Source: Ulva prolifera (lineage: Eukaryota; Chlorophyta; Ulvophyceae; Ulvales; Ulvaceae). From it: DNA of 64,000 nucleotides. Both the position numbers and the translations under genes were made by a program. The stretch is taken from positions 7,603,361-7,667,360 of the forward strand of contig CM041200.1 in NCBI GenBank assembly GCA_023078555.1, given 5' to 3'. Within the stretch, counting starts at the first letter, position 1; the number at the start of each line of letters is the position of its first letter. The notes beneath the pieces are model-generated. The model was not told the origin of the DNA. It did not search any database and saw only the letters and a program-made list of their open reading frames with translations. This document shows, piece after piece, positions 1-64,000 of the stretch.

Positions 1-1236
1 CTGTGTGTGGGGACCACTGGAGTTGACTCTGGAATATAATCCACCACCATGTCATACAAGTCATCAAAAGCAGCAGGTGGCATACGGCACAAGTCCATCC
101 AGCGACGCCTCCTCTCGTCAGGAGGAAGATTGTCCCAGTTCATGCCGGGAATTGGGTGATCGCCTTCGATGCACTGCAGCAAATTGCCGCTGTACATCCA
201 TGTCAATACTCTCCTCCCGACCCGGATTCGACGCAATTCCCGTATATACTCGAGATCCATTGGCTCAAGTTCATCTAGCCACTTATTTTCACTGTTCATG
301 TACTCGTGTATCATGAGATCGTCGTCACTATCAGACCAGGTGGCAACAGGACAGCGTACGCCGTCGCCATCATACACAGCCCTGAAATTCATCTCGATGC
401 TCTCTAGAACAACACTACACATCAATATGTATTACATAGGGCGTGTTTAAGTGTTTTTAGCGTGCTTGTAGTTGTTTTTGCAATCGTGACGATATGCGTT
501 CTCGTGACGCTATTCGCCACTGAACACGGCACGCAATGCGACCGGTCACATCACCCGCGTCCGCCCCATGCGTCCTAATTCAGGCGCACGCCACTGAACA
601 CGGCCTTAGGGAGCTGCTGCTCAGCGTCCCCGTCAACGAATGGCTGCTTGTCAGCCTCGTCTTGCCTCTCCTCGCGAGGAGAGTTGGCGTTAGAGTGATC
701 GAGGTTAGACATCATGCAGTAGGACGAACGGTAGTTTGTCGCGCGCAGCAACTTACCGATGGGATGGCTCGCAAGCCGACAGGTTGAGAAAATAAGCGAA
801 CGCATTCGCTTTTCCCAGCGCTGATCATTAAAAAACAGGCTTCTCGAATTGTATCTAATAACAATATGCTACGAGATCGCTTAAAGATGCCTGCGCTTGT
901 GACCGCGGTCTGAGCGCCGGCAGAACAGTGGACTGCCTGCCGTGTCTGCGCACAGACTTTGGCCGACAGCTTCCTGAACAAGACCATAAAAGACATAATG
1001 CAAACATTCACCGATACCATGTCAGAAAGTCTATCCTTCGTACAGGTCAGACACGCAGTCTTACGTCAGGTCAGGTCAGGAGGCCAGCATCTCATACCTA
1101 CTGCGCACAGAGGTAGAACCGAAGAGATGCTGAGGGAGAGACAGGATACTGCTAGTACCGTGAAACAGTGAGAAGAATGGTTACAGCTCTCTGTATGCAC
1201 AGCCATATATGCACACTGAATAGTCAAGATTCCGGC

Positions 1237-1259
1237 GGGAGATCCTCGCAGGATCTCCC
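1237..1259. repeat. Perfect hairpin, 10-bp stem
   Basis: GGGAGATCCT and its exact reverse complement AGGATCTCCC flank the loop CGC. No adjacent gene is recognised, so its role is unknown. Confidence 0.6.
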
Positions 1260-2402
1260 TCACTACCCCGGGACAATCCTACTGGCGGCTTACCCCTGCA
1301 CCTGATCCGCAGACCGATCGTGCATGGGTGCACCTGTCACCACGCTGCTGCCCACAGGCGCATGCATTGTGACACTTCTCCCTCTCGTGTCAGATGCTTG
1401 CAGTGCCTCCTCACCTCACCAGATGCGTGCAGTGCCTCCTCGCCTCACTGTAGCTGTGCGTCTGCTGAGCCCTTGCAGATGGTGCAACCGCCTGCATCAT
1501 GAATGATGCATCATTCCGACTCTACCACATGCATAACCTCGGTGCATGCTGCATGCTGCTGTTGGGCCATACAACGAGACCAGCCACGTATTCTGCTAAC
1601 TACACACAGCTGTACAGCAGGCGAAGCCGCCCACGCCCGCGCTCTCTGCACCTAGACACTGGCGAGCGTTGGGGAGCATGCAAACGGTGCCGTGGCGCAG
1701 TGTCAGGGCCGACAGTGACGCCCCGCACAAAGTGGCGTGGGTGCTGAGGCATACCACCGGGCATGCACAGCACCGCTGTGGGCTAGCATGTGCAGACCCA
1801 AGAGAGGACACGCCAGTAGGACAGGGCGAAGATCCGCGAGGCAAACGTGCCGCAAACTCCGTCAGCGCATCGAGACGGGCGAGCCACTGCGTCGACCACA
1901 GCGAGGAGAGATAAGCTCCTGTCAGCAGCCGGTTGGGCACCGCGCCATGATTGTAAACGGGTCGGCTTTACAATCCTGGGGCTCTGTGCGACCTGTGGCT
2001 TGAGCAGGAGCGGGAGCTGCGTGGGGCGACTTGGAGGGCAGACTGTTCCAGGGGCCGGAGCCGGAGCTGCAGCTGGGATTGGCGGCTGAATGCCTGTGCA
2101 TTCAATCGCTCCACGCACCAAGCCTCTGCTGCCACGGCCACTGCATCTGGGTAGCCAGCCAAGGTCACTGGCCACGTGGCAACAAGGGCTGCGCGCTTCA
2201 GTTTGAGCCAACTCACGAGAGGCGGCAGGGTGCTATAGGAAGCTGGGTCATTCGTTGGTATACCGCATGTACAGCCCCCCTGACATCTCTTGGCAGCGTC
2301 GGGAGACCTGGATATATACCTGCGGCAGGCACACCTGGTACCAAGGTGGACGCATGGATGGCCAGTGTCCTGCACCAGGGTGAGGTGGTGCACTGCATGT
2401 GA

Positions 2403-2404
<2 letters not shown>

Positions 2405-2435
<31 letters not shown>
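2405..2435. repeat. Poly-G tract of about 31 bases
   Basis: An uninterrupted G run. Homopolymers of this length are unstable and hard to sequence, so the length given is only that of this assembly. Confidence 0.9.
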
Positions 2436-2437
<2 letters not shown>

Positions 2438-3563
2438 ATGCTGGGGTGCTAGCTTGCATCGCTCTGTGGAACGTGGCGAATGGTACCGGCGTGGAGAACG
2501 CGATGGATGGCACCGGGACGGAGGTGCCTTTTCGCTACACTACATGGCAAGTCTAGATTTTGTCAAGAAAAGCGCCCACCCGAAGGTGTACTACTTCCTT
2601 TCAGGATCTGGTCATATATGTACTTGAGTGCTGATGACTCATCATGACAGATGTATCTTCCATGTGTCCGGAAGCAGAAGAACAGCGTACACACATAAAT
2701 CATCTGACATGATGATGTGAAGAGGGTGTGTTTGTGGCCCGCATGCTACCTGCATCTCTGGCTTTGTCCGTGGCCAACACATGAGGATGTGCGTGCTGTG
2801 TGTAAAGCTATACTTCACCGGAGTTGTGTGAGAGACTACGTCAGAGGAGAAATGTGAGAGGCTACGACAAGGGAGGGATGTGAGGGGCGACACACAGGCA
2901 GACCCGATGTGTGGCAGATAAAGCAGTGCAGTGATCCTGCTGCATCGACATAAATCCTCTATTTGTTGGCGATCTGTCCGTTGTGTTACAAGCATAAATC
3001 CGGCAAGGTGGGCAGCACCGCGAAAGAAGCAAGCAGACCAGGCATACACCCAGACACCCACGCACGCCACACCCATCACGCACAGAAAGCCCTCATGCCG
3101 CACACAGGCCACCCGGCCTGAGCGGCGCTGCTCGCCCGCCCGGGTTGCTTGATGCGCGGTCGCCGCTGCGTGCGCTCGCGGCCTCGTCTGCTTCGTCGTA
3201 GTGGCGGCCCTGGCGTACGGCGCTTCGCCGCAGTCCTCCCCGTGCGTCTGCATGTGGTCTGCCATTAGGGCGCAGTCGGGTGGTGTGGGCAGGCTGGGCT
3301 GGTCTTTGGGGGGTTACGGTTATGGGTTTGCGGGAGGGCGGGGTGGTGTGCAGGGGCTGGTCGGGGTGGGTTGTGCTGGGGGAGGCGGGGGCCTTCCCGG
3401 GGCGGGGGTTGTAGGGGTTTTGCTGTTTCTTTGCTCGGCGGCCTTGGCTGCGTGTGCTTTCTTTCGGGGCTCTTGCGCCTGGCTGGTGGGCGGGGTGCGG
3501 GTGGGGGTGGGCGTGTGGGTGTGCTTGTGGGTGTTGGGTTGGATGCTTGTGGGTGTGTACATG

Positions 3564-6179
3564 TGTTGCAAAGAAAAAAGCCGGAGGGGTCGGTAGCACC
3601 GCCTGGACCAAAAGAGAGAGCACGAGAAACGCAATGCGCACGTAGCAGGTGAGCAACAGCCAACGCCAAGGCACAACAAGCACCCACACACCCCCACACT
3701 CCTACACACCACCACAAGAACCAACCCCCACATGCACCTCCACACGCACCCACCCCCAAACGCCCCGACACACTGACACCCGACCCACGCGCCCACGCAC
3801 CCGCACGCGGCCCAGACCCAACCCCCAATACACACACCCACGCGCCAATACGCTACACGACCCCGCCACCCGCGCGGCAGCGGCAGCCCCATGCAGCGGC
3901 CTGGCCGGCGCCTGCCCCACACGGAAGCCGCTGGGGGCCCGCAGGACCCCCGCCCCAATGCCCCGACCAGGCCAGCCCCAAGCGCCGGAACAACACACAC
4001 GGGGGCGCCCCCACCTGCTAACCCACCCGGAACGGAGCACGCCCGAGGCGCGCTGTATTCGGGGTTCGGGGCACACGGCAGAGGCAGCACACGCCGCCTA
4101 TCAGTGCGTCCGAGCCTCGGACGGCGCCCGGCCCGCGAGAGAGCGGCGAGGGCGCCGCGGGCGGCTCGCCGCTCAGGCCGGATGGCCAGTGAGCGGCGAG
4201 AGATCATCACACGGGACCGTAAGTCCCGTCAGTACCGCCTTGCCCGCGTGACGCGCCATCAGCGGGGCAGCGGCGTGAACCTGGCGCGCAACGGCGCGGC
4301 AGAGCGTCGTGGAGATGTCGCGCATCGCATTCTCCAGGAAGCGCCGCCGAGAGACCGCGCCTGTCCCTGCAGCCACATCGGCAAGCCTGTTCAGGAATGC
4401 GAACGCCGCCGGGCCCACGCGCCCGTATGTTTCATGCGACAGCGGGACCAAGCTGAGCCCCCCGACTCCCGAGCGGCCGTACTTGTCGCGCTTCCGCCGG
4501 TCAGCGGCTTCCGCCGAGGCGCCGTCGCGCGGCTGCGCTGCGCGAACGTTGGAACCTGCAAGCGGGCGAGTGACACACACGTCGCCGATCACCGGCGAGC
4601 CCGGAAAGAACGCGAGTATGTCGCCCCGCTGGGCGCCCACGCGTGACCCGGGGAGGGTGGTTGGCGGGGCGTCGTGCGCGGGGCTCGCGTGCGGCTGTCC
4701 GACGCAAGGCGTGCGGGTGGCTGCCGGCGCACAGGGGAGGTCCCCTGCGGCCGCTGCGGGGCCTGCTGGGGCTGGCGATGCCGGGGTTGGGCCGGTCATC
4801 TCGACGTCATCTGTCAACACGGCAGCAGCTGCGTAGGTGGTGGGAGGGGGGACCTGGGCGCCAAGAGGGGTTGCGGGCGCGGCCGAGGCCAGGGAGGCTG
4901 AGGGATCGGGGGGGGCTCCTGTGGAAGAGGTTGGACGCGGTGCCGCGGGGCACGCGGTGGGGGACCCTGGAGGGGGATGAGGGCTGTGGACGGCCGCGCC
5001 TAGCACGGCGGCGGCGTCATTGAGGGTGGGCGTGGCGCAGGAGTCGCGGGAGAGGAGGGGCCAAGCCTGGGCGCCGAGAGGGGCTGATGACGCGGCCGAG
5101 GCATTGGCGGGTTGGGGGGTGGCAGAGGGTGACGCGTTGCCGGCCGTGGAGGGGGCTGCGAGACCCTGACCGAGTCGCTTTGGGAGCCTGCTCAGGCGCG
5201 GCTCCACCGCCGACGCGATGCCGCAGCGCGCGATCACGCGCCTCCACGTCTCGACGAGATGGTTGTGACGCGCGACGACCGTTCGCCACAGGGAAGCGCA
5301 GACCAGCGAGTGCGTGCCCGCCTCCCCGCTCCGCCCGCATGGGCAGTCTCCATCATTGGCGCGGCGCGGGAGGAGGGCTTCCCCGAGCCGCAGCCGAGTG
5401 TACACGACGAACTCCATGTCGGACAGACCCGTGACTGGTCCGGGAAACGACGTAAGCCATGCCGACGCGAGGGCCCCCATGCAGCTGCGCAGGCGGGCCA
5501 TGGCCGCGCGTGCTTCCGCTGCCAGATGGGGTGAAGGCCCGTCGGCGGCCGCGCCGAGCTCCGCAAAGACCTCGGCTTTGCGAGCGTCGGCCTCGGCGCG
5601 CGCGAGCAGGCTCTGCAGCTGTGTCAACCTCACCTTTGATGCGTTGTCCTTCGCCCACGCCGCGACGACGGCGGGGCACTCGGCTACGCCGGGGATGGCA
5701 GCGCCCCATGCCAGGCGCAGCCGGTCCAGCGTCAGTTGCATCTCGACGGCCGCCTCGCCGCGGAGCGGCTGGCCCGGCTCAACCCCCCCGGCTAGCGCGA
5801 GATGGCCCAGTGCTGCAGAGGACAGACGCGCCGCGTCTGCTGTGTCCTCACAGTAATGCCGGAGCCCCATCACGCCGTGGCGGTGGGGCAGGGTCGCTTG
5901 TACGACCTGTGCAGGAGTGAGGGCGGACACTCCCATGATGCTGCGGAGGCCGCGGAGCGTGGCGCGCTCAACGGCAGGCAGGCAGTCCCGGAGCGCACCC
6001 CACAGCAAGTTCCAGAGAAGATGCGCGTCCCGGTGCTGGAGGCAGTGGTGCAGAATTGACCACTGCGCCTGCGCCGGCAGCGGCAGCTCCATCAGCCTGT
6101 CGACCAGGTCCGCCATGAGCTGGGTGCGCTGCTGCACAAATGTCCCGACGAACGCCGGTGTGCCAAGCGGGGTGCCGCT
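3564..6179 (-). mobile_element. LINE family A, innermost 5'-truncated copy (2.6 kb)
   Basis: This minus-strand copy carries the C-terminal half of the LINE open frame (4173-6179) followed by a roughly 600-bp 3' UTR ending at 3564. The UTR matches 30245-30859 closely. Sequence on both sides is + strand LINE A 3' UTR. The flanks at 3550-3563 and 6179-6192 are similar but diverged (about 10 of 14 positions, all differences transitions), compatible with an old target-site duplication. Confidence 0.65.
4173..6179 (-). pseudogene. LINE family A ORF, C-terminal part (thumb, zinc finger, restriction-like endonuclease)
   Basis: About 669 codons are open. The frame enters just after the polymerase core, at a GTPLGTP motif also seen in the LINE B protein. 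It continues through the thumb region, a C-x-C-x8-H-x4-C-type zinc knuckle followed by RHN (around 5260-5350), a long Ala/Pro-rich linker, and a C-terminal module with the motifs IGDVCV, a basic KRDKYGR stretch and SHETYGR. That module resembles the restriction-like endonuclease of LINEs that lack an APE nuclease. The catalytic reverse transcriptase motifs are missing, so this copy cannot retrotranspose. The open frame continues upstream to 6377 only because the antisense of a neighbouring LINE tail happens to be open; I exclude that part. Confidence 0.7.
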
Positions 6180-7436
6180 TGGGTGTGCGTGTGGGTGTGC
6201 TTGTGGGTGTGTGTGGTCGTGTGTGTGGCTGTGTGGCCGTGGCCGGCGCGGGTGCTGGCGGTGCGTGGGTGTGTTGGTGTGTGCTGCGTGTGGCTTGTTG
6301 TGTGGTGTGCGGTTCCTCTGGTTGCTGCTTGCGGTGCTACCTGCCTTGCTTCCTTTGTCCTTGTAACACAAAACCACACAGCATCCACCACCTCAACGCC
6401 TGTCGCCGTGCGACAGGGCCGCGTCCAACACACCGCCCCCCGTGCCCGCCTATCCTGGCCGCCCGTTTGCCGGGGGCCGCCCCAGCCCCAAACCCCACTG
6501 TCCGTTGTGTAACTGACAAGCCACAGTGGTGCAGCGGACTGGGCAACACAACCTGTGCATAAAGAGCGGTATGATATCACTGATACCGCCGGTTTCACCA
6601 TGCCGGACACCTGCAAGGATATCCAAACGCTAGCTGCACCCAGCAAGGAGATATGCAGGCGCAACTGATGTCCATTGTTGTAGATACTAGCAGTACCGCT
6701 GGCGGAGGCGCTCTAGCTGGTGGTCGGTCGGAGGTGAGAACCCGTGTTCCTGCAGTGCTCTGCGAACAATGATGGCAGCCCGGCGCTCCCCCGAAGCCCC
6801 GGGGGCATCTGACTGCGCTCCCGCCGATACGAAAAGGTGATCACCTTGCTTCGAAGCGAGGATGATCCAAACAGAACGCAGCCTGTTGCAGGCCACAGCC
6901 TCCATGCAGAGCCCCGGTGCGGATTTTGCCGTGCCCAGGTCGGGCACGGAGCGTGACGCATCAGTGCTGCCCAGGGCACCCCCCCTCGGGGCCGCCCCAC
7001 CCCCTCTGACAGCCGTTACGCCTCCGCGTCCCCGGGCGCTTCAAGTTGATCTGCGGGCTGCAGACGTCACCGCCGTATCAACTGTGGCGGACCTGCACAT
7101 TGCAGTGGCGCAGGGGGCGCTGGACATTGAGATCCGTGCCCACCTCGACCTCACACTCCGCCGTGACCGGTGATGTCATCGGAACAGTGCCGCGCTCCGC
7201 TGTAGATGACAAAGAAGACGATGTTGTTGAGGCGCGCAATGCCGCGACGGCGATTTGCCATCTGAATTACAACACCAGGTCGATACGGGTGCGGCCTATC
7301 GAATGTTGCTGTCTCTGCACCGTGCAATGACTTGTAGACACTCAAAGCTTGCTTGCTTCTGAAGACACGTGGTACCAAAGGCATGCTGCAGCGTAGCACA
7401 TGTGTACATGGAGTGTGATAGCATGTTTGCATCAGT

Positions 7437-7600
7437 ACAGTAAAGTAAAGCAAACCTCAACTTACGTATGCGCCCCGTTTTGCCAGATGCATGTCTGTCC
7501 TCGTAGCTTCAAATGAAATAACATCAACCATTCCAAGTCATCGCGACCACATCTCAAAGGGGCAACCACTTGGAACCCAAGGTGGGTTCCCCAACTTTCC
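7437..7600 (-). repeat. SINE-like repeat, partial copy (family 1)
   Basis: The segment begins with a GTAAAGTAAAG tail and contains a block (GACCACAT...AAGGGG...CCACTTGGAA) that aligns with the 17117-17385 SINE-like element. It lies in the A-B intron of RK1 and lacks the tRNA-like end. Boundaries are approximate. Confidence 0.45.
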
Positions 7601-10304
7601 TTGACACTAGTGTCAGCTGCCAGTGGCCGGAGGTTGATCTGTTGCTGTATATGTGCAGGGGAACTGCAGCGATCCACATGCAACACGGGCGCTACAGCTG
7701 CTGCCACCAGAGCCGGCGCACGCGCCATTCTTGCCGCTGCGGCCGTTCCAGTGCCTCCTCCTGGTGCCCCACGTAGACACAGTGCTCCTGCAGACGAGCG
7801 ACAGCCTGTGGTCGGACAACCTGTACCTCCGGCTGCACCCTGACGCCGGCTCCCAGTCGCTACCGCTGCTGACCTCGAAGAGCATGCCGACTTTCATCCG
7901 AGTCCGTACAAGCCGGACGGACCCTCACCTTCCGACAGACTACGCAACAGTCTCTGACGAAACGGACAGGCCGGAGCTGCATGCGACCGCGCTAACGATC
8001 CAGGGCCACAACCAGCTCAGCTGGCATGCTGTGCATGCTGTGGGCTCCACGACGAACCCCGCTGTCTTCCTTCATGGTACGTACGTGATCTACTTCTGCA
8101 TCTAGGATGAGTTGATGTGTTTGCTTGATCTGCCATACAAAGGCCCAGATTGTGTAAATTGAATTACTTTTACAACACAATCTCCTTAAGGAGATAGAAG
8201 CCAAATTTGGGTTGTTGCCCTCGTACTGTAGAGCAGGCCCAGCCCTAGAGGGCACCAAGGATCCATGTGCACACATGTACACTGCATGTCAGGCTGCAGG
8301 GAGGCTGTGTATGTTGCCGCACACGCCAGCGCCATTGACACTCATCTGCGCATCATCCATCCGTTGCATATGGACTCTGCTGCTGTGGTTCATGTGTGCG
8401 CTAGTGCAGACTGCGTCATCGATATCACAGACTGGGGCGGCGGGGCGCCGGCGGTGGCCGCCACCGGAGGATCGAGCGCGAGACTCACGGACACCGTATT
8501 CCACAACATGCGCCACCGCCCGGAGCTCGTCAACGTCTCCTTCAACGGCCTCTCGCCCCTACCGCAACGTCACACTCGCTCGAGCTGCCGGTGCTCCAAT
8601 AGGGCGTGTCGTGGGGACCGCCATGAACGATTACCGGCTGTCCCCATTAAACAGGAAATTCTCCTGGCAACGCTATGGTGTGTACTACCCTGACGACGAT
8701 GAGATCTATGGTGTGGAGGTGGAGGAGGTGCCGCCTGGGTCTGGCGGCGTGTTTGGCGCGGAATACACCATCGAAGACGTAGTCATGAGCGACTGCCTGT
8801 TTCAGCACGTTGACGGGCCCGCGCCGCTGCCGGGGTGCCCCCCGGCGTCTGTGAAGAAGCGGGAGTTGGTCAGAGCGCGCAGGCTCGACCCTAGAGCGGC
8901 CGGGGCCTTCGGGATCGACGACTCGCTGTATTATGATGACGAAGAGGAGGACATCGGGCCAGTCGGCGACGACCTTGTTGCGGATGTTCCGCGTGCATGG
9001 GATTATGAGCCCGTGTTGCCCGAGCCGCAGCGGCCGGAGTACGATTTTATCACTGCCCCTGCAGCTGCGCTGGCGCAGGAGGCCGTTTCTCCAGACGGCT
9101 CTAGCGGGCCTGCAGGCGATGAGATGACCGAGTTTCACGATGGCACGGGAGAGCGAGACGTGGCCGAGCGGCTAGACGACCTTCGACAGGAGGATCCCTG
9201 GTTTGCAGGTGTCCAGCTGGTGCGGTCTCATCTAAAGTACATGCACTTGTGTGCAAATATTCCTGTCAAGATATGTGAAGCGTACAGTGTTGCCACACAT
9301 AGCCGTCCGATTGGACCTCATGCATGCTCTGTGACCCACCGAGACCACTTTGCAGATATCTAAATATTTGACCATGCCCCAACGTATGTATGGGTGGGAA
9401 AAATTGCAAGCTAGGAACCAAATTTTAGTCGGGCACTTGAATAATTTTATGAATCAAGCGATCGTGTGAAGGCGTGTAAATGCGGGTGTAGGTTCTGCCG
9501 CCCCGCCCCCCACCACCACCTGGTTGCCCACAGTTCAGTGCCCCACCAGCACCGTCAGCAAACGGCACGGAAGCTGCAGCCCCCAGGCTTGTACAGCCAA
9601 TCTCACTCCAAGCTGTGCCAGTGGTTCCCGCGTCTTCCGCCAGCTCTACCAGCGACGCCATGTCATCGACCACCGGCGCCGTCGCGCTGACAGTGGCTGT
9701 TGTGCTGTGTGTTGCGGTGTGCACCTTGATGCTTTGCCTCGCTGCTGCGCATCGTCGGAAGAAAGCTGCGGTCACCGTGGCAACAGCAAAGACAGGCGCG
9801 GCAGTGCGCCATGCTGCCAGACTGCGGCGACTTGCTGCCGGCCCGGAGATACACCAGGCATCTGGCCTGACTCCAAGTGCCCGTATCCCGCAGTCGGCAA
9901 TGAACGCTGCCTTTGAGTACATGCTTCCAGCCCATGCTTGCGCTGACCATGAGAGGGCCGGTACTTGACGCTACGATACGTCCCGGTGGCCGTTGGGGGG
10001 GCCCCGCTCTTGAGCACCCACATGCAACAGGCGGTGCGGACGACGCCTCATCAGATCGCCACGGTATAACCAGCAAATCTGACATCATAACTCCCGGTCG
10101 CAGCAGCAACATGTCGACTACGAGCCTGCAGTGCCGGGCAATCACTGATGGCTGGAAAGAGAGCTGCGATGATACTTCGACCTCCGGCGGTACGAGCTTA
10201 CGGGCGGCGGCCGTGTCTGCACCGTTGCATGCCGGGGCAGCACAGGGGCGGCACAGGGGACGGCCGTCCTCACCTCCAGCACCGGAGGAGGCGGGGGGCA
10301 CGGT

Positions 10305-10591
10305 GTCAAGACGCGTGTTAGTCTCTTCGAGTGTGCACAGGGGTTAATGCGCGTGCCTGAGCTGGTAAGCATGCTGACTGTGCATGACGACGTGGAGGGG
10401 AGCGTACCTTGCCATCGCGTAAAGTCGCGTGGCAGAAATGAAAGTAAGAATTGAATCGGTGACCTCATGAGTACACACTACATGCTCTACCACTAGGGCT
10501 CACCTGAAGCAACGAGTCCTTTGTTAGATGACCCCTCGCTTGATTATGTCATCTATATTCTTGGATCCCCAGATATGGATATCCCACAACA
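10305..10591 (-). mobile_element. tRNA-derived SINE-like insertion in RK1 exon D
   Basis: Comparison with RK4 shows 287 extra bases between CACGGT (10299-10304) and a second CACGGT (10592-10597), which look like a 6-bp target-site duplication. On the minus strand the insert contains a tRNA-like stretch: TAGTGGTAGAGC resembles a D-arm/A-box and CGATTCAATTC a degenerate B-box. The insertion interrupts the cytoplasmic juxtamembrane coding sequence of RK1. Confidence 0.6.
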
Positions 10592-11039
10592 CACGGTCGT
10601 GTTATCCCCTTTTGGCGGCACGCAGCACAACACGCAGCCGAGCGAGCAGCACAGCACCCAGCACAGCACGCAGCACAGCACGAAAGTGATCGCAGCGGCG
10701 ACGTCACAGGCAGGCAGCGCTTGCGACACAAGGAGGCTAGGCTGCAAGGTGCAGGCAGCGCTCATGCCTGTGGGCGCGGGGACTCGTGCACCGACTTGCC
10801 CTAACCGGACGGAGGGTGCTTCTGCTGCGGCGCCAGTGGCTGTGGCGGCGCAGCAGCTGCAGAGGCTGCACCGGCAGCTGGACAGCTTTGGCGAGGAGGA
10901 TCTGTTCCTGGGGCGGTTTGAGCTGCTGGGGCGGCAGCACCGGCGCTGCGGAGGTGCGGCCTCGACTGTCGCTCCAAGATGGCGATGACTCCAACATGCG
11001 TGCACAGTATCGAGCTGTTCACTGCAGTGTGTGTCAAGT

Positions 11040-11290
11040 TGAATCAAACTGGGTTGGCCTGGCCATGTCCTTTTCCAATCGATTGTACAGTGACTACACA
11101 AGGTGCACCTTGCACCTTCACGTCACACAGGCCACTGGCATACATGGCATATGCCAAAGGGGCACACCGCGTCTCCCTCACGCGACCGTATGCAACTCAC
11201 AAGACTTCCTCATGTGCTGGATTTGACAGTCACATAAAGACGACTGCTTTGTATCCCCAAAGCGCATGCGGCATTGGCATCGTGAGCTGA
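11040..11290 (-). repeat. SINE-like repeat (family 1), diverged
   Basis: The segment shares ordered blocks with 17117-17385 (ATATGCC-AAGGGG, CGACCGTA-GCAACTCACA, CCCCAAAGCGCA). It lies in the D-E intron of RK1. Its tRNA-like end is too eroded to score. Confidence 0.5.
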
Positions 11291-11994
11291 TGCAAGAGGG
11301 GGCAGCGCGCAAATCAGACTAAAATTGTCATGTTCGCAAGGCATGCAGGTCAAGGCATCGTTCAGTTTGCAGAGGACAGGGATGACTGCGAGTTTGCAAT
11401 CAAGTTCTTCCTTGACTGGGACGCCTTCCTCACCGAGACCGCCCTCTACACTGCAGCCTTCCCCCACCTCTGCAGCACCGCTTCCCCGGAAGTCGCAGCC
11501 CGCATCCACATAAATTCTGTCACGAGCACGGTTGATCCCTCAGAAGCCGCTCCGATGGCGGAGGCTGTTGCGCGGTTTCTGCCGCAGGTGGAGGCGGTGT
11601 GCGACGGCGCGGCGGGGGGCCTGGAAGACCCCCGCGGGCGGCCGCTGCCGCCATGCATTGTGATGGAGCGGGGGGATAGCCTGCACGACTGGAGTGACCG
11701 GGCGGAGCCGGACCTCTTCACGGCCCTCGCGGTGCGTGGCTTGCAATTGCTTGTCACAGTGGTACAGCTGATTTCTGCCTTTGCAGAAAGCACCCGGGTC
11801 GGCCCTGAGACACTGTCATGGTGACTGTGGGCTGCACTGCGTGTTTGGTGTTCAAACACCAAATTGGGACCGTTTGCGTGGTCCGCGACTCCTGGCTCTG
11901 GATAACTAACACAATTGTGAGGCACAGACAGCCCAACAACGAATGAGAGTGGTTTCAATCACGCCATTGTGTGGCATACCTTCACATCTTGAGG

Positions 11995-12394
11995 TGTTAC
12001 AAGGACAAAGGCAGCAAGGTGGGCAGCACCGCAAAAGTAGCAAGCAGACGAAGCAAACACCAAGACACCCACGCACATCTCACCCATCACCGGCGCAGCA
12101 AGCGACACAGATGCGCAGACCGCCAAGCACACACCCACACACCAGCACACACACGCACAGACCCCACGGCTTACACACAACAACACAACCGCCAACACCA
12201 CAACGCCTACCGCCGTACGACAGGGCCGCGCCCAACACGCTGCTGCCTGAGGCCGCCCATCATGGCCGCCCGATCGCCGGGGGCCGCCCTAGCCCCAAAC
12301 CCCACCCCCACCCCCCGAGCCACAGCACACCACGCCAGCCCGGCACACCGCCGCGCAGCCTCGCCGGCCCACGCCGCACCGCACCCAGGACAAC
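11995..12394 (-). mobile_element. LINE family A tail, 400 bp, with 11-bp TSD
   Basis: The minus-strand 3' end is at 11995 (TGTTACAAGGACAAAG on +). The element is flanked by ACATCTTGAGG at 11984-11994 and 12395-12405. It is a 5'-truncated 3' UTR copy in the E-F intron of RK1. Confidence 0.8.
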
Positions 12395-13043
12395 ACATCT
12401 TGAGGTGTACTAGAATCCAGCGATGACAAGGGATCTGTTTCCTATGGAATACGTACATATGAAAGCAGCCTGCTGTAGGTGCTGTCCAACATCTCGCTGC
12501 GACTCGCAGACATACATGACGCCGGCTACGTGCACCGGGACCTCAAGCCTGCCAACATCATGTGGCTGCCGCGGCAGAACCGGTCATAGACTTTGGCTGC
12601 ATGGCCCGTGTCGGCGCGGACGCGCCCCTGAGCTTCATGCTCGCGTACGCCGCCCCGGAGGTTGCTGCGGCTCTGCAGCAGAGGCGGCGCACCATAGCGT
12701 CAACTCCGGCATTGGACGCGTGGTCGATGGGAGTCATTGCGTACGAACTACTTACCGGCGCCCCTGCGCATGCGTTCGACCTCATTGCTGGCGGTGCTGC
12801 CCAGGTGTGCTGGCCTCTCTTGTGTCTAGATCTATACATGGACGCACATAGCAGTGTTGGATCGCTTTGCAGCATTTCCGGGGCTGCCATCCAGAAATTA
12901 TACCTATATATTCGGCATTGTTCTATGTAGTTTGGCCCGATGACCCAACACTGGCACATAGTAGTCGTATATCTCACTAGAAATTGCTGCTTGTTGCACG
13001 TGTACTCAGCAGTTTTGCCGCTCAGTGCCTATACAGTGGTGAC

Positions 13044-13605
13044 GGTGGTTGCTGCTCGCCCGCGCGGCCTCGTCTGCTTTGTGGCGGTGGCGGCAGCTGC
13101 CTTCAGTTGCTGTGCCGTTCGCCGGAATGGCCGGCCTTGCGCTCGGCATACCGCGACGTTGGCACCGACGTAGCCATGCGTCGACGTATGGCCCGCCTTC
13201 GGAGCACGGCAGGGGGGGTGCGGGGAGGTAGGGCAAGGGTTTGGGATAGGGGGTGTGGCTGTACAGGTGAGCGGGGAGGGGTAGGGGTGGGGGGCTGCTG
13301 ATTGACGGGGTGGGGTTTGCTGGGACCTCCTCGGGGTTGTCTCTGTATTTTTGGCTTTGCGCCCTGTGCTGCATGTATACATGCCTTCGGGAGTCCGGGG
13401 CCGGGCTGTGGGGCGGGGTGCGTGTGGGGGTGGGCGCGCGAGTGTGATTGTGGGTATGGGGGCCTGTGTGTGTCTGGCTGCGGCCAGGGCGGGTGCTGTC
13501 GTGTGCGGTTGCATGGGGTGTGCTGCGTGTTGATGGTTGTGTGGGTGTGGTGCCCCTGTTTGTGACCTGCTGTGCTACCTGCCTAGCTGGTTTTTTCCGT
13601 GTATC
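13044..13605 (+). mobile_element. LINE family A tail, 562 bp, diverged
   Basis: GTG-rich 3' UTR sequence ends near 13605 in a degenerate terminus (GTGCTACCTGCC...CCGTGTATC). Flanks ACAGTGGTGAC (13033-13043) and ACGGTGGTGAC (13606-13616) form an 11-bp duplication with one mismatch. It lies in the F-G intron of RK1. Confidence 0.65.
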
Positions 13606-14160
13606 ACGGTGGTGACATCCAGCGTGGTGATCACCTCAATATCTGGTGAGAGTATGCCGTACTAAGCACAGATCGGCTTCACACTGCCACCTGGACTGAA
13701 TGCCATGATCCTTTATTCAAGTTCACTCACCCACACACAGCAATGCATGCGCAAAGGCGCAAAGCTGTAGCTGCACATCCCGGGGGTTTGCTTTCGTTGA
13801 GCAATACAGCTCAGAGGCGCCCTGCGTCTGAACTTGGAGCCTGCTGTTCGTCTGACCTCGGTTCATCAGGACTTTCTGTGACTTTGCACACACTGTGCAG
13901 GTGATGGAGATGCTGGTGGGGCAACAGCCACTGCCGTGGGCGGAGGGCCTCAGCACGCACGCATGGCGCAAGCTCAGGGCACTGCGGCGGCCGGTGCTGC
14001 AGCTGCTGCAGCGCGACCCCGCCTGCCGCGGCTCGCCACGCTCCTTCCACGCCGCCTGCACGACCGTTTTCAACAGCCGGACCACCATTGAGTGCTGAAT
14101 GCTAGAAGTGTAGCACATCCCTCCCGCAACAGCACTTGACACCCCACGCCTGTGATCATC

Positions 14161-14403
14161 ATGATGTCCGAACGCATGGAGCGCAGCTGGAATCTTGTTC
14201 AGGATCGCTGTGGCCCGGGCCGGCGGCAGAGGACGCCATCAGATTTCCAAGATGACGAAGCGTGGGACTGGCTGGGGCGACAGGCGCCAGCCGCACCGAG
14301 CAGCGACCCTGACAGGCTTGACGATCGTGTGGTGTCAGGGCTCCTGTATCATTCCAACAGTAGATCTAGGTCCCTGCCCTCTGTGCTGTGCACTCCGCAA
14401 TGA
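14161..14403 (+). other. Small conserved reading frame downstream of RK1
   Basis: An open frame of about 80 codons starts 63 nt after the RK1 stop. It aligns in protein sequence with a frame at the same place after RK3 (27169-27402): QRTPS, DD, PSSDP, RVVS-LL and a shared end VLCTP plus one residue. The RK5 counterpart has a stop codon inside. It could be a separate small gene, an alternative 3' exon, or untranslated sequence that happens to stay open. Confidence 0.35.
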
Positions 14404-14935
14404 GGGTCCCAGCCACATGCATATGGCAAATGCAAGCCACCCCTGTGCGGTTGTGCCCACCTGCAGCGCTACGGCCACGCTGCGGCGTTCGCGTTGTCCC
14501 CTTCCAAGCTCCACCCCGATCTCTCACACCAGTAATTAATCTATACCTCATTAAGGAGATGCTGTCGAGTGTCGTGCCAGCTGTACCACATGGACGCCAG
14601 GCCCTGCAGCTGCCGACCGCACTCCGTGTTGGAGACAGCACAGGGGCCGGGTACTGCAACATCTCTTCTGGTGTGCCACGTGGGGCGCAGCCAGAAGTGA
14701 TCCTGCAGCTGTGTTGCAGGCCATGACCCGGCGGGCCGCCGCCCATGGCCAGTCTAGATGGCTGTTGAGCGGGGAAACATCTTCGCACAGGACTGTGTGA
14801 GTGGTAGTTTGCACGGAGTTGCCTGTGCACGGGTGTCGGTGCTTGCCGTGAGGGTGCACGCGGTATTCATAGTACGATGCTAATTGCTTGTATGCGGTGT
14901 TTTGTGGCTGTGGTGGCATTCCGTGGCTCTGCTGT

Positions 14936-15275
14936 GCGTTACAAGGACACACCCGGAGTGGCCACGGCACCGAAGTACGCCAAGCACGCCAACGTTGTGA
15001 ACTCCGGCCCCCAATGCATGTCAAGAGATGGTCACCGACGTCGAACCCGAACACGGCGCCCAAATACCAAATGACAGACACTCCCTGAACCCGCACCTGC
15101 GTACAAAAAGGCACACCGTGTCTGTGACCCATATGCATGCACACCCGCGTGCCCGCGCGCTCACCAGCCCTAAACACCCGCAGCCCAAGGCCCTGGCGCA
15201 AAACGACCCCATCACCCGCGCAGCTGCGGCAGCCCAAGCTGGCAGCCCATCTCTGTACGCAACAATCACCAGCTG
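14936..15275 (-). mobile_element. LINE family A tail, old copy
   Basis: The segment starts with a degenerate terminus (GCGTTACAAGGACAC) and later contains a block (ACGACCCCATCACCCGCGCAG) matching the 3' UTR at 3860-3890 and 30540-30560. No target-site duplication was identified; boundaries are approximate. Confidence 0.5.
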
Positions 15276-15277
15276 AG

Positions 15278-15321
15278 CCCCCCCCCCCCCCCCCCCCCCT
15301 CCCCCCCCCCCGCCCCCCCCG
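15278..15321. repeat. Poly-C tract
   Basis: Twenty-two C, a T, then further C runs broken by single G. Length is probably unstable. Confidence 0.85.
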
Positions 15322-17116
15322 CTTCTGGGGCAGCGCTCTTCTGGGGCAGCGCTGCCTGTCCTAGGCGGAGCTTACCACCTCTACATCAACACATGGCGAA
15401 AAAGCATATGATAGATGCTGCACTGCATCTGCTGGTTCTGCAGAGTCCTGCTGGTAGCTTTCTGCCATGCAAGACCTGGCTCGTCCCGCGATCGCCTCCG
15501 GCCCGTGCCCAACGAGGTTACTGCGCCTAGGACAGCTGTCCCCTACACCAAGACTCTCGGATAGCTGCACCGGTCAGGTACCTTTGTGATACGAACCTTA
15601 AGGCTAAAGCTTTGTGTCTATATACATGTTGCACTCTGGTTTAAGAGTGATGCTTGGGCCCCGATTCGGGAAGCACGCAAAGGCCCGGGGCAAGTACGTG
15701 TGAGCAATGCACGAATGCCATGCATTGCTGTTTCACATCAACGCGCTGTTTTCGAGACCGGGTCGACTGCGAAAAGTTGTACGGGGCGCCGCGAGCGCGA
15801 GCTGCCTGCAGCCATGTGCATACCGGAATACTTGCAGGAAAGCATGACATCGGCTTCACAAACTGACTAATTGGTGTAGAACAGGCACTGCAGCCGGCGA
15901 GTGTCCTTTGTGCACACCACCATGAGCTAGCCGGCGAGCTCGCCGGGATCTCATCATGTAGAGTCTACATTGTAGACGGGCAGCTACCATCGTCAATGAC
16001 CCAGCAACCCATCACACTGCAAGACGTCAAGTATCTCAGGTTGTCTCGCCCCCACCTGCGCAGATGCACGCGACGGCTGGTGCATCGATGATACCGTGGC
16101 ACACATCGCGAGTCGATTCGCGACGGGCCCGGTGACGTTGACCGGCTGCTCTTGCAAGTTGACCCATGTTGATCACTTCTTCAGCACTTCTGAAGCCGCC
16201 TGCGATTATTGCTGTATCCGCTTCAGGTTGCTGCGGTAGACGCTGTCTTGTGCGTTGCTGTCTGTCCAGCTGTCTGTCGTTGTTCGACCTTTGGCCCAAG
16301 CTATTTGCAAGGTGCGCATGCCCACGCTACGTTGCAGATCAGGCGTCCACACGCAAGTTTTAAGTGGCTATGAAATCTGTGGAGGCGCTTTTGTGACGTT
16401 GCCGCTGATTCCAAGGGAAGTTGGCCAAACAGTGCATGCCAACGGCATTCGAACGGCTCACCCCGAGCGATTGGCCTCCGTCATGTCCTCGGGAGCTCTC
16501 TAAATTACTCTCACGTTGAATGTGTAATCAGAATCCTGACGTTGCGGCACTGTAAAATTCTCACACAACCAGACCGCTCCGCCGGGAGCGTCACTCGAGG
16601 CACAGACGATTGCTCCACACAGACTGCATAGTCTGAAAGTCGGCACATCATAAGCTGCGACAAAACATTCTGTCATGCAGCTGACCGCTGATTGAGTACT
16701 TCATCGTTAGTGCCACAGTCACAAGCCACAGCATATGTCACCTGCCTCAACCTGTAGGTGAGAAGCAGACACCTCATGTGCGCGAAAGCGCCTTTTAGGG
16801 GCTGTACACGTACATGTGTCGAGTGTTTCAAAATGCAAGTCGGATCCAGACAAACACAACCCAAGATACACTTCCAGATCTGCTCCCTGTTCGCACCTGC
16901 CCACAGCCAGTCTTCTAGCGACACAATGCATTGCCATATGGCGGACCGTCAGCCTGGACCTGGACCGCCGCCTGCTTGCACGCACAATATCCAGTCTGCA
17001 AACATGCCATGCTCCTCAGACCCTCATCAAAACTCAGACTCCTCAGACCCTCATCAAAACTTCACTGCCATCTCCACACTTACATCAGCTCCTGCAGTTG
17101 TTCTTGCTGAAGGTTT
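15322..17116. other. Intergenic region between RK1 and RK2
   Basis: I find no exon of the RK family, no transposase motif and no RNA gene in this stretch. Confidence 0.45.
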
Positions 17117-17385
17117 GTAAAGTAAAGTAAATCTGAATTTACTGAGCCGTATCCTATTGGACATTGACAACTCCGAATTAACGGGACCACATATGCCGAA
17201 GGGGTAAACCACCTGGAAACCCCCCTCAGACGACCGTACGCAACTCACAGGGCCTCCTCCTGTGCTAAGCGAGGTGGTCACGTACGGCCGTTTCGACTCC
17301 CCAAAGCGCACGCAGAATCGAACCCACGACCTCCTGAAACGGAGGGGGTAGCTTTTAATCCGTCCTCAACCCATTGGACCCGTTT
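17117..17385 (-). mobile_element. tRNA-derived SINE-like element (family 1)
   Basis: On the minus strand the element begins near 17385 with a tRNA-like head: TGGGTTGAGGA resembles an A-box and GGTTCGATTC is a good B-box. It ends in a TTTACTTTACTTTAC tail at 17117. Flanks GTTTGTAA and GTTTGTGA may be an 8-bp target-site duplication with one mismatch. It lies just upstream of RK2 exon A. A functional tRNA is unlikely because the acceptor arms do not pair. Confidence 0.6.
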
Positions 17386-17470
17386 GTGATGACGCGGGTG
17401 GACAACCGCATCATTTGTGCAGTGACGCTGCGGGATCCTGATGCCTCTTCTAGAATTTGACCGTGAAGGG

Positions 17471-20400
17471 ATGGCCTCGCCACCATCGGTGACACACCTG
17501 CCAATTGAGCAACCTGAAGCGATGACTGCTCACCCACCTCGTAGCCAGTTGCCGGCCTCAGCCATTGTGCCAGGCCCAACCAGTACTGCTGCTGCGGAGC
17601 AGCAGGGCGCTGGATCCCCCATGGCCACTCCTGGAGTTGCACCACCCGACCATACCCCTGCGGACCCCCCCCTTCAAAATTTCAAGCTCCACCCTGAAAA
17701 CATCACTGCTGTCTCAACTGCTGTTGAGCTGCTGCGTGCTGTGAGTGACGGGGCGCGGGACATTGAGATCCGCGCCCACCTGGACCTCACGCCCCATCTT
17801 GAAGACATCAGATCAAATTTTCATGCACGTGCACAGCCTGAGGATCCTACGCCCGAGCAGCAAGATCACAGACTAATGCAAGTCGACGCGCTGGCGATGC
17901 TCCAGGTGGCTGGCAACACGCGGTCTATACGGGTGAGCCACTTCTGCACTGTGGCTGCAGCTGCTGATGTTGTGCGGCCACGCAAACGTAGTGTTGAATG
18001 GATGGTCGCCCGTGATCAGCATGGTGCAATCACTGCCCATGTAGGCTTTATGCTTGAGGTTTTACAAGGAGTGAGCGCTTGTACCAGTGCGCACGCTATA
18101 CTGGCATGAATGATGTCAGAAAAATCTCCTCCAGCGGCATCACATGGACGGAAATGCCGGCATGCATTTACATCATTGCTGTCATATGCGATCACTAGGC
18201 GAGCAGTACCCTCAAGACACATGGACAGCTAGCACGCGGCATGTGCTTGCCGGATACTGAGGAACTGCAAGAGGTGAGGGCGGCCGAGTCAATGCCCGAG
18301 GCTGATATATCTATATATAGCTCGAGATAGGGCATATATCTATATAGCTTCAACTCGTTCCATGCTACGCCCCAGTTGTGCCGCTTGATATCAATCGGTT
18401 GGGGCCCAGCCCATCCTGACACCGAAGCCGCCACTCCTGCGACAGGCTCAATGCATATGCGGTACAATGTCACATCCCAGCTCTGGGACGGCATACTGCA
18501 TCTTCCACAGACTATGTGTACGTACATCACAAAATTTCCAGCAAAGCTGCTATGCAGGGCAACTGCAGCAACCCGGACGCAGCACAGGCGCTGCAGATGC
18601 CACCGCTGCAGCCGGGGGACGCACCGCTGCTGCCGCTGCGGCCCTTCCAATGCCTCCTCCTCCTGCCAGACACCTTTGTTGCCGTCCAGCTCAACCGCTT
18701 ATGGCTGGACAACCTGTACCTCAGGCCGCATTGGCAGCCTGGTGTCCAGTCACTGCCATATTTGCAACGGACGCCCTCACATGTCGCAGTCGGCAGGCGG
18801 GGGGAGAAATACATGTCAAACAGTGTCGGCGACCCCACGACGACGGAGCTGCACGCCTCTGCGGTCACGTTTCAGGGCCACAGCACGCGCAGCATGCATG
18901 CTGTGCACGCTGCAGGAGTCGGCACCATGGCATCTGTGTTCCTGCGCGGTGTGTCCTTCTACTCGAGACCTGCATTGCCCTCTCAAAACGGAGAAAGAGG
19001 CGGCTCCTTTGACGTTTGCGAGTGAAATATGGGTGTGCATTGGTCGCTGTGAACATGTTGGTGCGATTGCTTCGAGCTCCGCCAGTGTGCACACCAGTGC
19101 GAGGCAAGAGTCACATTGGATGTGGCATGCGTGTTGGCCCGTGCAGACTGCATCTTTGCCGACTGGGGCGGCCGGGCGGCGCCGCTGGCAGTCAACAGAT
19201 TTGCCGGCGCCAGCATCACGGACACTGTGTTCTTCAGCATGCGCCAGCGCGCAGAGCTGGTCGATGTCTCGTTCAATGGCCTCGTGCAGTTTCGCAACGT
19301 CTCCCTCGCCGCCTCTGCCGCTCCGCTTGAGGGCCGTATCGTGGCGACGTCCATGAATGACTATCAGCTCGCAAAGATTCAACGACCAGACGCCTGGCCT
19401 CAGTTTGGTGTGTATTACCCTGATGACGATGACCACTACGATGTGGAGGCGGAGAAGGTTCAGGGTGGGGCAGGCGGTGTGTTCGGCGTGGACCACGTGA
19501 TCCCTGCAGCACTCATGAGCGACTGCCTGTTCCACTGGCCGAACATCGATTCCCCCCTGCCGCAGCCCGGGTGCCCCGTGGCCTCAGTGGAGCAGCGGGC
19601 TGTCGTTGCACGCCGCATGAAGCGTCCGACATGCTCCGGGGTCCTTAAGATTCAAGACTTACTGTACTACCCAGATGATGCATTCGACAGCGACAGCTAT
19701 TCCTTTCTGGGTGATACTTATCCATATCTCAGTCCGCCAGAAGAATACAATCATGATGGTGTTCCTGTAGGAGAGACTGCTTCGTTCGCCTGCGTGGCTC
19801 CAGCTGGAGCCACGCAGGCGAACATCGCAGTCTCTCTGCCTGTGGACGGTTACGAATACAGTCAAGCTCTTGCCCCGGATTATGGCAGTACAATTTATGG
19901 GGTGGAACTGGACATGGCCGTCCGGCTGGACATTCTCACGAGCGAATCCCCCTGGTTCATGGAAGCCCGGCAGGTGCGCCCCCATCCGGTGAGCTTGCGT
20001 TGATTGTCACACTGTTGACAGTGATGCGCTTGCGCAGTCAACAAACGTCTTCTTTGCATCACAAAGTCAGAGCATGCGCGCTGGGGTGTTTGCATTCCTT
20101 TCCCTGCAGCCTCGAACAAGTTCAATACGCGACCTGCCCCTGGCTGCGACCGCACAGCGGCGTCTCATCTGTCTACGGCACAGCCTTGCGGTGGCTTTAG
20201 GTGGTAGGACAGACTCAGTGCAGCCGGGCTGATGCGGCGGGAGGCATCAGGGCAGGCATGCATGCACGCTGGCCTGATCTGCAGAGACTCCTTGACAAAA
20301 TTTTCTTCTTACATATATGAACAAGCATCATTGAGGGTCGACCCCACCAGGAACTGACATCGCGACCAAAAAGATGCAGCCTTTGCGATTGGTTGGTAGC

Positions 20401-21673
20401 GCTGTCTCGGCGTCATTACGTGAGTGTCTTGGAGGGCCATGCATCCGCTTGATTTGTGGGAATTGATGCCTGGGCTGCCGGACGGCGAGCCTTGATGTCG
20501 ATGCTGTACAGTCTTGTTGTTGCGTGCGCGTGGTGTTGCTGTACCCTGTTCCCTTGTGCTGTGCCCTGTTCAGGCTGGTGTGGCGCTTGAGCTCACTGAG
20601 CTCTTGTTCAACAACCCGTGACTTGCCTGTACACGTGGTGGCTGTGTTTGATGAATTTCTCGGCCCAAAAGGACAGAGGCTGACAAAGTTTTCCTTGTGG
20701 CATGTTGCCGCGTCTGCAATGTGTTTGCTTTTGAGTGCTGCATTGGTGTGTCATGCTGGCCATGCGTGCAGCGGGACAGACCCCACAGAGCGCACGCTGA
20801 CGTCAGATGTACAATCTCATGTGCCAACTTCATAAGCTCAGGTCCACCAGCTTAGGCCAAGGGCTTCATGATGCCATGACGAGAACCCACTTGCATCTGG
20901 CAATTGACATCTCACAATGTTTGACACAACCCAGTAATCACAGGGTCAGCGGCTGCAGATTCTTCCGCCCTATCCCCCTCCGCCACCAGGATGGCCCAGC
21001 TTCAGCACCCCAATCACCAGGGACGGCGTGGAGGCCTTGAATCCAGAGCTTGTGCAGCCCATCTCCCACCAGGCAGTACCGGTGTCCACCTTGGCTTCTA
21101 CCAATACTGGCCGTCGCGGCAGCGATGGCAGCAACAGTTTGGCGCCCACCACGACCGCCATCGTGCTGACCGTCGCTTCCATGCTGTGCGCTGCGCTGTG
21201 CGCGTCGCTGATCATATTTGCGCATCGTCGGAAGAAGGCTACAGTACCCGCACCCAAAGCTGCGGTGTGCAGAAGGCGGCCTGCGGCTAGCGCTGAAGGC
21301 CGCGTTGTCAAATCCTGTATTCCGCAATCGGCCATGAACCCCAATTTTGTGTACGTGCTTCCACCGCACCTAGCTCTCGTCATGGGGGGCGGGTCAATCT
21401 TTGACACCGAGTCGCTCCCAGACCGGCCCTGGGGCGGTGCCGGTCCAAAGGTGCCGATCCACTGGACGATCGGCCAGAGACCAAGCGAAGGTGTACATGA
21501 AATCGATTCTCCTGGGCGCGGTGGAAGGTGGAGGGCTGTGAGCGTGCGGACTCGCCATGATGACGGTGGCAGACGCCATGGCGCCGGTGCGTCGGTGCTC
21601 GAGCAACGCCGGGCGATCACTGACGGCTGTGGTGCTGAGTCAGCTTCTGGGGGTTTGCATCTGCGGGCTGCGG
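17471..21673 (+). pseudogene. RK2: receptor ectodomain and membrane helix, truncated before the kinase
   Basis: Exons A 17471-17932, B 18558-18948, C 19147-19973 and D from 20959 are all open and join in the same phases as RK4 (0, 1, 0). The protein has the ENITAVST-IEIRAHLDL start of the predicted beta-helix, the WLDNLYLR and DCIFADWGG-ITDTVF segments, a PPYPPPPP stalk and a membrane helix (about 21150-21220) followed by basic residues. Homology to other RK genes stops abruptly at 21673 inside exon D, where sequence matching the A-B intron of RK5 begins. The frame then runs 43 more codons to a stop at 21804. No kinase exons of this gene remain. If expressed it would make a membrane receptor without a kinase. 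The start is uncertain (ATGs at 17441, 17471 and 17522), and no signal peptide is visible. Confidence 0.7.
19784..19823. repeat. Perfect 40-bp palindrome inside RK2 exon C
   Basis: Arms 19784-19803 and 19804-19823 are exact reverse complements with no spacer (centre CCAG/CTGG). A further outer ACTGC/GCAGT pair follows after three mismatches. The palindrome keeps the reading frame open and is absent from the matching part of RK1, RK3, RK4 and RK5. Confidence 0.85.
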
Positions 21674-21950
21674 GAGGATGGTACGCATGTTTGTGTGTGT
21701 CGCGGGCATGCACCGGTTTGTTGCGCGAGCAGCACAGCTGCACCAACATAGGCCTATGTAGGGAAGGCAGAGGGCAGTCGTTCCGCCAGGCGGCGTCGGT
21801 GTAGAGCGTTCGGAAGATGCGCTGCCAGTGTCGCGCACAATGCAGTCTAGATCCCATGGCCAGTCCTCGGGCTGCCAATCTGGTGGGAGAGGAATGTTCT
21901 GCGAAGCATCAGTTTACACATACATACATACCATGTTCTCTTATGTGCAG

Positions 21951-24900
21951 GGAAACTGCAGTGACCCAGACGCGGCGCAGCAGCTGCCGCCGCCGCAGCG
22001 GGGGGACGCACCGCTGCTGCCGCTGCGGCCCTTCCAGTGCCTCCTCCTGGTGCCAGACACCCTTTTTGGTGTTGAGCATAGCCGCCTATGGCTGGACAAC
22101 CTCTACCTCAGGCCCCACTGGCACCCTGGGGTCAGGGTGCTGCCATCCCTGCAACGGACTCCCTCGTATGTCAGTGTAGGTGGACGGGGGCCAAAATACG
22201 CGGTGCATCTCTCGCCGTCGAATTTCAAAGCCCCCAGATCATCGGAGCTGCATGTGTCTGCGGTGACCTTCCAGGGCGACGCCACACACAGCTTGCATGC
22301 TGTGTTGGCCGATGGAGGTGGATCAGAGACGACCGTGTTCCTGCGCGGTCCGTGCCCCCACTTCCTTGCTCTGCTCCTCCGCTCCTCCTCTGAACTCAAT
22401 CTGCACTCATAACCAGGTGGTTCTGAGTGCAATACACCAGCCTGCAGGCCACGGGGTGTACTAGCTGCAATTAACGCAACAAAGCTGAGCGTCAACGTCG
22501 GTAGAGATGCATACAGGCGCATTGGTAGCTCTGCAGATCTCTAGAGATCCGTGATCCTGCCTCAGATGCCAACAGTGCACCATAGTGGCTGCAATGCTGG
22601 TACAAACTTTTGCAGATTGCATCTTCACAGACTGGGGCGGCCGGGTGCCGCCAGTCGCAATGACCACATGGTCCAGCGCCAGCATCACGGACACCGTCTT
22701 CCGCAACATGTACCAGCGCGCGGAGCTCGTCGACGTCTCCTTCAACGGCCTTGTGCATTTCCACAATGTTACTCTCGCCGACACAGCAGTGCCTCCCCAC
22801 GGCCGCATCGTTTCGACGTCCATGAACGACTACCTGCCCTCGCCCACCACCGACAGCGTCGGCGTGTACTATAGCTCAGATGACGAGAACTATGATGTCA
22901 TCGTGAAGGAGGTGCGGCGCAGCGCCGGCGGCGTGTTCAAAGCGGACCATGTCATTGTGTCTGCGCATATGAGCGATTGCCTGTTTCAGCTCTTTGAGCT
23001 GGAGGATGACACACCGCATGCAGCCAGGGTGTCCCCCGGCTTCGGTGGCAAAGCGTGCGGCCGTCAGCGCGCGCATGCGCAACGAAACCGCGGCAGGTGC
23101 CATGAGATTCGCCGATGATTTGTATTACTATCCAGCAGACGTCGACTACACAGACAAGTTCGGCAGGGACCGTTGGGTTTTGAGTCACTACCTCGATTAC
23201 ATGCCTGACTATGAATTACTTATCACGCCGGATGCGGCGCCAGGAGGAGAACCCCTGCAAGGCGGTGCGGGCAGTACCCTCGCCGACGTTCCGCTCGCAC
23301 AGCATCCGGTGCCTGTCCGTGCAGTCTACAACGGGGTGCCGACTGCGGCCGTGCCCGTGTCGGACTACCTGACTGAAGAGAATCTTAGATTTGGCGGACT
23401 AGAGCTTTCGAGGGAGGTGTATCTATACTATGAGGATGCCTATGGGGAGCACCGGCCGGACATGGCTGAGCGGCTGAGTCACCTGCAGGAGGTCGACCCC
23501 TGGTTTGCGGGGCTCCAGCGAGTACGAGCCATCACCCACTTGCTGTTGTATGTCAGCTGCGGCCTGGACACAGTTGTGTGTTCAGGCCGCTACCCATCCG
23601 CGGCCTCAACTTCGATGACCGCTGTGTTTGTGTGCATTGCCGCATCAATTGTGCAGCCACGGCGCACGCCAGCGCATACAAACATCATGCATGTGGCTGC
23701 ATAGCTGCACAGCAACATCTGGTCAACGCGTGTGGGCAATTGCATGCACATGCTCGCAGCGAGACGGTACCGCAGTGTGCCGCACTGCGAACTCACACGC
23801 ATTGTGCACACGTGTACCGCCTCTGATCGGGTTGTCGTGGCTGCCAGTGGGGCACGTTTGCGCCCCGGCAGGCATGTCCACACAGGCCTAATCTGCACGT
23901 TCTGCACCGCATGCAGTTCCATGCTTGCGGGGGTGCAACGCGTGCGGCTGCAGGTTCTTCCAGACCAAGCACCTCCACCTCCAGAATGGCCCCCATTCAG
24001 CTTGCAGACAGAGCCACATACCTCAAAGGCAAGCACCCCACAGTCTGAGCAGCCCGTCTCCCGTGTTGTCGTGCTGAGCATCGCTGCCATGCTGTGCGCT
24101 GTGCTTTGCGCATTATTGGTTGTTTACGCAGACGTACAGCGACGTCGTGCTGAGCATCGCTGCCATGCTGTGCGCTGTGCTTTGCGCATTATTGGTTGTT
24201 TACGCAGCCGTACAGCGACGGAGACAATCCGCAGAGGCCGTCAAGGTTGCGGCGTACCGGCGGACAGAAGCGGCACTGCGCTGCGCTGTGTCACAGCAGC
24301 ACCTTCACCTTCCTGCAGGCCCCAAGGACCAGGGGTTGAGTAGCCTGCATGCCAGCCCCCGTGTTCCTCAGTCGTCGATGAACCCTGACTTTGAGTATGT
24401 GCTTCCAACCCAGCTCGCACTGCTCAAGGCCGGGCCTGGCCTTGATACCGAGCCGCTCACAGACGGCCATGGGGGTGCGCCCATCATGGGGATGACAGAC
24501 TGCGACAACACCCGTGGCACCCCCAGCAAACATGACAGCGCAGCCGCTGCGTCCGGCCGCAGTAGAAGGTCAAAGAGCGAGCAACGCGTGGCAGTCACTG
24601 ATGGCGGCAGCATCGGAGGCGACGTCTACTCAGCTTCCGTCTGTCGAAACCTGCGGATGGCGGCCATGTCCGCACCGGTGTATGGTGTGTCTGCAGATGT
24701 TGAGGGGCGGGTGGGGGAGGTACTGTCTCCAGATCCACGCATGCATGGATCAGATCTGGAGAGGGCGGGAAGCACAATTGTGCTCTCCCCGTTTGAGAGA
24801 CTCCCCCACAGCACAAAAGGACACCCCCTGTGCCATGCGCCTTCTCAGCGTAGAACCAACGTGGAGATGCATGAAACTTCCGTATGCGGAGGGGTGTGTC

Positions 24901-26078
24901 CCCTAGGACGCAGCGCATGTGGAGAATTCAGGCTGCAGCTGAGTGGCCAGGGGCAGACGACTGTCACGGTCATGCCTGGCGATGAAGTCGATTGTGTAAA
25001 GACCGCCCCTGTGGAGGGTACGGCCACTGCGCTGCCAGAGACTGTGCAGGCAGGGCAGCAGGTGCGGCGCCTGTGCCGGCAGCTGGACAGCTTCGGCGAA
25101 ACGGACAGGTTCCTGGGGCGCTTCGAGTTGCTGGGGTGGCAGCACCGGCGCCGTGGAGGTGCGCGGGCACGCCTGTAGTTCATGCCTACGTCGTGTCTTT
25201 GCAGTGTCCTGCTGCTTGAAACCGATAACCTTGCAGGGTCACGTGTTGATGTTTGCATGAGATGCATGCATTGCAGGTCAAGGGCTTGTGCAGTTTGCGG
25301 AGGACAAACATGGTTGCGACTTTGCGATCAAGTTCTTCCTGGACCGGGCCTCCTTCCTCACCGAGGCCGCCCTCTACGCCGCAGCCTTCCACCACCTCCG
25401 AGTCCACAGCACCGCCTCCCCTGATCATGAGGTCACAGCCCGTGTTTGTGTGGACTCCACAACATACCTCGGATCCCCATCCAAGACTGTTCTGATGGAG
25501 GAGGCTGTTGCACGGTTCCTGCCGCAGGTGGAGGCGGTGTGCGACGGCGCGGCGGGGGGCCTGGAGGACCCCCGTGGGCGGCCGCTGCCGCCATGTATTG
25601 TGATGGAGCGGGGGGTGAGCCTGAATGACTGTAGTGACCGGGCGCAGCCGAACCTCTTTACGGCGCTTGCGGTGTGTTTTTGCCTCGCGCTTGCATGTCC
25701 CAGCGCACTTCTACGCCACGCCCTTGCAGCCATCACCATGTGCTCGCACACGTGGGTCGGCCTTGAGGGACTGGCGGAGAAACACATGGCACCTTTACAG
25801 AATTTGTCACTCCAGTGTCTGGCAGTGCTGTGCGTGTCCACCCACATGGTGACTTTGATGTCTTTCTGCTCTGCTAGCGCTTGTGTTGTGAATTCAAAAG
25901 AGCCATGACATGCGTGACTTGTACAAGTCAACGTAGTTCATGCGGAGCTGATCAGCTCCGCTGTGCTGCATACGGTGACGTTTCAAGGTTCTTCACATCC
26001 AGCGATGATCAGTGCAGAGTCATCACACTGCTTCAGGTGCTGTCCAACATCTCGCTCCGCCTCGCGGACATGCATAAT

Positions 26079-26114
<36 letters not shown>

Positions 26115-27107
26115 GTCATGTGGCTGCCTCGCCAGAACCGCTGGACTGTCATTGACTTTGGCTGTATGGCTCGCATCGGCGAGGACGCGCCGCTGAGCTT
26201 CACGCTCACATACGCTGCGCCGGAGGTTGCAGCGGCCCTGCAGCAGCAGCGGCGCAGCATCGAGTCGACTCCGGCACTTGATGCCTGGTCGCTGGGGGTG
26301 ATGGCGTATGAACTGCTCACTGGCGCCCCAGCCTTTGACCTCATTGCTGGCGGCTCTGCCAAGGTGTGCTGCAGTTGCTTCCTGATTGCAGAGAGGCAAA
26401 TGCTGTTTCAGAGAAGATGGCAACTTGCTCTTACATATCGATGCCAGCATCGCCAACACATCGCTTGAATCCGCAGTGGTGGCCACCTGGACTGCATGTC
26501 GTACTTCTACTAGATAGTACCAGCTGTGAGCACTTGGCCGGTCGGCATTGCCTGCCAGTGGGCTTGAAGCTGTCTTACGTCTTCCGGAGATTAAGATATA
26601 AAATTCTCCTCAGCTGTACTACTATAGTATACAGCGCTAGCTCAGCCACTGCTGCGAGTGAGGCTGCCACTCGAGCAGGACAGTATATGCAGCCCATCCT
26701 CATCTTCAACTTTCTACCCTCCTGGGTCTGCGCTTTTGGCTGCTCAGGAATTCTGTAGGCTTAAATCGCCTCAACAAGGTTCAGCCACATTCCACCCTGT
26801 GACAGGTGCATGCAGAGCCGCTCACGAAGCGCCCTGCTTCTCATCATGGAATCTGCTGATCACCTGCCTTGAGTCATTTGGGCGCTGCTTGAGTTGGCAG
26901 AGGCTGCAGGTGATTGAGATGCTGGTGGCGCTATAACCACTGCCGTGGGAAGTCGAGCTCAACACGGACGTGCGGCGGAAGCTCGGGCCACTGCGGCGGC
27001 CGGTGCTGCAGCTGCTGCAGCGCGAGCCAGCTTGCCGAGGCTCACCACGCTCCTTCCACGCTGCCTGCACGACCATTTTCAACAGCCGGACCACTATCGA
27101 GTGCTGA
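21951..27107 (+). pseudogene. RK3: receptor-like kinase pseudogene lacking exon A
   Basis: Exons: B 21951-22347, C 22616-23521, D 23954-25158, E 25277-25671, F 26037-26363, G 26910-27107. Exon A is absent because the locus starts within an A-B intron at the duplication edge. Exon C has a +1 shift near 23015. Exon D contains a 76-bp tandem duplication of the membrane-helix coding sequence (24068-24143 and 24144-24219), which shifts the frame. Exon G has TAA at 26934-26936 where RK5 has CAA, removing the last 57 residues. The kinase core itself is well preserved: FAIKFF, TEAALY, CIVMERG, HRDLKPAN, DFG, AAPE and DAWSLG. RK3 and RK5 share the first two lesions, so these predate the duplication; the stop codon is specific to RK3. 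Confidence 0.75.
24068..24219 (+). repeat. 76-bp tandem duplication of the membrane-helix coding sequence in RK3
   Basis: Two head-to-tail copies (24068-24143 and 24144-24219) differ at one base (GCAGAC against GCAGCC). Each encodes VVLSIAAMLCAVLCALLVVY. Because 76 is not a multiple of three, reading through both changes frame. RK5 carries the same duplication. Confidence 0.9.
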
Positions 27108-27168
27108 ATGCTAGTAGCGTAGCACAGCTCGCCCGCGACAGCGCTGGAGCCCCTCCGCCTCTGGGCGC

Positions 27169-27402
27169 ATGGCGATCAGCTGGGACATCATGTTCAGATT
27201 CAAAATGGCCATGGCCCAGGCCGGGGGGCAGAGGACGCCGTCAAGGTCCCGAGATGACGCTGCGAGGGGCTGGCCGGGACGATGGACGGTGGCGACACCG
27301 AGCAGCGACCCCGAAAGGATTGGCGAGCGGGTGGTGTCAGCGCTTCTGCGCCATTTCAACGATACTATAGGAGGGTCCTGTGTGCTGTGCACTCCGCGAT
27401 GA
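27169..27402 (+). other. Small conserved reading frame downstream of RK3
   Basis: A 77-codon frame starts at ATG 27169, 61 nt after the RK3 stop. Shared segments with the frame after RK1 include QRTPS, DDAA, PSSDP, RVVSALL and VLCTP at the end. In RK5 the same frame (62634-62804) ends early because TCA has become TAA. No known domain is recognised. Confidence 0.35.
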
Positions 27403-28372
27403 GGGTCTGACTTTTCAGCCAGATGGGAATTTCAAGCCACCCCTCACCCATCTGCAGGGCCACGGCCACGCTGCGGCGTTCGCGTGCTCCCCTTCCGCGC
27501 CCCACCCCGACCTCTCACGGCAACTAGAACCCCTCGAAGGCCGTGGCCGCTGCACCACACGCCGGCGGATATCAGGCCTTGCAGCTGCTGACAGCACCCT
27601 GTGTCGGTCACAGCACACGAGGAGCCCAACCACATGTGATGCTGTGCTGCAAGTCAAAACGGGGCGGGGAGGGATGCGGGGGGCTCTGCACAGACCCGCT
27701 GACCGCTGAGCGGGGAGCTCCTCGAGGGGTCTTCGGGCGGGGCTGTGTGTGGTGGTGTGCACGAATTTTCCGGCGCGTGGGTGTCTGCGCTTGCGGTGCG
27801 GAGTTCTCCTGGGTGGCGCCTGGTAGATTTGAGTGGCTGTGGTGGCATACTGTGATTCTGTGGTGGGTGGCAGATGCGATGTGGCATGGCTGTGCACTTG
27901 CGCGGCACCACCGAAGCTCCGCTGCCGTCCCCGAGGGCCTGCAGTACACAGACACCCGTATTGAGTCGGCGGCCGTGTGTGTGGTACCGACACCGACACC
28001 GATGTCGGTGTTGTACATGTTCGGGGCCTACGCGATTCTTGAGGCCCGGGTCGATGTTCACTTGCGGTGCGGCTGTGCTGCTGCAGCTGTGCTACATGTT
28101 TGACATGTACAAGGCTGTGCTACTGCTGCGCTGCGTGTGTCGGGAGGTCAAAGGCGAGGAGGCAGGTGCCACCGCGGAATTCGTTTCAACACCCGGCTGC
28201 TCGAAAACAAGTAGCACTCAGCCTGCACAACACATGTGCACCCAAGCCACAGCCAGCACCCTCTTGAAAGGGGCGTCCAGCCACGGAGCTACAGCTCCAG
28301 CACCGAGCAAACCAAAACGCCCCCAACATGGTTGGTGTTGTGCAGGCCTGAGTACCCACAAAGCGCGTTTCA

Positions 28373-29700
28373 CTTGAGCTGTATGCTCGCCTGCAGTGCT
28401 ACCTATCATAGTTTGAACTTGTGATTGACATTGGTGCGGCAGTTGCTCGCATGGGCAGGTCCTTATGACAGTGTCTCTGGTGTTTCGTGGTCTGATGTAG
28501 CAATTGTCATTGTTGTCGGTGTTGATGGTGTTTGTGGTAATGCTGGGTTGACGGGTGTTGCAATTCGCCCGTCCCCTCTCGCTGAGTTGGCTCGTGTCGT
28601 TGCATTCTGTGGCGCAAGTCAGAGTTTGCGGCAGCATGTTGCTTGGATGCCTCTTTCGGTCCTGGATATCGCATTTGTCAATGTCCAAATAGATACGGCT
28701 ATGTAATCGTGCATACATACATACGTTGCGAGCCACAATATCGTTAAAGAACAATGGCGCGAGATCGGGTCCCACGCATGTGTGGCATCCACGCGCATCC
28801 CGCACACAGCGCCGTTCGTCCGCGCGCGGCTCGCGGCCGCTTCGAGTCAGATCCACGCTGGCCCGCCATATCCGCCCCCTCCTCCGCCCCAGCCCGCCTC
28901 CCAGATCGCAAGCCCTTCGCGCGGGGCGACCTTGCCCGCGGAGCCGATGCCTGCAGCCCCGCCGCCGCCGCCGGCCGCGCGTGCGGACGCGGCGCCGGCA
29001 CCTACGACTGATCCGGCCGCCGCCGCCGATGCTGGACACAGCGTCCAGATGGGGCGCCACGCGCCAGACGCAGCGCAGGCTGCGGCCCTGGCTGCGGCAG
29101 CGGCGCCGCGGGTGGCCAGGGTGCGGCGGGGCCTGGGAGCAGCCCGCTGCCGCGCAGGCGACGGCGCTGGAGCGGGTGTTCAGGGCGGTGGCCCAGGAGA
29201 AACTGGGGGACATCATGTTTATGCGGCCGGGTAACGCTTTGTGCATTGGGGATGTGTCGGTTGTGAACCCCTGTGCTGATACCTATTGCGGCCGAGCGGC
29301 CCGGGAGGACGGGGGTGCTGCGGGGACGCGGGACGTGCAGAAACGCACTGCTTATCGTTCGTACGACCCTGATGCGTATAGTTTTGTGCCGTTGTCGCAT
29401 GAGACGCATGGTCGCTTGGGACAGCCTGCCATGAATCACTTGAATCGGCTGGCAGAGGTTTCGTCTCGGTGTGGTAAGGTGAACCGTGCTTTGTTTGTGA
29501 CGAATGCTCTGCGCCGGTTGAGTGTGGTATTGTGCAAGGGGAATGCTCTTCAAGTTGTGCTCCGTGCAGGGCTTCAGTTTTTGGCTGGCATCACCGGCCG
29601 GGGCTGTGGTACGTGCTCGCGGTGGCACCTTTGACCCGCAGTACTTGAGCTGTATGCTTGCCTGCATTGCTATAGGTATACCTGAACTCGTGATTAACAT
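28373..29700 (+). mobile_element. Retroelement remnant flanked by roughly 60-bp imperfect direct repeats
   Basis: About 60 bp at 28373-28431 (ACTTGAGCTGTATGC...GATTGACATT) recurs at 29642-29700 with roughly 80% identity. The 1.2 kb between contains a LINE endonuclease-domain remnant. The first repeat belongs to the RK 3' flank, since a diverged form follows RK4 near 42265. The insert is therefore secondary and may have duplicated an unusually long target. The same insert begins at 63901 in the RK5 flank, so it predates the segmental duplication. Confidence 0.5.
28726..29634 (+). pseudogene. LINE ORF remnant: Ala/Pro-rich linker and restriction-like endonuclease module
   Basis: The 3' part of the frame (about 29190-29634) contains IGDVSVVNP, a run of basic residues, FVPLSHETHGRLG and a VLCKGNALQ segment. 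These align with the C-terminal modules at 4173-4700 and 29893-30190. Upstream sequence (28782-29180) encodes an Ala/Pro-rich linker in a different frame, so a frameshift near 29150 is likely. No polymerase motifs are present. Confidence 0.6.
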
Positions 29701-29796
29701 TACAGCAGTTTCCCTGGAAACGTCTTGCTTAAACTTCACAGGCACTGCAGTCGTCGGTTCCTTGATGACTGCGGCAAAGCACTAGAATAGGCCGGT

Positions 29797-29820
29797 CCTA
29801 CTAGGACAAGTCCTAGTAGG
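29797..29820. repeat. Perfect hairpin, 11-bp stem
   Basis: CCTACTAGGAC and its exact complement GTCCTAGTAGG are separated by AA. It lies between the two LINE remnants; no function can be assigned. Confidence 0.65.
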
Positions 29821-29888
29821 CCTCAACTGCCGGCAAACGTTTCGCGTCTGTGACATTGGTGGACGCATTGACTGACACACACCGGCAG

Positions 29889-31071
29889 ATTGATTGGCGA
29901 CGTGTGCGTGTCTCACCCGCTGGCCGGCTCCAATGTCCGCTCCGCGGCGACCTGTGACGGCACTGCCACGGCGAAGTCCGACCAGCGCAAGCGCGAGAAA
30001 TCTGGCCGGGCGGGCTCTGGCGCGTTCACCCTGGTGCCGCTCTCTCATGAGACGTACGGGAGGGTCGGCCTGGCCGCGTTCGCCTCCCTGAACCGGCTTG
30101 CTGACGTTTCTGCAGCTTCGGGCGCAGCCTCTCGGTGGCTGCTCTTGGAGAATGCGATGCGCGACCTGTCCACGACGCTGCGCCGCGCGGCATGTGGGTG
30201 GGGGTGGGGGTGGGTGTGCTTGTGGGGTGGGCGGCTTGTGTGTGTGTTACAACGGAAAAAGCCGGAGGGGCCGGTAGCACCGCCAGGACCAAAAGGGAGA
30301 GCACGAGAAACGCAATGCGCACGTGGCAGGAGAGCAACAGCCCACACCAAGGCACAACAAGCACCCACATACCCCCACACTCCTACACACTACCACACGA
30401 ATCAACCCCCACATGCACCTCCACACGCACCCACCCCCAAACGCACCGACACACTGACACTCGACCCATGCACCCATGCACCCGCACGCGGCCCAGACCC
30501 AACCCCCAACACACACACCCACACGCCAATACGCTACACGACCCCGCCGCCCGCGCGGCAGCGGCAGCCCCATGCAGCGGCCCGGCCGGCGCCTGCCCCA
30601 CACGGAAGCCGCCGGGGGCCCCCAGGACCCCCGTCCCAATGCCCGACCAGGCTAGCCCCGAGCGCCGGAACAACACACACGGGGGCGCCCCCATCCGCCC
30701 ACCCACCCGGAACGGAGCACGCCCGAGGCGCGCTGTGTTCGGGGGCTGGGGCACACGGCAGAGGCAGCACACGCCGCCTATCAGTGCGTCCGAGCCTCGG
30801 ACGGCGCCCCCGGCCCGCGAGAGAGCGGCGAGGACGCCGCTCAGGCCGGAGGAAGTGGTGGCGGCTTGTGTGTGTTTGGGGATGTGTGTGGTTGTGTGGG
30901 TGTGTCGCTGTGTGGCTGTGGCCGGTGCGGGTGCTGCCGTTGCGTGGGTGTGTTGGTGTGTGCTGCGTGTGGCTCGTTGGATGTGGCTCGGGCGACGATC
31001 GTTGCGTGGTGTGAGTTCCTATGGTTATTGCTCGCGGTGCTACCTGCCTTGCTTGCTTTGTCCTTGTAACA
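29889..31071 (+). mobile_element. LINE family A, 5'-truncated copy with coding tail, interrupted
   Basis: The copy begins after CACACACCGGCAG (29876-29888) and ends at TTGTAACA (31071). The same 13 bases follow the 3' end but are now split by the hAT element at 31077-32182. It holds about 100 codons of the LINE C-terminal endonuclease module (29893-30190: IGDVCV, FTLVPLSHETYGR, FASLNRLADV) and then a GTG-rich 3' UTR. A minus-strand LINE A tail (30245-30859) is inserted in that UTR. Confidence 0.75.
30245..30859 (-). mobile_element. LINE family A 3' UTR copy nested in another LINE A copy
   Basis: The minus-strand 3' end is at 30245 (TGTTACAACGG on +). Direct repeats GGCGGCTTGTGTGTG at 30230-30244 and 30860-30874 form a 15-bp target-site duplication. 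The insert closely matches the 3' UTR at 3564-4165. The host LINE 3' UTR continues on both sides. Confidence 0.8.
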
Positions 31072-31076
31072 CACAC

Positions 31077-32182
31077 CTGGGTTGGGTCATCGGGCCCGAT
31101 GGGGAACATTTCCCGATTTATCGGGCCCGATTTGAAAAATCCCGATTAATCCCCCGATCTGGTTGGCTGCGAGCTAAAATTAACTCCGATGACAGTTTTA
31201 AAGGTGTTATATGATAGATAATCATGTTTGCGGATTGTGGCAAGTTTCCGTGTTGCCAAATTCGTTCTGTGGACAATTTTATATAAATTTATGGCTACCA
31301 AAGCTTACAATGAACCGGTACACAAGCACAGGCGCTCAGCGCCGCAGCATTTCGCAAGATTGGAAGGCGCATTTTAATCCGGTAGAGCGTGTGAGCGCAG
31401 ACATCTCGAAGTATCGCGTCGTGTGTAAGTGGTCTCGTCAACGAGCTGGCACGGATGAGTGCAAGGCTCACTTGGCTGGCGAGCAACCGAAAAAAGCAAA
31501 GTTCTGTCCAAAAGTACCGCTAGATGTCAGGGCAAGCTTTCAAAATGGATGTATTGGACCAGAGCGGCAGTTGTAGCAAGCGCCTGTGTCATCAGCCTTC
31601 CACAAGGCTTCACATGATCAAGCAAGGGCAGCAATTGGTAGATGTTTGTTTCCCTCTGGAGTCTCTTTTAGTTCAATTGACAATCCAGAATTTCAAGATG
31701 CCATTGCAAGTGTGATCAGAGCTGGACCCGGATTCCGTATACCAACTCGAAAGACAATCAGCACCAAAATTCTGGACCAAACATACATGGATATCAGGAA
31801 GCAATCAATTGGCTTGGTTTCCTCTGGACTGCATTGTGGAGTGTCAACATGCTCAGATGTATGGGCAGACACGAACAGCCACAAATCAACTACATGATGC
31901 ATCTGCATGACTGTCAATGGCCAGGTTTTCATGTCTGCAACGGATGCTTCAAAGCAATACATCATGAATGCAATATTGTCATTGCTGCATTGTATTGAAG
32001 CATCGTGGTCCGGTTTGTATGTTTCCTGTGGTATTCTGCTGCTTCATAACACTCATATGCACCAAGCTGGCCACATCCCCAAAAAATCGATTTTCTTATC
32101 CGGATATGTCCAAAAAATCCCGATTTATCGGGCCCGATTTGCAAAATCCCGACATCGGGAGATCGGGGGCGACCCAACCCAG
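31077..32182 (+). mobile_element. hAT-type DNA transposon, degenerate
   Basis: Terminal inverted repeats start CTGGGTTGGGTC (31077) and end GACCCAACCCAG (32182). Each terminus continues inward with copies of TCGGGCCCGAT and AAATCCCGAT-type blocks. The flanks are ACACACAC at 31069-31076 and 32183-32190, the 8-bp duplication expected for hAT elements. The interior carries broken transposase coding sequence. The insertion lies exactly inside the target-site duplication of the LINE ending at 31071. Confidence 0.85.
31310..32095 (+). pseudogene. hAT transposase remnant (DUF659-like)
   Basis: Pieces in several frames follow the order of the DUF659 region of hAT transposases. A segment at 31586-31897 contains FSSIDNPEFQDA, a GPGFRIPTRKTISTKILD stretch and a C-SDVWAD motif like the family TDGWTD. 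The next frame (31907-32095) has NGQVFMSATDASKQY, matching the usual S-DAS segment. Frameshifts and stops separate them, and the C-terminal dimerisation domain is absent. The element cannot make an active transposase. Confidence 0.65.
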
Positions 32183-32190
32183 ACACACAC

Positions 32191-33656
32191 CGGCAGGAGG
32201 TTGCAAGTTAGCAATGGATCCGAGGTGTGCAGAGCTCTAGTCTGCTGCGAAGTGGCAATGCTGATGCCTTGAGGCGCCTGTGCACAGCCCTGCAGCAGAT
32301 AGAGCAGATTATTCATTGCAAGCTCGCAAGTCACGTACACGCCACACCAGCAACACAGGAGACTGAAGATTGACGAGGGCTGTAGTATACGAATTCTCTT
32401 TTATGCTACCTCCAGGAACTGCTAGCAGCTTCCCCCAGACAACGTCCAGTACAGCACACTTCTCTCACATTGTGACAGTCAGTCAGTCTTGACAGCCACG
32501 AAGCTGCGGCGCGGGAACGTGCACACAGACAGCCCGACCGATGTGAACAGAGTGTTACAAGGCTACATCTTCAGCGCAAGAGGTCGTCGCGGTGGCGCCG
32601 GCGTAGCCAACAGCTGCAGACTGGACCTTCGCGGACATTGCAGCTCTGGTGCGATTTCTCCGGATCCTGCGCTGCGTCCTTTTCCCCACCGCTACTAACA
32701 CGGACAACACAGCCTCATGTATTCTTTATGTCACGAAGAAGTCGTCTACAGCCGCTCCAGGTGAGCTCGCGTCTGCACAACGCAAGCCCCGGGGCCGGCC
32801 CCGGAATAGATTCAGTGCGGAGGCTGTGTCATTCGACGATGCTTCGCGAGGAATACTGTCATCGCTTCGCACCGGTCGACTCTATTGTCACGATGCTAAA
32901 TTATGATGATTCTAGGCCTGTCCAGTCTTCTGTGATCGATTGAAAGCGGGGGTGCAACACCATCGAGTCACCATCGACATCGCAGCTGGAAGTGCTGCAC
33001 TTGGCGACGCCGGCATGCTTGAAAACAACAGTCAGCGTCTGCACTTGAATTTTTTGCGTCTGGAAAGGATGTTTTTGACCTGTGGTCCTGAGACCTAGGT
33101 TCCCCGACACGTACTGTCCCGAGCTCTGCCGATATCTGACCCGCGGAAGCTCGCATCGCAGTCTTTACAGAAGAAATTTGATACCGTCGTCACATATTCA
33201 TTGCCAGCTGCATACCTGTTCCGGCACTTCCTGATCAATGCATCCTTCCAGTCCAACCCATCTCATATCTCAGAGATACACAGTTGCTCGCACAAAGCCA
33301 AAAAACCAGCAGCTGCCATTCTAGCTCTTGTATGCGCGTCGTTGGGGTGTCAGCAGTTGCGATTTCATGATGTGTGCTGGCTCCCTTACGTATCAACGTA
33401 TCAAACGGAGCATTGATCAGCTTCACAGCCACCCTACGTAGTACATACAGCTCGCATGTACATACAGCTCGCCATAATCCCCCTTTCATGATGCAATAAA
33501 ACCGACAATCCAATAAATATTCAACCATGACCTCATGGACCTGCAGTCATGTCACAATTTGTCGATTGGCACTGAAGTGTCTTGCCTTAAGGCAATTGCA
33601 GTGGAATCCGGTTGAGTCATTGAGATCAAAACCAGCTGCACATGTGAAGGCCGGGC
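32191..33656. other. Intergenic region with no recognisable gene
   Basis: The open frames are short and lack motifs. A TGTTACAAGG at about 32553 may be the start of another LINE A tail on the minus strand, but I could not find its duplication. Confidence 0.4.
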
Positions 33657-33667
33657 CTGTCGAGATG

Positions 33668-33806
33668 TGTTACAAGGACAAAGGCAGCAACGCGGGCAGT
33701 GCCGCGAAAGTAGCAAGCAGACGAAGCAAACACCAAGACACCCACGCACATCTCACCCATCACCGGCGCAGCAAGCGACACAGATCCGCAGACCGCCAAG
33801 CACAGT
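33668..33806 (-). mobile_element. LINE family A tail, 139 bp, with 11-bp TSD
   Basis: The element starts TGTTACAAGGACAAAGG and is flanked by CTGTCGAGATG at 33657-33667 and 33807-33817. It is nearly identical to the first 140 bp of the 11995 copy, but truncated. Confidence 0.85.
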
Positions 33807-34238
33807 CTGTCGAGATGTGCAACCCACTCCACTGCACGATGCATGTGAACTACTGTCGAGTGTTTTGATCGCATGTGGTACCACGTCCTGTGCTGACTCG
33901 CTTAGTTTGAATACCTAAATATGCTCTGCAGTTCGTACCCCTGGGCCATGCATACGGCCACTATGTCGCAGCGAGATCTAAAGACAGCAGCCAACTTGGA
34001 AGCTGGGACACATGCCACATACCAACAACGCTCACTTCCTCTGCCGTGCCTGCTGCAGTGTTTTGTGCGATGACCCTCGACGCTGGCGCCATTAATTGTG
34101 AAGAACAGTTGTGAAGAACTTCTTGAAGGTGGTTACAAGCGGCCATCAATCAATGATGACGGGACAGCACGGCCTCTACCCCGAAAAGGCACTTACATAC
34201 ATTCCCGTCAATGCTACACTGTGAAGTGACACCCACTC

Positions 34239-37200
34239 ATGCACCAGCCACGAAGCCTGTCGCAGGTGCCCATGCACGGCCCAGCTGCTGCTGTAGAGCC
34301 GCAGGGCACAGGCCTCCCGACAGCGGCCCTTCCTGCCGGGCTTCCAACACCCGCCCAACCACCCGCCCGCGCCCCTACGCCAATCCCAACTGAGGTCTTC
34401 GTGGTCCCTCCAGCAAACATCTCTGCCGTTCACACTGTCGCTGAGCTGCGGCATGCTGTGGACATCGGGGCGCTGGACATCGAGATCCGCGCCCACCTCG
34501 ACCTCGGGCCCCTCCTCAGAGACAGTAGAGCGGCGTTCTACGTGTCCTACTTGGAGGAGTGGGAGATAGAGCGCAGGCAGAAGCAAGTAGACGCGCTGGC
34601 GATGCTCCAGGTCCGGATGGGCAGGGGCACACGGTCGATACGGGTGAGCCCCTGCATGAGTACTGCGACCGCGTCAATTGCAGCTTGTGGTGAATCCCGC
34701 TAGCTATAGCATGCACATTTTACACATCGATTCGATAGCGTTCGATGCGTGCGTTGCATTGCGACAGTCATTGCTGTTACAGTCTGTCCATGGTCCACTA
34801 GTCGCATGATCCTGAACTCCTGAACAATTCATTGACAGCTCAATTGCATTGTTGATACAGCCGGCCAATATGCACAGCGTTGTCACATGCCATCATTGTA
34901 CCCTTGCCTGCGGTCGCTGTCGTCCTGTATACGTATTTATGCCACAATGTTGTACACCCGGAACGGGCCGTCCCGAGTAGTGACAGTTGCAATTGTGCGT
35001 CCGAGAAATCGACACAATGACGCGATGGTCGTGCGGTGCGTCACAAGGATGCAGGTGGCGAGGCGGACGTCACCGCGAATGAAGCAAGCAGATCAAGTAC
35101 TAATACACATCGATATCCATTGGATATCCAGACACCCACGGTAAACACACACAGAACTAACCACGCTCTCAGTCAACGACACAGATTCGCAGACCGCCAC
35201 ACACCCACACACATACACATGTTTGTTGCTTGTTGTGCCTTGGCGTTTGCTGTGGCTCTCCTGCTGCGTGCGCATTGCGTTTCTTGTGCTCTCCCTTTTG
35301 CTACCGGCCCCTCCGGCTTTCTCCTTTGTAACACAGCCACACAAACGACCACACCCACCCAGAAACACACACAAGCCTCCCACCCCACATCCAGAAGCAC
35401 ACCAAGAGCGGTGTGCGGCGATAGCGGTGAGAACACGAGGCAGATGGGTGCAAATTTCATAGCAGGCTCACATGTGTGGGCGTTTAAGAGGCAATCATAC
35501 TTCCGCTGCGCACCACCACAGCTGCATACAACACAATGCGTGTGTTGGCCGTGCTTGCTGTGTCTGGTAATGCTGAACGTGGCCGTTGTAGTGGCCCAAC
35601 GTAGATACAAAGCACTGACGATCGCGCTTTCGACCACATGTCAAATTCGACGACCGGCCACTTCTGCAGTGGGAGCAGCCCGGCAACAAGCACAGTGTGC
35701 TGTTTCATTTTTCAGAAATGCAAAGGATCACGCCACGTACTACTGGTAGTACTTACTGCTAGACTGCGGTGGTTTGCAGGGCAATTGCAGCGACCCTGAC
35801 GCGGCGAAGGCGCTACATTTGTCGCTGCCGCAGCCTGGGGATGCGCCTCTGCTGCCGCTGCGGCCATTCCAGTGCCTCCTTCTCGTGCCAGACACCCTTT
35901 TTGGTGTTGAGCATAGCCGCCTGTGGCTGGACAACCTCTACCTCAGGTCCCACTGGCAGCCTGGTGTCAGGGTGCTGCCATCCCTGCAACGGACTCCCTC
36001 GTATGTCACTGTGGGTAGACGCGGGCCGAAGTCTGTGACGCGGATTCGCGAATCGTGGTTGACCCCCAGACCATCGGAGCTGCATGCGACCATGATGACT
36101 TTTCAGGGGCATCCCGTACATAGCTTACATGCTGTGTATGCTACGGCAGGCGGAACAGAGGCAGTTGTGTACTTGCGAGGTATGTGCTGCCGCTTGAGTT
36201 CTGTTCGCTGTGCCGCCGTCTGTGAACGAGCAAGGAGCTCACGCCGGCTGTGCAACATCATGATGGTCTGAGGCTTCCCTAGGCTAGCAATTTCCCTGTG
36301 CAACGGCCGCACGTGCGCAATGTACTACTCTACTTGTACTGTCGCAGTCAGCTTCCTGCAGGCATTACTAGCTGGTCAGGGTGACTGTCTCTGTTGACAG
36401 CATGCACCTCTCAGCTCATCGCAACCTGCAACATGGCCACATTATGTGGTGATTTGAAGGTGATAATGTCTTCTGTACAGCTCAAACGTCCCACTGCATG
36501 TGCGTTGTGTGTGACCCAGATCCCACTTGGTTGAATCCATACACGACTCATCATCACGATCAGCAGCTAGCCTGAGTCCCATGGCAGCGCGCGCCTTGGG
36601 CTTCCAGGAGAAGATGGCTGCAAATTTTGTGTACAAGCATTCTGCGGTTCTGATTATGGTCTGGAGCATCTCTGGAGGAGCCTCCATATTGAGTCTGTAG
36701 CGCTGCACCTTGACGTACTCCACACGGCTCGCGGTGAACCATTCGAACAACGTCGTGTGTGCAGAGGTCGGCTATCATGCTCCATGCTCCAGAATTGCCT
36801 GCGTGGTAGGGCTAGTGGCTGTGACTCTCATGTGCATGTTTACAGACTGTATCTTCACAGACTGGGGCGGCCACGCGCCGCCGCTGCCAATCAACATGTG
36901 GTCCAGCGCCAGCATCACGGATTCTGTCTTCCGCAACATGCACCAGCGCGCGGAGCTCGTCGACGTCTCCTTCAACGGCCTCGTGCAATTCCGCAACGTC
37001 ACCCTCGCCGACACCCCCGTGCCTCCCCACGGTCGTATCGTCTCAACGTCTATGAACGACTATCACCCATCGCCCGCCAATGATGATGTCGGTGTATACT
37101 ACGCGGCAGATGATGAGAACTACGATGTGGATGTGGAGGTGGTGCCGCCTGGGCACGGCGGCCGGTTTCGAGTCGATCATGCCATAGCCAGCGCTGTTAT

Positions 37201-40200
37201 GAGTGACTGCCTGTTCCAGTTGTATAATGCAGATGACCACACACCACAGCCGGGGTGCCCCCCGGCATCGGCGGCGAAGCGGGCGGCCGTTGGAGCACGT
37301 TTGCGGAGTGAGACCGCCGGCGTCTTCGGAGTTGACTATTACTTCAACTACTATCCAGCAGACAACAGTTACAGTGATGTTGTGACTTCGGGCTTCAACG
37401 ACTACGACTACCATGATTATGAGCTGATGTCTGACTACATCATGTTTTATGCACCGGCACCGGCGCCGTTATGGGACTACTACTCGTACTTCTCCTTCGC
37501 CACCGCGGTTGCAATTGCTCCTGAGTACAACCACTTCACGCGCAAGGACATGGCCGTGCGCCTAGAAAACCTGCAGCAGGAAGACCCCTGGTTTGCAAGC
37601 GTCCGGAGGGTGCGCCGCCACTCCCAATATCCTTCAACTCCACTTCAACTCAGGTGCAATCTACACACACTTGCTTGTCAGGGCTGCTGCGATGCGATAC
37701 CTGCATGATTGTTTGCCCTGCCGGACGCATGCATGCTGTGAATGTGCACCTGTGCCGCGATGCCTCCTTAAGCTTGCATGACCCCATGGCCAGCACGTGC
37801 ATAAGGCCCTTCAGCAAACGCCGCACCCACGTGCTCGTTGAACGTGAGCCACAGCCACACAGCCAGCAATGCGGCACCGTCGCGCAGCAGCGCTATCCGA
37901 ACGTATGCATTGCCTGTGCCAAACAGTGACTGGGTGGGGGTAGCTCTGGTGGGCGTGGCTTGCTGTGTCACTGGGGGGTAGCCTCGGACGTGTGTGTTCG
38001 TTAGGCACTAAAACCCCTACCTCCCACAGAATCAAGTTCAAACAAGTGCTTGGGGTCATGATCCCCACCTATTTGGTTGGTTGCAGGGTTGTTCCTGAGT
38101 GTTCGAGTCTTCTTGCACTGCGATTGACCTGTGCTGTGTGCTACATGGATAATGTGGCGAGGCGGGCAGCACCACGAAAGCAGCAAGCAGTTTGAGACGT
38201 GTGCTGTGCGAATCGTCATATGAATTAGTTGTCGTTCAGCTCTGGATGCATGTCAGTTGCGACTGCTGTCATTGATAGCAGATGTGGGTCTGTGTGTGAT
38301 ATGTGCACCCCCTCCAGTTGAGCCCAATGCCCTTGGCGTCATGGCTTGACGGCCTCATGGCTTGACGGCCGACTTGAGTTTTGCTTTGTACTAGTCTTTT
38401 GTTCTGTTGCGGTCAATGATGCATGTGAGTCATGTCTGGCCAGGTGCACACTCGCAAAGGAATGGCTCCTAGAGAGCACATGGCAGATCTTTCAATGTAG
38501 CAAGCTTGTGCTTTGGAGCTCAAGAGCGGGATCACCCGTATCAAAAGGCACTGTTGTCATGCACCGGAGATGTGTGCAGATGCGTCCAGCAACATGGTGC
38601 GCCGGGTGTAGGCACTGCCAGTCCACCCACCTCCGCCGCCGGACTGGCCCCGTCTCAGCGAGCAAGCGGCGATGGTCAGCACGGAGGCCACAGCTCCCGG
38701 ATCCAACCAGCCAGACCTGAGCTCCAGCCTCGTCATTCTGACCATCGCTGCCATGCTGTGCGCTGCGGTGTGCGCAGCATTGATCATGTATGCAGGCGTG
38801 CGTCCCCGGAGAAGAAGTGAAGCTGCGGTAGCCACAGCAAAAGTAGCCAGAATGCCGCCGGTGGCTGAGGGCCACGCTGCACATGTGTTCCAACCACGAA
38901 GTCGACTTTCTGCTGACCCGGACCTCCTTCAGTCAAGCCGCCCGCAGGCGACATCTCGTATTCCACTGTCGGCAATGAACCCTGATTTTGAGTATGTGCT
39001 TCCACCTCAGGTCGCGCTGATCATGGGCGAGCCTGTATTCAATGAAATGGCGGTCGGCGAGGGTCCTTCGGGGGGCCCCGCCTTGAAGGCGCCTAGAGGG
39101 CACGGGGGCGCCAGCGGCCATGGCCGAAGCAAACATGACAGAGGAACTGCTGTTCGCAGCAGAATCTCAAAGGTTCTGAGCATGTTGCTACACCAGACCA
39201 AGCATGCCAGTCGCAATGACTCCATTGCGTTGGTGATTGGTCAACGCCGGGCGACGACGTCTTGCTTCGAAGAAACCTGTGCCGACATATCAACCTTTGC
39301 TGGCCTGCGCTTTCGGCCAACAGCCATATCTGCACCGGTGCATGGTTCATCTGCAGAGGGGCGGCCGGGGGAGGTACTTTCCTCAACAGATATGGAAGAG
39401 GCGGGGGGCACGGTCGTGCTCTCCCCTTTTGACAGAACGCAGGACAGCACAGATCACAGCACGCATCACAGCACCCAGCGCAGCAAGCAGGGATACCGTG
39501 ACCACCTGTGCAATGCGAACGCCCGACGCAGAACGCATATGATCATGTCCGAGGCTTTCAGCATTGGCGGGGAGGGGACAGGAGCAAGGAGCGCCGGTGA
39601 TGCGACCACGCCAGTGCATGCGGGCGCTCGTGAGGTTTGCCATGCAAAAATGGAGGCTAGCACCACCGCGGCACCAGTGCCCGTGAACACGGCGCAGCAG
39701 CTGCGGCGCCTGTGCCGGCAACTGGACAGCTTTGGAGAGGGCGATAGAATCCTTGGGCGCTTTGAGATGCTGGGGCGCCAGCACCGGCGCCATGGAGGTG
39801 TGTTTACAATGAGTGTTGTCGGCCAAGGCATGCCTGTGTGGTAACCTGCTGCTCAAAACCAGAGAATCTGTCGAGTCGGACTCGGACATTGCAATTTCAG
39901 ACATTGGTGTGTGCAAGAGATGCATGAAATGCTTATGCAGGGCAAGGGGTCGTGCAGTTTGCGGAGGATAAGGGTGGCTGCGAGTTTGCAATCAAGTTCT
40001 TCCTGGACCAGGCCTCCTTCCTCACCGAGGCCGCTCTCTACGTCGCAGCTTTCCCCTACCTCCGCAGCACCGCCTCCCCGCAGGTCGCAGCCCGTGTTTA
40101 TGTGGATTCCACCACAAACATGGGAAATCCCTCCGAGACTGTTTCGGTGGCGGAGGCTGTCGCACGCTTCCTGCCGCAGGTGGAGGCTGTGTGCGACGGC

Positions 40201-40690
40201 GCGGTGGGGGGCCTGGAGGACCCCCGGGGGCGGCCGCTGCCGCCGTGCATTGTGATGGAGCGAGGGGAGAGCCTGCATGACTGGAGTGACCGTGCGGAGC
40301 CGGACCTCTTCACTGCCCTCGCGGTGCGTGGCCTACACATGCATGTCGACAGCACACAGCTGCGAACCATTGTCCGCCCTCGCGGCGGCCCCGGGGCATA
40401 TGCAAATCGTGGCTTGATTTTGAGGTGCTCCACATGCTGTCAGGAATTTGTGTACATTGTATGGCATCGGTGGAGTTTCCGGCCCGCTCACAGTATTGGA
40501 TTGTTAAACTCGACTCTGCGTGTGAGGCAGCCCTGACACTGGAGGGTTTCGCTGTACTGTCCGGCATGCCTTCCCAATCGGAGGTGCTCCAAGCTTGGAG
40601 GTCTTAAGACCCAGTGATGCGCAGTACAGAGTGATCACACTGCTTCAGGTGCTGTCCAACATATCGCTCCGGCTCGCGGACATGCATGAT

Positions 40691-40726
<36 letters not shown>

Positions 40727-41785
40727 GTCATGTGGCTGCCGCGGCAGAACCGCTGGACGATCATCGACTTTGGCTGCATGGTTCGCATTGGCGAGAACGC
40801 GCCACTGAGCTTCACGCCCGCGTACGCTGCGCCGGAGGTCGCCGCGGCCCTGCACCAGCAGCAGCGCACCATAGCGTCGACTGCTGCACTAGACGCGTGG
40901 TCGCTGGGGGTGATGGCGTATGAACTTCTCACCGGCGCCCCAGCCTTTGACCTCATTGCCGGAGGAGCTACTCAGGTGAGCTGCATTTGCTGCATCATTT
41001 CAGAGACATAAATGTTGTTTGAAACGAGATTGCCACTTGCTCTCACAAAGTGTTGCCAGCATTGCCAACACATCGCTTGAATTTGCAGTGGTGACCACCT
41101 GGACTGCATACCGTGAGTCTGCTAGAGATATTAGAACTACTGTGAAAGTCCAGTGATCAGACCGCTCTTCCACTGGACTTTCACAGAAGCTGGGTCCTCC
41201 TCTGAGATTGAGGCAGGTCAATCCGCAACTTCTCTACCACTGGACTTTTACAACTACCAGCTGTGAGGTCTCGGACGGTCGGCATTGCCGGGCCTCGGAC
41301 CTGGTCCTGTGTATTCCGAAGACACAAACAAAATAAATTACCTCAGCCACAGCTCAGCCACTGTTGTGAGGGACGCTGCCACTGAAGTAGCACAAAATAT
41401 GCATCCCATCGTTATTCTTTGACTGCTCACGCTCCGCGATTGGCGTCTTGAGCTGCACCGAAAGGCTTCAAACGCCTAAACAAGTTCAGCCACTGGTCCA
41501 TGCAGAGCCGATCGCGAAGTACCCTGCTGCTGATCATTGCGTCTGCTGATCGCCGACCTTCAGTTCTTGATGTTGCAGAGTGTGCAGGTCATGGAGATGC
41601 TGTTGGCGATGCAGCCGCTGCCGTGGGAGGGGGAGCTCAGCACGCACGCATGGCAAAAGCTCGGGGCACTGCGGCAGCCGGTGCTGCAGCTGCTACACCG
41701 CGATTCTGCCCACCGCGGCTCGCCACGCTCCTTCCACGCCGCCTGCATGACCGTCTTCAACAGCCGGACCACCATCGAGTGCTGA
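34239..41785 (+). CDS. RK4: intact receptor-like Ser/Thr kinase with predicted beta-helix ectodomain
   Basis: Seven exons: A 34239-34643, B 35780-36179, C 36846-37609, D 38612-39797, E 39941-40323, F 40649-40975, G 41588-41785 (stop at 41783-41785). They sum to 3,663 nt (1,220 residues), every junction is GT-AG, and the phases agree. Residues 87-520 have the repetitive short-strand look of a right-handed beta-helix (IEIRAHLDL, WLDNLYLR, DCIFTDWGG, ITDSVF, VDVSFNGLVQFRNVTL). Next come an acidic Tyr-rich stretch, a HPPPPPDWP stalk, a membrane helix at about 561-585 and an RPRRR stop-transfer. The kinase spans about 905-1215: G-Q-G-V-V loop, Lys937, Glu948, hinge CIVMERG, HRD Asp1067, DFG 1086-1088, APE 1107-1109. 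All catalytic residues are present. I infer an outside-in signalling receptor; the ligand is unknown. The ATG at 34239 is the local choice and no signal peptide is visible, so an upstream exon may be missing. Confidence 0.8.
35041..35333. mobile_element. Two facing LINE family A tails in RK4 intron A-B
   Basis: A minus-strand tail begins at about 35041 (CACAAGGATGCAGGTGG, degenerate terminus). A + strand tail ends at 35333 with CTCCTTTGTAACA and matches the reverse complement of 3564-3700. Their 5' ends meet near 35215. This is probably one copy nested in another, as at 30245, but I could not confirm the duplication. Confidence 0.5.
36442..36750 (-). other. Antisense open frame in RK4 intron B-C
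   Basis: A 102-codon minus-strand frame lies in a stretch of intron not shared with RK3 or RK5. Its composition looks protein-like (APPEMLQTIIRTAECLYTKF), but I recognise no family. It may be a transposon fragment or chance. Confidence 0.2.
38139..38199 (-). mobile_element. LINE family A micro-insertion, 61 bp
   Basis: A degenerate copy of only the 3'-terminal 61 bp (TGCTACATGGATAATG...CGGGCAGCACCACG) is flanked by TGTGCTGTG at 38130-38138 and 38200-38208. It lies in the C-D intron of RK4. Confidence 0.6.
41140..41186. repeat. Perfect 16-bp stem hairpin in RK4 intron F-G
   Basis: CTGTGAAAGTCCAGTG (41140-41155) pairs exactly with CACTGGACTTTCACAG (41171-41186) around a 15-nt loop. A third, imperfect copy of the right arm occurs at about 41230-41250. 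Confidence 0.75.
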
Positions 41786-42504
41786 ATGCTGGTATTGGGG
41801 CACCGCCCGCCCGCAGCAGCACTTGATCCCCGGCACCTCTAGACGCATGGCCATGTGGAGTGCCAACGTTGTGTTGGTGGCAGTGTACACGTGTGATTGC
41901 TAGTTAGCTGAGGAATAGCTGATTCTTACGTCATGTAAGGATGATCCCGGTGTGATGCGTGCTTGCGGGGTGCCTGTGATACTGTCGTGGTATGCTACGA
42001 GAATGCTGTTCTATTGCTGTGCTACGTGTGTCGGAAGGACAAAAGGCGAGGGGGCACTGGCAGGTGGCGCCGCGGACACGCCTGGCTGCTCTGGACAGGT
42101 CGGAAGAGGAGGCAACAGGCCTGTACAGCACATGCATATGTGCACCTAAGCCACAGCCTTGTAAGGGAGGCCTGGTCAGAGGTACAGCTCCAGTGCTGAG
42201 CTATCCCAAGCGTCCACCGCATGATGATTGGTGTTGTGCAGGGTGGTGTACCCACAAATCGAATGTGCGATTCACTTGATCATGCGCCTGAATTGCAACC
42301 CAAGGATCATGAGCAGATGTAAAATGTGTTGGTGAGTGCCATGTAGAATTCGCTAGCTTAAGCTTAAGCGTCATATTCACTGACACCACTGGCAGGACAT
42401 GCTGGGCTCGTTCAACAGGAACCCATACCCCGTGGTGCACCGGAGCGAGCCTTCAACAGACAATTAAAAAGTAGAGGCTGGCTACAGCTGCAGGATGTCG
42501 CCTG

Positions 42505-42585
42505 TGTTACAAGGACAAAGCAAGCGAGGCAGGTAGCACCGCAAGCAAGAAGCAGGGGAAACGCACACCACGCAGCAAGCCACAC
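42505..42585 (-). mobile_element. LINE family A micro-insertion, 81 bp, with 11-bp TSD
   Basis: TGTTACAAGGACAAAG starts the element; GATGTCGCCTG flanks it at 42494-42504 and 42586-42596. This copy fixes the terminal base of the family, because the bases beyond the duplication differ on the two sides. Confidence 0.85.
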
Positions 42586-42596
42586 GATGTCGCCTG

Positions 42597-44127
42597 CGTG
42601 TCACAACAGTCCACACCAATCTGTTTCGCAACAGCATGTCCATCCGACCTGGCACAATTGGGCACGTAAGAGATGTGCATAAGCCAGTGTCAGGAATGCG
42701 ACATGACAACAGATGATCAGCTCTGCGTGCGTGGAAGTCAGCCGTCGGTTGGTCGAGCACCTGTGAAATGTACATCTCGCAATGGAGTCGACTGCGAATT
42801 ATTGCTGTGGACGTCACGAGCTCGAGATGCCTGCACTCCGAACAAGGCCTCAGTCATCAAGACATCAGTATTGCAAGCTCACATGTGGCACTGACAAGTG
42901 ACGTCGATCATGTCCATCATGATCGACGTCACCACCATAGGGACGTCTACATCTGCACACGCAGACGTCCAGTCTCTGTTGTCAGAATTTTCGATTCCAT
43001 GGATGTATATTCATTCTTTTTTGCTGCCAGCCTTGGGCAGACGACGGTATACGATACTGAAGCACATGCCGAGTGTCGACTCGACGGGGGCCCGGTGGCG
43101 TTGATCAGCAGCTCTCGCGCCTCATATCCACAACACATATCCAGAGCATTTTCAGCCATCAACTTTTGTTTGCTTTCTCTTTCAATTCGAAATCGTGCGC
43201 TCCGCCACTTGCAATCGCCACTGTGTGCGTGCATGTTCGACCTTCGGCCCAAGCCAGGGTGCGCATGCTTCAGCTGCGTCGCAATCCAGACCCCCATATG
43301 CAAGCACCGAATTTTGATTTCAATCATCTGGAGAATCTGATTCTCCTCATCATCGGAGATGCGCAAGAAAAGCCGTCCTCGACATCCTGCAGCTCATGAT
43401 CACATTCAGCACCATGCGAATTTCCCTGCAATCTCGCTTGCCAGATGATGTCTCTTGCAATTGCGTGCAAATCAGTGGTGTATCGGCAGTCCATCAGGTC
43501 ACTCACGTACACGGCTTTGAAGGGAGCATCATGTGTGCATTCACAATTCAAAGCCAGCAGGGCTTCACATGCTCCGTCTGTCAAGATGCAATGAAGTCAT
43601 TGCATGCAGCGGAACAACTTGTTGATTGATCTGAGTATTTGAAATACTCAGATCAATACCGCAGACATGTGCATGCCATAGCCATGTCACATTCTGGCGA
43701 TATGCCTAGGACCACAAGCCGCATGTCTTGCAACAGATTCCATGTCTCATTGGACAATATGGCCAGATGTGCAAGACATGGCAGGATGTACATGTGCTGA
43801 ATACGACTTGAACTGCATCCTGAATTCAGATCACCGTTGGAACCTTGTGTGGCACGCAAAGTGCTGCTACTAGTAGCCAGCTTAGTCCCGACATCCACGC
43901 ACGTTGATCTGCAATCTGCACCCTATTGCGGTCGTCGCTGGTGTTGCAATCAGAGACCACAGCGAGTGTTGTATGCCTGCGGAGTATCTAGAGGTCTGGC
44001 CAGCCTGGAGCTGGTGACATGAGAGCATGCACGTCAGGCATGCTCTCATGATGGTGGCCATGACACCGCAGCACTGCAAACACTTTCAAGCTCTAGAATT
44101 TTTTCACGCCAATGCCGTAAGGTGTTG
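42597..44127. other. Intergenic region upstream of RK5, rich in perfect hairpins
   Basis: No gene is recognised. Three perfect inverted repeats lie here: 42898-42932 (15-bp stem, 5-nt loop), 43625-43657 (16-bp stem, 1-nt loop) and 44018-44050 (13-bp stem, 7-nt loop). Their sequences are unrelated to each other. Confidence 0.5.
43625..43657. repeat. Perfect 16-bp stem hairpin with 1-nt loop
   Basis: ATTGATCTGAGTATTT at 43625-43640 pairs exactly with 43642-43657; the single unpaired base is G43641. It is effectively a 33-bp palindrome. Confidence 0.8.
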
Positions 44128-45172
44128 ATGCTACATTCTGGAGTCATGTCCAAGCGCCCGTCACGCAGCCTATCGCAGGCCTCCGGCAGGGGCCCCGATG
44201 CAGAGTTGGATCAGCAGGGCGCTGGCCGGCCACCGCTGCCGGCAGCAGGGACCCGCGGTCCGGAGCATGTGTATAGGGGTCCGGAGCATATATATAGGGT
44301 TCCACCGCCCCCTCGGGCCCCCGCAGCCCCCCCACCTCGAATGTTTCAACTCCATCCAGCCAACATCACGGCTGTCTCCACTGCGACCGAGCTGATGCGA
44401 GCCATCAGTGACGGAGTTCTGGACATCGAAATCCGCGCCCACCTCGACCTCACGCCCCTCCTCCATGATGCCAGAGCTTCCTTTTATGTGTCCTACTTGG
44501 AACGCGCAGACAAAAAGCGAAGGCGAAATCAAGTTGATGCGCTGGCGATGTTCCATGTGGACAGCACCACTCGGTCGATACGGGTGTGCCCCTCTATCCA
44601 TGCCTGCTATAGCTATATATAGATTACATAGGCTATAGCTACATCCTCTGCAGTCCCACACTAAACAGATGTACCTTGCAAGCACTGCGTACAATTCGGA
44701 TGCGTGGCTCGCTGATTGCAATTGCGAGCGACATCATAACTGCATGCATCCACTAACCGATACTAGAGTATTGCCTGGCGCTGCATAACTTGAAGCCCAG
44801 GTAAGCTCCAACCAAGCAGGACCGCGTAGTGCACGGCACTGTGAACTGCCATCATAGAACCCTTGTTCTTGATTATCGTCATGATTTTTCGACGCTGATC
44901 CTGGCAGCGGACGCAGCCCTGCTGCCTGTAAGGCATCGGGCCGATGGGATGATGGCCGTGCGGTGTATGCGACATCAGTAGTTCCACACCATTCATGAAT
45001 GATCAGCACCGCATGGCATGCGCATATCCTAGGCCTGTTGATAGCATTGGCAGTGCTTGCTCTAGACACTCAGTCACTTCGGCAGGCACCAGGCTCCACG
45101 CAGCAGAAGCGCGTGTGTGCACGTGTGTTGACATCGTTTTGGACACAATTCATGTGAGCGCAGCTTCCCCAA

Positions 45173-48100
45173 GAGGATGGTACGCATGTTTGTGTGTGTC
45201 GCGGGCATGCACCGGTTTGTTGCGCGAGCAGCACAGCTGCACCAACATAGGCCTATGTAGGGAAGGCAGAGGGCAGTCGTTCCGCCAGGCGGCGTCGGTG
45301 TAGAGCGTTCGGAAGATGCGCTGCCAGTGTCGCGCACAATGCAGTCTAGATCCCATGGCCAGTCCTCGGGCTGCCAATCTGGTGGGAGAGGAATGTTCTG
45401 CGAAGCATCAGTTTACACATACATACATACCATGTTCTCTTATGTGCAGGGAAACTGCAGTGACCCAGACGCGGCGCAGCAGCTGCCGCCGCCGCAGCGG
45501 GGGGACGCACCGCTGCTGCCGCTGCGGCCCTTCCAGTGCCTCCTCCTGGTGCCAGACACCCTTTTTGATGTTGAGCATAGCCGCCTATGGCTGGACAACC
45601 TCTACCTCAGGCCCCACTGGCAGCCTGGGGTCAGGGTGCTGCCATCCCTGCAACGGACTCCCTCGTATGTCACTGTAGGTGGACGGGGGCCAAAATACGC
45701 GGTGCATCTCTCGCCGTCGAATGTCAAAGCCCCCAGATCATCGGAGCTGCATGTGTCTGCGGTGACCTTCCAGGGCGACGCCACACACAGCTTGCATGCT
45801 GTGTTGGCCGATGGAGGTGGATCAGAGACGACCGTGTTCCTGCGCGGTCCGTGCCCCCACTTCCTTGCTCTGCTCCTCCGCTCCTCCTCTGAACTCAATC
45901 TGCACTCATACTATGGTTAGTAACCAGGTGGTTCTGAGTGCAATACACCAGCCTGCAGGCCACGGGGTGTACTAGCTGCAAATAACGCAACAAAGCTGAG
46001 CTAAGCGTCAACGTCAGTAGAGATGCATACAGGCGCATTGGTAGCTCTGCAGATCTCTAGAGATCCGTGATCCTGCCTCAGATGCCAACAGTGCACCATA
46101 GTGGCTGCAATGCTGGTACAAACTTTTGCAGATTGCATCTTCACAGACTGGGGCGGCCGGGTGCCGCCAGTCGCAATGACCACATGGTCCAGCGCCAGCA
46201 TCACGGACACCGTCTTCCGCAACATGTACCAGCGCGCGGAGCTCGTCGACGTCTCCTTCAACGGCCTTGTGCATTTCCACAATGTTACTCTCGCCGACAC
46301 AGCAGTGCCTCCCCACGGCCGCATCGTTTCGACGTCCATGAACGACTACCTGCCCTCGCCCACCACCGACAGCGTCGGCGTGTACTATAGCTCAGATGAC
46401 GAGAACTATGATGTCATCGTGAAGGAGGTGCGGCGCAGCGCCGGCGGCGTGTTCAAAGCGGACCATGTCATTGTGTCTGCGCATATGAGCGATTGCCTGT
46501 TTCAGCTCTTTGAGCTGGAGGATGACACACCGCATGCAGCCAGGGTGCCCCCCGGCTTCGGTGGCAAAGCGTGCGGCCGTCAGCGCGCGCATGCGCAACG
46601 AAACCGCGGCAGGTGCCATGGGATTCGCCGATGATTTGTATTACTATCCAGCAGACGTCGACTACACAGACAAGTTCGGCAGGGACCGTTGGGTTTTGAG
46701 TCACTACCTCGATTACATGCCTGACTATGAATTACTTATCACGCCGGATGCGGCGCCAGGAGGAGAACCCCTGCAAGGCGGTGCGGGCAGTACCCTCGCC
46801 GACGCTCCACTCGCACAGCATCCGGTGGCTGTCCATGCAGTCTACAACGGTGTGCCGACTGCGGCCGTGCCCGTGTCGGACTACCTGACTGAAGAGAATC
46901 TTAGATTTGGCGGACTAGAGCTTTCGAGGGAGGTGCATCTATACTATGAGGATGCCTATGGGGAGCACCGGCCGGACATGGCTGAGCGGCTGAGTCACCT
47001 GCAGGAGGTCGACCCCTGGTTTGCGGGGCTCCAGCGAGTACGAGCCATCACCCACTTGCTGTTGTATGTCAGCTGCGGCCTGGACACAGTTGTGTGTTCA
47101 GGCCGCTACCCATCCGCGGCCTCAACTTCGATGACCGCTGTGTTTGTGTGCATTGCCGCATCAATTGTGCAGCCACGGCGCACGCCAGCGCATACAAACA
47201 TCATGCATGTGGCTGCATAGCTGCACAGCAACATCTGGTCAACGCGTGTGGGCAATTGCATGCACATGCTCGCAGCGAGACGGTACCGCAGTGTGCCGCA
47301 CTGCGAACTCACACGCATTGTGCACACGTGTACCGCCTCTGATCGGGTTGTCGTGGCTGCCAGTGGGGCACGTTTGCGCCCCGGCAGGCATGTCCACACA
47401 GGCCTAATCTGCACGTTCTGCACCGCATGCAGTTCCATGCTTGCGGGGGTGCAACGCGTGCGGCTGCAGGTTCTTCCAGACCAAGCACCTCCACCTCCAG
47501 AATGGCCCCCATTCAGCTTGCAGACAGAGCCACATACCTCAAAGGCAAGCACCCCACAGTCTGAGCAGCCCGTCTCCCGTGTTGTCGTGCTGAGCATCGC
47601 TGCCATGCTGTGCGCTGTGCTTTGCGCATTATTGGTTGTTTACGCAGACGTACAGCGACGTCGTGCTGAGCATCGCTGCCATGCTGTGCGCTGTGCTTTG
47701 CGCATTATTGGTTGTTTACGCAGCCGTACAGCGACGGAGACAATCCGCAGAGGCCGTCAAGGTTGCGGCGTACCGGCGGACAGAAGCGGCACTGCGCTGC
47801 GCTGTGTCACAGCAGCACCTTCACCTTCCTGCAGGCCCCAAGGACCAGGGGTTGAGTAGCCTGCATGCCAGCCCCCGTGTTCCTCAGTCGTCGATGAACC
47901 CTGACTTTGAGTATGTGCTTCCAACCCAGCTCGCACTGCTCAAGGCCGGGCCTGGCCTTGATACCGAGCCGCTCACAGACGGCCATGGGGGTGCGCCCAT
48001 CATGGGGATGACAGACTGCGACAACACCCGTGGCACCCCCAGCAAACATGACAGCGCAGCCGCTGCGTCCGGCCGCAGTAGAAGGTCAAAGAGCGAGCAA

Positions 48101-49082
48101 CGCGTGGCAGTCACTGATGGCGGCAGCATCGGAGGCGACGTCTACTCAGCTTCCGTCTGTCGAAACCTGCGGATGGCGGCCATGTCCGCACCGGTGTATG
48201 GTGTGTCTGCAGATGTTGAGGGGCGGGTGGGGGAGGTGCTGTCCTCAGATCCACGCATGCATGGATCAGATCTGGAGAGGGCGGGAAGCACAATTGTGCT
48301 CTCCCCGTTTGAGAGACTCCCCCACAGCACAAAAGGACACCCCCTGTGCCATGCGCCTTCTCAGTGTAGAACGCACATGGAAATGTATGAGACTTCCGTA
48401 TGCGGAGGGGCGACTCGCCTAGGACGCAGCGCATGTGGAGAATACAGGCTGAGTGGCCAGGGGCAGATGACTGTCACGGTCATACCTGGCGATGAAGTCG
48501 ATTGTGCAAAGACCGCCCCTGTGGAGGGTACGGCCGCGGCGCTGCCAGAGACTGTGCAGGCAGGGCAGCAGGTGCGGCGCCTGTGCCGGCAGCTGGACAG
48601 CTTCGGCGAAACGGACAGGTTCCTGGGGCGCTTCGAGTGGCTGGGGTGGCAGCACCGGCGCCGTGGAGGTGCGCGGGCACGCCTGTAGTTCATGCCTACG
48701 TCGTGTCTTTGCAGTGTCCTGCTGCTTGAAACCGATAACCTTGCAGGGTCACGTGTTGATGTTTGCATGAGATGCATGCATTGCAGGTCAAGGGCTTGTG
48801 CAGTTTGCGGAGGACAAACATGGTTGCGACTTTGCGATCAAGTTCTTCCTGGACCGGGCCTCCTTCCTCACCGAGGCCGCCCTCTACGCCGCAGCCTTCC
48901 ACCACCTCCGAGTCCACAGCACGTGGTACCTCCTCCCCTGATCATGAGGCCACAGCCCGTATTTGTGTGGACTCCACAACATACCTCGGATCCCCGTCCA
49001 AGACTGTTCTGATAGCGGAGGCTGTTGCACGGTTCCTGCCGCAGGTGGAGGTGGTGTGTGACGGCGCGGCGGGGGGCCTGGA
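45173..49082 (+). repeat. Segmental duplication, copy 2, left part
   Basis: Near-identical to 21674-25564. At the left edge (45173) it continues naturally from the RK5 A-B intron. At the right edge it stops at CCTGGA, where the transposon begins; homology resumes at 61003. Confidence 0.9.
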
Positions 49083-51631
49083 TCAAGCAGCCACAGAGAA
49101 AGCTAATCAGCATGCCTTGCAAGTTGGAATAGCGGGATGGCCAATTTTCCTTGCGCTGGCATACTGCAGGTATTGCATTACACCTCTCGAATGTGTGCTG
49201 AATGCAATGCCTACTCACTCTGGCATGAATCTGTAAGTAGCTATAGTCAATGGCTGGAACCGAAGCATGCTGATCGTGTGACATTCTTAAAAGTCTGCAG
49301 GTATGAGGGATTCTTTCATTTTGCTATCTGCCACATGTTTCTGTATGGCCTGATTCCAGACTTCTTCCTGGTCTGGGCTGACCCGAACAAGCCCACTGCG
49401 AGGAGCGATGTGGACGCAATGGGCAAAGCCATTTTTGCATGGCCTGCCTACATCAAGGCGGCCATGAGGGAAAATATTGCCCAAATCATACCAAGCGGGT
49501 TATGCAGCAAGTACTGTGCAGACTTGTTCAAGTGCGCATTTTTTTCCACTCCGTGCCCGGGACTGGTGCACAGGTGTCATGCATCAGTAGATGTATAGGT
49601 GTACCCTCCCGCTGAGTGTGGCGGGAAGTGCTGCAGCCGGAGCGGATGGCGAATGGAGGACTACCTTACATTTGTTGATGTGTATGCACCCTTCGTGTTC
49701 TTCAACCTGCCATGGATGCGTAAAGATCATGTGATTCGGGATATGTTCAACCGGCAATGGTCAGCTCTGCGTGCGGCCACCCTCTGCTGCTTGCGGCAGC
49801 CGCAGAAGAAGGACTTGCAGGAGCATGTACAAGAGTACAGATCAGCCATATGGGATTACGCGGCAGCAGCCCACGAGGTGCGATCTATGACATTCATAAA
49901 TTTAAAACCTGCTGCGATATCCAGCATGACAATTCCGATCAAACTTGATGCCTGCATCAACAGCCCATTCTGACAGTGTCAGCTGCCAGATGCAGAATCT
50001 GTATCGGACGCGGCCGCGCGGAGGAAGACTGCAATCCTGCGGATTTGTGATAGCACAGCCACCACACCACATCTTGCACATCTGGTCCACAGCTGCCGAG
50101 GCTGTACCACACGCAGTTGCCTAAGGAACAGCTGCATAGCCAATCTGTCTGATCTGCACCCCCTGCAATGCATGCCAATGCATACACACCCACAGCCACC
50201 TGCAGGATGCTGAATATTTTACAGCAACATACTGTTGACCTCTACTACCCTGCTACGAAGTATGGGATTTTGAAGAGCACCAGCGCACCTAGAGTTACCA
50301 ATGCACAAACCAGCCTGTTGGTATGTGCAACTGTTGCAACAGAGCTACAATGAGGGTCATTTTAGAACACAGTGCAGCTATCTCACCATTTGCAGCTGAC
50401 AATTGCGGCCGTGTATGAGCTAAGTTGGCCGTCCGTGCAGGCCTATGGGACCACATCGCTGGCCACCATGAAACTTCACCATGCGGTACACCATGTTGGT
50501 GACCAGATGGCAACCCAGGGTTTCCCCGCTCAGTTCCAGGAACTATGGATAGAGCGCATGGTGGGGTATTTCAAGGAATTAGTTCATGGCAATGCGAATG
50601 CGGATCCAGAGATCACCGCCGTCAAAGTACATCTTACCAAGGTTGCTGCAGCACGGAGCAGGTAAGCACTTTTTTTTTTGTTGCACACACTAGACCGGGG
50701 GACCCAGGGCTGATCACAGGTGAGGCGTGCACCTGATGCCTCAGGCACGCTCTAGAGGTGTGCACCGCGTGTTTGCAGGGATCCCGGGGCCTGCCCGGGC
50801 GAGGACAATGCGCCCGGTAAGCAAGCAGCCGACTATGATCTTACAGAGGACGGTGCGAGCCTGAGAGGCCGGAAGATTGTGCAGCCACTTGAGAAGGGTG
50901 CACAGACAATCATCTTGCAACACTTGCCAACACACTTGCTGACTGTCACGGAAGAGGATCCGGTAACAAAGAGACCCGGGAAGCAAGGCTGGTGCAAAGC
51001 GAGCGAGTTCCTCCTCCGCACCATGCTCGGTGAAGACAATCTTGTCTTCGAAGGCTTCAGGCAGGCAACCCTGCGCAATGGAGATTTAGTGTCCAGCCTC
51101 GTGGACCTGTCTCAACCGGTATCTGATAACAAGTGGGCCTTTGTACCCTATGCGTATGATGCAGGTGGCAATGCTGACTTCTGTGTAGTACAAATTTTGT
51201 TCTACGCTCGCATCCGGGTAGGTGCAGAGGAGGGAGTGCCCACATTTTGCCCCGAGCAGTGCGAGGCAGCGGGCGTGGATTTGGAGGTAGACCCAAGCGG
51301 TAGCTGTTTCGAGGCAGAGCCACTGCGGGTGGCAGTGACCAAAATGTGGCTAGCGGAGGCGTGCGACAATGCAATGGGGGCAGTTGGGTGTGAGTCCAAG
51401 TATGGAGAGGCAACAGGTGTAGTCCCAGACTTGCTGGTCGTATCAAATACGAGCGAAACAGCCCGTGTGCATGGCAGAGGTCGTCATGCACTGAGAAATG
51501 GGATCAAAGGTAGGTACTTTGGACATTATCTGGTAGATATTGACCACATACGATGTCAACTCGTACGAGCTGGCACAGATGGCGGTCCACAATTCTTCAT
51601 GACTTGTAGCAAGTTGTCCGGGAAGCCATAG
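49083..51631 (+). pseudogene. CACTA/Plavaka-like transposase, 5'-truncated
   Basis: Exons with plausible GT-AG borders: 49083-49169, 49301 to about 49565, 49599-49877, 50396-50661 and 50779-51631. The joined frame shows, in order, a GIAGWPIFLAL segment, FHFAICHMFLYGLIPDFFLVW (like the D-x-MH-x-FLYG core of these transposases), YLTFVDVYAPFVFFNLPW, W-ALR, then MKLHHAVHHVGDQ...ERMVGYFKEL (like the TIKLHxLxH...ExxER region), and a C-terminal region rich in aromatic and acidic residues ending LSGKP. The N-terminal third, including the first catalytic region, is absent. The 33-bp gap between the second and third exons is too short for a normal intron, so that border is uncertain. Family assignment is by motif order only. 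Confidence 0.55.
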
Positions 51632-52354
51632 TCATCATGTACACATGTACACATGGCTGCAGCTATGTATAGCTGCAGTGCATTGTAAAGATTGCCATGG
51701 CCGTTGAAAGTCAAGCTGCTGCGATACAATGATGAGACTGGAACATGTCAGAGCAACGACCGTACGATCCGCATGCGTATCGCTGATGCTTTACAATCAA
51801 CGCGGCAGTGGCCACAGGTGCACCTCTTAGATTAGATATCTCTACAGCCGCGCTTCCGACGCAGGCAGTAAAGCACAACCGATCAAGTATGTACAGACTG
51901 TACGTACCGACAGTCGAGCAGGTCACATTATATGACGGGCTGCTCTATACGTTGATGTAGGAGCCATGGCAGCCGCCAAGGAGATAATTATTTACGCTGG
52001 AAGCAGCACCACGAAATTCAGAGCAGCACCAAGCGCAGCGCGAAAGAAATGTACATTGAACAAATTCTACATTAGCATGTATCCCAGTAGTCAAGATTGC
52101 GAGGACGACACCATCAGGGTGGAGGACCTGGTGACCAAGAAGGCCACTGTGACCGCCGACTGCGAGGGGAACAGCACGCCGACCACACTCGGCGAGGTAT
52201 GGGACGCCATATTGAATTTCCACGATCCGAATGCAGACATTGATGCGGCGGGTTTGTGGATGGTTGCTGATTGCAAAATTCGGCTGACCCGCGACGGAAA
52301 GCGTAAGGCTTCCGCCGGCGGGAAGCGCAACGCCGCCGATGTGTTACAGCAAGT

Positions 52355-55300
52355 TATAGTTACAAAAGAGTGAACGGGAGAAAACAAACACTGAAACCGA
52401 ATCTCATCCGAATCAAATGCAACATACACTCACACACACACGAACACTACAACCGCACTCACAACTCAGTCCGGCAGGATCGCGTCCTCCAGGCCCGCAT
52501 CATATCGCAACCCTTGCTCCCGAGAGATGACAAGCCCAGACTTCCGATACATATCCGCATTGCCGCGCTGCAATGACACCGACAACACCCGCAGCGCCCA
52601 CTGGACAAACGCGCCTTTGGAGATGCGCCCACTGGCAGCGGCCACATCCCCCAACTGACCGACGAACCTCACGGCAGCCTTGCCCATGAAGCCACACGAT
52701 TTGACCGCAAACGGAACAAACCGGAACGCGGCATGGTCAGGCACGTCCCGCCGGAAGCGGTCCCGCTTCCTGTCCTCCGCCCGCTCCGCCGTCGCACCCG
52801 TCTCCCGCGCCGCAGCGGCCACGTATGAGGCCGCCGGCGCATGCGTGACCACGACGTCCACGGCCGCCATCTCCAGGCGCGGCATGACCACGACGACGTC
52901 CCCGCGGCGATTCAGCTCAACACCCGCGCCCCTCGCGAGGGCACGGTAGAGCGGCTCCAGGGCAGACTGCAGTCCGGCGTAAGCGGCGACCAGGCGCAAG
53001 GCACGAGCCAGGTTATCATGGCGCATCTGGGTCTCCTTTGCCACCTTCTTGCAGACCATGGCGTGGTCTGGTTCGGCGGCAACACCTGCACTGCATTTGC
53101 ACGGAGGGGGGGGGACGTCCGTCGGGACGCGGAATCGCAGGCGGTGCCACACCGCCAGGACAAACATGTCGTCGCCCATGGTGAGAACGCCGCCCGGCAG
53201 AGCGGAGAGGAAGGCGCCTGCAGGCCCCCCCGAAGCGCTCCTGAGCCACGCCGCTTCCCGCCTGCCGGCCGGCGTGTCGAGGTCGATGCCCTGTAGCACG
53301 AGTGAGGCCGCATGGTCCGCGACCGCGCGCCCCACCTCGCGCTGGGCCGCTAGCAGCTTGCCCGAGACGAACGCGTCCGGCAGGTCACGGGCATCCGCCT
53401 CCCACCCCAGCAGCTCATGCAGCTCGTCGAACAAGCCTTGCCAGCGCTGCAACAGACTGCCCCGGCTGTGGCCGCGGAGGGGGCGGAGCAGGTCCGGGCA
53501 GCCGGCGAGGTTGCGCTCAGCCGTGCCGGCCCCCGACAGGAAAGCCGCGTCAGCGACGCTGTCCACCAGCATCGTCAGTCCGAGCCCGCCATGCCTGACA
53601 GGGGACATCAGCCGGTAAGCAAGCCGCCGCGTCTCAGCGTCAGTGGCCGAGTTGTCAGTCGCGGCAGCAGCATCCGCAACCTCAGGCGGCAGGCACAGGA
53701 TTGCGGCGGCACCGCGCCACACAGCGGCCTCCGCCCTGCGCATGTGCGGCTCGAGCACGGCATACGGCACCGTCCGCATCAGGTGCGTCATGCGCACACT
53801 CAGGGACACACGCAGCAGGAGGAACTGCGCCTGCACTGAGAGCGGGATGCGCACGAGGGTCTCGACGAGGCCCTCGACCTCGCGCGCCCGCGCGTCCAGC
53901 ACCTCGGCGACGTACTCCGGGGTGCCCAGCGGCGTGCCGACAGCCTTGAAGCCCGCGTGCAGATCCCGAATGCCGAGCTCTGCGGCCACGCCGGCCGCCG
54001 CCTCGGCGTCGGCGCTGTGGACGCCGCATTTTGCCGGGTTCACCTCAAGCCCAATGCTGCGCACGCCGTCAGCTTCCACGCACAGCCGCCGGAACACGGC
54101 AGCTCCAGCCGCGAGGTCGCCCGCAATGCTGATGTCGTCCAGGTACGCCACCACAGGTGCGCCGGCGCCTGACGCGTCGACGCGCTCCAAGACAGGCTGC
54201 AGGGTCAACGCAAACAGGAGGGGGCCCAGGGGGTCACCTTGGCGGACGCCACGTTGGTAGAGGACCGGCTCGACGTCCTCCGGAGCGCCCGCGATGTGCA
54301 GCGGGGTCCCGGCGCCGTACGCCCACTGCGTGAAGGGCAGCAGCGCCGGGGCACGCTCCTTCACGGCAGCGAACATGGCCGCGCGGTCGATGCAGTTGAA
54401 GGCGTTCTTCATGTCGACCGAGAACACCGAAGCGCCCTCGGCCAGAGCAGAAGACAGGCCGTGCACGACTGTCTCGGTCCCGCCCCGTGTGCCAACGCCG
54501 ACCTGCAGCGGCGCCAGGCTCTCTCCGATGTCGCGGCCGTACTCGCGCAGGGCGCACACTGCCGCGAACCGGTACCAGGTCTCCCCCACCGCGATCGGCC
54601 GCGTGCCACCGTCCGGCTTCTCCAGGCCGATGAGGAGCCCGTCCAGCAGGAACGTCTCCCGTGGCAGCATGCCGGACAGCATGTGGTTGACGACCGCCAG
54701 CAGCGCGTCGGTGGCTGCGTCCGAGGATTGGCATGCTGCGCAGATCATCTCGAACGTCCAGCCGGACGGGCCGGCCGACGACCCCCGATGGTGTGCGCTC
54801 ACGGCGGCCACCGCCGCCACCAGCGCCTCCCGTGTCAGGCACAGAGCGGGGACATCCGGGTTCGGCTCCAGAGGGACCGGCGGATCTGCTGGCGGGAACA
54901 ATGCGCGCAGACCGGCTTGGACCTCCGGGGACCGTGCATCTGCGGGCTTGCCATCCTGCAATCCGCGGCCAGCTTTGTGAATGGAGCGCTTGATGCGAAA
55001 GCATCTGTCGATGTGTTGCGCCCGCAGCTGATCTGCAGACATGGGAGCTTTGCGCCTCCCGGGCCAGCGGCCGGGCGGCGTTTCCTCCCACATCTCCACG
55101 GGCAGCCCGAGGGCGTAGTCGCGGCACCGCCCTGCCGCCGCTTTCCCAGAGCGCCGCCCCCTGCTGTACGCTAGCAGGCGCATGGGCAGGCGCATGAGCT
55201 CCTCGAAAGCGGCAACAACCTCCTCTCGCGCGCTGTCGCCGCGCGCATGCGTGCACGCGTCGGCCACCAGCTCCCACACCCTGGTGCACGACTCGGCCCA

Positions 55301-56182
55301 CCCCAGCCGGGCGGCTGGGGGGACATGCTGCGGCAGGCGCAGCCGTGGGGCCGCGTTGGCCCGCTGCACTGGCGGGGCAGATGCAGCCGCACGGAGCCCG
55401 GCCTGTCTGCGGGGGCCCGCCCGCTGCGACTGGCTACCTGCTCCCCGTCCCTTGCCTTTCTTCTTACCTCCCCGCCGGGCACGTTGCTGCTTGGCGTTGC
55501 CGCCCGTGCCCCCACTGGCCTGCGCAGGGGGGGGTGCGCCGGCGGCTGCTGCGGCTTGGCGATGCGGCCGGCGGGTAGCAGACTGCTTGGCTGCTGCGCC
55601 TGCGAGGCCAGGAGGCGGGGGAAGGGGCGGGGAAGGGGTGTCGGCGGAGGCGGGCGGGGGTGGATGGTGGCACTGTGCACTGCCGTGAGCCCTGTCGTGC
55701 TGGTCGTTACTGGTGGCTGGCGGCTGCTGAGGGGCAGCCGTGGCGAGCTGAGTCTCACCAGGCACCACATTCAGCGCCGATTTTACCTGTTTGCTTGTAT
55801 CTGCAGAGAGATGAGCCTCGGTAGCTGTCCCGCTGGCAGGTGCTGCGCGCCGGCGCTTGGGCTGTGGAGACCCGCGCGGTGACTCGCGCTGCACGACTGC
55901 GAGCTGTCCATTGTTGCAGTTAACAACTTCATTAGTATCTAGGATGCTACGTTGGTCTGTAATCAATAGGCTAGGTCGCACGGGCGACTGCGAAGCGTGC
56001 TGGCGGTTCAGGTCGCTCAGCTTTGCCTTTGACGGCTCCTTCCGCTTCGGCTTGCCCATGGGACCCTAGCATTGCAGATATGGCCTAACAAGTATTATCA
56101 AATGCCAAGCGCCGAGCCTCCGGGGGCTCGACTGCCATGCCGTGGACGAGGTCAATCGACACGACCAACAACAATCGACCCC
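52355..56182 (-). mobile_element. LINE family B, full-length copy (3.8 kb)
   Basis: GTTACAGCAAGT at 52343-52354 and 56183-56194 is a perfect 12-bp target-site duplication. The minus-strand element has a short 5' UTR (56060-56182), one long open frame (52466-56059) and a 3' UTR of about 110 bp ending CTCTTTTGTAAC, with no poly-A. Its last 412 bp recur almost unchanged at 57108-57519, which suggests recent activity. Confidence 0.9.
52466..56059 (-). CDS. LINE reverse transcriptase with zinc finger and restriction-like endonuclease
   Basis: The frame is 1,197 codons and starts MGKPKRKEPSKAK. A basic, Ala/Pro-rich N-terminal region (to about residue 330) precedes the reverse transcriptase. RT motifs: GGTRPIAVGE, FSVDMKNAFN (about 544-553), RQGDPLGPLLF (about 605) and YLDD (639-642). 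The thumb follows with GTPLGTP. Next is a C-x-C...H-x4-C zinc knuckle followed by RHDNL (about 985-1017), then a C-terminal module with VDVVVTHAP (about 1066), AEDRKRDRF and FVPFAVKSCGF. I see no APE-type endonuclease domain. This layout matches LINEs that cut with a restriction-like endonuclease. In this copy the residue before SCGF is Lys, while the truncated copy at 57108 has Glu, as do the family A modules (SHET). The frame is intact, but cleavage activity may be impaired. Confidence 0.85.
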   Translation of the reverse strand: MGKPKRKEPSKAKLSDLNRQHASQSPVRPSLLITDQRSILDTNEVVNCNNGQLAVVQRESPRGSPQPKRRRAAPASGTATEAHLSADTSKQVKSALNVVPGETQLATAAPQQPPATSNDQHDRAHGSAQCHHPPPPASADTPSPPLPPPPGLAGAAAKQSATRRPHRQAAAAAGAPPPAQASGGTGGNAKQQRARRGGKKKGKGRGAGSQSQRAGPRRQAGLRAAASAPPVQRANAAPRLRLPQHVPPAARLGWAESCTRVWELVADACTHARGDSAREEVVAAFEELMRLPMRLLAYSRGRRSGKAAAGRCRDYALGLPVEMWEETPPGRWPGRRKAPMSADQLRAQHIDRCFRIKRSIHKAGRGLQDGKPADARSPEVQAGLRALFPPADPPVPLEPNPDVPALCLTREALVAAVAAVSAHHRGSSAGPSGWTFEMICAACQSSDAATDALLAVVNHMLSGMLPRETFLLDGLLIGLEKPDGGTRPIAVGETWYRFAAVCALREYGRDIGESLAPLQVGVGTRGGTETVVHGLSSALAEGASVFSVDMKNAFNCIDRAAMFAAVKERAPALLPFTQWAYGAGTPLHIAGAPEDVEPVLYQRGVRQGDPLGPLLFALTLQPVLERVDASGAGAPVVAYLDDISIAGDLAAGAAVFRRLCVEADGVRSIGLEVNPAKCGVHSADAEAAAGVAAELGIRDLHAGFKAVGTPLGTPEYVAEVLDARAREVEGLVETLVRIPLSVQAQFLLLRVSLSVRMTHLMRTVPYAVLEPHMRRAEAAVWRGAAAILCLPPEVADAAAATDNSATDAETRRLAYRLMSPVRHGGLGLTMLVDSVADAAFLSGAGTAERNLAGCPDLLRPLRGHSRGSLLQRWQGLFDELHELLGWEADARDLPDAFVSGKLLAAQREVGRAVADHAASLVLQGIDLDTPAGRREAAWLRSASGGPAGAFLSALPGGVLTMGDDMFVLAVWHRLRFRVPTDVPPPPCKCSAGVAAEPDHAMVCKKVAKETQMRHDNLARALRLVAAYAGLQSALEPLYRALARGAGVELNRRGDVVVVMPRLEMAAVDVVVTHAPAASYVAAAARETGATAERAEDRKRDRFRRDVPDHAAFRFVPFAVKSCGFMGKAAVRFVGQLGDVAAASGRISKGAFVQWALRVLSVSLQRGNADMYRKSGLVISREQGLRYDAGLEDAILPD

Positions 56183-56375
56183 GTTACAGCAAGTACGAAC
56201 ACTGGACTTTCGTATACCGCATGTGCATGTCGCTGCGGCAGGGTGCCTCCGTTTGCCTATCTCGAGAAAACTCAATTATGCTGCCTTTGCCTGGAAACGC
56301 ATGGACTAATTTTCAGTCACGTCAAGTACTTTTCGGATGGCCCGGCAGGTACATTTGGCAGTGACTCACTTCGGA

Positions 56376-56497
56376 GTGTGGTTGTTGTGGTCGTGTGTGT
56401 GTGAGTGTGTGTTGATGTTGCTGCGGATGCGATTCGGTTTCAGTGTTTGTTTTCTCCCGTTCACTCTTTTGTAAAGAATGACTTCGGAAGTCGTGAT
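56376..56497 (+). mobile_element. LINE family B 3' UTR fragment
   Basis: About 95 bp ending CACTCTTTTGTAA matches the family B 3' UTR. Imperfect repeats ACTTCGGAGT and ACTTCGGAAGT on either side may be the eroded target duplication. Confidence 0.6.
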
Positions 56498-56636
56498 CGG
56501 TCCACGGTGGTCATCTGTGGCACCTGTCTATCATGTATTCGAGTGGGCGTCGCTATGTGTCCCGATGCCGTCGCTGGCGACACAGTATTTGTCATGGAAC
56601 GTGTCAGCCTGAGACCAGCCGCATCGCTTTGTGCAG

Positions 56637-57040
56637 GTAGGCCACGATTTCTGCCGTAAATACTATCCGCTTCGCGGGGAATTTCGCGACCAGGCACGGG
56701 CCCTGGCGGCTCTTCTTTTACAAAAGAGTGAACGGGAGAAAACAAACACTGAAACCGGGCCCTGGCGGCTGTCTGCTCCGTAGACGCGAACAAGGCCAAG
56801 GTTGATCGGGTGGTGACGATATTGACAGACGACGCGAATAAGTACGTGATCAAGACAGTCTACACTTTGTTGGCGAAAGCGGTGCAGGTGCTTAACCGTG
56901 TTCGGATCCGTGCTCACAAGCCTGCGTGCATGTCAGCGGTCGACACGGCCACCGCGCGCCGTATAACGGATCGTTTGATGTATGATCCGTGCGCCGTTTC
57001 CGAGGATGTTTCCAGGACTCGCGGACACATCATCGAGTAG
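56637..57040 (+). pseudogene. Transposon-borne coding exon disrupted by a 44-bp LINE insertion
   Basis: After a TTGTGCAG acceptor the frame reads GHDFCRKYYPLRGEFRDQ and continues, past the LINE fragment at 56712-56755, as an Ala/Val-rich helical region (VVTILTDDANKYVIKTVY) to a TAG at 57038-57040. The insert plus its 15-bp duplication adds 59 nt and shifts the frame. No family is recognised. It may be a further exon of the gene at 51966 or the start of the gene at 57845. Confidence 0.45.
56712..56755 (-). mobile_element. LINE family B micro-insertion, 44 bp
   Basis: Thirty-eight bases of the family B 3' end (complement of GGTTTCAG...TTTTGTAA), plus about six extra bases, lie between two copies of CGGGCCCTGGCGGCT (56697-56711 and 56756-56770), a perfect 15-bp target duplication. 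Confidence 0.9.
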
Positions 57041-57107
57041 TTCGTGAAGTCATGATCAGAACAGTCACATATGCCAGTTTGCATGCGCATATCTAAGCTT
57101 GCATGCA

Positions 57108-57519
57108 GGAAGCGGGACCGCTTCCGGCGGGACGTGCCTGACCATGCCGCGTTCCGGTTTGTTCCGTTTGCGGTCGAATCGTGTGGCTTCATGGGCAAGG
57201 CTGCCGTGAGGTTCGTCGGTCAGTTGGGGGATGTGGCCGCTGCCAGTGGGCGCATCTCCAAAGGCGCGTTTGTCCAGTGGGCGCTGCGGGTGTTGTCGGT
57301 GTCATTGCAGCGCGGCAATGCGGATATGTATCGGAAGTCTGGGCTTGTCATCTCTCGGGAGCAAGGGTTGCGATATGATGCGGGCCTGGAGGACGCGATC
57401 CTGCCGGACTGAGTTGTGAGTGCGGTTGTAGTGTTCGTGTGTGTGTGAGTGTATGTTGCATTTGATTCGGATGAGATTCGGTTTCAGTGTTTGTTTTCTC
57501 CCGTTCACTCTTTTGTAAC
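57108..57519 (+). mobile_element. LINE family B, 5'-truncated copy, 412 bp
   Basis: The copy carries the last roughly 100 codons of the LINE B frame (KRDRFRRDVPDHAAF...DAILPD, stop near 57412) and the whole 3' UTR. AGCTTGCATGCA at 57096-57107 and 57520-57531 is a perfect 12-bp duplication. It is almost identical to the full-length copy. Confidence 0.9.
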
Positions 57520-57844
57520 AGCTTGCATGCACACTGGTGACGACCGCATGCAGCCGGTGGTGATGAGAGCGGCCCGACACTTGAAAGACAGAACGTCAGT
57601 GCCAGTTCCATGTGCATATCGTGCTGAAAAGGCCGATCGCCTGACTAGCCTGTGGACAGAGCATACGCCGCATGTCCGTAACACACTCTAGTGGCCACCG
57701 GGACATCAGGATGGTATACCATCCTAAGGCCCTAGTAGCCACTGTATCCTGTCAACTGGGTTACTGCGCCGAAACTTCTTACAGCATGCAGCACATGCAT
57801 ATGATCATCGATGACAAACCACATCACGGTGACTATGCTACCAG

Positions 57845-60145
57845 GAGGTGGCCAGCAAGGAGGATTTCGGAGATGAACGTCCATCAGAGCGTGAGGTATT
57901 GCATGCGACAATGCAATTTCTAGAGAGCTACAACCAGACAAACAACGATGTACAAAAGATGATGGGGAATGAGCGCATGGGGAAGATACGTGACAATCTA
58001 TCCAACGACGGGGGAAAGAAAGACGTGGCCCCTATCATGGCCAACCGCATCCATGAATATACCAATCAGGTACTCTCCTCTTGCATGCTGCCATTAGCTG
58101 CCGAAGGGAAAGGTGAGTTGGTGCCCCTGTGGCAAACATCAAACGAAGGAGTGCAGATGTACGGTGTAGGGCAGCTGAAAATTCTTCATTTCATACAATC
58201 GGTATTGGTGCATGCCTAGACAGATAGACAGGAGGGCAGCTTCCATTACGTTTGACAGCATCCACACTTATGTCAATGCAGTGTGTTTTCCACTCAGGTC
58301 CTCTTCGACAGGCATGGCCTGGCATCGACCGCTGCCGTAAAGAAGACACGGCGGGCCTGGATGTGTGAGGGGGTGCTACCATGCGACATGACCCACATTC
58401 ACCTAGCCAGAGCAGCGCTATCCAGCAGCCAGGTGTGGAACCACCATGTACGCATATACACTAGAATCTACCTGACGATCAAGCGTTCTTTCGGCTTTTG
58501 AGTATTGACATGGCGCCATGCGGCTTGACCATTGTTCAGCTATGCATGCCTGTCATAGTGCCACGACCCCGCCACACGACAAATTGTAGGGCTATGTCCA
58601 CAATCACATCTTGCCTATTAACATCGGTGGATCCTGGCCTGCATGTAGGGGCCAACTGGTGGGACCACACGTGCCAGCCACTCCACGGTACAGAATATGG
58701 CCATGTGCACGCCTGAGCAGCTCGGGCACTGTAAATCAGCCAACCACACATCACAGGTGTGCTTGTCGGTGTAGCTACTATAGGCTGGGCGGCTTGTGTG
58801 TGTTTGTGGGTGTGTTTGGTCATGTGCGTGGCTGTGTGGATGTGGCCGGCACAGGTGCTGACATTGCGTGGGTGTGGGTGTGTGCTGCTTGTGGTTTGTT
58901 GCATGGTGTGCGGTTCCCCTGGTTGCTGCTCGCGGTGCTACCTGCCTTGCTTGCTTTTTCCTTGTAGCACATCACAGGTAGAAACTGGTTGGTGCGGTCT
59001 TATGCATCTGCTCCATATGCACCAACTGGAGATTTGTCAAACGGCAAGCAATGGTGTGGGTGTAACGGAATGTGATTGCCACACTGCAGGCTATCGGGCC
59101 TCCGGACAAAAACATCAGAGTCGATGACAGCACCACTGGATCCGTCTGTGTGGTGCCCCCGCCAGTGCGAGCAGAACAGGTGAGGTGTCCGATAGCGCGA
59201 TGATCTGTGTGCATGCAAGTAGCACTTCCTATAATGAGCATGGGCTCCGCAATTTATGCGGATGACAGAGGTGCTTGCAGGAGCCGCTAGGAGATGCCAG
59301 CAACACATGGGCAGCTGCTATAGCCGGGCCAATTGTAGGCACCAGGCAGGGTCCAAACAAAAGCCGTCGCCGCAATGATCTCGATGTGACATTGCCATTG
59401 CGTCCAGTACGCCCCTCCAAAGGTTGTGATACCTGTTTCTGCAGTAGCAAGTATACATACGTCACATGTACACGTATGTGAATCTACAGGAACTTTTATT
59501 GACAGAAGCTACTGATGAGCTCAGGCAGCTGAATGCCACGGACGAGGACGGCATAGATGATGCTGATCTTGGCAAGGTCATCCGACGCAAGAGGCTCCTA
59601 TCGGTATGATTCATTTGCAAAAACGTAGCTGTGCAGGCTGACGCATGGGCAATGTGAACGTTGCAATTGGTGGACTAGGTTTCAATATCTTACTGCCTAG
59701 ATTATGCTTGCAAAGGCTGCGTGGCCCCTTTTGAACACCGCCAAGCTTCAGTACTTCTGTCTAGAGACCAGAAGCACGCATCGTTCCATTTCCAACACGC
59801 AGTTCTGTTGGTGTCCTGCCTGCGTTGGCGAAGTAAGCTGTCGCACATCATTTGTAGTGATGCCTCTCATCAGTGATATGATGCTTTGGCCTGCAGGAAA
59901 CAATCAAAGAATTCGAGAGGTGCATGTCAACTCTCACGACCAAGCTGAAGACACTGGTGAGCCAAGCACAAGGAGATGACGACGAAATCCAGGGCGACGT
60001 TGATATGCAGTGCGAAGAGGCAGAGAGGAGCATGCACATCATCATTGAGACCACATACGAGAGAGTGATGGTGCCAGGCAAGATGGCAGCTCTGCTGAAT
60101 GATGTCACTGACTGCCTGCGCTCAGCAGGCCAACCGGTGGAGTGA
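57845..60145 (+). CDS. Multi-exon accessory gene of the CACTA element
   Basis: Exons with good GT-AG borders: 57845-58201, 58298-58432, 59090-59179, 59281 to about 59410-59420 (donor uncertain), 59490-59603, 59701-59832 and 59897-60145 (TGA at 60143-60145). Most are multiples of three, so phase 0 is kept. The predicted protein begins with a charged helical region (LESYNQTNNDVQKMMGNERM), has a TRRAWMCEG segment, an SRRRND basic stretch, a Cys-rich CWCPACVGE, and ends in acidic coiled-coil-like helices (ETIKEFERCMSTLTTKLKTL). I recognise no known domain. Its position downstream of the transposase resembles the second gene carried by many CACTA elements, which can encode a DNA-binding accessory protein; that role is an inference. 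A LINE A tail lies in the intron between exons 2 and 3. The upstream start is not established. Confidence 0.5.
58760..58969 (+). mobile_element. LINE family A tail, 210 bp, with 10-bp TSD
   Basis: GTG-rich 3' UTR ends TTTCCTTGTAGCA. CATCACAGGT at 58750-58759 and 58970-58979 flanks it. It is inserted in an intron of the transposon accessory gene. Confidence 0.85.
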
Positions 60146-60529
60146 GTGTGAGATAGCAGCAAATGGCAGTGGGTGGTTGTTTGACTTTATTTGATAGCCA
60201 TGAACAGGATTTGCATAGCTTCTGAATCATGTAAGTGACCGTACCGGTGACACAATGTTTCTCGAGAACAGCATGCTGTGGTGTGTCGTGGAATGTGGGT
60301 AGCACACATCACCTAGTTAATGCGCGAGAGCTTCTGTTCATGGGGTAAGCACACACTACAGCTTGTAGGTACACCAATTGTATAGCAGAATCCGGCACAG
60401 CTGTTTGCATTCGTCTGTCAAAGGCATTGCGTGTGCATGGTCAACGCCATGTTGCGGAACAAGCGCCTGTGATGATAGTGTCCGGTTGCGATATTTCTCT
60501 TGGCTCGCAACAAGCTCAATACCACAGCC

Positions 60530-60803
60530 GTGGCCCGTGGAGCAAGCGTCGCAAAGGACTCATTACTTCATCACAAGCATGACTGGTTCACTTGTAGGGC
60601 CTTCACAGATCCGCAGCTACTCCTTAGATTATCCTTATTGTACACCATGTGCCTAGCCCAGATGTTGTGGCCAGCGGTGCAAGCATCCCCAGGGACCCAC
60701 TAGCTGGTCACAAGCGGATCACTAAGACGGACCATCACAAACCCACAGATACTCCTTAGGTTATCCTTCACGATAAAGACTGTGCGATGGGGTTCTAAGG
60801 ACC
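60530..60803 (+). repeat. Subterminal tandem repeat, 137-bp period
   Basis: Two diverged units begin GTGGCCCGTGGAGCAAGCG (60530) and GTGGCCAGCGGTGCAAGCA (60667). Both later contain a CTCCTTAGRTTATCCTT block. Repeats just inside the ends are common in CACTA elements, where they bind the accessory protein. Confidence 0.5.
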
Positions 60804-60997
60804 GGCAGGGGACTCCCTGCAACATCATATGCTAAGGATGTGTCATCCGTGCTCTTACGAGGACCCCAATCCATCACTACTAGGTCCTCCAGGCTTCATC
60901 AACAACTCATTATACGGTCGTACGCGAGCTCCTAGTGACCTGATGAGGACTGTGTAGAGACTGTGTAACCCCCTGTTTAATGAGTGTTCAATCGTGC

Positions 60998-61005
60998 TAG
61001 TGGGA
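60998..61005. other. CACTA right terminus (TAGTG) and GGA target duplication
   Basis: TAGTG at 60998-61002 is the complement of the CACTA terminus, followed by the duplicated host triplet GGA. Homology to RK3 resumes at 61003. Confidence 0.75.
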
Positions 61006-64000
61006 GGATCCCCGCGGGCGGCCGCTGCCGCCATGCATCGTGATGGAGCGGGGGGAGAGCCTGCACGACTGTAGTGACCGAGCCCTCTTTATGGCGCTTG
61101 CGGTGTGTTGTTGCCTCGCGCTTGCATGTCCCAGCGCACTGCTACGCCTCGCCCTTGCAGCCATCACCATGTGCTCTCACACGCGGGTCGGCCTTGAGGG
61201 ACTGGCGGAGAAACACATGGCACCTGTACAGAATTTGTAACTGCAGTGTCTGGCAGTGCTGTGCGTGTCCACCCCCATGGTCACTTTGATGTCGTTCTGC
61301 TCTGCTAGCGCTTGTGATGTGAATTAAAAAGAGCCATGACATGTGTGACTTGTACAAGTCGATAACGTAGTTCATGCGGAGCTGATCGATCATGATATCG
61401 GCTCCACTGAGCTGCATACGGTGACGTTTCAAGGTTCCCCACACCCAGCGATGATCAGTGCAGAGTCATCACACTGCTTCAGGTGCTGTCCAACATATCG
61501 CTCCGCCTCGCGGACATGCACGATGGCGGCTACGTGCACCGCAACCTCAAGCCCGCCAACGTACGCGTCATGTGGCTGCCGCGGCAGAACCGCTGGACGG
61601 TCATCGACTTTGGCTGCATGGCCCGCATTGGCGAGGACGCACCCCTGAGCTTCTCTCTCGCGTATGCTGCGCCGGAGGTTGCAGCGGCCCTGCAGCAGCA
61701 GCGGCACAGCATCGAGTCGACTCCGGCACTTGATGCCTGGTCGCTGGGGGTGATGGCGTATGAACTGCTCACTGGCGCCCCAGCCTTTGACCTCATTTCT
61801 GGCGGCTCTGCCAAGGTGTGCTGCAGTTGCTTCCTCATTGCAGAGAGGCAAATTCTGTTTCAGAGAAGATGGCAACTTGCTCCTACATATCGATGCCAGC
61901 ATCGCCAACACATCGCTTGAATCCGCGGGGGTGGCCACCTGGACTGCATGTCGTTCTTCTACTAGATAGTACCAGCTGTGCGCACTTGGCCGTTCGGCAT
62001 TGCCTGCCAGTGGTCTTGACGCTGTCTTACGTCTTCCGGAGATTAAGATAAAATTCTCCTCAGCTGTACTACTATATTGCATATAGCTATAGTATACAGC
62101 GCTAGCTCAGCCACTGCTGTGAGTGAGGCTGCCACTCGAGTAGCACAGTATATGCATCCCATCCTCATCTTTGACTTTCTACCCTCCTGGGTCTACGCTT
62201 GTGGCTGCTCAGGATTTCTGTAGGCTTCAATCGCCTCAACAAGGTTCAGCCACATTCCACCCTGTGACAGGTGCATGCAGAGCCGCTCTCGAAGTGCCAT
62301 GATTCTCATCATGGAATCTGCTGATCACCTGCCTTGAGTCATTTGGGCGCTGCTTGAGTTGGCAGAGGCTGCAGGTGATTGAGATGCTGGTGTCGCTACA
62401 ACCACTGCCGTGGGAAGGCGAGCTCAACACTGACGTGCGGCGGAAGCTCGGGCCACTGCGGCGGCCGGTGCTGCAGCTGCTGCAGCGCGAGCCAGCTTGC
62501 CGCGGCTCACCACGCTCCTTCCACGCCGCCTGCACGACCGTTTTCAACAGCCGGACCACCATCGAGTGCTGAATGCTAGTAGCGTAGCACAGCTCGCCCG
62601 CGACAGCGCTGGAGCCCCTCCGGCTCTGGGCGCATGGCGATCAGCTGGGACATCATGTTCAGTTTCGAAATGGCCATGGCCCAGGCCGGGGGGCAGAGGA
62701 CGCCGTCAAGGTTCCGAGATGACCCTGCGAGGGGCTGGCCGGGACGATGGACAGTGGCGACACCGAGCAGCGACCCTGAGAGCCTCGAGGACCGGGTGGT
62801 GTAAGCGCTTCTGCGCCATTTCAATGACACTATAGGAGGGTCCTGTGTGCTGTGCACTCCGCGACGAGGGTCTGACTTTTCAGACAGATGGGAATTTCAA
62901 GCCACCCCTCACCCATCTGCAGGGCCACGGCCACGCTGCGGCGTTCGCGTGCTCCCCTTCCGCGCCCCACCCCGACCTCTCACGGCAACGAGAACCCCTC
63001 GAAGGCCGTGGCCGCTGCACCACACGCCGGCGGATATCAGGCCTTCCAGCTGCTGACCGCACCCCGTGCCAGTCACAGCACACGAGGAGCCCAACCGCAT
63101 GTGATGCTGTGCTGCAAGTCAAAACGGGGCGGGGGGGGATGCGGGGGGCTTTGCACAGACCCGCTGACTGCTGAGCGGGGAGCTCCTCGAGGGGTCTTCG
63201 GGCAGGGCTGTGTGTGGTGGTGTGCACGACTTTTTCGGCGCGTGGGTGTCTGCGCTTGCGGTGCGGAGTTCTCCTGGGTGGCGCCTGGTAATTTTGAGTG
63301 GCTGTGGTGGCATACTGTGATTCTGTGGTGGGTGGCAGATGAGATGTGGCATGGCTGTGCACCTGCGCGTTGTTGGTGCGCGGCACCACCGAAGCTCCAC
63401 CGCCGTGTCTGCAATACACAGCCACCCGTATTGTGTCGGCGGCCGTGTGTGTGGTACCAGCACCGACACCAATGTCAGTGTTGTACATGTTCGGTGCCTA
63501 CGCGATTCTTGAGGCCCGGGTTGATGTTCACTTGCGGTGCGGCTGTGCTTTTGCTGCTGTGCTACATGTTTGACATGTACAAGGCTGTTCTACTGCTGCG
63601 CTGCGTGTGTCGGGAGGTCAAAGGCGAGGAGGCAGGTTCCACCGCAGAATTCGTTTAAACGCCCGGCTGCTCGAAAACAAGTAGCACTCAGCCTGCACAA
63701 CACATGTGCACCCAAGCCACAGCCAGCACCCTCTTGAAAGGGGCGTCCAGCCGCGGAGGTACAGCTCCAGAACCGAGCAAACCAAAACGCCCCCAACATG
63801 GTTGGTGTTGTGCAGGCCTGAGTACCCACAAAGCGCGTTTCACTTGAGCTGTATGCTCGCCTGCAGTGCTACCTATCATAGTTTGAACTTGTGATTAACA
63901 TTGGTGCGGCAGTTGCTCGCATGGGCAGGTCCTTATGACAGTGCCTCTGGTGTTTCGTGGTCTGATGTAGCAATTGTCATTGTTGTCGGTGTTGATGGTG
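61003..64000 (+). repeat. Segmental duplication, copy 2, right part
   Basis: Near-identical to 25562-28530: the rest of exon E, exons F and G, and the 3' flank. The match is still running at the window end, including the start of the retroelement insert at 63901 (as at 28432). Confidence 0.9.
62634..62804 (+). other. Small reading frame downstream of RK5, prematurely stopped
   Basis: This is the counterpart of the 77-codon frame after RK3. It starts at the same ATG and keeps the PSSDP segment, but TCA has become TAA at 62802-62804, leaving 56 codons. Confidence 0.3.

What the first reader, a model, noticed from the sequence alone, without database searches (positions are those of the whole stretch)
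6904..62572. Tandem family of kinases with a predicted beta-helix ectodomain
Five loci share one exon plan that joins a roughly 430-residue repetitive extracellular-looking region (DCIF-DWGG, ITDTVF, VDVSFNGLV-F-NV) to a membrane helix and a complete Ser/Thr kinase. I know of no named receptor-kinase class with this architecture. Exon borders fall between domains, and one copy (RK4) is fully intact. This is the best candidate for an undescribed system in the window: a clustered, fast-evolving receptor family that could serve recognition of walls, partners or microbes.
Basis: partly seen in the sequence, partly recalled or inferred. Interest (0 to 1): 0.72.

Follow-up and report, generated by a model that had tools for sequence, protein, structure and literature searches.

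The report
Algal receptor kinases with coil-repeat ectodomain
A stretch of chromosome from a photosynthetic eukaryote (probably a green alga) carries part of a large clustered family of membrane receptor kinases whose outside half looks like a beta-helix sensor, a receptor class for which I found no description; most of the copies in this window are broken, but unbroken sisters lie next door.

Summary
Five loci carry exons of one gene plan: three ectodomain exons, a transmembrane/juxtamembrane exon and three Ser/Thr kinase exons. Only RK4 has all seven open. RK1, RK3 and RK5 have frame breaks, RK2 lacks the kinase and runs into RK3, and RK5 is split by 11.9 kb containing a LINE. In the held 88.9-Mb genome this ectodomain occurs 43 times, 38 within 1.26 Mb of one contig; 38 of 43 have a same-strand kinase exon within 7 kb downstream, so the halves form one gene. 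But it has a significant repeat of about 25 residues, and a coil matrix learned from PF13229 beta-helix sequences of the same genome ranks those same coils first. Two further ectodomain subtypes sit on the same kinase; 60 of 106 kinase loci counted (some broken) have one. Best reading: a clustered receptor-kinase class with beta-helix-like sensors, ligand unknown. Pairwise dN/dS shows constraint and no sign of positive selection.

The parts
34239..34643 (+). RK4 exon A (N-terminal part of ectodomain, from the first Met of the open frame; signal-peptide exon not located)
35780..36179 (+). RK4 exon B (ectodomain, GNCSDPDA...)
36846..37609 (+). RK4 exon C (ectodomain coils DCIFTDW / ITDSVFRN / VQFRNVTL, acidic tail)
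38612..39797 (+). RK4 exon D (Pro-rich stalk, TM helix at about 38729-38785, juxtamembrane)
39941..40323 (+). RK4 exon E (kinase N-lobe, FAIKFF)
40649..40975 (+). RK4 exon F (HRDLKP, DFG, APE); PF00069 E 2.1e-19
41588..41785 (+). RK4 exon G (end of kinase C-lobe, stop)
6862..14095 (+). RK1: exons A-G recognisable; A short, frame breaks in C, D and F
17531..21666 (+). RK2: exons A-D only, no kinase exons; RK3 exon B follows 282 bases on
21948..27104 (+). RK3: exons B-G, no A; frame breaks in C and D, stop in G
44164..49083 (+). RK5 5' part: exons A-D and first part of E (frame breaks in C, D, E)
61004..62569 (+). RK5 3' part: rest of E, F (HRN in place of HRD), G
49084..61003 (.). 11.9-kb interruption of RK5 exon E, containing a LINE-type reverse transcriptase ORF (52466-56065, minus)

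Best explanation
The locus is a slice of a tandem array of type-I membrane receptor Ser/Thr kinases. Shown from sequence: an ectodomain, one transmembrane helix, a juxtamembrane region with motifs common to the five models (SAMNxx[FY]EYxLP; G[GS]T[VI]V[LV]xP[FY]D; FGxxxxxLGR[FY]ExLGR), and a kinase with all catalytic motifs form one intron-interrupted gene; the ectodomain contains coils of about 25 residues of the kind found in beta-helix proteins of the same genome. Predicted: two modelled paralogs begin with a signal peptide. Inferred: the ectodomain is a right-handed beta-helix solenoid held on a Pro-rich stalk that binds an extracellular ligand (most likely a glycan or wall/surface component, given what such solenoids usually bind; recalled), binding clusters receptors, and the kinases then phosphorylate one another and downstream targets. 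The array grows and decays by duplication: four of five window copies are broken, RK4 and several neighbours are constrained genes, and the kinase exons look younger or more homogenised than the ectodomain exons.
For: One gene: 38 of 43 C5-type ectodomain copies have a same-strand kinase exon F within 7 kb downstream, 37 distinct kinases because RK2 and RK3 share one; C7-type 19 of 19 loci, C1-type 4 of 9. By chance about 0.004 per copy at the genome average and about 0.09 at the density of the C5 cluster (41 exons in 1.54 Mb, my arithmetic). Open models of 1145-1258 aa with GT-AG introns for RK4, K7, K8, K9, K10 (K7 and K10 lack a located start). Strongest hydrophobic segment (19-residue mean 2.66-2.87) at the TM in 5 of 5, basic residues behind it. 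Coils: internal repeat of the 14-sequence profile, 0 of 300 column permutations reach the top-five sum for windows of 10 and 12, 2 of 300 for 15; a coil matrix learned from PF13229-type sequences gives the same five windows as top five, sum 22.8 against -24.7 sd 5.0 for permutations, 0 of 2000, reversed -26.6; single sequences: 13 of 14 ectodomains z 3.0 to 5.8, K10 z 0.9, kinase halves (5 of 5) z -1.0 to 0.1, juxtamembrane (5 of 5) -0.5 to 1.9, LINE segments (3 of 3) -0.5 to 0. Constraint: dN/dS 0.09-0.72 over nine chosen pairs.
Against: No fold prediction could be run. No Pfam model (best of the five 0.11, unrelated) and no PDB sequence (best E 0.4, unrelated) matches the ectodomain. hhalign: 5 of 60 and 4 of 60 shuffles of two beta-helix sequences score as high. 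Hydrophobicity autocorrelation at lags 18-30 P 0.52. Coil tests: the matrix comes from one genome; the five windows had been seen before it was built, though it was learned without them; column permutation also destroys ordinary strand patterning; for I kept 23 of the 30 sites; of the three sequences whose windows were printed there, RK4 shows all five coils, K8 only three. No transcripts. RK4 lacks a located signal-peptide exon. K7's first exon lies 14.7 kb before the next and may not belong to it. Ligand, partners and activity untested.
Confidence: 0.72

Rival explanations
1. Receptor kinases whose ectodomain is a beta-rich repeat other than a right-handed beta-helix (for example a lectin-like fold or another solenoid). 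Function as in the best explanation.
For: No profile links the ectodomain to any beta-helix family; hhalign not significant.
Against: Five coils, four of them spaced 25-29 residues, match a matrix learned from PF13229 sequences, 13 of 14 sequences positive.
Confidence: 0.18
2. Chance neighbours: the A-C exons encode a separate secreted protein and E-G a soluble kinase.
For: RK2 exists without kinase exons of its own; 5 of 43 ectodomain copies have no kinase exon within 7 kb.
Against: 38 of 43 paired at 2.6-6.9 kb on the same strand, far above even the local chance of about 0.09; compatible splice sites throughout; in K8-K10 one exon holds both the end of the ectodomain and the TM. RK5 is explained by its interruption.
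Confidence: 0.03
3. The window array is mostly a graveyard: a decaying end of the family without present function, RK4 included.
For: RK1, RK2, RK3 and RK5 are broken; RK4 has no located signal peptide.
Against: RK4's seven exons are open with all kinase motifs; dN/dS RK4 against K7 0.17-0.37; K7-K10 open within the next 200 kb.
Confidence: 0.15

Closest known systems
Plant receptor-like kinases (RLK/Pelle; e.g. LRR-RLK, CrRLK1L/FERONIA, WAK)
   Same: Predicted signal peptide (K8, K9), ectodomain, single TM, juxtamembrane, Ser/Thr kinase; tandem expansion.
   Different: No LRR, malectin, lectin, LysM or WAK model in the Pfam scans; kinase matches PF00069 better than PF07714 (RK4 1.9e-20 against 2e-7); of 963 PDB sequences matched by the K9 kinase the 60 shown include none named as an RLK/Pelle kinase. 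No tree was built.
Right-handed beta-helix proteins (Pfam PF13229 Beta_helix; the roughly 24-residue PbH1 repeat is recalled)
   Same: Coil motif at about 25-residue spacing picked out by a matrix from PF13229 sequences.
   Different: Below Pfam detection; fewer, more diverged coils; fused to TM and kinase.
Brown-algal LRR receptor kinases (PMC8307928, passages seen)
   Same: An algal receptor-kinase family described there as independently evolved.
   Different: Ectodomain there is LRR; no LRR model matches here.
Green-algal (Trebouxia) kinase families named LRR receptor-like, chitin elicitor receptor or cysteine-rich receptor-like (PMC11523091, passages seen)
   Same: Receptor-kinase-like families that gain and lose genes in green algae.
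   Different: Named there by protein match; no ectodomain of the present kind is mentioned in the passages seen, and the sequences were not compared.
Bacterial PknA/PknB-type membrane Ser/Thr kinases
   Same: Best PDB sequence matches of the K9 kinase (PknA, E 1.9e-12); membrane receptor design (recalled).
   Different: There the kinase comes first and the outer part last (recalled); here the reverse, with six or seven introns. The similarity is that of a distant kinase.

Membership tests
Receptor-like kinase (architecture) | Signal peptide, ectodomain, one TM, cytosolic kinase in one gene | tested here: met
   By gene model and hydropathy in K8 and K9; K7, K10 and RK4 without located signal peptide; pairing 38 of 43. 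No transcript or topology experiment
Receptor-like kinase (architecture) | Catalytic motifs VAIK, HRD, DFG, APE | tested here: met
   5 of 5 models; RK5 in the window has HRN
Plant RLK/Pelle kinase family | Kinase domain falls in the RLK/Pelle clade | tested here: inconclusive
   Pfam and the PDB matches shown do not point to it; no tree built
Plant RLK/Pelle kinase family | A known RLK ectodomain (LRR, malectin, lectin, LysM, WAK) | tested here: not met
   No such Pfam match
Beta-helix (pectin-lyase-like) superfamily | Match to a beta-helix profile or to a solved structure by sequence | tested here: not met
   hhalign not significant
Beta-helix (pectin-lyase-like) superfamily | Repeated coils of about 22-26 residues with the beta-helix motif | tested here: met
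   (13 of 14 sequences); a plain hydrophobicity test was negative
Beta-helix (pectin-lyase-like) superfamily | Three-dimensional right-handed solenoid | not testable with these tools
   Structure prediction switched off

The most novel reading that the evidence does not exclude
This organism built a main receptor-kinase repertoire independently of the land-plant RLK/Pelle lineage: about 60 kinase loci carry one of three diverged beta-helix-like ectodomain subtypes, arranged in tandem clusters up to megabase scale where ectodomains diversify while kinase exons are homogenised. That is the layout expected of a surface recognition system for microbes, mates or non-self.
Probability: 0.3. Interest if true: 0.8.

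Novelty: new variant of a known kind. Interest (0 to 1): 0.56.

Why it matters
Receptor kinases are the standard surface sensors of land plants. [quoted passage not shown] A clustered family with about 60 kinase loci and a recognisable ectodomain design gives concrete genes to knock out, fold and test, and would be a receptor-kinase class using a solenoid other than LRR.

Tried and rejected
Profile, Pfam, PDB and NCBIfam searches of the ectodomain, diverged paralogs included: no match. hhalign against a beta-helix protein: first run E 0.065 against 0.71 for a LINE control; with the larger alignment not significant. Hydrophobicity periodicity: negative. A PF13229 hit 4.8 kb upstream of a C1 kinase looked like direct proof, and my notebook says so; on reading the locus the beta-helix frame ends 3.2 kb before the juxtamembrane exon with no TM seen between, so it may be a separate gene and I withdraw that note as evidence for the architecture. 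Its exon was still used, with the C2 protein, to learn the coil matrix. The notebook's 'about 55' C5 kinases is replaced by 43 counted, 41 of them in the cluster. Sex-locus idea: two RWP-RK genes, on C2 and C3, none on C5. Relatives elsewhere: viral contigs gave one kinase at 33% and no ectodomain; prokaryote genomes 39 kinases at 25-46%. Pherophorin search empty, but its control was silent too. Promoter scan upstream of RK4: nothing above chance.

Literature: ten searches, of which only held a term for the fold; what I saw were titles and abstract starts of at most 20 papers a search. None listed describes a receptor kinase with a beta-helix ectodomain; that is no proof of absence in print. 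PMC8307928, PMC6652019 and PMC11523091 were seen as passages, all others as listings; the Ulva mutabilis genome paper was not held.

Counts: of the 149 matches I used the 106 with E<=2.8e-18 and left out 43 weaker, mostly partial rows; that call scored 150 of 341 candidates, so it is a lower bound. The 106 include broken copies such as RK1 and three on C23 that may be assembly duplicates of C7. One search scored 53 of 53 candidates.
Full report
What is there. The window is contig C5:7603361-7667360 of an 88.9-Mb genome in 44 contigs. The genome holds light-harvesting genes (34 PF00504 matches), so it is a photosynthetic eukaryote; I take it for a green alga, which is inference. RK4 splices through six GT-AG introns into a 1220-aa protein.

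State of the five copies. RK4 is the only window copy with all seven exons open. RK1 has a short exon A and frame breaks in C, D and F. RK2 has exons A-D only and is followed 282 bases on by RK3 exon B; RK3 has no exon A, has frame breaks in C and D and a stop in G. The block 21674-25565 (end of RK2 through RK3 exon E) is 98.1% identical to 45173-49082 of RK5, and the next 3 kb are 93% identical to 61003-64000, but between those two stretches of RK5 lie 11.9 kb inside exon E; RK5 also reads HRN for HRD. The different identities either side leave open that more than a simple insertion took place. So the claim of five loci sharing one complete plan holds for the family, not for these five.

Downstream paralogs K8 and K9 start with a separate exon with a predicted signal peptide (MVFFRPHLPCLCLALLTLATAAVALAQ in K8), followed by a phase-0 intron; candidates precede K6 and K11. 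The judgement rests on hydropathy and a donor site. I found none upstream of RK4, so its start, and hence its full intactness, is open. In K8-K10 the TM lies at the end of exon C, in RK4-type copies in exon D. All five models have their strongest hydrophobic segment at the TM and basic residues after it. N-glycosylation sequons number 3-7 before the TM (1.8-3.0 expected) and 1-3 after it (1.2-1.8 expected), too few to prove topology. The K7 and K10 models lack a located start, and K7's first intron would be 14.7 kb.

One gene, one family. A query with K8 exon C found 43 matches at E<=1e-5 (53 of 53 candidates scored): 38 on C5 between 7.225 and 8.490 Mb, two on C10, one each on C4, C9 and C1. 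38 of 43 have a kinase exon F on the same strand 2.6-6.9 kb downstream, start to start. These are 37 distinct kinases, because RK2 pairs with RK3's. Chance is about 0.004 per copy at the genome average and about 0.09 at the density of the C5 cluster (arithmetic), still far below 38 of 43. Of the five without, one is RK5, explained by the interruption. Diverged kinases elsewhere carry a diverged ectodomain of the same order (L031, L034, L035). Queries with two of them gave 19 of 19 and 4 of 9 distinct loci with a kinase exon downstream; in all, 60 of the 106 kinase-F loci counted have one of the three ectodomain types. Some of the 60 are broken and two lie on the possible duplicate contig C23. 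The other 46 were not examined, apart from L032.

Is it a beta-helix? No Pfam, NCBIfam or PDB sequence matches, hhalign against two PF13229-type sequences is not significant, a hydrophobicity autocorrelation is not significant, and no structure could be predicted. Three tests speak for it. The 14-sequence profile repeats itself: five windows (TDLYLTDVTF, SSVLLRDCIF, ASASIVDTVF, GLVRFHNVSL, ADAVMSDCLF; the first four spaced 29, 25, 25) make up the leading off-diagonal matches, and the top-five sum exceeds all 300 column permutations for windows of 10 and 12 and 298 of 300 for 15. A 12-column matrix learned only from two PF13229-matching sequences of the same genome (the C2 protein at 256225 and the C1:7171709 exon) ranks these same five windows first, with a sum nine standard deviations above permutation (0 of 2000) and nothing similar in the reversed profile. 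Sequence by sequence, with 23 of the 30 matrix sites kept, 13 of 14 ectodomains pass (z 3.0-5.8; K10 fails at 0.9), while kinase halves, juxtamembrane regions and LINE segments do not. The permutations also remove ordinary strand patterning, and the windows were known before the matrix was made. I therefore hold a beta-helix-type solenoid likely, not shown.

Evolution. Over nine chosen pairs, pairwise dN/dS is 0.09-0.72 across exons where it could be computed; no sign of positive selection at this resolution (RK3-RK5 exon B has dN 0.01 with dS 0). Ectodomain exons differ more than kinase exon F in protein identity, and their dS is also higher: for RK4 against K7, dS falls from 1.45 (A) through 1.15, 0.56, 0.48, 0.23 to 0.11 (G). 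In all eight comparisons other than RK3-RK5, exon B has a higher dS than exons E and F; the fall is not smooth everywhere (K9-K10: exon C 0.57, F 0.63) and the pairs are not independent. Homogenisation of the kinase end by conversion or exchange is the simplest reading; codon bias was not excluded.

How it may work. Shown: a chain with one membrane segment and the catalytic motifs of an active kinase. Inferred: the coils bind an extracellular ligand, probably a glycan or surface polymer; clustering activates the kinase; the juxtamembrane motifs common to the models regulate or dock. Divergent outer halves on a conserved kinase fit a repertoire of recognition specificities feeding one pathway, but no ligand, partner or phenotype is known here.

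Place among known things. Architecture is that of a receptor-like kinase. The RK4 kinase matches PF00069 (1.9e-20) far better than PF07714 (2e-7), and the best of 963 PDB sequence matches of the K9 kinase, 60 of them shown, are bacterial PknA/PknB and assorted Ser/Thr kinases; membership in RLK/Pelle was not established and no known RLK ectodomain is present. Receptor-kinase-like families named by protein match are reported to gain and lose genes in the green alga Trebouxia (PMC11523091, passages); I could not compare them. I remember similar kinase sequences from other green algae, but this is recall and was not tested. The ten paper searches listed no such class. Hence: a new variant of a known kind. 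After the requested check I changed the chance estimate, the list of frame breaks and several qualifiers; the odds stand, because the pairing remains overwhelming at the local chance of 0.09.

Noticed in passing
G000:C2:134034-977212: A dense cluster of single-frame proteins, mostly about 850-1080 aa, matching PF13229 Beta_helix and not beside the kinase exons; one was read in full (L033, 1027 aa).
   Followed up: partly
G000:C7:556849-728250: Second cluster, 13 kinases counted, with another coil-type ectodomain subtype; part recurs on contig C23.
   Followed up: partly
window 52359-57519: LINE-type reverse transcriptase ORF (1199 aa, minus, PF00078 E 9e-11) flanked by 414-base inverted arms that are 99.8% identical, unusual for a LINE.
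   Followed up: no
window 50756-52373: Two open frames (291 and 145 aa) inside the RK5 interruption without a Pfam match and with at best a marginal PHROGs match (0.024, unknown function).
   Followed up: partly
window 4173-6392 (minus): Open frame of 739 aa that looks like the C-terminal part of a retrotransposon (Cys-rich knuckle read by eye) but has no Pfam match; part of it recurs at 29891-30188.
   Followed up: no
window 21674-25565 and 45173-49082: 98.1% identical 3.9-kb blocks carrying the same exon C frame break, so the copying (duplication or conversion) came after the gene was broken.
   Followed up: yes
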